Below the pieces are notes generated by a model, which was given only the letters and a program-made list of their open reading frames with translations, was not told the origin of the DNA and made no database searches. Both the position numbers and the translations under genes were made by a program. A stretch of 64,000 nt of DNA, from NCBI GenBank assembly GCA_963662175.1, contig OY759217.1:8868562-8932561 (forward strand), in the 5' to 3' direction. The DNA comes from Aradus depressus (taxonomy: Eukaryota > Arthropoda > Insecta > Hemiptera > Aradidae). Shown one piece after another: positions 1-64,000 of this stretch (the stretch's first letter is position 1; each line of letters opens with the position of its first letter).

Positions 1-895
1 AGCACGCAATTCGGAGATTTGGGTAATTTTAGCGCTTGTTGACTGAACTATAGTAGTTTAAACGATGAGCGAAGTTTTTATTTTTGTATATTCTACTATA
101 GTTTAGAATGTACTAGTATATTATACTAAAAAAAACTTCGTTCGTCGTTTACACTTTTTATTGTTGTTGGGTTTGTTTTTTTATTATATATTTTTTTATT
201 GTTATGGGTGTGTTTGTCTTTGTGACTCATGCCTGGGCTTCAACAACTATGAGGTCATATCACCAGAGAGCGCTCTTTCGTTGTTCTGGGGGACCAAGGT
301 TTAGTTACCTAGCGTAAAGGTCTATAAAGAGTACCTGATATAGCACAAGCGCATGACCATCGCTTAACAGCCCATCTGACGGACGGCCTGTGTTTTTTTT
401 TATCTTCTAGGTTTTGAACCCGCGATCTTGAGTCAAGTAGACAAGCACGCTACATCTGTGCTACCAGCGCTTCTATAGTGGGTTCAATTGTCGTTTCGAT
501 GATATAAAATTTGCATTTATAACATCGTTTTCGTTATGTTGGTCGAGTACTCCACGACTATAGTTTCGGCTTCTTAAGTATTATCTAATGCAAGAATCGG
601 TGACCCGCGAGGCAACTGTTAAATTATCTGCGAAAAAAATATGGGGTTATAGAGTCTAGTCAAATCAAGAGACTGAATATAAACTAATTGATGTTATATG
701 AAATTTACTTGTAATTTATGCGTATCTTAGTGGTTATTTTGCTTATTTTATTTTGATATGCGGCCCGCACTCGAAAGTCTAGGACATAATGCGGCCCGCA
801 ATTGTAAAAGTTGTCGACCCTATTCAGTGAAAAAGAAAAATTAAGAATTTTTACATATTTTACGAATTATGGTATAATTGGTGAACTAAACGCAG
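1..895. other. Non-coding sequence upstream of the Ig exon
   Basis: This is probably intron of the Ig-domain gene, because the first exon seen begins with a splice acceptor at 894-895. It holds a degenerate SINE copy (222-475). It also holds a weak imperfect inverted repeat (about 54-81 against 130-160, around the shared core cgaagttttt) and a short GC-rich patch at 741-800 with two copies of gcggcccgca. Read on the minus strand that patch resembles the end of a hAT-type element, but it is too short to classify. I see no coding sequence here. Confidence 0.5.
222..475 (-). mobile_element. Degenerate copy of the tRNA-derived SINE
   Basis: The blocks appear in the same order as in the full copy at 10863-11216: the 'gggctt..aactatgaggtcatat' block, 'agagcgctctttcgt', 'gagtacctga', 'gaccatcgcttaac' and a tRNA-like head with 'ttttgaacccgcgat' and 'gtgctaccagcgc'. 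Substitutions and small deletions are numerous, so this is an old copy. The tRNA-like 5' head is at the high coordinate, so the element reads on the minus strand. Confidence 0.7.
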
Positions 896-1074
896 GTAAC
901 CCGATGGTGGTTGCGAGGAACTCATCGCTGACCGTGGAGAGTGGAGATGAGGTGTCACTACTGGCTGAGTACTGCTGCAACCCCGGAGCTACCAGGATCC
1001 TCTGGCTGCTGCCTACAGCCACCGTCATAGCCCCTGGCTCCTCCCTGCATCCCTTCACCGCACTCAATATCACT
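896..1074 (+). CDS. Internal exon of an immunoglobulin-domain surface protein
   Basis: The exon is bounded by a cgcag acceptor (ends 895) and a gtaagg donor (1075), and stays open in the frame that begins GNPMVVARNSSLTVESGDEV. It encodes the first half of an Ig-like domain: a beta-strand rich start, a Cys pair (EYCCNPGA) and the core Trp in RILWLLP about ten residues later, the usual Cys-to-Trp spacing of an Ig fold. NSS and the terminal NIT are N-glycosylation sequons. It ends on a complete codon (phase 0) and joins the exon at 3719 in frame. Earlier exons lie left of the window. The family is unassigned; a neural or cell-adhesion Ig protein is an inference from the fold and the tail. The ATG at 811 is not the start, since it lies before the acceptor. 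Confidence 0.8.
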
Positions 1075-3057
1075 GTAAGGTCCATTTTACTTATTTTTAG
1101 ACACAATTTTAAAAGGACATAGCCAAGTAACCATGGTAAAATTATCCAATCTTTAAATTGACCAACACGCTGATTTAAAATGATTTTAATATATTTTATA
1201 AGGCTAGTTAGGCTAGGCTGCCTGCTCAACATGATTGATTGGAGGGGCTGGTTTTGTGCCAATGTTATCCAATGCCTAAAGGTCCATCTAACACCCCCTC
1301 GCTAGCACTTAACTATCTTCACTCCTACCTCTTCAATGAAGTGTGCATTCAACATATAATAAGTGACTCGTTATTTGAATTGGTGTGCACCATTCAGTTT
1401 CCTTAATTCTTCTGGTTGAGGAATGGCTTCCCTAAGAATTTCCATCGGAGGCATGAGAAATCTTCACATTCAGTGAGGTTGTTTAGCTTGGTTCCCTGCA
1501 TCATGTCGTATCTACTACAGAGCGGATGAGGAATGAGATTCGTAGAGTTAGGTGACCAGACTGTGAGCACCTCAACCCGGGTATCCTGAAGGAGGATGAA
1601 CAGGGAGAAGAGGGTTCTCGAGGGAGAGCGGTAAATTAAATGAGAATTTATTTATTTATAATATACTTAGCTTTATTATTACAAATTAATTTTTGGTAAT
1701 TGAGTTTTGTTAGTTTTGAAGTGGTGACCGTACTATTTGTTTTTGAGATTTGACATAGATGATCTTGATATTTTGCATAAAGATGCACCTTCATGGCCTG
1801 AAAATGATTGAAATAGTCTGAACCTAAAATAATGAATTACCGATGGTTAATATCCAGTAACTAATTCAAAATTCATTTTTCAGAAACTTTGCCCTTTTGA
1901 TGGGCGCATATGAGCAAAAACTCTAGTCATATGTAACTTACTTATATTAAAATATGTGTATATATTTGACGATATATATATTTAAAATCTTAAGTAAAAT
2001 ACAAATAAATTAACATTAAAAATATGAATGTCCAATGGTCTCAATAAATAAATATGATAGAACATAAAAAAAAAATTGTTGCTTGAAAATAGAGCAAATA
2101 AAGAGGTTAGTTAGAATAGAATTCTCGTATACTAAAATTAAAAATAGTTTAAATAATTAAGGTGTTGCTTATTGATTCTATAAAAACAATTTTTAGATAC
2201 TGATGATGGGAGTTCATCCCCAACCATCTATATTCTCTAGGTTGGAAAACCCAAATAAATAAATAGGAGAATAATTTAGCCACTGAATAATATATTATTT
2301 TAAAACCACAATATTCTTACACAACCCAAAAGTGAAAAAATATATTTCTCCATAATGTTGTGAAAATCATCTTTTTTTTTCGTACAAAACAAATTTTCAT
2401 CTGTTCTTACTGTACCTATCGAAAAGAAGGAGAGGGGGATGTCTGAGTTTTTGACTCTAGAGCGGCAGAAATACTCGGAGCAGCCCTGTATAAGAATCAT
2501 CTACTATTGTTTCTGTCACAAAAATAACAAAATTTCATTTTGTTGAACAATGTATTTATTGAAACAAACAATTAAAATGGCCTTAGCAAGCACAGAAGTT
2601 GTTTGTATCGGGGTCTCTGTCGACAAACTTCCTTCTGGATGTATTTGAGTAGAGGGGGATGGGATAAAAATATGATGAGGCACGAGAAAAGACTGTTTTT
2701 TGGTGAATTATGAATCCATTTTTTACGACTAGAGAGGTGCTTGAAAAAAAAAAAAAAAGTAATGTGTGAGTGACGCGGTACTCACGAGAATTTATATGTA
2801 AACATCTGCTTTAGTTTCAAAAATTTGCTGTCAAGCATTGATTTCGATGAAAATGAGGAATTAAACTTTCAAATTTATTGTTCTTCAATTTCTTTTATAC
2901 TTATGGGTTTGTGATAGCTAAAATAAGGTATATACAACTGTGATTGTAGTGAAAACTGACATTATTGCAGAGATATAGTGAAATAATTCAAATGAACTTG
3001 AAAGAAATAAAACTTGTTTATTTATGATATTGTCTAATTTCACCAACTATATTTACA

Positions 3058-3093
3058 TGGGAGTACTTTCGGTATTTCTACCATCCTCAGCCA
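3058..3093 (-). ncRNA. Hammerhead ribozyme-like motif, left arm
   Basis: This is the mirror image of the motif at 3129-3164, since both lie in a near-perfect palindrome. CTGAGGA reads on the minus strand from 3090 to 3084. A transcript from either strand would therefore carry the same ribozyme-like sequence, and one spanning both arms could instead fold into a long duplex that hides both. Confidence 0.55.
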
Positions 3094-3128
3094 AAAGCAT
3101 AAGAGATAAGACTTATCTCTTATGCTTT

Positions 3129-3164
3129 TGGCTGAGGATGGTAGAAATACCGAAAGTACTCCCA
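3129..3164 (+). ncRNA. Minimal hammerhead ribozyme-like motif
   Basis: Parts in order: CTGAGGA (3132-3138, fits CUGANGA); T3139; stem II GGTA/TACC closed by a GAAA loop (3140-3151); GAA (3152-3154); self-complementary AGTACT (3155-3160), giving the required A15.1-U16.1 pair and one G-C pair; C3161 as the cleavage base; stem I TGG (3129-3131) with CCA (3162-3164). All invariant core bases are present. Stem I is short at 3 bp and stem III is only 2 bp, as known for hammerheads of Penelope-like elements, which can work as dimers. Predicted cleavage is 3' of 3161. Activity is an inference. Confidence 0.65.
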
Positions 3165-3718
3165 TGTAAATATAGTTGGTGAAATTAGACAATATCATAA
3201 ATAAACAAGTTTTATTTCTTTCAAGTTCATGTGATTGTAGTGTCTCTAAATACCGCGAGAATAAAGCGTCGATGATAGTTTTCGAATTTGTTGTTGAAAT
3301 GCTTCGATTCGTATTCATTTGTAGATTAAGTTTGTCATTTAATAATGAAATAAGCTGTTCGGTATCTCCTGAAATGGGTTAAAACATTATATTATTTGTT
3401 GTGACAATATGACAGCAAATATATTATTTATTGCTCAAAAACAGCTGACATCACTGATAAAGAAGTGTGTAGTTGTGTGTGCGCTGCGCGCGCAACCGTC
3501 CGACACACACACACACGCATGCACATCAACGAGACTTACGCTCCGACATAGCCCCTAGTTAAGATGTTTGCTCTTATTTCACTATCCGAGCCTCAACTCT
3601 TCCGACGTTCGATGCGTCAAGAAACATTTTTTTTCCGCAATACCTCTAGGACTGTTTTCCAATGCGCCTTCCTGGCAAGTGCTCTTCTTCCTCCTCACCC
3701 TTTGTCTGTGTGCTGTAG

Positions 3719-3988
3719 GATGGTAACTGGACGGACTGCTACAAGGCGGCGCTGACGGTCTCCTCTGTCTTCCCCCTTCACTCGGGGGAGTACAGCCTCC
3801 TGGTCTGGTCAGGTCGTGGGATCGGCCAAGCCACCATCACTCTTAACGTTACCGGCTCCGGACCGGACTCACCCACCAGCTCCAGCCCTCCACCCTCCTC
3901 AACTTCCTCCTCCAATCTTCTTCTTCTTGCTGGTCTACTCAGTCTTCCTATTACTTTTTTACGTGTCACTGGTTCTCTTGTTTCCTAA
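3719..3988 (+). CDS. Last coding exon of the Ig-domain surface protein
   Basis: Begins after tgctgtag (3718) in phase 0 and runs 89 codons to TAA at 3986-3988. It completes the Ig domain: NWTDCYKAALTV supplies the partner Cys, then the SGEYSLLVWSGRG strand and TITLNVT close the fold. The usual Cys after GEY is replaced by Leu, so the disulfide probably uses the Cys in TDCYK, a non-standard arrangement. A Pro/Ser/Thr stalk (about residues 48-66 of the exon) leads into a hydrophobic run (LLLLAGLLSLPITFL) and eight final residues. That tail suits either a GPI-attachment signal or a short-tailed membrane anchor; I favour GPI because almost nothing follows it. No gene name can be given. Confidence 0.8.
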   Translation, partial: DGNWTDCYKAALTVSSVFPLHSGEYSLLVWSGRGIGQATITLNVTGSGPDSPTSSSPPPSSTSSSNLLLLAGLLSLPITFLRVTGSLVS

Positions 3989-4226
3989 CAATAACATACA
4001 TAACTACTTTGAGTAGCCTGGAATTAAACTGCACTTTTTTCTCCGTATATGTTACATAATTTTCCTTAGAAAACTGAGCTTGGAATATGAAGGAAACGCT
4101 AAGAGGTGATGATAAGTAAAGGCTATTATTAATATCGAGCGGGATATCCTGGAAATACAAGGAGATTAAGTTGCCTGTTATTTGGCACGTTTTGGTATCA
4201 CCAATGGATGCCACTGATAGCTTTGA
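3989..4226 (+). other. Probable 3' UTR of the Ig-domain gene
   Basis: This stretch follows the stop codon with no further coding signal. A variant poly-A signal, attaaa, occurs at 4023-4028. The SINE begins at about 4227, so the host transcript probably ends before it. Confidence 0.35.
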
Positions 4227-4540
4227 AGGGCCGGCCAACATTCTGGACTCATGCCCGGGCTTTAACTACAAGGTCATATCGCCTATTACCAGAGCGCTCT
4301 TTTGTCACTCTGGTGGACATAAGCCCGACTCTACTGTGGAAGTCCTAAACTTTTATTCAGCTAAGATAGGTAGGGGTCTTTAACGAGTATCTGACATCGT
4401 ACAGGCTCGGGACCATCGCTTAACCTCCCATCCGAAGGTCGGCGAGCTTATGTTTATTTTACCTCCCAGATAAAATAAACTAAGGGCCTCGGCCGGGTCT
4501 TGAACCCACGAGCCCTTGGTTAATAAGCAAGCACGTATAC
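4227..4540 (-). mobile_element. tRNA-derived SINE, head replaced
   Basis: It follows the full copy at 10863-11216 closely: the tail block with tcatgcccgggcttt, 'agagcgctctttt', 'gtctttaacgagtat', 'gggaccatcgcttaac', 'cccagataaaataaac' and 'ttgaacccacga'. It stops at 'gcacgtatacca', just before the A-box half of the tRNA-like head, where a poly-A and the hairpin element at 4564 take over. The break is either a later insertion with deletion or a chimeric retrotransposition. Confidence 0.8.
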
Positions 4541-4603
4541 CAAAAAAAAAATATATATCTTTTATTTTTTGAAATATTGTCTATTCCACTAAAGATATTT
4601 ATA

Positions 4604-4640
4604 AAACTACCGGTTTCGGCCTCACACCATCGTCAGGTCT
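4604..4640 (-). ncRNA. Hammerhead ribozyme-like motif, left arm
   Basis: Mirror copy of the motif at 4665-4701. CTGACGA reads on the minus strand from 4636 to 4630 and the ACCGGT hexamer lies at about 4609-4614. Confidence 0.5.
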
Positions 4641-4664
4641 AGTTATAAGTCTTAGTTCATAACT

Positions 4665-4701
4665 AGACCTGACGATGGTGTGAGGCCGAAACCGGTAGTT
4701 T
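4665..4701 (+). ncRNA. Minimal hammerhead ribozyme-like motif
   Basis: CTGACGA (4669-4675); T4676; stem II GGT/GCC with a 5-base loop (4677-4687, one G-U pair); GAA (4688-4690); self-complementary ACCGGT (4691-4696) as stem III; A4697 as cleavage base; stem I AGAC (4665-4668) pairs with GTTT (4698-4701), one G-U included. The layout matches the 3129 motif although nearly every paired base differs, which is the covariation expected of a conserved RNA fold. Confidence 0.6.
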
Positions 4702-4742
4702 TATAAATATCTTTAGTGGAATAGACAATATTTCAAAAAATA

Positions 4743-5049
4743 AGTTTGTTTTATTTATTTATTACAAATTCCACAATATGTCCGCGTTCCTCAACTTAGA
4801 AGTTATGTCTTTTAACATGTACATTTCTTCTTTTTTTCACATTGGTACTGTTAATACTTTAAAGGTGCTAAAATCGATATATTGATGTATTTTCTTTCTT
4901 TTTAAAAATAAAATTGTCTTTTAACTTTTGGTGTCTGCTACGCGACTGTATCTACTATTCAGCTCATGAGCCACCACTGCCGGAATTGCAGTAAATGTTA
5001 TTTTAGTCAAATTTGAGTGATGCATTCTGGGAGATGCGTTTTTCTCTAA
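4743..5049. other. AT-rich spacer
   Basis: I see no gene, hairpin or recognisable repeat in this stretch. Confidence 0.5.
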
Positions 5050-5250
5050 CTATAAACCCTTCTACATGCTTCTTTGAGATAGGTTTTTCCATCTCTTCGT
5101 CTCCTTGTTGCTCCAACCATCGTAACTAATACTTCTTTGAAGACACGTCTTTTATTGTTTTGTTGGCATTGCATCTTCAAAATTGAATAAAGAGCTCTTT
5201 TCTGAAGAAGAAAAATGTTTTCTAAAGTGCATTTTGATTGGGGGCGCCTC
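5050..5250 (-). pseudogene. Short non-LTR reverse transcriptase relic
   Basis: The minus-strand frame starting near 5250 contains NIFLLQKRALYSILKM followed by NNKRRVFKEV. This resembles the region downstream of the catalytic domain in Jockey-like reverse transcriptases, where 'LQKRAIR.I' and 'FKEL.IL' are typical. Only about 65 residues survive, with no catalytic motif and no flanking continuity. It is a relic or possibly a chance resemblance. Confidence 0.35.
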
Positions 5251-5252
5251 AA

Positions 5253-6095
5253 TTCGCTTGATAACTTAAGGCCGAGTTCATGTGTGTCTTAATGAAACAT
5301 TTAAAAGCAATGGAATATTTTTACATATATTATTATTTGTATTCCTTTAAAAAAAAAAAAAAAAATTAATAACCAAATTCAATTTGTAATAAAGGAAACT
5401 TCTTTATTATAATTGAATAATTATAATTATTAAGATTGTTATTTTTTTATAAGAAACAATTATGATAAAGTTTATCAGTGTATTATCTTTGGCCCTAATA
5501 TTCATTTTAGTTTACAGTTTCTCTTAATATCTCATGTGAGGGCAGAAGAAGGCTCTAAGAATAATAATATAAGGTACTAAATACCGGAATTGTGTTTGGC
5601 CCACTTCCCCAATTTTCAGACTAATATATTATCGGCTCTAAAGCATACTTACAAAAAAAAAAAACAATTTTCAAGAGAGCTGAAATTTTAAATTACTCAG
5701 TAAAAATCGGCTTCTGAACTTTGTTTTAATTCCAAAATCAAAATGATCTTTTTAGACTGTAGTTTAATTAGTATTGGCCTAGTTATTATCATTATTCGTA
5801 AATTGTCTGTAGTCAATAGTGGAAAATCATTCACTTGAGTAAAAAGGAAATTCTGTGCAGAAACGAAGGAAGGATAGTGACAAGTTATGTTGATTTCCCC
5901 CGTTTTTAGCGGAATTCTAGAAATGAAAATTTTAGTTCAGACAAGACAAGTAATTGTATGAGTGACATTCCCTGTTGTGGATTCAAGGGAAGAGATCACA
6001 TAATAGCCTTGAAGCCGGCAGATATGGACAGCTAAAAACCAAGAATGGGATTATAGTATTTACTGAAAAACGATTCATTACTTTAGTTATTCCTT
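5253..6095. other. AT-rich intergenic stretch
   Basis: Homopolymer A/T runs near 5348 and 5652, with no gene, tandem repeat or inverted repeat that I can support. Confidence 0.5.
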
Positions 6096-6345
6096 CTCAC
6101 TAGGGCTTTGACAAAGAGATCATATCGCCTACTACCAGAGCGCTCTTTTGTCGCACCGGTGGACATCAGCCCCTTCTATGGGATACTACTGTGACTATGG
6201 GAGTCCTTATTTTTGCCTACCCTACATTTTTATTCATATAGGTTAGGGGTCTTTAACGAGTATCTGACATCGTACAGGCTCAGGATCTTCGCTTAACTTC
6301 CTATCCGGAAGACGATCAAGCAAGCACACTGAGCTCTCGGCGTCC
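6096..6345 (-). mobile_element. tRNA-derived SINE with internal deletion
   Basis: SINE blocks are present in order ('catatcgcctactaccagag', 'gtctttaacgagtatctgac', 'tcgtacaggctc'). The region between 'atccggaagacg' and 'gcaagcacac.gagct' has lost about 90 bases, including the B-box. This is an old, inactive copy. Confidence 0.65.
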
Positions 6346-6484
6346 TGTTCATTGCTTTAATGAGAACTAAAGAAATGATCGAATATGCATTGAATTATTG
6401 AATTAGTAGTGAAATTTTGAAGACTTGGTGAAGAAATGTCAGGGACTTACATATTGTGAATTTTATCGTCACATTTCACCAAAA

Positions 6485-6530
6485 TGTACAAACAGTGTAA
6501 CGGTTTCGGTTTAGGCCATCGTCAGCACAT
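6485..6530 (-). ncRNA. Weak hammerhead-like relic
   Basis: On the minus strand CTGACGA (6525-6519), T, a GG..CC hairpin with a 6-base loop, and GAAACC follow in the same order as in the 4665 motif. The stem III hexamer is ACCGTT instead of ACCGGT, which breaks one pair. Stem I has 3 bp. It is probably decayed. Confidence 0.3.
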
Positions 6531-6557
6531 TGTTCAACGCAGTGTTGGAGAATATTT

Positions 6558-6973
6558 GAGGAGTGACTGTTCAAAACGTGTTTTGTCACAGTAATACAAA
6601 TTTACAGTACAGGTGAAAAACGCATATCTTGAAAAATACTGCTTAGAATTACATGCGGTTTTTTCCTGTACCATTTTTGTTGTCTAAACGCAATGAATTT
6701 GTTATCAAAAAGGTTATCAACAACTAGAAGCGTGGGCAGGGCGCTTTCCTATTGGTTGTTGGGAGATAACACTATTTGAACCAAACCACGTGTTGGACAA
6801 ATCATGTTTTGTTTGGAATACCTCTTTTCTCCGTACATTTTACGCAAGAGAAAAATTTTTTTGAATGGTTTTGTTTTTGCCAGGGTATAGATATTAATAA
6901 AATAAAGATGGCGGCATAATAATCTCAACATTGTATTTATTGGGACAAAACACGTTTTGAACAGTCACTCCTC
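6558..6973. mobile_element. 416-bp element with 30-bp terminal inverted repeats
   Basis: 6558-6587 and 6944-6973 are exact inverted copies over 30 bp (outer end gaggagtgactg, inner end ttttgtc). The interior has no transposase. This is the structure of a MITE, a non-autonomous DNA transposon. I could not fix the target duplication or the superfamily. Confidence 0.65.
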
Positions 6974-7330
6974 ATTTATGATAAGTGGAGGCTAAGTAAT
7001 GCTGTAGATTGTTTTTGTCGCTTGGTCCCTTGGATATGAACCAGATATAACTCTAGACATCTCAAGCGAAAGTATCGTCAATTCCTGTTGTATACTTTGT
7101 ATACAGTATATATAACATCTATCAGAAGTGACTATCATTACTAAGAATCATAATGGTCCATCGTCTGCTTACCTCGCAGCTTATGTTGTACTCCACACTT
7201 TAAATTTAATTCTCAGATGAAAATTTGACACTTTACATTTTGTTTTTTCGTCATCGTGCCAAAAGTGAAAAATCTAAGTACGGTCATCGCAGAAATAGTA
7301 ACTTAATTTTTAGGGTCATCTTTTGACAAG
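6974..7330. other. Spacer between two inverted-repeat elements
   Basis: No gene or repeat structure recognised. Confidence 0.45.
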
Positions 7331-7434
7331 GGTGATCCCTGCTCTATATTAAGGTACCTACCCTATTTCTTGGTGGTCGGACTTACTTGTTAAATAAGTA
7401 ATACAGATGTATCAGTCCAACGTAGATTTATTTA

Positions 7435-7477
7435 ACCACAACTAGTTTCATCAGTCAAGCCGACACCTTCAGGTGGT
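7435..7477 (-). ncRNA. Hammerhead-like motif with core mutation
   Basis: Mirror copy of the 7779 motif on the minus strand. The core reads CTGAAGG, so the invariant A9 is G. Stem II (GTCGG/CTGAT) and stem I still pair, stem I with five Watson-Crick pairs. Structure is retained but cleavage is expected to be lost. Confidence 0.45.
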
Positions 7478-7778
7478 GAATCTAAACATACATAAACCAA
7501 AATAGTCTAGAATTTACGAGCACTCACAGCTCATGTCAATCATTAATATTTAAATTTACAAAACAACATTGCAATTAGTTAAAATATTTTTAATTAAACC
7601 GCAATATGTGCGTCCAGTCCTTTGACTTCTTCTCTAATAAGGTAATTTACGTTTTAATTGAATATATTTTAACTAATTGCATTGTTTTTTGTTTTTTTTA
7701 ATTTTAATATTAATGATTGACATGAGTTTTGATTACTCGTAAATTCTAGACTATTTTGGTTTATCTATGTTTAGATTC

Positions 7779-7821
7779 ACCATCTGAAGATGTCAGTTTG
7801 ACTGATGAAACTAGTTGTGGT
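7779..7821 (+). ncRNA. Hammerhead ribozyme-like motif, best candidate
   Basis: CTGAAGA (7784-7790); T7791; stem II GTCAG (7792-7796) with CTGAT (7802-7806), five pairs around a TTTGA loop; GAA (7807-7809); self-complementary ACTAGT (7810-7815) as minimal stem III; T7816 as cleavage base; stem I ACCAT (7779-7783) with GTGGT (7817-7821), five pairs including one wobble. Every core base fits the hammerhead consensus. Predicted cleavage is 3' of 7816. Activity is inferred, not shown. Confidence 0.7.
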
Positions 7822-7925
7822 TAAATAAATCTATGTTGGACTGATACATCTGTATTAGTTATTTAACAAGTAAGTCCGACCACCAAGAAATAGGGTAGGT
7901 ACCTTAATATAGAGCAGGGATCACC

Positions 7926-10849
7926 AACCTTTTTCTTGACCAATGTCACAAAACTCCCGTCGTCCCCATCATTCCTTTTCCTTTTTATACCGAGCAGGAG
8001 TTAGGCCCCTTCTAACTACATTATTTCCAGCTCAGTGATGCACGGCATTCTAATTCTGAACTTTTCAATTTAAACCTTTAACCCTCCTTTTTTAAAGTTA
8101 ATATATATGTATATATTATTATTATTATCATTGATAGATGTTTATTTTTCGTTACATAAAATAATTGCCACAAATACATTAAAGGCCTAAGTCCAACACT
8201 TGAAGTAAGTGAGAAATTAATAGAAACGTTTTTGTTTTCCTTTAAAAATAAAAATAAAATATATTTAAAAATTAAATTATTATTTTTAATAACTTCCATA
8301 ATAGCCTTATTTTAAAACGGTTCTAACATGTAATTAGTACTTATATATATGAGAACCAGTGATTTTTTTACTGCTAGTCAAAAAATAAAGAAATTAAAAT
8401 GATAAACGGCTGAAGAACTTTCATACTTATTTTACGAACCTATGGTAGAGTTGTTATTTTATTTTATTTAATTGAAATTTTATTTAATTTTAATTTAAAA
8501 TGAAATACAGTTGTCATAGAATTTATTTAATAAGTGAGGGATGCTGCACGTCAAAAAAATAAATAGCTGAAGGATAATGGACGGATCTTTTTTTTTTTTT
8601 TTTTAATTATTTCAGTATAAAGCGCAATTTGTTGAAATAGAGTTTTTGCAAAATGATTCATTAAAATGTTCAAATTTTGTTCATGTTAGTTTTGTGCAAA
8701 GAAAATCTTTGAGTGCCTATACATTTAAACGAGAACGAAGAACTACAAATATGAAATAATAATAATAAATATTGTACCATTTCAATGGAGAATGAAAAAC
8801 TAAAACTTTTTTTTTGTTTTGTTTTTTTAACCTGCGAAAAATCAACTTGGAAAATGTAACTCTAACAAACAAAACTTTAGTCATGATTATTAATTCGTTT
8901 TATGGACTTTATTGAACCACTAGAACTTTATAAAAAGCTAACGACGTTGTTATCATAAAACAGTGACCAAAAAAGATGAACACTTTTGTAAAAGATTTAA
9001 TTTAAATAAAAATTAGATACCTGAAAGATTCGACACGATTTCGGCGAATTGTTTTTGCACGAAATTCTATAACAACGAGCTCTACATTATATCAAAATTA
9101 AAAAAGAAAGCCCATATCCTCAGTTTTAATTTATATTTTGACATGGAACAGCTCATAAATATATATGTATAAATAGAAATCTTAAATTATTGTAAATATT
9201 AAATTAGGTATATGCGGTAAATAATATTGATATAAATTTATATTATATATGTACATGATATGATAAATAACCGTTTGTTGTTAACTAGTATGATATTTAA
9301 TAATTAGTTCATTTATTTATTGTTATGTTTGTGCCAAAAGAGCACGGTGCATTAGTCAAATGATTGAACAAACTAACAATATTATGAAAATGGGTGCTTT
9401 TTATTGATTCAGAATATTGTTTTTTGTAGATTTTTTTAACAACGAATGTTTTTTTTTAATTTTATTTGTTCAAATAGTACTTAATTTTTTTCTAGATGGC
9501 GGTCAGTAATGAATGAATATACATATACAACTTATAATAAACTGTCATGTCTGAAGAAATATTAATTTTTAGTTGATGCATTGAGAGTTCTTCTCTTTGC
9601 GTAGAATTTATCAGTCAAAATGTTAGGATCTGTATTTTAAATAGGTTTTGACGTATGGAAAGAAACGTTCTTGTAGAGCAGCGACTCCCAATTTTTTTTT
9701 GTAGTACATAATATTTGTATACACATGCGCACATACACCCTCAATAGTGTATCTACAAACATATATCACTGTTTGGTATCTGTTTTTTTGTTTAGTTTAC
9801 TAGAAACTTATATCCAAAGGTTGCAACCATTCAAAAATAAACAACAAATTTATTCAAAAGATGTGTGTACTTTACACAAATAATAACATTTGTCTGATAA
9901 TGTTCATAAAAGTTAATATTAATCCCACATAAACAAAAATTTAATTAGAAAAATTAATTAGATAGTTATTGCAATAACATTTATTTAATCAGAATTTATA
10001 TATTTATTTTTGTTCTTAGCAAAAAAAAAATTAATTCGAAACATTTTCCGTGTACCCACCGTTGACGATTTAACTGCAGACAATTTGTCGTAATTCGTCT
10101 AACGGCAGCCTGACCGAGGATAACTACATTACTGTAATATTTTGTATTTTTGCAGGAACAAAAAAAATTTAAAAATAGCTATATATTCATTATTATTTAT
10201 GCAGTTATTATTGCATTTCGTAATTAAAATGTTTTTCGTAAAGTTTGTACTCAGCATTTATACTGTTTTTTTTTTGTTATTACCCCAAATTAATTTTTAT
10301 GCTCATTAATGTAAGAGAAAAAAATTTGAGGGGGAGGCAAAAAAGCATTTGTCTAAATTAGAATTAGCTATAAAGAATTAACTATTTATCTACAAGGTGA
10401 GTCAATTGAACTGTCTCGTTATGTTGATTTTTTTTTTCGAATTTGGAATCTAGAAATGAGTTAGAGAGGTGGTTGGTTCTTTTTTTTTGTATTGTTTACA
10501 TTGAAATTGTGTGTATTAAATAAACTCTTTTTTAGGGTTTCGTAGGTTGAGGACTGCCCATGAAACTATGTCTACACTTTAGTCTCTGCCCTGATGGTAC
10601 TTCTCTGTATTATTTAACAATTTTCGGATCGACATTGCCCCAAAAAGATGTTTGAGTTGCCTTTATCAACACTGGGTAGAAGAAAGGTTGTTCTTTCGTC
10701 CATTTTGACATGCGAATAATGTTCAAAACTATTTTACGATTTACCTTTATGAAAATATTGCAGTTAATAATAATACAATAAATACAAATGGCGACATGAA
10801 AATAAAAAGGCAACATTTATTTTAAAAATAACTTTAATTTGTATTTATT
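7926..10849. other. Long AT-rich region without genes
   Basis: About 2.9 kb of AT-rich DNA with many homopolymer A and T runs. I see no open frame with protein-like composition, no RNA gene and no repeat of length. An old degraded repeat remnant is possible. Confidence 0.5.
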
Positions 10850-10862
10850 GGATTACTAGGTT

Positions 10863-11216
10863 AGGTTAGGTTTTATGACTCATGCCCGGGCTTTAACTAC
10901 GAGGTCATATCGCCTACTACCAGAGCGCTCTTTCGTCACTCTGGTGGACATGAGCCCGACTCTACTGTGGGAGTCCTAAATTTTGCCTACCCTAAATTTT
11001 TTTATTCATCTAGGATAGGGGTCTTTAACGAGTACCTGACATCGTACAGGCTCGGGACCATCGCTTAACGTCCCATCCGAAGGACGGCGTGCTTACGTTT
11101 ATTTTACCTCCCAGATAAAATAAACTAAGGGCCTCGGTCGGGCTACGAACCCACGACCTTGAGCTCAGAAGTCAAGCACGCATACCACTGAGCTACCGGC
11201 GCCCTCAAATTACTAG
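10863..11216 (-). mobile_element. Full-length tRNA-derived SINE
   Basis: This is the reference copy of the window. Read on the minus strand it begins with a tRNA-like head: A-box tagctcagtggta at about 11184-11196 and a B-box related to ggttcgaaacc near 11144-11154. A roughly 270-base tRNA-unrelated body follows and ends in aacctaacct. Exact 13-bp target duplications (ggattactaggtt) flank it at 10850-10862 and 11217-11229. Such elements are transcribed by RNA polymerase III and copied by a partner LINE's reverse transcriptase. At least eight other copies or fragments occur in the window. Confidence 0.9.
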
Positions 11217-11371
11217 GGATTACTAGGTTTGTTACTGTTACCTGTCGTTGACAGGGAGATAAATTTCAATAGAATACTCCCAGTAAATATAACGGAGATA
11301 TATCATCAGGAAAGCTGATCAGGTGAGCCCCTACCCTTCCTCCCCTTCCCGAATGTATCACTTTTATTTCT

Positions 11372-12087
11372 AATGGCTCCTCTACACTATGGCTCATTGT
11401 GGGCCATCATGATGGTCACCATTATCATGGCCCATTATGATGGCCTGAATGGACGCATCCACACAGTGGTCCATCTAGATGGACCATTCTAGATGTGCAT
11501 GAATGGGCCATAGTGAATTTATAATTTCTCATAAGAAGTTGCCTAGTAACTAGTATGGAGGTCGAGGAAATCGCGGTGGTGGCTTTGTGTTTATGTAGCT
11601 TGTCTTTCGGGTTCCAAATGCAAGACTCTTTTTGATACAACTCAATAAACTTAAATGTCTCTTCTGGAACCCAATTTATTTCTTTTTTCGATTTTGCCAT
11701 GATTAATAATAAACAGCTATTTCTTGTTATAGAAAACTAATTATTTCAATAAACTAATATCTCAATAAACTAAATATTTCGTTATAATTAAATAATAATA
11801 ATTACTAAAATCAGTGTTATCATGACAACAAGCAGCAGGCACTGATAAGCGTGCGATAAAGGAAATAATGATGGCCCATGGTGTGGACATGCCACTTTAG
11901 CCACTGCGCAGCTTACTTGCGCATGCTGACCTCCTTTGATGTGTGTAGTCGGACCGCTCCCAACGCCATCCATGGCCATCACCATCTCCATCATCCACTA
12001 CTTAGGCCACTACAGGCCATCTACCCCTCTACACAATGGTGATGGCTCACAGTGGCTCAAGATGGGCCATAGTGTAGAGGAGCCATT
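11372..12087. mobile_element. Harbinger-like DNA transposon, non-autonomous
   Basis: Terminal inverted repeats of 22 bp (aatggctcctctacactatggc at 11372-11393, its complement at 12066-12087) enclose 716 bp. The inner subterminal parts also repeat 'gatgg..cat' motifs in both orientations. A truncated MADF-like frame lies inside. MADF/Myb-like proteins are the second gene of PIF/Harbinger transposons, and short GGC-type ends suit that superfamily. There is no DDE transposase. Confidence 0.65.
11425..11700 (-). pseudogene. Truncated MADF/Myb-like transposon protein
   Basis: Starts at ATG 11700 on the minus strand. Residues 1-40 (MAKSKKEINWVPEETFKFIE, then LYQKESCIWNPKD) match the start of a MADF domain, where 'FI.LY....CLW.P....Y' is typical of Adf-1-like DNA-binding proteins. 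After about residue 40 similarity ends and the frame runs into the transposon's subterminal repeat, so the domain lacks its later helices. It probably came from the DNA-binding accessory protein of a Harbinger transposon and was truncated by internal deletion. Confidence 0.5.
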
Positions 12088-12195
12088 ACATTTGACAAGA
12101 TATGTATAAAATTACTTTTTTTTTTTTTTTGTATTGATTCAGTAACGTTTTATACTTAGAATGAATAATAATTGAGAAAACATGAAATAACTACC

Positions 12196-12292
12196 AAGTA
12201 CTTGATATCGTACAGGCTCGGGACCATTGCTTAACGTCCCATTCGAAGGACGGCGTGCTTAAGTTTATTTTATCTGAGCTACCGGCGCCCTC
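12196..12292 (-). mobile_element. Internally deleted SINE fragment
   Basis: The 'gtacaggctcgggaccat' and 'aaggacggcgtgcttaag' blocks are fused directly to 'tgagctaccggcgccctc', so the head lost its B-box part and the body its 3' half. Confidence 0.65.
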
Positions 12293-13420
12293 GCAAATTT
12301 CTATGTTAAAATTTTACTTTAAAATGCCGATGAAAAAAAAAAAAAATTTTTTTTATAAATAGTTAATATTTCAACGTGTTAATCAGTAATTTTTGTTACG
12401 TTCTCTCATAAAAAAATTAAAATCAAGTAGTATTTATTAATTAAAATAAGTATTCATTAGATTTTTTATAATAAATGATACATATTCTTAAGGGATAATA
12501 GTAAATATTTAAAATCTTTTTATGAAGGTCTTTTTTTTAAATTACTTCCCAAATAATGCCTTATTTTTCAGAGTTGCAATATTGCAACCCCACCCCACCC
12601 CCCTCCCGCCCTTAAAGTGCAATTTGAGAGTGAACAGTATCTAGATGGGAGCATTTCAAAGCGATTCCATTGTCGAGAGAGACAAAAGGGGGATGTTCAG
12701 CTGACTCTCCCTGTAACTGTGTATATAAATCTATATACATGACTGATTTTCATTCAATTTATATCAAAATATCAGTAGGGATATATCTATATATATTTTC
12801 GTATATTAAATGTACACATATAAATGTATATTATATGTAAGAGTATTAAAGTTAAACATGAATTGCCAAATTTAAAATTGACATTTTAAAGTATCAATTA
12901 ACAAAAAGTAATATAAAATAATAATAATAATGAAAAGATATTTTAGTTAAATATAAATGTTTTATAATAGTGAGATGTATGGGGAAATTCCATATATTTT
13001 TGATTGAAAAAGAATTTATCTTACTATAGATTTTATTTATAATATTATTATATTTAATTATTCTTTTCGAAAAATTTGTTAGCTTAACATAAACGTCCAT
13101 TCATATAATTTCTGTATTAAATTGTATGAAATCGAATTTGGTGTAACATAGTTGTTGTTTATAAATATATGTGTAAATATATTTTTTTTCATTATTTTTA
13201 TTATTTATTTTTTTGTATAGTTAAATGTAAAAAAAATATGTTTGGTATCCAATCTCTGGTAAGTTGTGTACAGAAGAGCATGGCGAAAATACGAAATTAA
13301 ACTAAAAAAGGGAGAACTGCGAGGATTGATAAAGAGGGTGTGCTCGTTCTTGCAACCGACCGCTAAATATATATATAAATATATATACATCGTGTATGTA
13401 TAATAACACGTTTAAAGAGA
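12293..13420. other. AT-rich intergenic stretch
   Basis: No gene. A C-rich patch (12587-12611, ccccacccc runs) interrupts otherwise AT-rich sequence. Confidence 0.45.
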
Positions 13421-13500
13421 CCATCTAATAGCTAATTTTTCAATGCAAATATTTATATATTTATTTATTTGCATTGAAAAATTAGCTATTATGAAGATGG
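13421..13500. repeat. AT-rich palindrome
   Basis: 'aatagctaatttttcaatgc' at 13427 reappears inverted as gcattgaaaaattagctatt ending at 13490, with flanking 'ccatct' against 'agatgg'. The arms are about 30 bp with a short AT spacer. It could be the centre of a small foldback element. Confidence 0.6.
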
Positions 13501-13739
13501 CCTTGAGATGTGATTATTTCACTGATGTAGTTTGACTTCTCACTGATTTTATTATTTCATCTAGGCTTTCGAGGTTGCAATTATCAGGCGTCCGACAAAA
13601 ACTTTTTTTAAACGTAATTAAAATGGTAGAAATGATTAACTAAAGAACTCTGTATTAAATAAATATACTGTATAGAAATTAATAATTTAAAATTTCATGG
13701 TTGGGGATAGATAGGTCTTTTCTTTGTTCCCCATCTGAG

Positions 13740-14400
13740 TCACAAGTGGGGTTTTTACATTATTTTTTTTTTCTTTTACAATTTTAAATTTAGAAAAATG
13801 TTCTCTAGACAGCCTGACAATGACATCCTCGGAAGCCTGTCCTCCATCTCTTCAGCCGATTTTGCAGTTTGACAGGTAATGTCCTCATTGGGTTTTGACT
13901 TTAAATATAAAATTTCATGTCGATACGTTCATTACATCGGCAGTTTTAGGATTTTTGAGTGTAGCCCCCCCCCCCCCCCCCCCCCTCCCCCCTTTGATCT
14001 CCTTTTCCTTTTTGCCGATTCCGCTGAAAATTGATTAATAAGTGTCGTCATTATGTGATTTTGATTTCACATATGAAATTTTGTGTCGATAGTTTCATTA
14101 CAATTACAGTTTTTGAGTTAAGCCTCTCCCCTAAACCCCCCTCCCCTTTGGCTGTGTGGTCTCTATGGGGTTTTTGTTTCACATATAAATGTTTTTGTGT
14201 CGATACATTCATTCTATCGGCAGTTATTAGAGCTTTTATGTTAAGCCTCTCCCCTAATCGCCCCCCCCCTTTTTTGGTCGATTTGGCTGAAAAACATTAA
14301 GAATCTCGAAATCGAAAAACATAAAATTCCGTTGGAAACTCCGCATCAATTTTTTGACCGATTACATAACTTCCTCTATACTTCGTATAGCTGGAGAAGT
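13740..14400 (+). repeat. Dispersed repeat X with internal ~130-bp units
   Basis: Three diverged units each contain 'aaattt.tgtcgata..ttcatta.a..ggcagtt', then 'ttttgagttaagcc' and a C-rich stretch. They begin near 13900, 14060 and 14180. A pure C run of 21 lies at 13965-13985. The same phrases recur at 18640, 19555, 23395, 53295, 56175 and 61470 (some inverted), so this is a dispersed family. It ends near 'acttcgtatagctggagaag' (14376), as does the 56-kb copy. I cannot assign it to a known class. Confidence 0.6.
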
Positions 14401-14670
14401 CACATACATATACCAGAATTTATATGAACTTGTTATATCGAAGTAACTGACCGTTACTCTTCCGTTATCGCAAAGAACCTTGCTTACTTTATTCTCTGTT
14501 AGGAGGACAGTTCATAAATAACTAACACGAGGAGGAAACGTAACGCTTTATATAACTTTTCATAATTCCAATAGGGTGAACCAGCCAGAATATATTTATA
14601 TTTTTTGTAATTTTTGGTCATTGATTGGATTTGTCGACAAAAAATATACATACACATATATTACTATATA

Positions 14671-15302
14671 CAGTGTAAACTCTATATAGCGACACTTAGG
14701 GGACCGCATTTTATGGCGTTATTGAGAGTTGTCGTTAAATGAAGAGAAGAATACATATTACATTACATTTAATAGTATTTTACTATTATAATATGTATTT
14801 ACTAATAAAGTAGAAAATTTACAAACAACAAACATTAATATTGATACAAATAACAACGCTTATTGCGTATAGTCTGTTATCTTCGTCTGACGTTTTTTGC
14901 TCCAGTATTTTAATTGTATTTTCTTATGTATTTTATTCATATCTTGGGATACTGTGGGATCAACTTGCCGTGGAAGGTAATCACAACAACCAAAATAACG
15001 AATTTCTTATAATCTTTGGTACATATGACGCCGACAGTCGAGGTAAATACGTGCTAGACAATAAAGCATCAAAATAACAAACAAAAGAACGTACACAGCT
15101 GCAGTTGTTATTAATTTCGGCAACTTGAAAGTACTGTTTATTGCTTAGTAATAACGTATTGTTGTCGTTATTTAGAGTGGGTGTATTCTACATAGAGCGT
15201 ATCATTGTATGGACAACAAGGTAAACCAACCAGATTCAAGTCATTTCGATGTTTTAGGGAGTTTGTCGTTAAATCGAGTGGCGTTAAATGGAGTTTACAC
15301 TG
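14671..15302. mobile_element. pogo-type MITE
   Basis: It starts CAGTGTAAACTC and ends GAGTTTACACTG, flanked by TA on both sides (14669-14670, 15303-15304). The subterminal 'tatatagcgaca' and 'gtcgttaaat' phrases are of the kind seen in pogo/Tigger elements, whose ends read CAGT..AACC..ATATAACG. No transposase frame survives; the frame at 14841-15077 has no recognisable domain. Confidence 0.7.
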
Positions 15303-15304
15303 TA

Positions 15305-16700
15305 TTCTAATTGCAAAATTTCGAATATGGGGGAGATTGTGGATGTACAATTATGGATAACATTAAAAATTAATATCACGAACCTTTTTTTGAAAAAGCA
15401 GCCCAAATTACATGTATATATTTATAATAAATATATATATATATATAAACCTCCTTGTAATTACGCCCTTCTTTTCTTAGTAGTATTCACATTCTTATGC
15501 GGACGGGCATCTTGATCACTCAGCTTTGAGACGGATCCAAAAAAAAAAAATATATATATCCATTGGTTTCTTAAGACCCCAATTTTCAATCGACACTTGA
15601 AATCAGAGATTTGTTGTATTGTAGAAGCAAATTTTTTTTAAAAAAGTCATACTCAAGATGAGACACTTTTTTAGTATTCAAAAAGCAATCGATTAAAAAC
15701 AAATTGAATTCCCAGTTAAGTGATTTTCTGCCCATGCTCTACGTACCAACCGTGTTACATTGTTTCTGGTCAGAGTTGAGAAAATTATATTAATGAATTA
15801 AATATCGAATACAAAATTTATTTATTCTGTATGTAAGTACTGGCGAAATTATAATTTAATACTTTTAATAACGTGAATTTTTCATTCTTCAATAACATTT
15901 TCCCAACTCTAGCCAATGATTGTCTCTAAGTGTTATGAATGTATGCTTTGAATTATAAAATACCTATGTATACTATTAGTTTGTTTTTGACTTTAATCAA
16001 AACTATGTAATTTTTTTTATTATTATTATTTTTTTTTATTATTATTTTTTTTTTTTATTGTAACTATTATTACTTTGAACATTTTATAATATTATATATT
16101 TAAATGAATAAAAATTGCTCAATGGATTTAAATTTATCCATAACATCAATGATTAAAAAACTACCATTAGAGTTATCTCAATGTTTTTTTTTAAAGTTAA
16201 CAGCATGTAATGGACCCTAGTTTAATTATATAATTATTATGAGTTTACAGATAATTTCTTTATTTTGGTTAATATATATTTTTTATTTATGTATTTAATT
16301 TTAGTATTAAGACCGTCACTATGTATATAAAAATATTAGGTGGCAAAGAATATTATATATTATAATAGTTGATGATGGTCAATTCATAAGTCGAAAGACT
16401 TTTTATACACAATTTGTTATTAATAAACGCATGTTGAATTAGCGCTATTGAAATGCCAATGTATTCAATGTTAAAATGCTGTCCATACGTCCATTACTAT
16501 GAATAAAATGTGTTGTTACTTAAAATGTTTAATTATTGTCCACAATATCAATTATTCCTTTTGATATGTTTATAGCTAGAGCTGAGATGGACATTTTTGC
16601 GGACAAATATTCTAATTCCAGAGATAACAATTTATGGTAAATTATTTAATAAATAAAACCAAAGAAGTTGTTTAACTTTTTTATATTTTGTCCAATTCCA
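15305..16700. other. AT-rich intergenic stretch
   Basis: It contains short TA and ATT runs (15431, 15550, 16018-16060) but no gene or element I can support. Confidence 0.5.
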
Positions 16701-16727
16701 CAAACATATATATATATATATATATTA

Positions 16728-17612
16728 GGGTGGGTCCAAATACGGAAAATTTTGAGCCTATACGAAATTTAAAAAGTTTGTTGAAAAAAAAATGTCTGGA
16801 CTTGAGGCTTGAAAACAGCTATTTTTTGATATTTTTCATGTAAAAATGGTATGTTATGATTTTAAAAAAATTCACATGTGTGGCAAATGAAAGGTCAGTC
16901 AAAAACCTTTCAAAATAATGTATAATACTATATTCCTTGATAAAAGTAAAAAAACTACGAAAATATGAAATATCTGTTTATTACTGTTTTTTTACTCACA
17001 GTGACCAAATTATTGCGATTCTTCAAATAAACTCACGTTTTTACCAACAAATCTTTAAGGTTTTTTACTTTTCTAATATTTAAGTCAATCTAACAATAAC
17101 AAACACGAACCGGTAATTATTTTTACTTGAATTTCATCGACGAAACTATGTGAATTAGTTTTAATTCAATTGAATTGTTATTAACTTTCTTGAAGTTGAT
17201 CAGCTGTCAACATGACGCGCAAGCGCGTGCCCCTGCGCTCTAATGCCCTTCCAGCTCTCGCGGCTAGGTCAAAACCAATGAAATGACAACAATTATTCAA
17301 CAACTATATTAGATACTTTTGTTGTGTATAATGTGTTTCAACAGTGGTTTCTGAATAAAAGGAATATTTTTTACTTGTACATGAAATCTTTGTTACAATT
17401 TCATTTGCCACACACGTGAATTTTTTTTAAATCATAACATACCATTTTTACATGAAAAATGTCAAAAATATCAAAAAATAGCTGTTTTCAAGCCTCTTGT
17501 GGGGGCTAAAAGTACGATGACAAAAACTTCTAATAAAGTCCAAACATTTTTTTTTTCAACAAACTTTTTAAATTTCGTATAGGTTCAAAATTTTCCGGAT
17601 TTCGACCCACCC
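16728..17612. mobile_element. 885-bp foldback transposon inside a TA microsatellite
   Basis: It starts GGGTGGGTCCAAATACGG at 16728 and ends with the inverted GACCCACCC at 17612, each bordered by TA in a TA run. The inverted repeats extend about 190 bp inward: 'aacagctattttttgata' near 16814 against 17478, and 'catgtaaaaatggtatgtta' near 16837 against 17453. No transposase is present. A TA target and long inverted repeats suggest a Tc1/mariner-type foldback element. Confidence 0.7.
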
Positions 17613-17635
17613 TAATATATATATATATATATATA

Positions 17636-17680
17636 TATAGTGTACTGGTTTCGGCTTATACCATCATTGTTTACAAGTGA
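17636..17680 (-). ncRNA. Decayed hammerhead-like motif
   Basis: On the minus strand GATGGT, a short loop, GCC, GAAACCAGT and A align with the 4665 motif, but the 5' CTG of the core is lost. It is kept only as a sequence relic. Confidence 0.3.
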
Positions 17681-17862
17681 CATTTAAGTTTGTTAGGTTT
17701 GACATACTTATAGATTCCTCGGGTTACCTGCGATTACACAAGACTGTGATTCCATATTCCTTAAAGAAGTCCTGCGTTAAAGGAACATTGAAATATTTTT
17801 TTTGTCTCAATAATTTTGGTCGCGACTGTTGCCATGACGCAACAACCAGCTAACAAGAGGAC

Positions 17863-18560
17863 TTGATAGATAGTAGATGCCCTGATAGGCATGAGAGAGG
17901 AAGGCTACCCAGCGGTAGCTCCTCAGGGCGAAATTTAAAAACAATGAATATTATGATTATTTTCAATGAATGGGGACATTATGATTTTGTTTCAGGAAGT
18001 GGGCGGTGTCAATTTGGGATTATAGTAAGTCACGGTTCCATCTCCTCTTCAATCTCCTGGGAGGATTGTGTGGTGAAGAAAGTGAGTGGATGTATGGATT
18101 TGGGTGTGAATGCAATTTGCACGTCTGTAAAGGTCCTGAATTGTGTCGTGTACTGTGTTTATCATGAGGTCATTGTGGAGTGTTCTGTTACTTACGTATG
18201 GTGGGCATTGTGTAATGAGTCTGAGTGTCTTTGACTGGAAAATCTGGATACGTTTCAGGTTAGATATTTTAGCCGAACCGTGAATTTGTGAGCCATACAT
18301 CCAGAGTGGTTTTAGTAGAAATGTGTAGCAGTTACGCTTTTGTGTTAAGGGTAATTTTGAATGTCTGTGCAGTAGAGAATAAAGCATTGTAAAGCGTTTG
18401 TTTAGTGTATAACGTCTGAGGATTGTATGAGGGTTCCATGTCAGTCATCTGATTGAGTAAGTCCCAAATATCTTACGGTGTTAGTCTGAGGGAGGGGCTT
18501 GTTGTTGATAAAAACGGCGGGACGTGTATCTCATCTTAGTGTAAATGTTATATGTTGTGA
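17863..18560 (-). pseudogene. Degraded Jockey-type LINE 3' end
   Basis: The minus-strand frame 18387-18049 (residues such as LLKPLWMYGSQIHGSAKISN and IFQSKTLRLITQCPPYVSN) is clearly homologous to the reverse-transcriptase tail at 22621-23340. Similarity continues upstream to about 18560 with frame breaks. Downstream, 'catgagagaggaaggctacc' (17891) matches the 3' UTR of the other copy. The catalytic part is absent. It is an older copy of the same LINE family. Confidence 0.75.
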
Positions 18561-19554
18561 TTTGTCCGTGTATAACTTATTTGACTTTCAAATGATAATT
18601 ATTTTCTGATAAAATTGGGTTTCAAGTAATCCTGATCAAATAATAAAAAAAATTGTCGGTGATTCTCGACTAGTACTTTCCCAGAACGAATTAATTAACG
18701 TTTCGCTCCCCCCTCCAAAACCATTCGACCATTTGCGCTAATCGACATACCAAATTTGATGCCAATAAATTCTTTACATCAGCAGTGCAAGTTAACTTCG
18801 ATATGTCAACTGGATCTGAAGCAATAACGATAAGGTTGGTCCGGAAGTGGAAGTTGACTAGATCAACTATGTCACGTTTGTACCAGGTCTCTGTTTCAGT
18901 ATTCTGTGCAGGTATTCTAGGCGGTTTGAAACTGTAATCATGACCTTGAAAGCTCCGTATGTATAATACACTCTTCAGATAAAACACCACTTAACTTCAC
19001 ATGTATTAATTAATTATTTTTTTTTAAATATGTAATACAATTTTTGTAAATGAATAAAAAATGTGAACAAACAAGAAATGCAAGTAAGTGAAAACCTGTA
19101 AAAACATATCATTACAAACACAAGTGTAAAACCAGTGTTGCCAGGCGATGATTTTAAAACAAAATTTCCAGTATAACCAAATATTTCATGTTTACTTCAG
19201 ATTTGTTTTTTGGATAAATTCTAAATTTCTCTACATCAAAAAAATAAATGTATATACCTTTATATTGAATAAGTATCTATTTTTTAATAGTTCAACAGTC
19301 AACAGTATTAAATAGCAATATCTCTACAGTTGAGAGAAATAACCAACTAATGTTTTTAAGACATGGAATAAAATGTCGATTTTTTAAACAATCTTTTCGC
19401 TTAGGACCTTTCTGGTCTAGGAAACCACTCTAGTTAAAAAAAATAGACAACTCTAACTTTTTTTTATAATATAAATATGGGTCATTTCCACGTCAATTGG
19501 ACAACCTTTAAAAATGATGTCGGTGAATCACAGAATTATTCAAATAACTTTTTC
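18561..19554. other. Mixed repeat remnants
   Basis: 18640-18790 is a fragment of dispersed repeat X ('ccctccaaaaccattcgacc' and 'tttgcgctaat'). The frame at 18990-18691 on the minus strand runs through this repeat and has no recognisable domain. The remainder is AT-rich with nothing identified. Confidence 0.45.
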
Positions 19555-19925
19555 TCCTCCTCCAAAACCAGTCGACCGTTTGCGCTAATATTCAAAAGTT
19601 GACTTACGTAGAAGCTCCTACATCCTCATACTAAATTTTGTGTCGATACATTCATTATATCTGAAGTTATTAGGGTTTTTGAATTGAGCCCTCTTCCCTT
19701 CAGCCGATATCGGTGATAATTAATAAGTGTCGAACTTATGGGGTTTTGAATTTACATATAAAATTTTCTGTCGCTACATTCATTACAACGGCAGTTATTA
19801 AAGTTTTTGAGTTAAGCCTCCCCTAATGCCCCTCCCCTTTGGCCGATTTGGTTGAAAATCGATAGGCGTTGTCCTTATGGGATTTTGTTTACAAATATTT
19901 TGGACAGACATTTTTTTTTCATATA
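19555..19925 (+). repeat. Dispersed repeat X copy
   Basis: Opens with 'ctcctccaaaaccagtcgac', then two units with 'gtcgatacattcattatat' and 'gtcgctacattcattacaac', each followed by 'gtt.ttgagtt.agcc' and a C-rich stretch with 'ggccgat'. It is the same family as 13740-14400 and lacks the long C run. Confidence 0.6.
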
Positions 19926-20811
19926 CAGGGTGTCCCAGCATGGAGGTAAAAAACTTTGAGGTCTTAAAGGAAATTTAATTCTGAACAAAAAATTTCCTAT
20001 AAACATAGGTCCGATTCGGAACCGTTTCAGAAATATTCAACATCTTCCAATTTTTGTACTTAGCACTATTTTTTTGAATAAAATCTCTTATTCCTCCTTA
20101 AGTATAAGAGCTAACACAAATTTAATTATACCATCATAAAGAGCGGTAAATTACCTTTAGAATAAGTTCACTTTATCATAACAATTACAGGAATTTGACA
20201 GTTTATAGGCAGCATAAACCGAAGGACTGTGTAATTCGGAAATTCTTTGCCAAACTGTAGCTCACGTTTTTTCAAAAAAATGTCCTTATTGTATATCTTA
20301 ATTTTATTTAGAAAACTTGTGCATTTAATAAACTTTCAAACGATAAAACATTATATTACATGCCCTTATACTTGTGTAGCAATATTATGGTTTTAGTGAA
20401 AAAAGAAGGTTAAAGTAAATGACATGTCTTATAATCCATACAGTGTTTACAATGAATTGAGGATTACTATATGTATGTAAGGATAAATCTAGTTCGTTTG
20501 ACCTATATCGGAATTAATCGAATAGAGATGAAAGGGAAGAGGAAGACATCAGGTAAAGAACGAATGAAGATATTTGGTTTTCCAAGTTTTGAGACTTGTA
20601 TTTTTATGAGAATCTTCCGAGCCTCAGCTCATTCTCATAAATGTCATTTTTAAGTTGATATATCAATATGAATAAGAAAACTGGCACGTATTTAAGTAAG
20701 GAAGAAATAAACTTCTGAATAAGAAGTTAGTTTGAATGTTGTGTAACTTGGAAAACAACAGATAGAGCATTGGATGCTTAGGTCCCAAGGTGTACAGACC
20801 AGCCTTCCCAA
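19926..20811. other. Unassigned stretch beginning with a repeat-like phrase
   Basis: 'tacagggtgtcccagcatgg' at 19924 is the kind of phrase found at transposon ends, but I found no matching opposite end. The rest shows no gene. Confidence 0.35.
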
Positions 20812-21705
20812 TATACGAGATGTGTTAAAAAAATAACGGGAAATTTCGGTTTTTGAAAAGAATTTTATTTATTCGTCTACATCAATGTTATCCCCTTCAA
20901 AATAGTCTCCATTAGATATTGTACACTTATGCCAGCGCTTCTTCCAATCCCCGAAACACTTCGGAACTCGATCTTTGGGATAGTCTTTAGCTCTCTCAGC
21001 GATGCGCTTTTTAATCTCATATGATGCTTGTGAAACGATGGCCATTTAAAATTCTCTTTATTGTTAGGAACAGAAAAAAGTCACACAGCCATGTCTGGCG
21101 AATATGGAGGCTGGGGCATCATTACAGTGTTGTTTTTGGCCAAAAATTCACGAACAAGCAATGAAGTGAGAGCATGTGCATTATCGTGGTGCAAAAGCCA
21201 TGAATTGTTTCGCCTTAAATCCAGGCGTTTTTTCGGATTGCTTTACGCAAACGGCGTTGCACTTGTAGGTAGTACTCCTTATTGATCGTTTGTCCTTGTG
21301 GCAAGAACTCATGGTGCACTATGTCATTAAAATCGAAAAATGACCTTCACATTCGACAGCTTCTTGGAAACGCTTATACCACTCGTAAACCCTAATTTTA
21401 CTCACTCAGCAGTCTCGCCAAAAGCAATATTTAACATTTCTAAAACTTTGCTGCACTTTATTCAATTCTTATAACAAAATTTAATGTAAATTCTCTGATC
21501 CATTTTGTAAACAAATAAATAATTGTCGATCGTATCAAAACACATGTAACCTCTTTGACCGCTGACAGCAGACCAAACATCCGGGTCGGCTAACAATGTA
21601 CAGATGCTTTTCAGACATGTTTACCAACACAACAACGAAAAAAACGCGCGAATCAGACTAATACAACCAGCAAAATTACAAAATTCCCGTTACACCTCGC
21701 ACATA
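20812..21705 (-). pseudogene. Dead mariner transposon
   Basis: The ends match as imperfect inverted repeats (acgagatgtgttaaa..aacgggaaattt near 20815, aaattcccgttacacctcgc near 21681). Read on the minus strand, broken frames give typical mariner pieces in order: a QRAYIKFCYKNEI-like N-terminal helix (21490-21450), HEFLPQGQTINKEYYLQ (about 21315-21265), NFWPK and the C-terminal RELKTIPK-like part near 21000-20940. Stops and frameshifts are frequent and the catalytic aspartates cannot be followed in one frame. The transposase is inactive. Confidence 0.7.
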
Positions 21706-22434
21706 CCTAGCTACATAAGAGCTGAACTTAAGTGCCACGAAATTCAGATTTTTTTTTTATTCAGATATTAAGAAATCTTCCTTGCCTGTACGATCGTTGC
21801 CTTAGGCCTTAGAAAGTTGCTTTTTATTTATATTGACTTATTAATTTAAAACCGGCAGCATTGAGAATGGACTGAAGATGAGCTCGAAACGTACACATCA
21901 ATAATCAGGTATTAAAATTTCGAAAATTTATGTATTCATCCTGAAGCAAGCTGTGAATAATAGTACGAGTAAACTGAATTGATTACTCGGTCGCAATATC
22001 TATGCGGTCCGAGTTTACTCGTTCCGAGAGTACTTTGACCCTGTCAACTCTGTATGGAACCTTAAGAACAACCTCTGTACATTTCGGAGACAGACGCTAG
22101 CGAGGGTTTTAACAATTTTCGGCTAGTTATAGGCGACATTGGGAAAGACGGGACGAATGTTTGCTAATGGGGGTGTTGTCTATGGCTTGTTATCATCTAG
22201 GTCACATCAGTGGACTGGCAATTAGAATGAAAGTGTTAGCTCCGGCGGCTGACATTGAATCTGTCCACAACGGTGACCCTCACTGTCTCCTACCTGCCAA
22301 TTAGACATATCTGCCCATTGCCAGTTCAGCTTCCTTCAAGAGCATCTCTCAGTTCATAGAAGCCGGATCTATTTGGAATTTTCCATTGTTAATTGAGGCG
22401 TTGATAACCAGAATGAACTATCCCATATTTTTGT
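21706..22434. other. Intergenic stretch
   Basis: No gene seen. CTGAAGATGAGCTCGAAACG at 21872 superficially resembles the hammerhead series but does not form stem I (see rejected items). Confidence 0.45.
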
Positions 22435-23340
22435 GAATTTTTTTTTTTTTTGTATTTAGTTATTTTAAGCCACAACTATGCAAAAAATGCACAACCAGTG
22501 GCTGGGCTGACATGTACTATACAAAAATTTAAAATAAATAAATAAAATAATAAAAATAAATATGACATGAGAGGCTTGAGAGAGGAAAAACAGCCAGCGG
22601 TGAACCCTCATGACATCACTTCATACCAGGAGATCTCTATGCCAAACTCTCTTTAATCTTCTTGGGGGATTGTGGGGTAAATTTGTACTTAAGATTTTGC
22701 GAACATCCGGATTGGTGTGTAAGTTAATTTTGGTGTAGAAACGTTGGTATAAATGTTTAATGGTTGTGTCTATGGATGTGATGTTCAAGTCGCGGTGTAA
22801 AGTCTTGTTGCTAACGTATGGTGGGCATTGCGTGATCAGTTGAAGAGTCTTGGATTGAAATATCTGTATTCTTTTGATGTTCGAAGTCTTGGCTGTACCA
22901 TATATTTGTAAGCCATAGGTCCAGAGAGGTCGGAGAAGATAGGTATAACAATTCAGTTTTTGTCGAGTAGATAATTTAGAACGCCTATTCAAAATACTGT
23001 ACAATAGTCTAAGTCGCCGGTCTAGTGTGAGTCGTGTCGTCCGAGTGTGAGGGTTCCAAGTCAGCCTTCTATCGAGGGTTAATCCTAAATATTTTACGGA
23101 AGAGGTATGAGGTAATGGCTGGTTTTCAAGGAATACTGGGGGGCAGTCACCACGGCGGAGAGCGAATGTTATGTGTTGACATTTTGTGGTGTTAAATTTA
23201 ATATTCCAAGATTTACTCCAAACTTCAATTTTGTTGAGGTGTTGCTGTATTGTGAAAAATGAGGTTGAAGTGTCAAAGCATTGTATGTCATGCCATCTAT
23301 TGGTTGTATAACGAATTTTATTAATTTCGAAAATATTCAA
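22435..23340 (-). mobile_element. 5'-truncated Jockey-type LINE
   Basis: It runs on the minus strand from about 23340 to a poly-A tail, seen as the T run at 22439-22452. The 3' UTR (22620-22453) follows the stop codon of the reverse-transcriptase frame. Loss of the 5' part, with the 3' end and A-tail kept, is the usual product of target-primed reverse transcription. The copy at 17863-18560 is a related older insertion. Confidence 0.75.
22621..23340 (-). pseudogene. Reverse transcriptase C-terminal region of a LINE
   Basis: An open frame of 239 residues. Residues 35-75 carry the conserved region after the catalytic site (WSKSWNIKFNTTKCQHITF), then SVKYLGLTLDRRLTWNPHT, the 'YLG..LD..L.W..H' motif of Jockey-like enzymes, and later LLRPLWTYGLQIYG and RIQIFQSKTLQLI. 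The catalytic YADD lies in the missing 5' part, so the protein is not functional. The frame has stayed open, which suggests a fairly recent insertion. A short duplication (TRLTLDRRL following LTLDRRLTW) appears near residues 94-110. Confidence 0.8.
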
Positions 23341-23394
23341 AAGACAGAGCCAGTTTAACTAAATATAAGTTTAACTAAAAGTTTAAATTCGTTA

Positions 23395-23780
23395 CCTCGG
23401 CCGAAGGGTAGGAGGGGGGGTTCAAGGCAGGAGGCTCTACTCAAAAACCCTAATAACTGCCCTTGTGTTGCATTCATAGACACAAGTCAACTAACTATTG
23501 ATTATTAGCGATTTAGGGGGGGCTAATATAGCTGAAATTATTGCGGGGGAACTAACGGTTTTTTGGATTGTCATGGAATTTCACATAGCACTCTTATAAA
23601 CCCAAATTAAAAGTAACTTATGTGACGTTTTCAAATTTCTGAATGGGGGGGGGGGGGGGGGGGGGGTGTCATAAAATTAGTTCTAACACATTAACGGCTG
23701 TTTGGATAGTCATTGAATTCACATGTGGGATTCTTATAAGCCCAAATTAAACGTAAAATCGTGCTCAAGGTTTTTGCCAT
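23395..23780. repeat. Mixed remnant of repeat X and the Helitron minisatellite
   Basis: 23400-23500 resembles repeat X in inverted sense ('ctcaaaaaccctaataactg'). 23540-23780 resembles the 144-bp unit ('attgtcatggaatttcaca', 'gtgacgtttt'). A pure G run of 22 lies at 23645-23666. Confidence 0.5.
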
Positions 23781-23789
23781 CTCTTGGCA

Positions 23790-23930
23790 AATTCGTAACT
23801 ATCACTCAAAGTCCGGTCCAAAGGACGACGTGCTCACGGCTATTCTTCACTTCCCAGTTAATACAACTATGAACCCCGTCTTGACTTCCAACTCGTGATC
23901 CTGAGCTCATTAGACACCACGTGTAAAGAT
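23790..23930. repeat. SINE-derived block related to the 441-bp satellite
   Basis: 'aaaggacgacgtgctcacgg', 'ttcccagttaa' and 'gatcctgagctcattagac' match both the SINE body and head and the 441-bp monomer. It may be a single-copy relative of the satellite. Confidence 0.5.
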
Positions 23931-24044
23931 AAAATAAGTTTCCGTTTAGTTCGAACTAATATGGTCAAGAAAGAAATCTATATTAATAAAGCTGAAACGG
24001 GGTTTGTTTGTTTGTTTGTATGTTTGTTCCAGCATCACGCCCAA

Positions 24045-26205
24045 ACCGCTGGACGGATCTTCATGAAACTTCCCATGTAGCATTCTTTTGAGCCCGATTG
24101 AATAATAGGCTATGTGGCGTCCCAAAATTTTGATCGGGAGGGGGGGTTGTAAGGGGGGCCTAAGTATATAAATAGTGCTAACTCATTAACTAATGGGCGA
24201 ATTGTCATGAAATTTTACAGGTAGTCTTTTTAAAAGCCAAACAAGAAAAAAAGGTGTGTGGCTTCCCAAAGTTTTGATCGGGAGGGGGGGTTGTAAGGGG
24301 GGCCTAAGTATAAATATAGAGCTAACTCATTAACTAATGGGCGAATCGTCATGCAATTTCACATGTAGTATTTTTAAAAGCCAAATAGGAAAAAAAGGTG
24401 TGTGGCGTCCCAAAGTTTTGATCGGGAGGGGGGGTTGTAAGAGGGGCCTAAGTAGAAATATAGAGCTAGCTCATTAACGGTTGGTCGTATTGTCACGAAA
24501 TTTCACATGTAGTATTTTTAAAAGCCAAATAGGAAAAAAAGGTGTGTGGCGTCCCAAAGTTTTGATCGGGAGGGGGGGTAGTAAGGGGGGCCTAAGTATA
24601 TAAATAGTGCTAACACATTAACTAATGGTCGAATCGTCATGAAATTTCACATGTAGTATTTTTAAAAGCCAAATAGGAAAAAAAGGTGTGTGGCGTCCCA
24701 AAGTTTTGAACGGGAGGGGGGGTTGTGGGGGGCCTAAGTATAAATATAGAGCTAACTCATTAACTAATGGGCGAATCGTCATGAAATTTCACATGTAGTA
24801 TTTTTAAAAGCCAAATAGGAAAAAAAGGTGTGTGGCGTCCCAGAGTTTTGATCGGGAGGGGGGGTTGTAAGGGGGGCCTAAGTAGAAATATAGAGCTGGC
24901 TCATTAACGGTTGGTCGTATTGTCACGAAATTTCACATGTAGTATTTTTAAAAGCCAAATAGGAAAAAAAGGTGTGTGGCGTCCCAAAGTTTTGATCGGG
25001 AGGGGGGGTTGTTAGGGGGGCCTAAGTATATAAATAGTGCTAACACATTAACTAATGGTCGAATCGTCATGAAATTTCACATGTAGTATTTTTAAAAGCC
25101 AAATAGGAAAAAAAGGTGTGTGGCGTCCCAAAGTTTTGAACGGGAGGGGGGGTTGTGGGGGGCCTAAGTATAAATATAGAGCTAACTCATTAACTAATGG
25201 GCGAATGGTCATGAAATTTCACGTAGTATTTTTAAAAGCCAAATAGGAAAAAAAGGTGTGTGGCGTACCAAAGTTTTGAACGGGAGGGGGGGTTGTGGGG
25301 GGGCCTAAGTATAAATATAGAGCTAATTCTTTAACGGTTGGTCGGATTGTCACGAAATTTCACATGTAGTATTCCTGAAGGCCAAATAGAAAAATAAGGT
25401 GTGTGGCGTCCCAAAGTTTTGAACGGGAGGGGGGGTTGTGGGGGGGCCTAAGTATAAATATAGAGCTAACTCATTAACTAATGGGCGAATCGTCATGAAA
25501 TTTCACGTAGTATTTTTAAAAGCCAAATAGGAAAAAAAGGTGTGTGGCGTCCCAAAGTTTTGAACGGGAGGGGGGGTTGTGGGGGGGCCTAAGTATAAAT
25601 ATAAAGCTAATTCTTTAACGGTTGGTAGGATTGTCACGAAATTTCACATGGAGCATTCCTGAAGGCCAAATAGAAAAATAAGGTGTGTGGCGTCCCAAAG
25701 TTTAGAACGGGAAGGGGGGTCGTGGGGGGGCCTAAGTATAAATATAGAGCTAACTCATTAACTAATGGGCGAATGTTCATGAAATTTCACGTAGTATTTT
25801 TAAAAGCCAAATAGGAAAAAAAGGTGTGTGGCGTCCCAAAGTTTTGAACGGGAGGGGGGGTTGTGGGGGGGGCCTAAGTATAAATATAGAGTTAGCTCAT
25901 TAACGCTTGATCGTATTGTCACGAAATTTCACATGTAGTATTCATAAAGGCCAAATAGAAAAATAGGGTGTGACGTCAAAAAATTGTGAACGGGAGGGTG
26001 GTTATGGGGGTAGGCCTAAATTTGAAGATAGTGATAGGTCATTAACGGATGATCGGATTGTCATGGAATTTCACATGTATTATTCCTTATGGCCAAATAG
26101 AAAAATACACTATGTGACATATTAAAAATTTGGGAGGGTGGGGGGGGGGCTAAGCCTAAAAATAATACTGAATGATTAAAGGGTAATCGGATTGTCATGA
26201 ATTTC
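24045..26205 (+). repeat. 144-bp G-rich minisatellite, about 15 copies
   Basis: Units of about 144 bp start near ggtgtgtggcgtcccaaag (24253, 24397, 24541, 24685, 24827 and on). Each has a G-rich block, gggagggggggttgt plus a further G run, then cctaagtata. The first unit grades into the Helitron 5' region, so the array is an amplification of that region. Near-identical versions recur about 430 bp apart (24420 and 24850), so three units form a higher-order repeat. Units become more diverged toward 26200. Confidence 0.85.
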
Positions 26206-26214
26206 ACATGTAGT

Positions 26215-27290
26215 AGTAGCAACTATGTATTCGCTGTGGGGTCCACTGTTGCAAGGCACTTACTAGCTGTGATGCCCAGCGTTCTAACTACGTGCTATCT
26301 GTGGGTCCGCTGTTGCAAGGCACATACTAGAAGTGGTGCCCAGGGTTTCTAACTACGTACTACCTGTGGGATCCGCAGTTGAAGGACACTTACTAGCTGT
26401 GATGCCCGGCGTTCCTACCTTCGTACTAGCTGTGGGGTCCGCAGTTGAAGGGCACTAACTAGCTGTGGTGCCCAGCGTTCCTAACTACGTACTACCTGTG
26501 GGGTTCGCAGTTGAAGGGCACTTACTAGCTGTGATGCCCAGCGTTCGTAACTTCGTACTAGCTGTGGAGTCCGCTGTCGCAAGGCACATACCAGAAGTGG
26601 TGCCCAGGGTTCCTAACTACGTGAAACCTGTGGGGTCCGCAGTTGAAGGGCACTTACTAGCTGTGATGCCCAGTGTTCCTAACTACGTACTACCTGTGGG
26701 GTCCGCAGTTGAAGGGCACTTACTAGCTGTGATGCCCAGTGTTCCTAACTACGTACTAGCTGTGGTGTCCGCTGTTGCAAGGGTCTCATTACATGTAGTG
26801 CCCAGCGTTCCTAACTTCGTACTAGCTGTGGGGTCCGCTGTTGCAAGGCACATACTAGATGTGGTGCCCAAAGTTCCTAACTAGGTACGTACTATTTGTG
26901 GGGACCGCTGTTGCAAGGCACTTAATAGCTGTGATGCCCAGCGTTCCTAACTTCGTAGTAGCTGTGGGGTCCGCTGTTGCGAGCCACATACTAGCTGTGG
27001 TGACCAGCGTTCCTAACTACGTACTAGCTGTTGGGTCCGCCGTCGCAAGACACATACTAGCTATGATGCCCAGCATTCCCAACTACGTACTAGCTGTGGT
27101 GCTCAGCGTTGCAAGCCACATACTAGCTGTGGTCACAAACGTTCTTAACTACGCACTGACTAAGACGTCCAGCGATGCTAAGTATTCACTAGGTGTGGCT
27201 TCCGCCGTTGAAAGGCGCATACTAGCTGTGGTGCCCAGGGGTCCTAAAAACGTACTAGCGTTACAACAGCTGAAGGACTATAAGCCTTAT
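26215..27290 (+). repeat. 66-bp minisatellite, about 16 copies
   Basis: Units 'gtgatgcccagcgttcctaa' + 'ctacgtactagctgtggggt' + 'ccgctgttgcaaggcacata' + 'ctagct' repeat every 66 bp (26465, 26531, and on). Since 66 is 22 codons, a frame stays open through many units (26465-26884 and 26859-27299), reading VMPSVPNYVLAVGSAVARHL again and again. I treat it as a minisatellite and not a gene. Confidence 0.85.
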
Positions 27291-27382
27291 TCCGTATGAA
27301 TAATTGAAAATTATAACATCATGAATGTACTGTCGAGGAACTGAATAGCGTTATAGAAGATATTGGGAGAAAAATCAAAGTT

Positions 27383-27399
27383 CCCCGGGCAACGCCGGG
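27383..27399 (+). repeat. Helitron 3' hairpin
   Basis: ccccgggcaacgccggg: a GC-rich stem about 10 bases before the element's end, the usual Helitron termination hairpin. The identical hairpin in inverted orientation lies at 41418-41434. Confidence 0.7.
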
Positions 27400-27409
27400 T
27401 ATAACTGCT

Positions 27410-30400
27410 ATAGATTTAATATTTGTTAAAACTGATAGAGAACGACCGGATTATCTGAATCCTATACAAAAATCAAAATAAAGATGTTTTTCAAAAAATT
27501 CACGCTATTTAACGGTTTGTAGGCTTAATAATTGTTAAAACTGATACGACAGAATCAGACATATCCGAAAAGTCCCATCCGACGGACGACGTGCTCAAGG
27601 CTATTTTCAACCTAAGTGAAATTTCACCTAACCAGGTTTATTTACATAACATACGTCTCATTATCGAGTACCTCACATTCGAAAAAGCCCTGGATCATCG
27701 CTTAAAGTCCCATCCGAAGGACGACGTGCTCAAAGTGTTTTTTAACTTCCCGATTGAAACATCTGACCTAAGTGCCTCAGCTAGATTTCTAAGTGGCGAT
27801 CCTGAGCTCGGTAGACTCCATTCTTCAAATTTCTCGCTTTTTAACGGTTTATAGATTTAATATTTGTTAAAACTGATAGAGAACGACCGGATTATCTGAA
27901 TCCTACACAAAAATCAAAATAAAAATGTTTTTCAAAAAATTTGCGCTATTTAACGGTTTATAGGCTTAATAATTGTTAAAACTGATACGAGAGATTCAGA
28001 TTTATCCGGAAAGTCCCATCCGAAGGACGACGTGCTCAAGGCTATTTTCAACCTAAGTGATATTTCACCTACCCAGGTTTATTTACATAACATACGTCTC
28101 ATTATCGAGTACCTCACATTCGAAAAAGCCCTGGATCATCGCTTAAAGTCCCATCCGAAGGACGACGTGCTCAAAGTGTTTTTTAACTTCCCGATTGAAA
28201 CATCTGTCCTAAGTGCCTCAACTAGATTTCTAAGAGGCGATCCTGAGCTCGGTAGACTCCATTCTTGAAATTTCTCGCTTTTTAACGGTTTATAGATTTA
28301 ATATTTGTTAAAACTGATAGAGAACGACCGGATTATCTGAATCCTACACAAAAATCAAAATAAAAATGTTTTTCAAAAAATTTGCGCTATTTAACGGTTT
28401 ATAGGCTTAATAATTATTAAAACTGATACGACAGATTCAGACTTATCCGGAAAGTCCCATCCGAAGGACGACGTGCTCAAGGCTATTTTCAACCTAAGTG
28501 AAATTTCACCTACCCAGGTTTATTTACATAACATACGTCTCATTATGGAGTACCTCACATTCGAAAAAGCCCTGGATCATCGCTTAAAGTCCCATCCGAA
28601 GGACGACGTGCTCAAAGTGTTTTTTAACTTCCCGATTGAAACATCTGACCTAAGTGCCTCAGCTAGATTTCTAAGTGGCGATCCTGAGCTCGGTAGACTC
28701 CATTCTTCAAATTTCTCGCTTTTTAACGGTTTATAGATTTAATATTTGTTAAAACTGATAGAGAACGACCGGATTATCTGAATCCTACACAAAAATCAAA
28801 ATAAAAATGTTTTTCAAAAAATTTGCGCTATTTAACGGTTTATAGGCTTAATAATTGTTAAAACTGATACGAGAGATTCAGATTTATCCGGAAAGTCCCA
28901 TCCGAAGGACGACGTGCTCAAGGCTATTTTCAAACTAAGTGATATTTCACCTACCCAGGTTTATTTACATAACATACGTCTCATTATCGAGTACCTCACA
29001 TTCGAAAAAGCCCTGGATCATCGCTTAAAGTCCCATCCGAAGGACGACGTGCTCAAAGTGTTTTTTAACTTCCCGATTGAAACATCTGTCCTAAGTGCCT
29101 CAACTAGATTTCTAAGTGGCGATCCTGAGCTCGGTAGACTCCATTCTTGAAATTTCTCGCTTTTTAACGGTTTATAGATTTAATATTTGTTAAAACTGAT
29201 AGAGAACGACCGGATTATCTGAATCCTACACAAAAATCAAAATAAAAATGTTTTTCAAAAAATTTGCGCTATTTAACGGTTTATAGGCTTAATAATTATT
29301 AAAACTGATACGACAGATTCAGACTTATCCGGAAAGTCCCATCCGAAGGACGACGTGCTCAAGGCTATTTTCAACCTAAGTGAAATTTCACCTACCCAGG
29401 TTTATTTACATAACATACGTCTCATTATGGAGTACCTCACATTCGAAAAAGCCCTGGATCATTGCTTAATGTCCCATCCGAAGGACGACGTGCTCAAAGT
29501 TATTTTTAGCTTCCCGATTAAAACATCTGACCTAAGTGCCTCAACTAGATTTCTAAGTGGCGATCCTGAGCTCGGTAGACTCCATTCTTCAAATTTCTCG
29601 CTTTTTAACGGTTTATAGATTTAATATTTGTTAAAACTGATAGAGAACGACCGGAATATCTGAATCCTACACAAAAATCAAAATAAAAATGTTTTTCAAA
29701 AAATTCACGCTATTTAACGGTTTATAGGCTTAATAATTGTTAAAACTGATACGACAGAATCAGATATATCCGAAAAGTCCCATCCGACGGACGACGTGCT
29801 CAAGGCTATTTTCAACCTAAGTGAAATTTCACCTACCCAGGTTTATTTACATAACATACGTCTCATTATCGAGTACCTCACATTCGAAAAAGTCCTGGAA
29901 CATCGCTTAAAGTCCCATCCGAAGGACGACGTGCTCATAGTTATTTTTCGCTTCCCGATTAAAACATGTGACCTAAGTGCCTCAGCTAGATTTTTAAGTG
30001 GCGATCCTGAGCTCGGTAGACTCCATTCTTCAAATATCTCGCTTTTTAACGGTTTATAGATTAAATATTTGTTAAAACTGATAGAGAACGACCGGATTAT
30101 CTGAATCCTACACAAAAATCAAAATAAAAATGTTTTTCAAAAAATTTGCGCTATTTAACGGTTTATAGGCTTAATAATTGTTAAAACTGATACGAGAGAT
30201 TCAGATTTATCCGGAAAGTCCCATCCGAAGGACGACGTGCTCAAGGCTATTTTCAACCTAAGTGATATTTCACCTACCCAGGTTTATTTACATAACATAC
30301 GTCTCATTATCGAGTACCTCACATTCGAAAAAGCCCTGGATCATCGCTTAAAGTCCCATCCGAAGGACGACGTGCTCAAAGTGTTTTTTAACTTCCCGAT

Positions 30401-31816
30401 TGAAACATCTGACCTAAGTGCCTCAACTAGATTTCTAAGTGGCGATCCTGAGCTCGGTAGACTCCATTCTTGAAATTTCTCGCTTTTTAACGGTTTATAG
30501 ATTTAATATTTGTTAAAACTGATAGAGAACGACCGGATTATCTGAATCCTACACAAAAATCAAAATAAAAATGTTTTTCAAAAAATTTGCGCTATTTAAC
30601 AGTTTATAGGGTTAATAATTATTAAAACTGATACGACAGATTCAGACTTATCCGGAAAGTCCCATCCGAAGGACGACGTGCTCAAGGCTATTTTCAACCT
30701 AAGTGAAATTTCACCTACCCAGGTTTATTTACATAACATACGTCTCATTATGGAGTACCTCACATTCGAAAAAGCCCTGGATCATTGCTTAATGTCCCAT
30801 CCGAAGGACGACGTGCTCAAAGTTATTTTTAGCTTCCCGATTAAAACATCTGACCTAAGTGCCTCAACTAGATTTCTAAGTGGCGATCCTGAGCTCGGTA
30901 GACTCCATTCTTCAAATTTCTCGCTTTTTAACGGTTTATAGATTTAATATTTGTTAAAACTGATAGAGAACGACCGGATTATCTGAATCCTACACAAAAA
31001 TCAAAATAAAAATGTTTTTCAAAAAATTCACGCTATTTAACGGTTTATAGGCTTAATAATTGTTAAAACTGATACGACAGAATCAGATATATCCGAAAAG
31101 TCCCATCCGACGGACAACGTGCTCAAGGCTATTTTCAACCTAAGTGAAATTTCACCTACCCAGGTTTATTTACATAACAAACGTCTCATTATCGAGTACC
31201 TCACATTCGAAAAAGTCCTGGAACATCGCTTAAAGTCCCATCCGAAGGACGACGTGCTCATAGTTATTTTTCGCTTCCCGATTAAAACATCTGACCTAAG
31301 TGCCTCAGCTAGATTTTTAAGTGGCTATCCTGAGCTCGGTAGACTCCATTCTTCAAATATCTCGCTTTTTAACGGTTTATAAATTAAATATTTGTTAAAA
31401 CTGATAGAGAACGACCGGATTATCTGAACCCCACACAAAAATCAAAATGAAAACGTTTTTCAAAAAATTCGCGCTATTTAACGGTTTATAGGCTTAATAA
31501 TTGTTAAAACTGATACTACAGATTCAGATATATCCGGAAAGTCCCATCCGAAGGACGACGTGCTCAAGGCTTTCAACCTAAGTGGAAATTGACCTACCCA
31601 GGTTTATTTACATAACATACGTCTCATTATCGAGTACCTCACATTCGAAAAAGCCCTGGATCATCGCTTAATGTCCCATCCGAAGGACGAAGTGCTCAAA
31701 GTTATTTTTAACTTCCCGATTAAAACATCTGACCTAAGTGCCTCAGCTAGATTTCTAAGTGGCGATCCTGAGCTCGGTAGACTCCATTCTTCAAATTTCT
31801 TGCTTTTTAACGGTTT
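27410..31816 (+). repeat. 441-bp satellite array, ten monomers
   Basis: Monomers start with atagatttaatatttgttaa at 27410, 27851, 28292, 28733, 29174, 29615, 30056, 30497, 30938 and 31379. Each contains aaagtcccatccgaaggacg twice, and the second half follows the SINE: 'gagtacct', 'gatcatcgctta..gtcccatc', 'gacgtgctcaa', 'gatcctgagctc'. Monomer types alternate in pairs (27410-29174) and then in threes: the 29174 and 29615 types recur at 30497 and 30938. The 78-87-residue frames in each monomer are a by-product of a 147-codon period. Confidence 0.9.
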
Positions 31817-31839
31817 ATAGATTTAATATTTGTTAACTG

Positions 31840-31905
31840 ACAGAGCCATAGAGTGTGCTGGTTTCGGATTATGCCAACGTCAGCACAACGTTCAGACTGA
31901 CTTTA
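31840..31905 (-). ncRNA. Decayed hammerhead-like motif
   Basis: On the minus strand CTGACGTTGG..CCGAAACCAGC follows the layout of the 4665 motif, but core A9 is T. The same sequence recurs at 35481-35545 because the segment is duplicated. Confidence 0.3.
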
Positions 31906-32008
31906 AATATGGTGACACCGATCCACAATGGAAGAAAAATGCCAAAAAAAAAAAAGATGTATGTATAGATATGAACACAAATTAAAACTTGTGTACATTG
32001 TGATATAA

Positions 32009-33795
32009 TCTATATAAATAAAGCTGAAACCGGATTGTGTGTGTGTTTGTTTGTATGTTTGTTCCAGCATCACGCCCAAACGGCTGGACGGATCTTCATG
32101 AAACTACACATGTAGCATTCTTTTGAGCCCAATTGAATAATAGGCTATGTGGCGTCCCAGAATTTTGAACGGTAGAGAGGGTGGTAAGGGGGGCCTAAGT
32201 ATATAAATAGTCCTACCTCATTAGGGTGGTCGGATTGTCACGAAATTTCACATGTAGTATTCTTAAAGACCAAATAGAAATATGAGGTGTGTGGCGTACC
32301 AAAATTTTGAACGGGAGGGGGGGTTGTGGGGGGGCCCAAGTATAAATATAGAGCAAACTCTTTAACGGTTGGTCGGATTGTCACGAAATTTCACATGTAG
32401 TATTTTTAAAAGCCAAATAGGAAAAAAAGGTGTGTGGCGTCCCAAAGTTTTGAACGGGAGGGGGGGTTGTGGGGGGGCCTAAGTATAAATATAGAGCTAA
32501 CTCTTTAACGGTTGGTCGGATTGTCACGAAATTTCACATGTAGTATTCTTAAAGGCCAAATAGAAAAATAAGGTGTGTGGCGTCCCAAAGTTTTTAACGG
32601 GAGGGGAGTTGGTGGGGATAGGCCTAAGTATAAATATAGTGCTGGCTCATTAACGGTTGGTCAGATTGTCACGAAATTTCACATGTAGTATTTCTGAAAG
32701 TCAAATAGAAAAATAGGCGGTGTGACGGCTCAAAATTTTGTACGGGAGGAGGGGTAGTGGCGGGGGGGCCTAAGTATAAATATAGTGCTAGCTCAATAAC
32801 GGTTGGTCGTATTGTCATGGAATTTCACATGTAGTATTCTTAAAAGCCAAATAGAAATATAGGGTGTATATGTCACAAAATTTTGAACGGGAGGGTGGGT
32901 TGATGGGGGCCTAAGTATAAGTATAGTGATGTCATTAACGGATGATCGGATTGTCACGAAATTTCACATGTAGTATTCATAAAGGCCAAATAGAAAAATA
33001 GGGTGTGACGTCAAAAAATTGTGAACGGGAGGGGGGGGTATGGGGGTAGGCCTAAATTTGAAGATAGTGATAGGTCATTAACGGATGATCGGATTGTCAT
33101 GGAATTTCACATGTACTATTATTGATGGCCAAATAGAAAAATACACTAGCTGTGATGCCCAGTGGTTCTAACTACGTACTAGCTGTGGGGTCCGCCGTTA
33201 CAAAAACATACTAGCTGTAATGCCCAGCGTTTCTAACTAGGTACTAGCGGTGGGGTCCGCCGTTGCAGAACACATACTAGCTGTGATGCTGAGCGTTTCT
33301 AACTACGTACTAGCTGTGGGGTCCGCCGTTGCAAAACACATACTAGCTGTGATGCCCAGTGGTTCTAACTACATACTAACTGTGGGGTCCGCTGTTGCAA
33401 AGCACTTAATAGCTGTAGGGCCCAGCGTTCCTAAAAACGTTCTATCTTTGGGGTCCGCTGTTGCAAGGCACTTACTAGCTGTGATGCCCAGCGTTCCTAA
33501 TTACGTACTAGCTGTGGGGTCCGCTGTTGCGAGGCACATACTAGCTGTGATGCCCTGTGGTTCTAACTACATACTATCTGTGGGCTCCGCAGTTGCAAGG
33601 CACCTACTAGCTGTAGGGCCCAGCGTTCCTAAAAACGTACTAGCTGTGGGGTCCGCCGTTGCAAAAACATACTAGCGGTGATGCCCAGCGTTTCTAATTA
33701 GGTACTAGCGGTGGGGTCCGCCATTGCAGAACACATACTAGCTGTGATGCTGAGCGTTTCTAACTTCGTACTAGCTGTGGGGTCCGCCGTTGCAA
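32009..33795 (+). mobile_element. Second Helitron block: 5' end plus both minisatellites
   Basis: TC at 32009 begins the same 5' end as at 23977. About seven 144-bp units run to 33145, then about ten 66-bp units (33148-33795). The 3' hairpin is missing; the array passes straight into satellite. The sequence before the 5' end (31830-32008) also matches 35470-35648, so this block was copied by segmental duplication and not by a fresh insertion. The frame at 33250-33675 is the 22-residue minisatellite repeat. Confidence 0.7.
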
Positions 33796-35461
33796 AAACT
33801 ATTTAACGGTTTATAGGCTTAATAATTGTTAAAACTGATACGACAGATTCAGATTTATCCGGAAAGTTCCATCCGAAGCACAACGTGCTCAAGGCTTTCA
33901 ACCTAAGTAGAAATTGACCTACCCAGGTTTATTTACATAACATACGTCTCATTATCGAGTACCTCACATTCGAAAAAGCCCTGGATCATTGCTTAATGTC
34001 CCATCCGAAGGACGACGTGCTCAAAGTTATTTTTAGCTTCCCGATTAAAACATCTGACCTAAGTGCCTCAACTAGATTTCTAAGTGGCGATCCTGAGCTC
34101 GGTAGACTCCATTCTTGAAATTTCTCGCTTTTTAACGGTTTATAGATTTAATATTTGTTAAAACTGATAGAGAACGACCGGATTATCTGAATCCTACACA
34201 AAAATCAAAATAAAAATGTTTTTCAAAAAATTCACGATATTTAACGTTTTATAGGCTTAATAATTGTTAAAACTGATACGACAGAATCAGATATATCCGA
34301 AAAGTCACATCCGACGGACGACGTGCTCAAGGCTATTTTCAACCTAAGTGAAATTTCACCTAACCAGGTTTATTTACATAACATACGTCTCATTATCGAG
34401 TACCTCACATTCGAAAAAGCCCTGGATCATCGCTTAAAGTCCCATCCGAAGGACGACGTGCTCAAAGTGTTTTTTAACTTCCCGATTGAAACATCTGACC
34501 TAAGTGCCCCAGCTAGATTTCTAAGTGGCGATCCTGAGCTCGGTAGACTCCATTCTTCAAATTTCTCGCTTTTTAACGGTTTATAGATTTAATATTTGTT
34601 CAAACTGATAGAGAACGACCGGATTATCTGAATCCTACACAAAAATCAAAATAAAAATGTTTTTCAAAAAATTTGCGCTATTTAACGGTTTATAGGCTTA
34701 ATAATTGTTAAAACTGATACGAGAGATTCAGATTTATCCGGAAAGTCCCATCCGAAGGACGACGTGCTCAAGGCTATTTTCAACCTAAGTGATATTTCAC
34801 CTACCCAGGTTTATTTACATAACATACGTCTCATTATCGAGTACGTCACATTCGAAAAAGCCCTGGATCATCGCTTAAAGTCCCATCCGAAGGACGACGT
34901 GCTCAAAGTGTTTTTTAACTTCCCGATTGAAACATCTGACCTAAGTGCCTCAACTAGATTTCTAAGTGGCGATCCTGAGCTCGGTAGACTCCATTCTTGA
35001 AATTTCTCGCTTTTTAACGATTTATAGATTTAATATTTGTTAGAACTGATAGAGAACGACCGGATTATCTGAATCCTACACAAAAATCAAAATAAAAATG
35101 TTTTTCAAAAAATTTGCGCTATTTAACGGTTTATAGGCTTAATAATTGTTAAAACTGATACTTCAGATTCAGATATATCCGGAAAGTCCCATCCGAAGGA
35201 CGACGTGCTCAAGGCTTTCAACCTAAGTGGAAATTGACCTACCCAGGTTTATTTACATAACATACGTCTCATTATCGAGTACCTCACATTCGAAAAAGCC
35301 CTGGATCATCGCTTAATGTCCCATCCGAAGGACGAAGTGCTCAAAGTTATTTTTAACTTCCCGATTAAAACATCTGACCTAAGTGCCTCAGCTAGATTTC
35401 TAAGTGGCGATCCTGAGCTCGGTAGACTCCATTCTTCAAATTTCTTGCTTATTAACGGTTT
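33796..35461 (+). repeat. 441-bp satellite array, about 3.8 monomers
   Basis: A second array begins mid-monomer (ctatttaacggtttataggc at 33799), with monomer starts at 34142, 34583 and 35024. The 34142 and 34583 monomers match the 27410 and 27851 types; the last matches the 31379 type, including its short deletion (caaggctttcaacc). Confidence 0.88.
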
Positions 35462-35648
35462 ATAGATTTAATATTTGTTAACTGACAGAGCCATAGAGTG
35501 TGCTGGTTTCGGATTATGCCAACGTCAGCACAACGTTCAGACTGTCTTTAAATATGGTGACACCGATCCACTATGGAAGAAAAATGGCAAAAAAAAAAGA
35601 AGTATGTATAGATATGAACACAAATTAAAACTTGTGTACATTGTGATA

Positions 35649-36175
35649 TCTATATTAATAAAGCTGAAACGGGGTTTGTTTGTTTGTATGTATGTATGTT
35701 TGTTCCAGCATCACGCCCAAACCGCTGGACGGATTTTTATGAAACTTCCCATGTAGCATGCTTTTGAGCCCGATTGAATAATAGGCTATGTGGCGTCCCA
35801 AAATTTTGATCGGGAGGGGGGGTTGTAAGGGGGGCCTAAGTATATAAATAGTGCTAACTCATTAACTAATGGTCAAATTGTCATGAAATTTCACACGTAG
35901 TCTTTTTAAAAGCCAAACAGGAAAAAAAGGTGTGTGGCGTCCCAAAGTTTTGAACAGGAAGGAGGGTTGTGGGAGGGCTAAATATACATATAGAGTTAGC
36001 TCATTAACGGTTGGTCGTATTGTCACGAAATTTCGCATACATTATTCCTGAAGGCCAAATAGAAAAATAAGGTGTGTGGCGTCCCGAAGTTTTGAACGGG
36101 TGGCGGGGTTGAGGGGGGGGGGGACTAAGTATAAATATAGAGCTAGCTCATTAATGGTTGATCGTATTAGCTATG
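35649..36175 (+). mobile_element. Third Helitron 5' end with about three 144-bp units
   Basis: TC at 35649 follows 'cattgtgata', as in the second block. Three diverged 144-bp units end near 36170, where 'ttagctatgatgaccaccgc' begins. The 66-bp array and the 3' hairpin are absent. Confidence 0.65.
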
Positions 36176-36260
36176 ATGACCACCGCTGCTCGGCCTTAAA
36201 TTTGTTTTCATACTAAAACAATAAACATCATTGCTTTTTTCCAGGATTTGACTTTAAGCG

Positions 36261-36402
36261 AAATTCCATGTGAATAATTGAAAATTGCAACTTCATGAAT
36301 GTACAGTCGAAGAAAAACATAGGAATCCCATGAGAGATATTATGGGGAATTTTGAATTTTTCTCATAACATGACGTTGCAATTTTCAATTATTCACATGG
36401 AA
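36261..36402. repeat. Inverted repeat from a Helitron 3' subterminal region
   Basis: 36264-36297 (ttccatgtgaataattgaaa..) is inverted at 36369-36401. The left arm with 'tcatgaatgtac.gtcgaag' resembles 27296-27345, the Helitron 3' subterminal region, so this palindrome seems to be two opposed copies of it. Confidence 0.55.
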
Positions 36403-36468
36403 CTATGCATATAGTCAAATATGTATATATTATATATATATGTCAATAATTGATCTAATATTTTTCAG

Positions 36469-36692
36469 AGTTAGGACAGAAGTATAAACATAGAGGAAGG
36501 GCCATGAAGAAGAGAGAGAACCCGGAATGGAGATTAGAACGGAGACGACAAGTTGAAGAAGAGGTCATGCGGGCCGTATCCTTCAGGGGCAATCTTCACC
36601 AACCATTTCATCAGTTTGTAGGGATGTCTACTGCAACTCCGCTTATCAGAACAATTGTCGATAATCCATATTTACAATTTTACCACGCTTGA
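36469..36692 (+). CDS. Candidate terminal exon of an unknown gene
   Basis: A good acceptor (aatatttttcag, ends 36468) is followed by an open frame of about 74 codons to TGA at 36690-36692: LGQKYKHRGRAMKKRENPEW, a Glu/Arg-rich helical part (RRRQVEEEVMRAVSF), then a mixed C-terminus ending DNPYLQFYHA. The composition is protein-like and unlike the repeats around it. A-rich sequence with aataaa follows at 36774. I do not recognise the protein. If the exon is real, its earlier exons lie to the left, beyond the satellite block or within it. It may alternatively start at ATG 36504 as a 62-residue protein, or be a transposon fragment. Confidence 0.35.
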
Positions 36693-37816
36693 CTTATACC
36701 ATAGACATACTTATTATACATGAGAAGTAATATTATCATAATCCTCTTCTATACATAGAAAAAGAGAGAAAAAAATAAAATAAAAATAAAAAAACATTAT
36801 GTTGTACTCGAGAGGCATCCCAACAACTTATAATAATTTCCAGGTGATTCAAAGGGTATAACGTATAAATATTCCAAGAAATTCGCATTCGGACATATAT
36901 ATTTCGCACATTGTAACCTGGGGAAGGGGCGTAAGAACGTCCCGAAATGTCGTTAATTTAGTTAATTATTATCTTAATTTTAATTAAATTATGAAATATA
37001 TCTACTCTATTTATTATATACTTTATTTTTCTACTGAATAATAATATTATTTTTGTACTCATATTTTCAAGTATTTATTTATTCATTTTTTTTTTTACTT
37101 TTAAGTAGTATTGTTAATTCTAATCCATGTGTGTCAGACTCTAAGAGTTAATATCTGTTCAAGAACCTATCTAAATTATAAGTTATCGTATGTAAACATT
37201 CTTATGACGTATCCTATTACCATGTTATGGTTTAACGGAAATAAATAAATAATATTATTATATTAAGTAGTCCGAAACAATTTTTATTTACCACTACCCT
37301 GTTTTCTCTCGCAGCATACACGCAATAAGTGCAAATGTGAGGTTTATTTAAAGTCTGTTTTATGTCAATCGTAAATGTAACATTTAGAGTGATTCACGGG
37401 AGGGGGGGGGCTTGTGATGAGAATATAGGACCAAAATCACGATATTTTTTAATGTCAACCTCTTCTTCGTTTTATTCAGTTATTAGGAGAAAGTAGAAAT
37501 GGAAATTATTTCATTATTCAATTGTTAATATCAATTATTATTTACAATAGCAATAGAATACTAAAATACAAAAAAATTCAATTTAATGATCGCCGCAGTC
37601 TATTCAAAGAGGTACATTGTTCACTTCAAGGTGAGGTCAGATTTGATAATAAGGCCAATAGGTCAGTGCTAATGAGAACGATTTTTAGAGGTGTTCAATA
37701 AAAGAACGACCACGGTGGTTTTTGGCCGAATGAAGTCTTGTTGTCAGCTTGTTTGGAAGTTGTGCTTGCGTGACGCAGAACAGAGCTGTGGGGGTGCCTA
37801 GATGGAACCAAAATTT
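36693..37816. other. AT-rich stretch with a LINE-like tail
   Basis: 'ttatggtttaacggaaataa' followed by an aataaata run (about 37217-37255) recurs at 48386-48412 and looks like a shared retroelement 3' end. 36918-36946 is a hammerhead-like relic (CTGGGGA, a six-pair stem GGGGCG/CGTCCC, GAAATGT) with core A6 changed to G. No gene is visible. Confidence 0.4.
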
Positions 37817-38068
37817 CATGGCCTTTAGTTTATTTTATCCGGGAGGTAAAATAAACTTAAGCACGACGTCCTTCGGATGGGACGTTAAGCGTTAACAATG
37901 TCAGGTACTTGTTAAAGACCCCTACCCTAGATGAATAAATATTTAGGATAGACACAATTGAGGACGCACACAGTAGAGTCAGGCACGTGTCCACCAGAGT
38001 GACGAAAGAGAGCTCTGGTACTAAGCGATATGACCTTGTAGTCAAAGCCCGGGCATGAGCCATAATAA
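37817..38068 (+). mobile_element. 5'-truncated SINE, plus strand
   Basis: The only SINE copy in the opposite orientation. It starts after the tRNA-like head at 'tttagtttattttatccggg' and runs to 'cgggcatgagccataa'. Loss of the 5' head is the usual retrotransposition truncation. The minus-strand frame at 38063-37857 lies in the SINE and is not a gene. Confidence 0.8.
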
Positions 38069-38770
38069 CTAATTAACTAACTATAAATTTCTTTTTGAAT
38101 TAGAAACTGCGCATCACGTCTCTCCTTTTTTTTTTTTTTTATTGTTTCAAATAGAATTTTCTGTGTCGAGGTCACTCCGGATCCGGTTATTATTACAAAG
38201 TTTCTTTATTTCTGAAATAATATCATTTGAATAGGTTCATGTGTAACATGTTTATAAAAAGTCTAAACCTGAATTAAATTAACATTTTTATTGTCTATAT
38301 GTGTGAGCAGTGTTTATTTACATTTTCTGAGAGACATTTCCCACCTACACAGTCCTCTCTGTATTATAAATAACACCTGTTTACATATTATGTGGACCAG
38401 GTATTTAGGACAGATTGCATCCTTTAAATGTGAAATGACAGTTACTTAACAATCAGCGGAATCATTACTTGTTAAAATTATCCACATAGACAGTCATTCC
38501 GAATATGTTTTTTATATTATTTGACTATTCTGAAATTCTTCGACGAAGATTGAGGTGTCTGAAGTAATTGAACAGTAACAAATTCAAAAATAAAGAAAGA
38601 AAAACTGAATGTCCATAAATTAAGATGGAGCAATTTTTGGATTCCCTCAAACCTCGTGCAGTAGTATATAGATATAACTAGCTTCTTCCGTGATATGAGT
38701 AATTTTCTATTTTGCAGATTGTGGGATCCTGATCCCTGTCATAGAAGTATCTATTCATGTTTTTTTTTTG
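38069..38770. other. Intergenic stretch
   Basis: A T run at 38129-38141; no gene or repeat recognised. Confidence 0.45.
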
Positions 38771-39102
38771 TAACTCATGTCCGGGCTTTAACTACGAGGT
38801 CATATTGCCTACTAAATGGCCGCTCTTTTGTTGCTCTGGTTGACACGAGCCCGACTCTACTATGGCAGTCTTATATTTTTGCCCACCCTAAATTTTTATT
38901 CACCTAGAGCAGGGGTATTTAACGAGTATCTGACATTGTACAGGCTCAGGACCATCGCTTAACGTCCCATCCGAAGGACGGCTTGCTAAAGTTTATTCTA
39001 CCTCCCAGATAAAATAAACGAAGGGCTTCAGCCGGGTTTCGAACCCACGATCTTGAGTTCAGAAGCAAGCACGCATCCCACTAAGCTACCGGCGCCCTCT
39101 CA
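38771..39102 (-). mobile_element. Nearly full-length SINE
   Basis: It has all blocks, including 'gtttcgaacccacgatctt' (B-box, minus strand) and 'actaagctaccggcgccctc' (A-box with two changes). The 3' tail lies at the low coordinate. Confidence 0.85.
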
Positions 39103-40640
39103 AAATACTTTATGAATTAGATATTTAAAGCGTTATTAAATCTTAAGAGTAGGACACACATGTGCTTAGTAATATTAATAATAGTAAAAAATAAAAATGA
39201 ATAAATAAATTAATACAAAATAATAATACTAATAAAAAAGAAAAGATACCGTTTTTAATTATAATTTATATTATGATAAATATTTTTTATGGCTCTTCCA
39301 AAAGTGTCTTTGTAATGACGATATTTTCGGCACGGTGATATGGTCCTATCTCAGGTCAGAGTCTACGAAAAGAAAAAGTAAAAATTAATAACAATAAAAT
39401 AAACGAAAATAAATAACATAAATGAGTAAATAACTAATAAAAAAAATAATAATAGTAATGAAAATATTAAAGAAAAAGTAATATCGACAGATCTTATAGG
39501 AGAATATCTGCCAAAAAAATATAAATTATAGCTAAGAATGAAATCATGTTTTTGTATATGAGTCCTCTAGAATGAAAACTCACAATATCCAAAATTATCA
39601 AAATTGAGATGGCAGTGATTATTTTTGCAATTTTTTGTGCTGAATTCAAATATGGGGTTGGTTAGAATCAAAAGTCACCATATCCTAGGTATAATGGACC
39701 TAAATTATAAAGAAAACACGAATGTTTTTAAAGTATTGTCTATTTCACAAGATATATAAATTATATGGGAGTACTTTCGGCCATCCTATGTGGTGGGAAT
39801 CAAAACACATTATCCAAACATTGGTCGCAAAAATAACATTATCCTAAATTGTACTGCTTTTATTTTTATAACGCTATATAAAAGTCCGTTTTTTTTTTTT
39901 GTATTTTGAATGTTAAAAAAAAAAACATTTGCAAGAACCGGCGAAGCAAATTGTAGTCGAGAGCGGTTTTTGTGAGTTTTGATTCTGGTACTCTTCTGAG
40001 ACACTTCTGGACTCATATGAAACATGACATTTATATCATTATTTATTTTTTTGTTTGTTTTCAACAATGAGAAAACCATTCCGTTTACTCTAACATAGAC
40101 ATTTTTATGAACATGACTATACTTAGGCACTCTATACCTGGACAACTAGTTTAAGTAGTCCTTAGTTAAGAAGTAATTGAGATCGCACAGGCTCGGGACT
40201 ATCAAAAGGACGGCGTGCTCAAGGTTTCACTATTTGTGGTGTGGGCTTGGTGGTGTGCCAGTGGGGCAGAGCCTGCTGGGAAGTGGGTGAAGGCTCCCTC
40301 CTAGGAACCTTGTCAGACATGTGTTAAATAGTGCATTATTAACAAGGGGAGATGGATTGCAGTTTGTCCAAGATACAGATACAGTCTGACAGCTACAGAG
40401 ATCTAGCTGCCAAGTCAAGGGCGGACCTCGTCCCCAGTAGCAGTACTCTCAATGTAGAACAACTGAGGCGTCTGGCTTCAAAACTATCTTCTTTCATATA
40501 AATTTTTGAAATTTCGGGACACGGAAATCCAGGAAAAAAAGATTTTCATGAAATCTGGCTAATTCCTACTTATTTGTATTCCTTTTCAACCCTCTTGTAT
40601 TCTTTCTGGCAACAATATATTATTGTTGAAAATGAGTAAT
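39103..40640. other. AT-rich stretch with two repeat scraps
   Basis: 39745-39795 is a hairpin-element relic: 'tattgtctatttcac', 'atgggagtactttcgg' and then ccatcct, a hammerhead-like motif that lost its stem II by deletion. 40156-40222 is a SINE scrap ('cacaggctcgggac', 'aggacggcgtgctcaagg'). The remainder has no gene; the minus frames at 40145-39810 and 40418-40230 lack recognisable domains. Confidence 0.45.
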
Positions 40641-40650
40641 TCGTCGTGAA

Positions 40651-41319
40651 ACCTGCCACACTCTGTGTCCACTTTTTGCAGATGTCTTAAGGGGTCGGCT
40701 TGGTCTCAAATGAAAGCTTAAAACCTCTACTTTTTATTGTCATATACCTCCATAGCGATTTCCTCATCATCCGCTGAGCTATACGTTTCCGAAGCCGACA
40801 ACTGCACCTTGTAAAATCACAAAATCGTCATTTTAAGTGATATAATCGTCATTTTCAATTCTTTCCAGGATGGAATCGCATTTTTAGCGAAAAAATACAC
40901 AGATTTGGTGTCTTGCCAATTTTTCCAAAACGGTTCCGTTTTGACGTACGGGGTACATTCAAAAAAATTCCGTTTTCCCGATATTCAAAGCCCTGTAACG
41001 CGCATACATCGACAGATAAGGAAAAATTTGCAAGAACAATAATTTTTTTTCAGAGTGATTCGAACAAATAGACAGATCTAGAGCAATCTATAGTTTAACT
41101 GATGATTGCAATTTAATTGATCTATACTTGAAATACTGGATTTCCAAAACTTCCTTTTTAACTTTCGGACCTACTTTCATGTATTTAAACTATCAAAAAT
41201 AAACACTTTAGTGTAATACATGAAAGTATGTCAGAAAAAGGAGAGGTTCCAAGCTTTCATTTGAGACCAAGCAGACCCCTGAAGACAGCTGCAAAAAGTG
41301 GACACAGAAGGTGGCAGGT
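40651..41319. mobile_element. Inverted-repeat element of unknown class
   Basis: 'cctgccacactctgtgtcca' (40651) through 'ggtctcaaatgaaagctt' (40718) is inverted at 41252-41319, about 68 bp per arm with few mismatches. Weaker similarity continues outward. The 530-base interior has no transposase. Confidence 0.6.
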
Positions 41320-41579
41320 TTCCCATTGAAATAATCACTTATATGCTTTACTACGATTTTTTATCTCAAGATATATTTTTAGTTCTATACTATTATTATT
41401 TATTACTAGCAGTAATACCCGGCGTTGCCCGGGGAACTTTGACTTTTCTCCCAATATCTCCTATAAGGCTATTCAGTTCCTCGACAGTACCTTCATGATG
41501 TTATAATTTTCATGGACTTGAAAATAAAATAAAACTGGTTTATTTAATATGTTGTCTAATTTCACTAACTATATATACA

Positions 41580-41615
41580 TGGGAGTATTTTCGGTATTTC
41601 TACCATCCTCAGCCA
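41580..41615 (-). ncRNA. Hammerhead-like motif, left arm, weakened
   Basis: CTGAGGA reads on the minus strand (41612-41606). The stem III hexamer is AATACT instead of AGTACT, which loses its G-C pair, so this arm is probably less active than the right arm. Confidence 0.45.
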
Positions 41616-41658
41616 AAAGCATAAGAGATAAGACAGTCAGTCTTATCTCTTATGCTTT

Positions 41659-41694
41659 TGGCTGAGGATGGTAGAAATACCGAAAGTACTCCCA
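41659..41694 (+). ncRNA. Minimal hammerhead ribozyme-like motif
   Basis: Identical in its core to the 3129 motif: CTGAGGA 41662-41668, stem II GGTA/TACC with GAAA loop 41670-41681, GAA 41682-41684, AGTACT 41685-41690, cleavage base C41691, stem I TGG 41659-41661 with CCA 41692-41694. Confidence 0.65.
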
Positions 41695-41861
41695 TGTATA
41701 TATAGTTAGTGAAATTAGACAACATATTAAATAAACCAGTTTTATTTTATTTTCAAGTCCATTTGAATTATTTCACAATATCTCTGCAATTATGTCAGTT
41801 TTCAGTTATAATTTTCAATTATTCATACGGAATAAGGCTTATAGTCCTTCAACAGCAGTAA

Positions 41862-44550
41862 CGCTAGCTTCGGAGCTAAAACTAATTTATTCAAAAAGAT
41901 TTCTCATTAATCGTTGCAATGGTTTTCGAGTTACAAATATTGCGTGAGTGGATGCTGGGATGGACCAGGGGTTGATTAAAAAATAGACCTTAACCTTCCG
42001 GTAGATAAAACTTATCTATTCAAAAAGATACCTCATTAATCATTGCAGTGGTTTTTGAGTTACAAAGATTGCGTGGGTGGATGCTGGGATGGACCAGGGG
42101 TTGATTAAAAAATAGACCTTAACCTTCCGGTAGATTAAACTTATCTATTCAAAAAGATACCTCATTAATCATTGCAGTGGTTTTTGAGTTACAAAGATTG
42201 CGTGGGTGGATGCTGGGATGGACCAGGGGTTGATTAAAAAATAGACCTTAACCTTCCGGTAGATTAAACTTATCTATTCAAAAAGATACCTCATTAATCA
42301 TTGCAGTGGTTTTTGAGTTACAAAGATTGCGTGGGTGGATGCTGGGATGGACCAGGGGTTGATTAAAAAATAGACCTTAACCTTCCGGTAGATTAAACTT
42401 ATCTATTCAAAAAGATACCTCATTAATCATTGCAGTGGTTTTTGAGTTACAAAGATTGCGTGGGTGGATGCTGGGATGGACCAGGGGTTGATTAAAAAAT
42501 AGACCTTAACCTTCCGGTAGATTAAACTTATCTATTCAAAAAGATACCTCATTAATCATTGCAGTGGTTTTTGAGTTACAAAGATTGCGTGGGTGGATGC
42601 TGGGATGGACCAGGGGTTGATTAAAAAATAGACCTTAACCTTCCGGTAGATTAAACTTATCTATTCAAACAGATACCTCATTAATCATTGCAGTGGTTTT
42701 TGAGTTACAAAGATTGCGTGGGTGGATGCTGGGATGGACCAGGGGTTGATTAAAAAATAGACCTTAACCTTCCGGTAGATTAAACTTATCTATTCAAAAA
42801 GATACCTCATTAATCATTGCAGTGGTTTTTGAGTTACAAAGATTGTGTGGGTGGATGCTGGGATGGACCAGGGGTTGATTAAAAAATAGACCTTAACCTT
42901 CCGGTAGATTAAACTTATCTATTCAAAAAGATACCTCATTAATCATTGCAGTGGTTTTTGAGTTACAAAGATTGCGTGGGTGGATGCTGGGATGGACCAG
43001 GGGTTGATTAAAAAATAGACCTTAACCTTCCGGTAGATTAAACTTATCTATTCAAAAAGATACCTCATTAATCATTGCAGTGGTTTTTGAGTTACAAAGA
43101 TTGTGTGGGTGGATGCTGGGATGGACCAGGGGTTGATTAAAAAATAGACCTTAACCTTCCGGTAGATTAAACTTATCTATTCAAAAAGATACCTCATTAA
43201 TCATTGCAGTGGTTTTTGAGTTACAAAGATTGCGTGGGTGGATGCTGGGATGGACCAGGGGTTGATTAAAAAATAGACCTTAACCTTCCGGTAGATTAAA
43301 CTTATCTATTCAAAAAGATACCTCATTAATCATTGCAGTGGTTTTTGAGTTACAAAGATTGCGTGGGTGGATGCTGGGATGGACCAGGGGTTGATTAAAA
43401 AATAGACCTTAACCTTCCGGTAGATTAAACTTATCTATTCAAAAAGATACCTCATTAATCATTGCAGTGGTTTTTGAGTTACAAAGATTGCGTGGGTGGA
43501 TGCTGGGATGGACCAGGGGTTGATTAAAAAATAGACCTTAACCTTCCGGTAGATTAAACTTATCTATTCAAAAAGATACCTCATTAATCATTGCAGTGGT
43601 TTTTGAGTTACAAAGATTGTGTGGGTGGATGCTGGGATGGACCAGGGGTTGATTAAAAAATAGACCTTAACCTTCCGGTAGATTAAACTTATCTATTCAA
43701 AAAGATACCTCATTAATCATTGCAGTGGTTTTTGAGTTACAAAGATTGCGTGGGTGGATGCTGGGATGGACCAGGGGTTGATTAAAAAATAGACCTTAAC
43801 CTTCCGGTAGATTAAACTTATCTATTCAAAAAGATACCTCATTAATCATTGCAGTGGTTTTTGAGTTACAAAGATTGCGTGGGTGGATGCTGGGATGGAC
43901 CAGGGGTTGATTAAAAAATAGACCTTAACCTTCCGGTAGATTAAACTTATCTATTCAAAAAGATACCTCATTAATCATTGCAGTGGTTTTTGAGTTACAA
44001 AGATTGCGTGGGTGGATGCTGGGATGGACCAGGGGTTGATTAAAAAATAGACCTTAACCTTCCGGTAGATTAAACTTATCTATTCAAAAAGATACCTCAT
44101 TAATCATTGCAGTGGTTTTTGAGTTACAAAGATTGCGTGGGTGGATGCTGGGATGGACCAGGGGTTGATTAAAAAATAGACCTTAACCTTCCGGTAGATT
44201 AAACTTATCTATTCAAAAAGATACCTCATTAATCATTGCAGTGGTTTTTGAGTTACAAAGATTGCGTGGGTGGATGCTGGGATGGACCAGGGGTTGATTA
44301 AAAAATAGACCTTAACGTTCCGGTAGATTAAACTTATCTATTCAAAAAGATACCTCATTAATCATTGCAGTGGTTTTTGAGTTACAAAGATTGCGTGGGT
44401 GGATGCTGGGATGGACCAGGGGTTGATTAAAAAATAGACCTTAACCTTCCGGTAGATTAAACTTATCTATTCAAAAAGATACCTCATTAATCATTGCAGT
44501 GGTTTTTGAGTTACAAGGATTGCGTGGGTGGATGCTGGGATGGACCGGAT
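41862..44550. repeat. 129-bp minisatellite, about 20 copies
   Basis: Units measured at gttgattaaaaaatagacct (41971, 42100, 42229) repeat every 129 bp up to about 44545. They are almost identical; the visible variants are a C/T at gattg(c/t)gtggg (for example 42846, 43104, 43620) and scattered single changes. The first and last units are more diverged, as expected if expansion happens inside the array. Confidence 0.92.
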
Positions 44551-44800
44551 ATTGAGGTACTAATACGCCTATAACCTTCCACAGACGATGACGAACAAAT
44601 TAAAAAAAAATTAATCAAATCCATCAAGTCGTTCGTGAGTTATAGCGGTACAACGCACAGACATTTTCAGCATTATATATATAAGAACTGGAATAAGGGA
44701 GAGCACGGAAAACAACTTAAATAACAAAATTTAATAAAAATTTTTTTTTTTTGTACAAACTGATAAAAAGAATAAACTTGTTGTAAAAAACCTGGAGCGG

Positions 44801-45610
44801 TTAAAAATAATTGTAATAGCGAGCGTTACCTCCCCTGCGAATCACAGACTCTAATCTCCATGGCATACTTTTTGTTAGATTCGCAACATCTTGCGAGATT
44901 TCCTCCCATGCTTTCATTATTGCAACTCTTAATTCTGGTAAGGTCATAGGATCCTCGCTGTCCAACTCTTCTTGCAAGTTCATGCCAAAGATGTCTATAG
45001 GGTTGAGATCAGGGCTACGAGCATTAAAATGAAATTTTCGCCAATAAAGGGGACGTATGGTAACACATAGCACTAAATAATGTCTGTCACGTACAAATGT
45101 GCGAGAGATATCCGTCCCCAAACCGTCACCTAGCCACCTCCGAATTGCATCTTTCCTGTTATGTTGCATTGTGCGTAGCGTTCACCAGATCTTCTATACA
45201 CTCGTTGACGACCGTCTGGAGACTGCACCCCTGAGCAAAACGGAACTCGTCAGAAAACAATACATTTCTTCCATCATTCTCAGTCCAATTCTGATCTTCT
45301 TTAGCAAACTCCAGGTGGGCTCTTCAAAGATATGAAATGAGTAGTGGTCCACTTGCTGGCCTTCTGAAAAAAAAAAAAAAAGTTTCGGCACTAATGGTTA
45401 CATTACGAGCAATTACAAAATGGCGGGCTGTATCAGAAGCCGTAGAATTGCGGTTTCTGAGAGCATGCATGGGCAAAAATCGATCATCCCGATCTGTCTT
45501 CCGATACCGATGGATAGCCCTCCGTATGGTTGTTTCGAGCAATCCTAAAACGCGCGCAGCATATCGTTGACTAAGCCCTTCTTCGATTAATGCGAAAGCA
45601 GAACTAAACT
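44801..45610 (-). pseudogene. Broken Tc1-type transposase
   Basis: On the minus strand, in order: an N-terminal helix-turn-helix part (FALIEEGLSQRYAARVLGLL, then ETTIRRAIHRYRKT), LRNRNSTASDTARHFVIARN, the first catalytic block LFSDEFRF (about 45262-45240), then SPDLNPID (about 45018-44990) and the C-terminal MPWRLESVIRRGGNARYY. This is the layout of Tc1 DD34E transposases. At least three frame breaks and a T/A run at 45368 interrupt it, so it is inactive. Terminal repeats could not be fixed. Confidence 0.8.
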
Positions 45611-46246
45611 GAGATTAGTTTGTTTTGAAATAATGAACATAATATTGACGTATGTCAAAAGAGAAAATAAAAGATTAAACATATTAGGCCTCATCGTAAA
45701 CAAAAAGATAAACAATGATATGAAAATAATATATTCTCCCTCCATTAATAACTCTTTATAAAAAACAAATCAAAAATTCTTGCAAAAACAACATTAAAAA
45801 AAAAATTAAGTAAAAAACTAAATGCGCCACTTTTTTTGTTGATTCGTGCCGAATTACTGAATTACTACTCGAAAAAAGTCGGTCTACAAGAGATCAGGAA
45901 CCTTACTTAATAATTGAAGAAATGCGCTAATCCGACAGTGTAGTGCAGTTTAGCGTGAGGTGAGGGGGTTGACGAGATGCACTAGTTGCATTTGGGGGTA
46001 AGGTAAACATGTTGTATCTAGGTGGGGAGCCTGACCTGACCTCTATACGTCAACCACTGTCACTTCTCTCTGTCATCTGATGTAACTCCAGTATCTATAG
46101 CCCACTTTCAAAACAAAACACTTTCTTCTCTCTCACAGTTATACACACAGCTCTTCAATGAATGAATAGCAATAATACTGTAATAATGTGATAATTATTT
46201 TTATTTATTTTCCAGAAAAAATAAAAATAATTATTTATTTATATAA
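45611..46246. other. Flank of the Tc1 element
   Basis: 'aatgcgccacttttttt' near 45822 resembles a transposon end in inverted sense and might be the element's outer end. 46031-46110 shares 'ctgacctgacctctatacgt' with 48605-48690, a small dispersed repeat. No gene. Confidence 0.4.
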
Positions 46247-47717
<1,471 letters not shown>

Positions 47718-48164
47718 AACAATTAAAGATCCTACCATGATTTAACTCAAATTTGAAAATGTTGGACATATATGTATATATATATATATCGGTCAAGTGC
47801 GAGTCGGGCCTCGAGAGATAAGGCATTCCGTACTCTCAAAATTTCTGGGAAACTGTCCTCTATATTTCTAAATGTTTTTCGGAAATGTATCATGAGTACT
47901 TTCGAAAATAAGGCGGTGAACTCGTAGAAACGCGTTTATTTGAAACTTTTCGTTTATGATTTAATTTTAAGTTGTGTTATCGATTACACAAAGCATAATT
48001 AATTACTAAAAATTGTTGACATTGACATTGTTGTTCTCTATAATTCAATTTTTTTTTCAGAATTTCGTCATGAATCCTTTTTGTAAAAGTGGGAGTGGCA
48101 ACTCTAGGAAACACATTTAGTCGACTTATTTTATTTTGTTCTCGAGTTTTGCCTACCTGGGTTG
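47718..48164. other. Intergenic stretch with a repeat-like phrase
   Basis: 'cggtcaagtgcgagtcgggc' at 47790 is a phrase common in insect dispersed repeats, followed by 'attccgtac'. I could not delimit an element. Confidence 0.35.
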
Positions 48165-48352
48165 ACACACCTAGAGTAGGGGTCTTTAACGAGTACCTGA
48201 CATCGTACAGGCTCGGGACCATCGCTTTACGTCCCATTCGAAGGACGGCGTGCTTAAGTTTTTGTTTTTTTTGCCTCCCAGATAAAATAAACTGAGGGCC
48301 TCGGCCGGGTTTTGATTTTGAGTAAGCAAGCACGCATATCACTTAAGCTATC
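48165..48352 (-). mobile_element. 3'-truncated SINE copy
   Basis: The head and the first half of the body are present, from 'cctagagtaggggtctttaa' to 'caagcacgcatatcactta'; part of the B-box is deleted ('gggttttgattttgag'). Confidence 0.75.
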
Positions 48353-48960
48353 TTGATGATTTTTATGATGTACCCTATTACCTTGTTATGGTTTAACGGA
48401 AATAAATATTATTAGTTGTATTATTAACCTTGGTGTCTGCCGCTGACTACGATCCATTGGGAGAAGAAAGATATTTTGTTTCTCCCTGTGTAGAGCACTT
48501 CGTATGCTGGGCGCAAAATTGTTTTTTTTACCATGACATTTGATATTATACTTTAAAAAAAAAAAAAAAAATTGTATGTGGCCCCTGCCAAAGTAGATCG
48601 GAGTCTGACCTGACCTCTATACGTCAGCAACTGTCACTGCTCTACTCACATGTCTGGCACAGCTCATTTGTCAACGTCAACACTTCCTTCTCTTTCACAC
48701 TCACTTCCCACATTTATAAATATTCACTATATTCCTTTCTTTCAGAAAATGTATTTGCAAAACCGTGGTGATAACAATCCCAGTCGGGAAGACGAAAAGA
48801 ATATCTGTCTTTTTGTTTAAACTTTTTTTTCATTTACATACGAGAGAACTTTGTGAAATCGGTTCAGTTTTGGATTGGAGTATGAAGTAATCGTTATTGC
48901 GTTTGTGTTTTTGTCACTAGTAGTTCACAAATTATAATTGTATTCTTCTGGTTTTTGAGG
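48353..48960. other. Intergenic stretch
   Basis: The shared retroelement-like tail lies at 48386-48412. 48605-48690 repeats 46031-46110. An A run at 48554-48570 precedes it. No gene. Confidence 0.4.
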
Positions 48961-49715
48961 GTGCTGAGCATGGTCAAGAAGTATCTAAGATCTACCAGCC
49001 AACTTGCAGCCTATACGATGTTGCCTTGGCTATCTACTCTCCTACCTCTTTATGGGAGCTGAGCATGGTCAAGAAGTATCTAAGATCCACCAGCCAACTT
49101 GCAGCCTATACGATGTTGCCTTGGCTATCTAATCTCTTACCTCTTTATGGAAGCTGAGCATGGTCAAGAAGTATCTAAGATCTACCAGCCAACTTGCAGC
49201 CTATACGATGTTGCCTTAGCTATCTAATCTCTTACCTCTTCATGGAAGCTGAGCATGGTCAAGAAGTATCTAAGATCCACCAGCCAACTTGCAGCCTATA
49301 CGATGTTGCCTTGGCTATCTAATCTCTTACCTCTTCATGGAAGCTAAGCATGGTCAAGAAGTATCTAAGATCTACCAGCCAACTTGCAGCCTATACGATG
49401 TTGCCTTGGCTACCTAATCTCTTACCTCTTCATGAAAGCTGAGCATGGTCAAGAAGTATCTAAGATCCACCAGCCAACTTGCAGCCTATACGATGTTGCC
49501 TTGGCTATATCTACTCTCCTACCTCTTTATGGGTGCTGAGCATGGTCAAGAAGTATCTAAGATATACCAGCTAACTTGCAGCCTATACGATGTTGCCTTG
49601 GCTATATCTACTCTTCTACCTCTTTATGGGAGCTGAGCATGGTCAAGAAGTATCTAAGATCTACCAGCCAACTTGCAGCCTGTGGCGTAGCCTTGGCTAT
49701 CTACTCTTCTACCTC
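48961..49715. repeat. 95-97-bp tandem repeat, eight copies
   Basis: Units start at gagcatggtcaagaagtatc: 48966, 49061, 49156, 49251, 49346 (one change), 49441, 49538 and 49635. The first gaps are 95 bp and the last 97. The last unit diverges at 'gcctgtggcgtagccttgg'. No coding role is visible. Confidence 0.92.
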
Positions 49716-49935
49716 TGCAGCGCAGAACCGTTTTGAAACTTTGATTCTTTAATTCTTCTGGTTTCAGAAACGTCTTATCGAAGATACCGGATGGGTGAGT
49801 AACCTTCACATCCAGGATGTTTAGCGTAGGAACAAAACCGATTGTAAAGAGGTGTTTTCTTACAATATGATGCTGATCAAGAATTGTTCTTATTTTACTA
49901 TCCGGGCTCTTAACAACTATTTTAACTGTCGACAA
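49654..49935 (-). CDS. Unidentified open frame, possibly transposon-derived
   Basis: ATG 49935 on the minus strand. The first 70 residues have balanced protein-like composition (MSTVKIVVKSPDSKIRTILD, then VRKHLFTIGFVPTLNILDVK); the last 20 lie in the tandem repeat and are probably not original. I do not recognise the family. The DNA upstream of it (49936-50040) resembles 3575-3690 in the Ig gene intron, so it may belong to a dispersed element. No promoter or splice evidence. Confidence 0.25.
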   Translation of the reverse strand: MSTVKIVVKSPDSKIRTILDQHHIVRKHLFTIGFVPTLNILDVKVTHPSGIFDKTFLKPEELKNQSFKTVLRCRGRRVDSQGYATGCKLAGRS

Positions 49936-50887
49936 CCTTCTTTTTTCGCCAATAGAAACTTCCTATGCAATGCCCACCCCTCTAGGAATGTTTTTCAATG
50001 CGTCCTCACGACCCCTTTTGAGAGGCCGGGCCGAATGAGGTTCTTTTTCGTTGTTGCGACCTCCTATCCATAGGAGTGTGCGGCCTGAAACCTGAAGGCA
50101 AACAAAAAGAACGGAAGATGAGTCCTGGATCGAAGTTCATAGAGACCATGGGGCGACGGAGAGAGAAGACGAAAGAGCTGCAGGACAGAGGTCAGAGTGA
50201 AGGAGAAAGCAACTCTTCTCTGGTTGGACAGGAAGAGCGGCAGAAGATGGTAACAAAGCAGAACGGAAGAGAGAGAAACATGTTTACAATGTGTAGGAAA
50301 GGGAGAGGGGAGGTGATGTTTACATAGGAGTGTTGACAGAGGTAGCCCAGTAGCCCCCATGTGCCAGTCCAAGGTCCTCGGAGTCCTGATGCAACCCTGC
50401 ACTCTACTACCTGCACTCATCTCACTCAACCATTACCCAAAACCACTACTGTTTTTTTGTTATTTTGTATAACTCAAGAAACAATTTATTATAGTTATAG
50501 CTAAATTCATAAGTGGATTGAAAGTCAAAACATCTCAGTTTGAATTGGGCATGAGCCAAATCGCACTAAATAAAAGCCACTTACTTAAGGGCCTAACTAT
50601 ATTTTATTCAATACTTCAGGTCCTTTGTTCACTGGCGCGAATGAAACTAAACGACCAAGAAACTGGTTGCGTACAACCTATTTGACAGACTTCTACGCAA
50701 CTAAACCACCTCAGTAATCGTTGATCAATTCCCACCGAGGAAATATTATGAATAAAAATGATTAATCAAATATATTTCTACAAAAAACCACCCCTCTGCA
50801 AGTTAATCTATGATAAACTTTCCTAGAATTAATTATTTTAAGTGTTTATATTGTATAATCCGTTTAATTTTAAAAAAAATATATATA
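49936..50887. other. Unassigned stretch
   Basis: Several overlapping frames on both strands (50064-50429) are low-complexity Arg/Glu- or Leu/Ser-rich mirrors of each other without any domain. No element recognised. Confidence 0.35.
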
Positions 50888-51228
50888 GGTTAGGTTTTAT
50901 GACTCATGCTCGGGCTTTAACTACGAGGTCATATCGCCTACTACCAGAGCGCTCTTTCGTCACTCTGGTGGACATGAGCCCGAATCAACATTGGGAGTCC
51001 TAAATTTTGCCATCCCTAAATTTTTATTCTGGGTAGGGGTCTTTAACGTGAACCTGACATCAGGTACAGGCTCGGGACCATCGCTTTACGTCCCATCCGA
51101 AGGACAGCGTGCTTAAGTTTATTTTACCTCCCAGATAAAATAAACTAAGGGCCTCGGTCGGGTTTCGAACCCACGATCTTAAGCTCAGAAGACAAGCACG
51201 CATACCACTGAGCTACCGGTGCCCTCAA
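50888..51228 (-). mobile_element. Full-length SINE
   Basis: Complete head (tgagctaccggtgccctc), B-box 'gtttcgaacccacga' and tail 'ggttaggttttatgactcat'. It is flanked by similar AT-rich sequence on both sides (ttaaaaaaaatatatata and ttaaaaaaatatatatat), a target duplication. With 10863-11216 it is the best preserved copy. Confidence 0.88.
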
Positions 51229-52339
51229 ATTAAAAAAATATATATATATTGTTGAGGATAAGAATTTTATATATAATATATTTTTTATATTTTTTTTGGT
51301 TAGAAACAAATTTTTTTTTTTTTCTTTTCTCGAGACTGAGAAGTACGAAAATGTGCCTCCTCTATACTGGGTCTGTCAACTGCCAGGAAATTCACCTTCA
51401 TAAGATCTGCGTAAACCTAGTACCTTCTTATGCGCATAACTCGTCCGTCTTCTAAACAAAATGAACACCATTATCATATTTTTTTTCCTCAAATGAAGAC
51501 ATATTTGTAACTGATTCTAGACATCTTAGTGGAGTAAGGTGAGCATTCATTTATTTAAAAAACGAGCTGGTTTTTGTCTGTTTAATATACTTCAACGTGC
51601 AATATATTGTAAAGTAATATTGATTTTGACATATTTAAAAGATACAGAACATTTATATATAAATGTAAAAGAATAAAAAGTATCAATAGAAAAAAATAAA
51701 TAATAAAAAACAAATCTACAATTTTTTAACCTCTGTCGGCTGCAAAATATTATAGTTTTCCCAAAGACGGAGCCGCTAAGTTGAAGGATTGGGATCTGTT
51801 CGACCTTCCTTCCACACTGTCTGACATTGAGACGGAGAAGTGCGTGACACATTTTTACATCTCTTATAACTAATGATAACTATAAGTGTGATTTTAGATA
51901 ATTGTTTCGTGTGTTTGTAGTGCCTATTATTGACTGCTCCTGACACACTTACTGATACACGAGGTTAACCATGTATCTTCCTCGTATAGCAACTAATGAA
52001 TTTACAGTGACTCAAATATGTAAAACATGACATTGAACTGTAATAGTGTGAACATCCATGAAGTTTTTAGTTTATGGATAGATGTTTTTGATATTATGTC
52101 AATTTCTAATTGATTTTATGTTTAATTACATGACGATTTTGACGGTGGTTATACTATGGTGAGTATTTAATTTGAGTATTAAGATCATATCTGCCAAAAC
52201 TCCAAGGATCTATAATTTATATTCACCAACTGCTCCAATGATTTTCTAAACATCAGATGCAGCTCATAAGCTCCATATTAAGTTTATTGATATTTTCATT
52301 TGTTCTGTTGTTTGACCTCCAGTTGTTATTGTCCTGCAC
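51229..52339. other. Intergenic stretch
   Basis: No supported gene. The short frame at about 51756-51873 (FPKDGAAKLKDWDLFDLPST..) has an acceptor-like tattatag before it, but is too short to call. Confidence 0.4.
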
Positions 52340-53060
52340 CAGGAATCGGCAACCCGCGGCTCGCCTATAGAGGCGAGGGAACAGATTTGTTTTTTTGGTT
52401 TTCAGCAAAACATTGAATTTAATCTGCAGGGAGTTAGGGAGTGAATGAGCCAGATCGCTGGATATAAACTAGGTGCAATATGCCTTTAGGAGCCCTTGAA
52501 GAAGTGATGTTGTCCAGGAATAGTTAGTGGAAAAATGGCAACAACATTGACCACGAAGTTCAGATGACCGAATGAAGTACGTATACTTCCCGGATGTCTG
52601 GGTATGCCTTGACTTCACATGAATACAATCTAATCTCTGGATGTCCCAGATCTTATCAGGTCGCGCGGATTTCTTCCTTGTCGAGAGGAAGAGTTGAACT
52701 GTTCATGTGGTAGCTTGGAGACTGTATGACCAGGCCAATTAGGGGTTGATTTGCGAGATCAGATCTTAGTGTTTAGCCGATGTATCGGTTCCTGGTGGGA
52801 GTAGAAGAAAACAGTGTGACAGGTTGAGGGCGATCGATGGTCACACACCGATATGATAGTTGCAGCCTCACTGAGCTTAATCGCCCCGATCGGGTGATGT
52901 TGCACATGCGCAAGGTGTACCAAAAAAATATTTTTGATAATCATTTTGTGCCTAGGTAATTTACAATTTATTTTGTTAAGTGACTCGCGCTTGGAAACCT
53001 AGCACTTGAGCACTAACGGCATAATGCGGCTGGCAGGTGCAAAAACATTATCGATCCCTG
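52340..53060. mobile_element. hAT-like MITE
   Basis: The left end, caggaatcggcaacccgcgg, and the right end, cattatcgatccctg (inverted cagggatcgataatg), resemble the CAG..GGT..CAACC ends of hAT elements. The interior of 720 bp carries no transposase. The flanking 8-mers are only partly alike, so the target duplication is unclear. Confidence 0.5.
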
Positions 53061-53939
53061 CCCTTTACGAACAGACCATTGTTTTCTCTCTCCCTCTAAA
53101 CCATACTTCTTACTCCCCCTTTTACATGTACAGCACAGCAAGTTGTGTATTCAGTCAGAAATTTAATGTTGAGTTTGAACTTTAAATTTGAACCCCTGAA
53201 TCCAAACTTGAAAAAAATGTTCATGTTCGTCAGTGAACACAATAACCTGATGGATTGAGTATATCGATATTAAATTTCCGTTTTGTATCGAGAACTATAA
53301 GGACAACACCGCCAAACGGCCAAGGGAAGGGGGGATCAGGGGAGGCTTAACTCAAAAACCCTAATTACTGATCATGTACAGACAAAATGTTATATATTGG
53401 TTCAGGATCTACTGAGGATCCGACTTATTGATTATCGGCCGAATTCAATGACGGTATCACAGTGAGGGACCTATAACTATTTATATGAAGATTGAGAAGG
53501 CTCTGGCTAAGATACTTATTCATTTTCAGCCAAATCGGTGATTGGTATCCTTTCACACTTCTGAATTCATACATAACATTTTGTTTTATGTATAATTTGA
53601 TATAAAATTATGTATCATTATTACATCAGGTGTTGGGGTTTTGGAGGTAAGCCCCATCCTTCTTTTTGTCTGAGTATCCCACGAAAACAGTGGAGTAGTT
53701 GATGGATTTGTTCTTATTATCGAAGAACGTCGACCTGAAAGTGTACCACTGAGCAGACGGAAGTAGTTAGACATTGTTCAGTCAAGTTTCAGCTGTATAC
53801 CAAGGGATGAGAACCTGCAACAAGCCGGAGGAGTAGGAGCCGACAGAGAGGACCGACTTGGTTGGCCTAAGAGGGGGCTAAGTCCTTGGACAGATGACAA
53901 CATATAGAGGCGAGGACTTGGAGAGACGGCTGTACAACC
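53061..53939. other. Upstream region and 5' UTR of the protease gene
   Basis: It includes an inverted fragment of repeat X (53295-53430, 'aaggacaacaccgccaaacg'). The last 160 bases before ATG 53940 are GC-richer and fit a 5' UTR. Confidence 0.5.
53778..53782 (+). promoter_or_regulatory. Possible initiator of the protease gene
   Basis: TCAGT matches the arthropod initiator core and lies 158 bases before the ATG. There is no clear TATA box at the right distance. Weak on its own. Confidence 0.2.
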
Positions 53940-54006
53940 ATGCTGGTCACCGGGGCAGTCCTCATTGCAGTGTGCACTTCCTTCTCCGCCGGAGCTGTCA
54001 CTAACT
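53940..54006 (+). CDS. Protease exon 1: signal peptide
   Basis: Starts at ATG 53940 and encodes [20 protein letters not shown] plus Thr-Asn and one base of the next codon. The hydrophobic core followed by small residues suits signal peptidase cleavage near residue 18-20. Donor gtaagt at 54007. Confidence 0.88.
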
Positions 54007-57000
54007 GTAAGTTTGTCACTCCTTAGCCATCCACAGCCGTCTATATCTCTACTCTATACTGTACCAATCCTCATCTCTCCTCTTTGATATTTACATTAGG
54101 TCACCGTTTATCTCTCAAACCCGACATTTTCCTTTCTTCCCGACTTAATCTAATGCCACAAAACAATTTCTAATTTAGTTGAACATTTTATAAAACTCAT
54201 TTGTTATTTTATTTCTATTACTAATTTTCAACCGGACAACAATTTATTTTGATCTGATTACAAGTATACTTTTCTACTTAACATTTTCTTTATGTTGAAA
54301 TTTACAATTTTGAATTGAAAATTTTAAGCGCGGTCAAAGGTAGTTAGTTCAATAATTCTCAACTAGATAGTAGCACATAAAAAAATTAGTAATTTAAAAT
54401 TGCAATGCGAAGGAGGTAATCATTGATGTTTACTGTGTATGTTAGTATTTTATAATTTTTAATTGTTGAAACTGTCCCAAATATTAGACAACTGAGGGAA
54501 CGTGTTAATAATTTAAATGGCAGGGTTGTTGAGGTACATACATATCTCTTGTAAACATGCCTGTTGTTGATTAACCTTATTTGAATGTGACATTTTCGGT
54601 ATTTATCTTTTTATTATTATTTTTATTTGCTTGATACATTTTTATTTAATAGTGTCCAAAAATGTTCCTGTTTTTATATATGTCTGAGTAGTAATTGATA
54701 AAGTAGTCCGCTTCACTTCTGTTGATAATTTTGAATTGAATAACAATTTATTTGTTATTGTTTTAGTATATAACACTATTCAAACATTGAAGTTTTATTC
54801 TCCATAATGTTATGTTCTAGTACAGAGATGAATTATCTGAATCAGCGTGATATTGACTTCGGTTATTAGCACTTAAATTATAATCGTTTCATGGTAATTT
54901 TTAGTTTTATATTCTTGAATGGCAAATATTTTACGTTCTTTGTTAATAATTTTTCCCTATAGGGTTATGGAACCACCTTTTACTGATTGATAAAATTTTC
55001 TGTGATTTCTAGTTGCAGATGTTGCCTGTGGACGACTGCCTCGAAGAGCCAAGATCATCGGAGGACTCGAAGCTTCTCCCGGCGAATTTCCCTGGATCGT
55101 CTCCATTACAAAACGAGGGGGACATTTTTGTGGAGGAACTATTATCAACAATAAATGGGTCCTTACCGCTGCACACTGCCTCTGCAGGTAAAATATAATC
55201 ACATTCTTTTTAAATCAACCTCATTAATCCGTGAACTTATGAGTTTTAAGTATCTTAATTCTGTGAATTGTGTGTGTATTTAATAGCTAAAATAATTTAT
55301 TTCTTTTTAATTATAATCTAACTTTACATTTGATTTTTAAAAAAAATTCCACGACCCTGGAAGACTTTGCGCTTACATTTACCCAATCGAGGGGCGGGGG
55401 TCGAGTAACTTCTATTGAAATTTGTGTAAATCCTGATACCTACGTCAAAAAATTCAATTCTTCAGAAAATTAAGGACAGGTTTGATTTATAGTGTGTTTT
55501 ATTTAATTAAGCTTATGAACTTCAAGAATTCAATTTTTAGACATAATTTGTTTATTAATTTTTCGACATAATGTTTATAAGCGACACTTTAATTTCAACT
55601 AACCAACATTTTTCGTCTGTTAACTAGAATAATTGAAATTTAAAAACAATTACTACAAAAATGGTACACATGCGACAGGTTCATGATGATGAGTTATTTT
55701 AAACTCTTTTTTTTTTTTTTTTGCACTAAAACAAAAATCCTTACTATTTTTACATACAAGGTTTTTGTCACTTTACCAGCGATATCGCATTACAGTTGTT
55801 ATGTAAGTCAGTGACATCATGTATTTTTGTCTGCAAGGTGATGGGCTCTTCCTGGTCTGACATCACATTTTTGTATCAGACAGAATCTTGATAAAATTTT
55901 CAAAAAAAGAAATATATATATATAGACTTGTTTATTATTGATCTGGTCACACACTGAAGGGTTCCGTAGGTGAATAATGCTTTGATGGGCTAATAAATAA
56001 ACATTTAATTAAATATATTGTTTTTTAATATATTTAGGTTCTGTGCCATACATAGTCAATGATTCCATATTCCAGGAAATAAATAATTATTATTCAATAA
56101 AAACTCAATTGTTATTCACTCAATATAAATAATCTTAAAAAAACGTTAGACAGTTACAATAGTCGAAACTCGATAAATCGAAACTGAGGGGAAAGAAGAT
56201 GCATTGGAGGAACCTAACAATCTCAAGGCAAGCAAAATAATAGAAAAAAGTCGTCAGTCAACCACCGGCAATGTACTTCCCCAGAACGAATTCCTCTTAC
56301 TCAATTTTGTGTCGATAAGTTCATTACATGGGTAGTTATTAGGATTTTTGAGTTGAGCCCCTTCCCCTGAACTCCTTTTTCCCTGCGGCTGATTTTGCTG
56401 AAAGTTAACATATGTCGTCCTTATAGGAATTTGAATTTATAATATAAACTTTCATGTCGATATATTCATTACAACGGCGTATTCATTACAATCCCCCCCC
56501 CCCCCCCCCCCCTCCTTCCCTTTGGCAGATTTGGCTGAATATCTGTGGGAGGCGTCCATTGGGGGTTCTGAATACATATATAAAGTTTTGTGTCGGAACA
56601 TTCATTCTATCGGGAGTTATCGTGTTTACAGACAGAGAGATAGACATAATTTTTTTTTTCATTTTTGGAATCAGGGTATCGAAGTATATACAATTCCTGT
56701 GAAAATTCAACTTCGAATTTCTGATACATTGCGTAACTTCGTATAGGTGGGGAAGTAAAACTTTCTATCAGACTTCGGAAAACAAATGAGACATCTCAGA
56801 GGTGTTGAGTTTTAAAAGAGAAACTATACGGACGGATTCATTAAACGATTTAATAGAAACGTTAAGAGACAAGTTCGCTGATGCATATGTAACGAATTTT
56901 GAGTTATAGAGCCTCTCTCAGGGCTTTTTTACACTTAACATCATACATATGCAAGTATAAGGACTTGTATGAGGTACAATTGGAATATACTTGTCGTGGT

Positions 57001-57774
57001 ATACCATCCAACCATTGACTTGTATGAGGTACAATTGGAACAGACTTGTCGTGGTATACCATCCAACCATTGACTTGTATGAGGTACAATTGGAACAGAC
57101 TTGTCGTGGTATACCATCCGACCATTGACTTGTATGAGGTACAATTGAAATAGACTTGTCGTGGTATACCATCCAACCATTGACTTATGTTCAAAGATTT
57201 TGTGATAGTAGGAATGTCCCTAATACTTAGTACATCGGTACATAATATAGAACATAAAATTATTATCATTTTCATTTCAAAAGAAGTAAATGTTGTAAAA
57301 ATAATCAAGAACAGATAATGACTAGCAAGAAATTAAATTTCTTTCAACTCAAATGAAGACCACAAAACAAAATATATAACAAACATAGTAATCAAATAAA
57401 TATCAAGAATAAAACGAACATATTACATTTGTTAAGTTGAAAAAGTAAATAATCGGTTCAATCAACTAATGCCCTTGGCCTTCACACTACTGTAAAGCAG
57501 TTTCCAACGTTGTTCGACTGCCAACAGCGGAACTCTGGTATCATCACCCTACTTAGCGTAACTTACGAGATTGGTTGTTAAAGTAGCACTTGGCAACTTC
57601 AACGGACTGCTATAATCAAGTATGCACCCAGAAATTAAACAGCCTGTATTTATTCATAGAATCGACGTTCGAGGTTAGATCTTGGGTTGCCTCCTAAATT
57701 AGATTATTTTTGTTTTAGAATTAATGTAGAAATCAGTTTTAGTAAGTATACGGATTTATTATTAAAGAAAAACG

Positions 57775-57841
<67 letters not shown>

Positions 57842-60800
57842 TATGGGAGTACTTTCGGTGTTGCTATTATCTTCAGACACGACTTGACAACATTTTTGCG
57901 AAAGTACTCCCATTATATATATATTGTGAAATAGACAATATTTTTTTAAAACATACTTTTTTCTTTATTTTTTAAAAATATATATAATACTCATATATGT
58001 GTTTCGTATGTTACGGTATACGTGAATAGGCGGTGAATATGGACATTTCCCAAAAAGATGGCTATAGATGAAACCTTTAATTTGATTGGCTCCTTAACTA
58101 AAACGACCGACGGGAGAGTCAATATTTTATATTTTCGTATATGTAATATGATTTGTTCTTTTCATGTCATATCATATATCGAAAGGAATACAATGTTGAC
58201 CCTCCCATCGGTCCTTTTAGTGAAGCATTATATCATATTGGATAGGTAAACGTATTTCATTCGTAAAACATCGTATTTTCGCCAAATGTCTAGGGGGATT
58301 TGCACATTGACCGGTGAATCTGCACACCAGCTACTCCACTCAAATTTACCGTAGCATATATAAGTTCTTATATATTTCTTCATAAGTATTGTATTTTTAG
58401 TTTTTGTCTTATGACACATATTATGTTCATTAATTAATTTTCCTTCCCAATTCTTATATATTTAATTATTTATCTGGAATCCAGACTCATTCAGAAAAAC
58501 TTATCTTTGAACAAATAAAATGCCATTCATTCATTCACTGGTTGTTGTTTTAGAAAACACTTTATGGAAAAAATAATACGTAAGTAATAATTATTATTTT
58601 TTTTCGTTATAACAAGAAAAAGTGTGTCGCGACCCCAAACTATGTTACCGCAATCCAACTCTCAGACCACCTTTTTTTTTTAGGGGTTAGTTGTGCGGAT
58701 GAGATAAAGTTGACTCTCGGGTCTCCAGTGTAGGTTAGTTGGTGATGTTGTTTGTCTACAATAGGTATGATTCAATAGTTGGTGTGTTCTCATTATTGAC
58801 GGTGGAAGTATGTTATGGGAGCTATTGGGTTACCCAATGGACCCACTTGAAGGCCACATTTGACATATGATAAATGTGCCTCCTAGATCTGGGCATGTCA
58901 TGTGTATCTGGGCCAGCTTGATGCGGCGCTACAGGCTGCCCATAGGGGCAATGCCAGACCAACCCAGTATCTACAATCCAGGAGTTATCTTTATTGACAA
59001 AACGCGTGCGCTTCTAAACAACAACAAAATAAATAAAAACAATTTGAAAATAAATAATGTATTGTAATCTGTGGACATAGTTTGCTGCTATTCAAACGAA
59101 ACATCGAACTCAACTAAACAACTATTAATTTGTTTTAACATACTTCATTAGAAAATAAAGACAAAAATATATAAATTTTGTTGAAGCCGCACGGCGCAAA
59201 AAAATTTTTAGAACCGCCCACAATGTTCAGTCTTTAGCTGACACTAACACCAATACGTTCCAAGTTACTCAGGACTGTAAGGGATCTAAAGACTTCACAA
59301 AAAGGTTCACGACCAAGAGCATAATGTTTTTTTGGACTTTGACCTACAAAACTCAAAAAAAAAATATATACTTTCGGAATATAATATATAACTATATTAT
59401 ATAATAATAATTTATTTAATCAAATTGAGTGCGCTGTCCGAACTTTCCAAAACTTCTTGATGTCCCCATGAGAAAGCTCCGACTTGCCCATATTTTTCTC
59501 TTAAGTTTGTAGACTGAAAAATGAATTAAGAGCTCACCTTTTTCTGCCCCAATTCGGAGTATTCAAAAGGACGGTAAACACTAAATAGGTCGGCTATTTG
59601 TGATTGTTTTCAATTTTGTTTGAAAATTAATGTGAGTGATTCGAAATTCTCGGCTCAAACTGCTGTAGCTATATACGCCATATTTCCCACTGACTTACCA
59701 CTATCTATCTAAAAAAATGTAAAATGTTTTGACTGAAGTTAATAAAATTTGTTGAAGGCACAGCCAATGAGAGCACGACCTCGTGTAACTCGATAACAAT
59801 ACCCCGTAGAGTGTTGCGGTTTTCTTCATTAGGTTGCACTTAATAATTATAATTTTTATATCATTTTAATTTCTTTATTTTGAATATTTCTAATCGGTAA
59901 ATGTGATATCGGTGATAAAAGAGAACAGTACAAAATAAATTACAACAAAATAAAATGTAAATTAATTTATTATAATTTAATAAGTATAAAAAAAACCTCA
60001 CACTATACAGTAGGACCTCCATATAACGAAATTGAAGGTTACAAAGTAAAAGTTCGTTACATAGAAACTTCGTTATAAAAAAATTGTATTTTTTTACAGT
60101 TTAAAAAAAATATATAAATACATACATAGTATGTACAAATGTATTTAACTTGTGTTTTTATGAAATGTAACACAGGATATTTTGTGTACACCTATATAAG
60201 GTTAAAAATAAATAAAAACACTCAATTTGAGAAAAAAATATACATACATATGTATTTATCTGCATGAAATATATGTACATAATAAAATACAAAAAAATTT
60301 ACTACATTTTATGAAGCAATAGGGAAATGTATACATATCAATTGGTATGTAATTTATTGAACTGGGAAGTATTTTCTAATATCTTGTTGAACATGTGTTT
60401 GTAACTTCTCATAGAAATCCTATCTATTCTCATAGAAATGTTCACAATCGTTTAGCATTTGGAAAACATTATCAGGCACTTCTTCAATGACAGCTGTCGG
60501 GTTCTTCTATGGCGCCTCCCCTTCTCCCATTGTCGCCATTACATAATTATAATTTTAATAATAAAAATTACTTTTTAGATTTTTTTTCGGAGCATTTTAA
60601 TTCGTTATATGGAAGATTTTCTTCGTTATCTGGAAACATTTTATAATGGAATTTCATTTGTCTTTAAAAAAAAATTCGTTACAGAGAAAATTCGTTATAT
60701 AGAAGTTCGTTACGTAGAGGTTCTACTGTACTTACTTTTTAAATTATACTTACTTTTTTATATTTGTTGAAGTAATTAAAAGTAAAAAAAATATAATAAA

Positions 60801-63693
60801 ATATTCTTATGCGGTGGGTGCGAAAAAGGGAATCTTTTTTTGTTTCCCAAAAAATGTTTCTTATTAAATTTCTGACAAATTTTTGTCAGACTTAACCAAG
60901 GTAGTCAAGAAATTATGGATCAGTACAAATAGGTACTGCGCAACCGTTCAAGTGATTTTTTGCTCTGTCAGTATCGTCTCAATTAGTCAATAGTCTCTTT
61001 AACGCAAGTGCTGTGAGTTGCGCAGGAAAATGCGAATGAAGGGAGACATCCAGAGACAGGGGTACCTAGTTTATAATATGTTCTTAAGTGATGTATAAAT
61101 AATTAATTAGTTGTTTGTATTGTTTAGCGGTGATTCGGTGCTGAGAGCTGGGGAGCTGAAAGTGCGGGTGGGCGGTCACGACCTGAGAAATGCTCCGGGA
61201 CAGATCCTTCCTGTTGCCAGCCTTCTCATCCATCCAAATTATGTCTGTTCAAAGTAAGTTCACACTTTGTCTATAATTGCCATTGCAATCCCGGGATCCC
61301 TGATGAATATCAATCCCAAATATTAGGAAAGAGACAACCCCTGGCTTTGTGGGTATTCCTTTTTTTCTTTCACTTCCTCAGATATATGAACCTTAGGGGA
61401 GGTTATGTCATCTGTAGTTATGGAATAACCCATTTATTCAAAAAATTAAATAAAAATTTCTTTGTGTGGGGAGTTTAATACAAACAATCTAATAACTGCC
61501 GATGTAATAAATGTATCGACACAAAATTTACTATGAGGGTCTCTGTACTTCAACATTTGATTTTAAAAGGGGCTGAAATCTGTCTCAATATGAACTAAGT
61601 GTTAGTTCTGCAAAATTTTCAAAATGACGGCCTTTAATTACGAAAATGCGAGCAGTGGCTCATAAATGCTTAATTGTTTAGCTAGGGACATGGCATTTAG
61701 CACGGGAAAATGATAAGGTAGCACAAAGACTGGAGAAATACATGTTTGGTCATGAAAAATATGAGTAAAAAGTTGAAACTAAATAATAATGGGTTGTCAA
61801 AAAAAAGATATCGAAGCCCCCGGTTCCGTTTTTCAAAAATTCCAAAGTAAGGATCAAATTGGCTGAAGTGTGGGCCATTCTTTTGAAGAATAATCGGCTG
61901 AACAATAATCAGCGGAATTCTAATTTCGTTCATTGTATACTTTATTTTTTATTTGTATACAATTCATTTCCAAAGGACGTATTCTACTCATACTTGAAGT
62001 TGGGTCACATTTTTTCTCCTAATTTTTCCACTTTTTTTTTTTTTTGAACCTCAAAAAGTACACAAAACATCTATTATTTTTGGAGGTAATGAGCCTGATT
62101 TGTGTTGTATTCTCCTGCTGATGATTGGTTGTATTTACAGATACCTGAACGACATTGCGCTGCTGGAGCTGGGAGAGGAGATTCTCTGGTCAGATCGAGT
62201 GGGGCCGGCATGTCTCCCCAGTCCTCCCACCCAGACCTTCTCTAATATGCCGGCTGTGGTCGCTGGCTGGGGATGGACCGCCGAGCTCACTGCCAATGGT
62301 AACTAGACACAATATTTAAACTAATTATTCTTAAGAAATTTCTTTCTTTTTTTAATTTTCTTGTTTTTAATTTCAAAACTGGTTAAATAGGAGAAAAGAG
62401 AAGACATTGAATAAAAAAATAAAAATAGCTGGTCAGGACTTTTAATAGTCAAATTGTTCAAGTAAAACTGAAATAGTAGCAATGGTAAAAGAACAATGAT
62501 TTTAAAGGTACCGGTAGGTAGCAGTATAAACCCTGTACCTGGCTGGCACAAACCATCCCGCAAGTCAATATTCGCATTTGCGAACATAGGTTATTTACAT
62601 ACGTACGTTCGTTACTTCACTAAACTTGAGGAGAGTTTAGATCGCTAAATTAAGATGAAACGGTCGAGGACTTGAGGGACTTTATGCAATGTTAATAAAC
62701 ATTTCCTGCAGAGATATTGTGAAACACTTCAGGTTTCAGAACAAATAATGCACTATACAAACGTCTTAACAACACTAAAGACCAAACAGAAACAGAAGAA
62801 AAAAGTGAAGTTTACCAGCTAGAATGTAGTTCTTGTAATTTAGTTTATGTAGGTCAAACTGGAAGATCATTTAAAAAGAGGGTAAAAGAACACTTATCAG
62901 TAATAGGGTTAACACAGACACAACATACAACTCAGTAACATCAACTTTCGCACAACAAATCAACGAAAATAAACATCATTTTGGCATAAATACAGGCCTA
63001 CAATACTACATATTTGTGACTGGTACATTACTCAACTCACTGGAACAACTGGTAATAAGCAGAGCACTTCAAAAAGAAAATTGTATGAACGATCAGACCA
63101 GTCTCAAATATTCACCCCTTTTATCGCCAATAATATAATCCTCCAGTCTCTGTGTACAACGGCTTATCCCAATCCTCTTTTTGATCTGGATCTATTATTT
63201 ATGATATCAACCCTTGGGTTTTTTTACTTCTAATTTCTATAAAATTAGCAAAATGGTTCATAAGATGTTTTGCCTGTCACCCATCGGTATGTTCAGTGAA
63301 ATGTGTTTTTCTTTTTGCATTGAGAGCATATACTTTACCCAGAGATGTCGGCTTCTCTATGCTTCTTATTCAACACTTTTCAAAAAGATACTTACTTATT
63401 ACAGTAATTTTTAAAATTACAATATTTTTTTTTTAATGATGGAAAATCATTTTTTTTTTTTTTTGGTATTTCTTTTTATTAGGTGTTTCACCATATCTCT
63501 ACAAAAAATTGTATTATAATAGTTATTCTATTTGTTTTTAGGAGGTCGAGCAAACGTACTGCAGAAAGTTGAACTGACCGTGGTAGGAAACGAACAGTGC
63601 AGAAGTTGGTACAAGTCTATGGGGAAGAAGGTTAAGATCCACGACTCTCAAATGTGTGCAGGCGTGGAACAGGGCGGCAAAGATTCATGTTGG
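53940..63693 (+). CDS. Secreted trypsin-like serine protease, 3' part outside window
   Basis: Five exons (53940-54006, 55013-55187, 61128-61253, 62141-62298, 63542-63693) join into 226 codons without a stop. Residues 1-20 form a signal peptide. A short pro-region ends in RRAK, with activation after Lys36 to give an IIGG N-terminus. Cys28 and Cys147 can hold the pro-segment to the protease chain. His77 (TAAHC) and Asp127 (NDIALL) are catalytic; Asp223 in KDSCW occupies the S1-pocket position of trypsins, so cleavage after Lys/Arg is expected. The Ser exon (GDSGGP) should lie beyond 64000. There is no CLIP domain. An extracellular role in digestion, immunity or a proteolytic cascade is possible; the sequence does not decide. 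Confidence 0.93.
54007..55012 (+). other. Protease intron 1
   Basis: AT-rich, phase 1, with no element recognised. Two acceptors are possible, tttctag at 55012 and gcag at 55018. They differ by two codons and keep the same frame; the first has the better pyrimidine tract. Confidence 0.8.
55013..55187 (+). CDS. Protease exon 2: activation site and catalytic His
   Basis: Encodes [12 protein letters not shown], then [38 protein letters not shown]. Cys62 and Cys78 form the standard disulfide around His77. Donor gtaaaa at 55188, phase 2. Confidence 0.95.
56175..56760 (+). repeat. Dispersed repeat X copy with C run
   Basis: Contains 'ttttgtgtcgataagttcat', 'tttttgagttgagccc', a pure C run of 20 (56493-56512) and the end phrase 'acttcgtataggtggggaag' (56736), as in the 13740 copy. 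It is the most complete copy in the window. Confidence 0.6.
56962..57185. repeat. 55-bp tandem repeat, four copies
   Basis: gacttgtatgaggtacaatt starts at 56962, 57017, 57072 and 57127. The units differ at a few bases (ggaatatact, ggaacagact, gaaatagact). Overlapping minus-strand frames here arise from the repeat. Confidence 0.92.
57777..57836. repeat. TA microsatellite
   Basis: About 60 bases of TA directly before a hairpin-element relic. Confidence 0.92.
57840..57960. mobile_element. Decayed Penelope-type hairpin element
   Basis: 'gggagtactttcgg' at 57845 and inverted 'cgaaagtactccc' ending near 57912 are the ends of the hammerhead motif of the 2952 family. On the minus strand CTGAAGA (about 57877-57871) and GAAAGTACTC remain, but stem II between them no longer pairs. 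'attgtgaaatagacaatatt' follows, as in the other copies. Confidence 0.5.
58095..58221. repeat. Small imperfect inverted repeat
   Basis: 'actaaaacgaccgacgggag' (58098) is inverted at about 58200-58221 ('ctcccatcggtccttttagt') with few mismatches over about 34 bp per arm. It may be a small foldback element. Confidence 0.55.
60008..60728. mobile_element. pogo-type MITE
   Basis: It starts CAGTAGGACCTCCATATAAC and ends with the near-inverted ACGTAGAGGTTCTACTG, with TA on each side (60006-60007, 60729-60730). 'ttcgttatat' and 'gttac.tagaa' motifs recur subterminally. Ends and target match pogo/Tigger elements. No transposase inside. Confidence 0.75.
61128..61253 (+). CDS. Protease exon 3
   Basis: Encodes [20 protein letters not shown] and [17 protein letters not shown], the calcium-loop region and the strand before the catalytic Asp. 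Donor gtaagt at 61254, phase 2. Confidence 0.93.
61254..62140 (+). other. Protease intron 3
   Basis: It holds an inverted fragment of repeat X near 61490-61545 ('aataactgccgatgtaataa', 'gtatcgacacaaaattta'). The remainder is AT-rich and featureless. Acceptor atttacag at 62140. Confidence 0.75.
62141..62298 (+). CDS. Protease exon 4: catalytic Asp
   Basis: Encodes [14 protein letters not shown], then the conserved PACLPSPP (the Cys that pairs with the pro-region) and [10 protein letters not shown], the GWG turn of the S1 family. Donor gtaact at 62299, phase 1. Confidence 0.95.
62299..63541 (+). other. Protease intron 4
   Basis: Contains the Penelope-like GIY-YIG fragment (62725-63130). The rest has T-rich runs and no other structure. 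Acceptor tttgtttttag at 63541. Confidence 0.75.
62725..63130 (+). pseudogene. Penelope-like element GIY-YIG endonuclease fragment
   Basis: The frame from about 62730 gives [11 protein letters not shown], then [20 protein letters not shown] and FKKRVKEHL: the spacing 'VY.L.C..C...YVGQTGR.F..R..EH' is the GIY-YIG endonuclease found at the C-terminus of Penelope-like retroelements. After a frameshift near 62930 it continues [14 protein letters not shown] and [14 protein letters not shown], the later conserved Glu region. A stop and the shift make it non-functional. 'tgcagagatattgtgaaa' just before it (62709) matches the tail of the hairpin elements at 2968 (17 of 18 bases). Confidence 0.75.
63542..63693 (+). 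CDS. Protease exon 5: substrate-pocket Asp
   Basis: Encodes [20 protein letters not shown], then [28 protein letters not shown]. Cys195/Cys214 form the usual C-terminal disulfide; Asp223 is the trypsin-type S1 residue. It ends in phase 0 at gtaagt (63694), directly before the expected GDSGGP exon. The last 15 bases and the donor are inside a tandem duplication. Confidence 0.93.
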
Positions 63694-63838
63694 GTAAGTA
63701 TGGCAAAGCTTCCTGTATTTGTATCTTGTATATCTCTAGCTGCCAGTGGCGTAGCTACAAAGATTCATGTTGGGTAAGTATGGCAAAGCTTCCTGTATTT
63801 GTATCTTGTATATCTCTAGCTGCCAGTGGCGTAGCTAC
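63679..63838 (+). repeat. 80-bp tandem duplication across a splice donor
   Basis: 63679-63758 is repeated without visible change at 63759-63838. The unit includes the last 15 exon bases, the donor ggtaagtatg and intron sequence ending in ccagtggcgtagctac. Confidence 0.92.
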
Positions 63839-64000
63839 AAATATATGGGGCTCCATTATCAACTGCTTAAAGAAAAGTAAAATAAAAAGTCAGAGGTTCA
63901 CTGGTTCTCATGTCATTATGCAATTTTTTTACCTAGCCTAAGCTGTTCTACATTTAGCTATTCTTAGTCCAAATTCAAAAGTAATCGACGGATATATTTT
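63824..64000 (+). mobile_element. Possible left end of a hAT element
   Basis: cagtggcgtagctac at 63824 followed by 'aaatatatggggctcc' resembles the start of hAT transposons. The same 15-mer is at 63744 through the duplication. The other end, if any, lies beyond the window. No serine-protease exon is seen in this stretch. Confidence 0.3.

Follow-up and report, generated by a model that had tools for sequence, protein, structure and literature searches.

Motifs resembling hammerhead ribozymes in a 64,000-nt stretch of the Aradus depressus genome (the window) are best read as small type I hammerheads of Penelope-like elements (PLEs), with the hairpins that carry them being head-to-head pairs of pseudo-LTRs and cleavage presumably occurring in dimers, a reading to which we assign a probability of about 0.9. 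Each of the four plus-strand motifs combines CTGANGA, one extra U, a pairing stem II, GAA and a self-complementary hexamer, with H17 being C (3132-3161), A (4669-4697), T (7784-7816) and C (41662-41691) and stem I comprising 3, 4, 5 and 3 bp, respectively. Both sequence reading and a motif scan thus agree with the earlier note on these four sites, including the predicted cut positions. The motifs and their mirrors are as follows:

3132..3161, plus strand: hammerhead motif of family A, stem II GGTA/TACC, hexamer AGTACT, stem I TGG/CCA (3 bp), predicted cut after 3161
3061..3090, minus strand: mirror hammerhead motif of family A, intact (motif scan)
4669..4697, plus strand: hammerhead motif of family C, stem II GGT/GCC, hexamer ACCGGT, stem I AGAC/GTTT (4 bp), predicted cut after 4697
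4608..4636, minus strand: mirror hammerhead motif of family C, intact (motif scan)
7784..7816, plus strand: hammerhead motif of family D, stem II GTCAG/CTGAT, hexamer ACTAGT, stem I ACCAT/GTGGT (5 bp), predicted cut after 7816
41662..41691, plus strand: hammerhead motif of family A, hexamer AGTACT, stem I of 3 bp, predicted cut after 41691
41583..41612, minus strand: mirror motif of family A, hexamer AATACT, not palindromic (motif scan)
6493..6530, minus strand: decayed C-like motif with the non-palindromic hexamer ACCGTT
57842..57881, minus strand: decayed hammerhead motif of A-like type, CTGAAGATAATAGCAACACCGAAAGTACTC, accompanied on the plus strand, at about 57899-57941, by a pseudo-LTR stretch that is likewise A-like

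That the mirror copies keep the motif, as had also been proposed, holds for two of the four (3061-3090 and 4608-4636, both on the minus strand) and fails for 41583-41612, owing to AATACT, and for the minus-strand mirror of the 7784 motif, which reads CTGAAGG and has lost A9.

The window scan, which required the core, stem II, GAA, ANNNNT and H irrespective of a palindromic hexamer, returned seven matches (four plus, three minus), against a mean of 0.02 and a maximum of 1 in 100 dinucleotide shuffles of the window. Across the 698-Mb host genome, a looser pattern matched 29,461 times, compared with 845 matches for the reversed pattern. Counted against the motif reading, the bare core CTGANGA by itself has only 34 occurrences in the window, versus 19.7 expected. 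Rfam yielded no hammerhead family in the window at gathering score (0 matches), nor was a hammerhead among the 33 window matches at E up to 10; it may be that the Rfam hammerhead models are built for a more complete stem III. Matches to miRNA families on the hairpins fell below the gathering scores of those families, look like hairpin by-catch and were rejected. A pattern scan of IMG/VR returned 52 stretches with a single match in each.

Covariation extends over three families and involves stem I, stem II and the palindromic hexamer of stem III; the earlier note had claimed it for stem II and the hexamer in at least that number of families. The four hairpins represent three families because those at 3058 and 41583 belong to one (family A). 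Pairing was counted by a script anchored on the motif core, since MAFFT, given all families together, put the family D GAA in the wrong place. In register, 499 of 550 cells were paired, as opposed to 124/440, 154/495, 192/550 and 125/550 after sliding. The hexamer is palindromic in 76 of 79 distinct motifs, with a self-duplex energy of -4.8 to -8.3 kcal/mol. The motifs therefore display the features of a type I hammerhead: the core CUGANGA/GAA, stems I and II, H17 and covariation.

Folding of isolated motif units did not give the hammerhead as the minimum-energy structure. In stem III, a single A-U pair closes a tetranucleotide that is complementary to itself. Pairing through this stem is thus open to two separate RNA copies, or to two copies in tandem on one RNA, and they may cleave as a dimer. 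At the level of sequence, then, there is support for the hammerhead motif, for covariation within it and for a stem III fit for dimer formation, the last having been suggested beforehand. Hammerheads of this small type I form, with 1 bp in stem III and cleavage as dimers, have been published for PLEs, according to the portions of PMC7761336 and PMC6466107 used here; the earlier note, too, had named very short stem III hammerheads as established in these elements. Transcripts of the hairpins themselves are a different setting: their computed fold is a duplex of -197 kcal/mol that masks the ribozyme, each arm pairing with its own mirror. This counts against self-cleavage of the hairpin copies, and a working RNA would need full-length or tandem copies.

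The hairpins were identified as head-to-head copies of pseudo-LTRs, i.e. inverted end fragments of PLEs, with family D assigned by layout and weak protein matches. The four pairs, together with a coding remnant, are located as follows:

2952..3229: family A, two pseudo-LTRs head to head in a palindrome centred near 3111, tailed left end and tailless right end
4542..4804: family C head-to-head pseudo-LTR pair, tailed right end, left end stopping before either of the usual end points
7331..7925: family D head-to-head pair, 233-nt arms separated by 129 nt and 94% complementary
41513..41804: second family A head-to-head pair, arms 97% complementary, tailed right end and tailless left end
62732..63132, plus strand: broken PLE GIY-YIG endonuclease sharing 63-69% identity with its family A counterpart, with the Pfam GIY-YIG match at 62732-62905

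In the first pair, the inverted arms (2988-3110 and 3112-3234) are 99% complementary, and a 13-bp target-site duplication (TSD), TGTGATTGTAGTG, lies directly outside at 2939-2951 and 3230-3242. The second family A pair is likewise bordered by a 13-bp TSD, GTTATAATTTTCA, at 41500-41512 and 41805-41817. The arms of the family C pair (4542-4646 and 4659-4763) are 91% complementary, with only a 7-bp repeat as TSD, and the family D pair carries a deletion in both tails and an inverted repeat extending about 32 nt beyond the element end.

Longer copies of families A and C contain a reverse transcriptase (RT) and a GIY-YIG endonuclease between or beside the inverted arms. For family C, both domains score above cut-off in a single frame (L139, 1194-2405); in family A, they occupy separate broken frames, with GIY-YIG above and RVT_1 below the curated cut-off. 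The RT and endonuclease pieces of the two families are 49-60% identical, so the hairpins, taken previously for several unrelated elements, turn out to be copies of related PLEs. Endonuclease matches beside the family D arms are weak (E 3e-8 and weaker) and a 52-aa piece from this family gave no Pfam match; we infer that family D, like A and C, represents a PLE of this type. These coding regions also bear on whether the copies might be non-LTR retrozymes, which are small circular-RNA elements that lack autonomy and carry canonical type I hammerheads. Such elements share the type I topology and short repeats and were reported alongside PLEs in the animals analysed in the relevant part of PMC7229834. 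The same source, however, describes them as direct tandem repeats with canonical hammerheads, whereas here the pairs face each other head to head, a single base pair plus a palindrome makes up stem III, and the longer copies encode RT and GIY-YIG, making a retrozyme origin very improbable.

The two ends of a head-to-head copy differ. Exactly one tailed and one tailless end was found in 51 of 57 scorable copies, the difference being a tail of about 40 nt. TSDs of at least 10 nt flank 19 of 27 family A pairs and 9 of 18 family C pairs, compared with 2/702 and 1/306 when flanks of different loci were combined as a control; in family D, only 3 of 22 pairs have one. The copies thus show the anatomy of PLEs, namely a pseudo-LTR, an inverted copy at the 5′ side, an optional tail (30-40 bp) at one end and TSDs, the last being weak in D; published PLEs are built alike (PMC3846280 and PMC11167929, in part). 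Short, nearly perfect palindromes with TSDs might also be expected of foldback DNA transposons (MITEs); on that view a transposase would mobilise them as terminal inverted repeats, and the resemblance to a hammerhead would be incidental. Yet the one-sided tail means that the ends are not identical terminal inverted repeats, the longer copies contain RT and endonuclease, and the motif covaries; we consider this alternative extremely improbable.

Under the PLE reading, many head-to-head pseudo-LTR pairs would have been inserted as one unit, with duplication of the target site. L064 and L065 have a common internal junction, different TSDs and swapped tails, which suggests that the head-to-head unit is able to move as such. 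Candidate causes of the head-to-head form are self-priming, as put forward in PMC3846280, priming from two sides, and a foldback RNA that transposes. The differing ends of each copy are the more unusual side of the find, and the one-tail pattern is new here.

The motifs lie within the pseudo-LTR, a short way in from what is probably the 5′ end of the element RNA, and the 5′ ends of copies cluster just upstream of the ribozyme. No family A arm ended at the predicted cut (0 of 38 scored, with one further arm ambiguous). Like the one-tail pattern, this placement of the ends is new. A downstream-only pattern was used to look for copies starting at the cut: among the first 100 places listed, an exact match to the hammerhead pattern lay at the distance expected in 65 and was missing in 35, 22 of the latter resembling a few arrangements repeated within one segment. 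Inspection by eye of 11 upstream slices from these 35 revealed none that begins at the cut, six having a damaged hammerhead or an adjacent change and five beginning elsewhere. Three more of the 35 comprise L174 and L063, with changed motifs, and L077, whose arm begins ambiguously at +29 to +31. Therefore, insertions seem to have been copied from uncut RNA, and as copies end near the presumed transcript start rather than at the cut, the template for insertion is probably not a product of cleavage.

The lack of scored arms ending at the cut would also fit a fossil motif, in which the pseudo-LTR keeps the look of a hammerhead and the ribozyme is inactive in these families, as would the folds of the isolated units and the finding, in the part of PMC11167929 considered here, that hammerhead mutants had no effect on insertion in the PLE studied. 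Conversely, core and pairing are kept in three families despite different sequences, and the hammerhead of that element (PAc) is described in the same text as active with its protein present. We regard loss of activity as unlikely. More tentatively, ends and cut sites together may indicate that in each insertion one side starts reverse transcription at one of two start sites and the opposite side at the other, on templates that are uncut transcripts whose first base precedes the hammerhead core by about 20 nt, with the ribozyme not being the maker of the template. We consider this joint scheme possible, if somewhat doubtful.

The closest known systems include, going by descriptions in citing papers, the small PLE hammerhead variants of Cervera and de la Pena 2014 and Lunse, Weinberg and Breaker 2017 (via sections of PMC7761336, PMC6466107 and PMC7229834), with which the window motifs share type I topology, a minimal or absent stem III and location in the pseudo-LTR, and for which dimer cleavage was proposed or shown. 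Poseidon PAc of Anolis carolinensis, as presented in the cited part of PMC11167929, likewise has RT and GIY-YIG, a tail between two RT start sites, and a hammerhead near the pseudo-LTR/ORF junction with an AUG at the start of stem II; PAc, however, is described in direct tandems, in contrast to the head-to-head pairs studied in Aradus depressus. The window copies also have an AUG at the start of stem II, which, unlike that of PAc, meets a stop after 2-14 codons as read by eye. In the excerpted text of PMC3846280, Penelope families of Adineta vaga have inverted pseudo-LTRs, head-to-head junctions with palindromes, TSDs and an optional tail on one inverted pseudo-LTR; by contrast with our families, they have far fewer copies, and a hammerhead is mentioned 0 times in that text. 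Finally, the type I hammerheads of newt and axolotl satellites (retrozymes) have a one-bp stem III with a palindromic tetraloop cap and are weak as single motifs and active as dimers, and differ in their direct tandem repeats, stem I/II loop contacts and non-autonomous nature (PMC7229834, in part).

As the motifs are of the published PLE kind of small self-cleaving RNA, the find is real and mostly expected. The role of the hammerhead in PLEs was nevertheless called unknown in a passage of a review (PMC7761336), and the host genome, whose 698 Mb contain tens of thousands of motifs and many copies with readable ends, offers an extensive natural archive of the RNA that served for copying. These copy ends suggest uncut RNA, in agreement with the in vitro study PMC11167929 as far as its cited part goes. 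Should one start site indeed be used per side, insertion would be ordered and two-sided, e.g. with the first strand started at site 1 on RNA and its partner at site 2, or a foldback RNA would be transposed as a unit. The one-tail pattern places a specific, testable constraint on how PLEs insert both strands.

A pattern requiring CTGANGA, an optional inserted base, at least 3 bp of stem II, GAA, ANNNNT and H matched the window seven times (four plus, three minus), whereas 100 dinucleotide-shuffled versions averaged 0.02 matches and never exceeded one. The four plus-strand motifs of the earlier note were thus recovered: stem II pairs in each, GAA is followed by a self-complementary hexamer, and the cleavage base is a permitted one. 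The note's statement that their minus-strand mirror copies keep the motif held for two of the four, the others being damaged (hexamer AATACT at 41583-41612; A9 lost in the partner of the motif at 7784). With 34 occurrences in the window versus 19.7 expected, the bare core alone proves little, and it is the compound motif that is informative. An Rfam search of the window gave no hammerhead match. The motifs and their neighbours are as follows.

2952-3229: hairpin of family A, with plus-strand motif 3132-3161
3722-3990, plus: immunoglobulin-like exon (by eye)
4248-4349, 10866-11001, 37933-38072, 50890-51029, both orientations: dispersed repeat of 82-87% similarity, perhaps a SINE
4542-4804: hairpin of family C, with plus-strand motif 4669-4697
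4606-4699: Rfam MIR6136 (RF03987) at 64 bits, under its gathering score of 99
7331-7925: hairpin of family D, with plus-strand motif 7784-7816
22621-23358, minus: non-LTR-like RT fragment, RVT_1 under the curated cut-off
24113-36168: nested tandem arrays, units of ~143, 66 and 441 bp
26459-27299, 33241-33675: long repetitive open frames yielded by the 66-bp arrays
41513-41804: second family A hairpin, with plus-strand motif 41662-41691
41879-44546: 129-bp tandem array, 20.7 copies, 99% identity, directly after the second A hairpin
44801-45181, minus: mariner-like transposase end (by eye), without a Pfam match
62732-63132: broken endonuclease of a Penelope-like element (PLE)
~63588-63700, plus: serine-protease-like exon (by eye)

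Given the two exon-like stretches, host genes seem to surround the elements. The MIR6136 consensus contains GGU...ACC-GAAACC words resembling the family C hammerhead that it overlaps, so that this miRNA family may derive from a PLE hairpin, which we offer as a lead only.

In the host genome, PLE coding pieces are flanked by inverted hammerhead arms at most 2.6 kb apart, the 5′ side being central and the pseudo-LTR facing outward. One locus each of families A (L061) and C (L139) has both RT and endonuclease between the arms, and three others (L062 and L063 in A, L146 in C) have endonuclease with no more than an RT scrap. Pfam RVT_1 and GIY-YIG share one frame in family C (L139:1194-2405), whereas in family A GIY-YIG exceeds its curated cut-off and RVT_1 falls under it. 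The family C protein has 611 relatives, and the organisms named among the best 120 of these are insects, e.g. Bicyclus, Pyrocoelia, Coccinella and psyllids. The hairpins, previously described as unrelated elements, are therefore relatives, RT and endonuclease pieces of A and C being 49-60% identical. Kinship of family D with A and C is suggested mainly by common layout and motif; its endonuclease matches are weak and adjoin the arms, and Pfam matched nothing in a 52-aa piece.

The proposed covariation was borne out. Across 55 distinct motifs from the window and host loci (leaving out one chance match, in L127), standard pairs filled 499 of 550 cells of stems I, II and III, 55 of them contributed by pair III.1, which the search pattern dictates. 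Sliding the partners by -2, -1, +1 and +2 left 124/440, 154/495, 192/550 and 125/550, respectively; pair 4 of stem I was poor (37/55). Both sides of a pair change between families at I.1 (GC in A, CG in C and D), I.2 (GC and AT), II.2 (GC and TA), III.2 (GC and CG) and III.3 (TA and CG). Because sequences within a family are related, the independent evidence amounts to three families, not 55 motifs. The inner hexamer pairs cannot form within one hexamer, and that they are conserved suggests that two copies pair with each other; predicted hexamer self-duplexes range from -4.8 to -8.3 kcal/mol.

For the plus transcript of 2952-3229 the predicted fold is a single duplex at -197.4 kcal/mol, whereas shuffled sequences averaged -46.8; the C hairpin gave -145.5 and the second A hairpin -209.2 kcal/mol. 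The minimum-energy fold of isolated units was not the hammerhead. These models make self-cleavage of the window's hairpin copies unlikely; full-length or tandem copies would be plausible sources of active ribozyme.

The 698-Mb host genome held 14,712 + 14,749 matches (29,461) to CTGANGAT N9-20 GAAANNNNTH, against 399 + 446 for the reversed pattern. Hexamers AGTACT (11,204; control 5) and ACCGGT (8,576; control 0) made up 67%. The hexamer was palindromic in 76 of 79 distinct motifs from host loci, a non-random set, since the motif or hairpin D had served to retrieve many of the loci. Along one host sequence (C1:104 kb-740 kb), the same hammerhead places return every ~65-80 kb, resembling a large segmental repeat.

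A shared word of at least 10 nt stood immediately outside both ends in 19/27 A, 9/18 C and 3/22 D pairs, compared with 2/702, 1/306 and 5/462 for flanks from different loci; in A the repeats were 11-14 nt long. Thus, most A pairs and half of the C pairs inserted as one unit, while D is older or less clear.

The two arms differ, one carrying a tail of ~40 nt. Both ends were scorable in 57 of 67 pairs, the remaining ten having an end that fits neither class, and 51 of the 57 had one tail, one had two and five had none; independent ends would give 28.4 one-tail pairs (binomial p 2e-10). By family, the pattern held in 23/24 A pairs, retrieved by ribozyme motif and hence free of tail bias, 13/14 C pairs, and 15/19 D pairs, whose retrieval with a tail-containing query biases them towards tails. 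The window's own D scored as tailless through a deletion in its tails, and the left end of its C was unscorable. Scoring covered loci other than L001-L008 (the place of L071 or its near-copies), L076, L139, the diverged A-like L068-L070, L074 and L078, and unlisted D loci including L121/L159 and L136. For Penelope families of Adineta vaga, a tail is described as optional on one of the inverted pseudo-LTRs (PMC3846280); what we add, as far as a limited literature search shows, is the counted one-to-one pairing. In vitro work on the Poseidon PLE of Anolis carolinensis (PAc; PMC11167929) shows that reverse transcription begins at two adjacent sites separated by the tail sequence and that each target strand is cleaved and extended. 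One start site per strand might be read from the one-tail pattern, but that study detected no start-site difference between strands, which does not favour such a reading.

In family A, an arm end lay 20-23 nt upstream of C3 in 14 of 19 short hairpins and 20-28 nt upstream in 18 (19 of 38 single arms at 20-23 nt; the count excludes L171, a diverged copy in which both arms stop close to C3), and 20 of 26 family C arms (13 short hairpins) terminated 14-19 nt upstream; selecting intact-core short hairpins favours upstream ends, though not these exact positions. The clustered ends would correspond to the 5′ end of the transcript, and both places carry TTAGTY, which we take to be initiator-like. None of the 38 family A arms ended at +30 to +32, the expected start of cut RNA, although cut-starting arms lack the search motif and are retrievable only through their partners, a bias that a downstream-only pattern reduces without eliminating; one L077 arm outside this set was ambiguous. 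This argues that uncut RNA is the likely insertion template, in agreement with PAc, in which insertion was unchanged by hammerhead mutants and cleavage required the PAc protein (PMC11167929). In all three families, A9, the additional U and the G after it form an AUG that opens stem II. The PAc ORF starts at this place (PMC11167929), whereas the AUG of the window copies meets a stop after 2-14 codons (by eye).

The motif is thus real, covarying and abundant, and both its kind and that of its element are published, palindromic stem III and dimers being described in PMC7761336, PMC6466107 and PMC7229834. Less expected are the absence of insertions beginning at the cut and the one-tail pattern.
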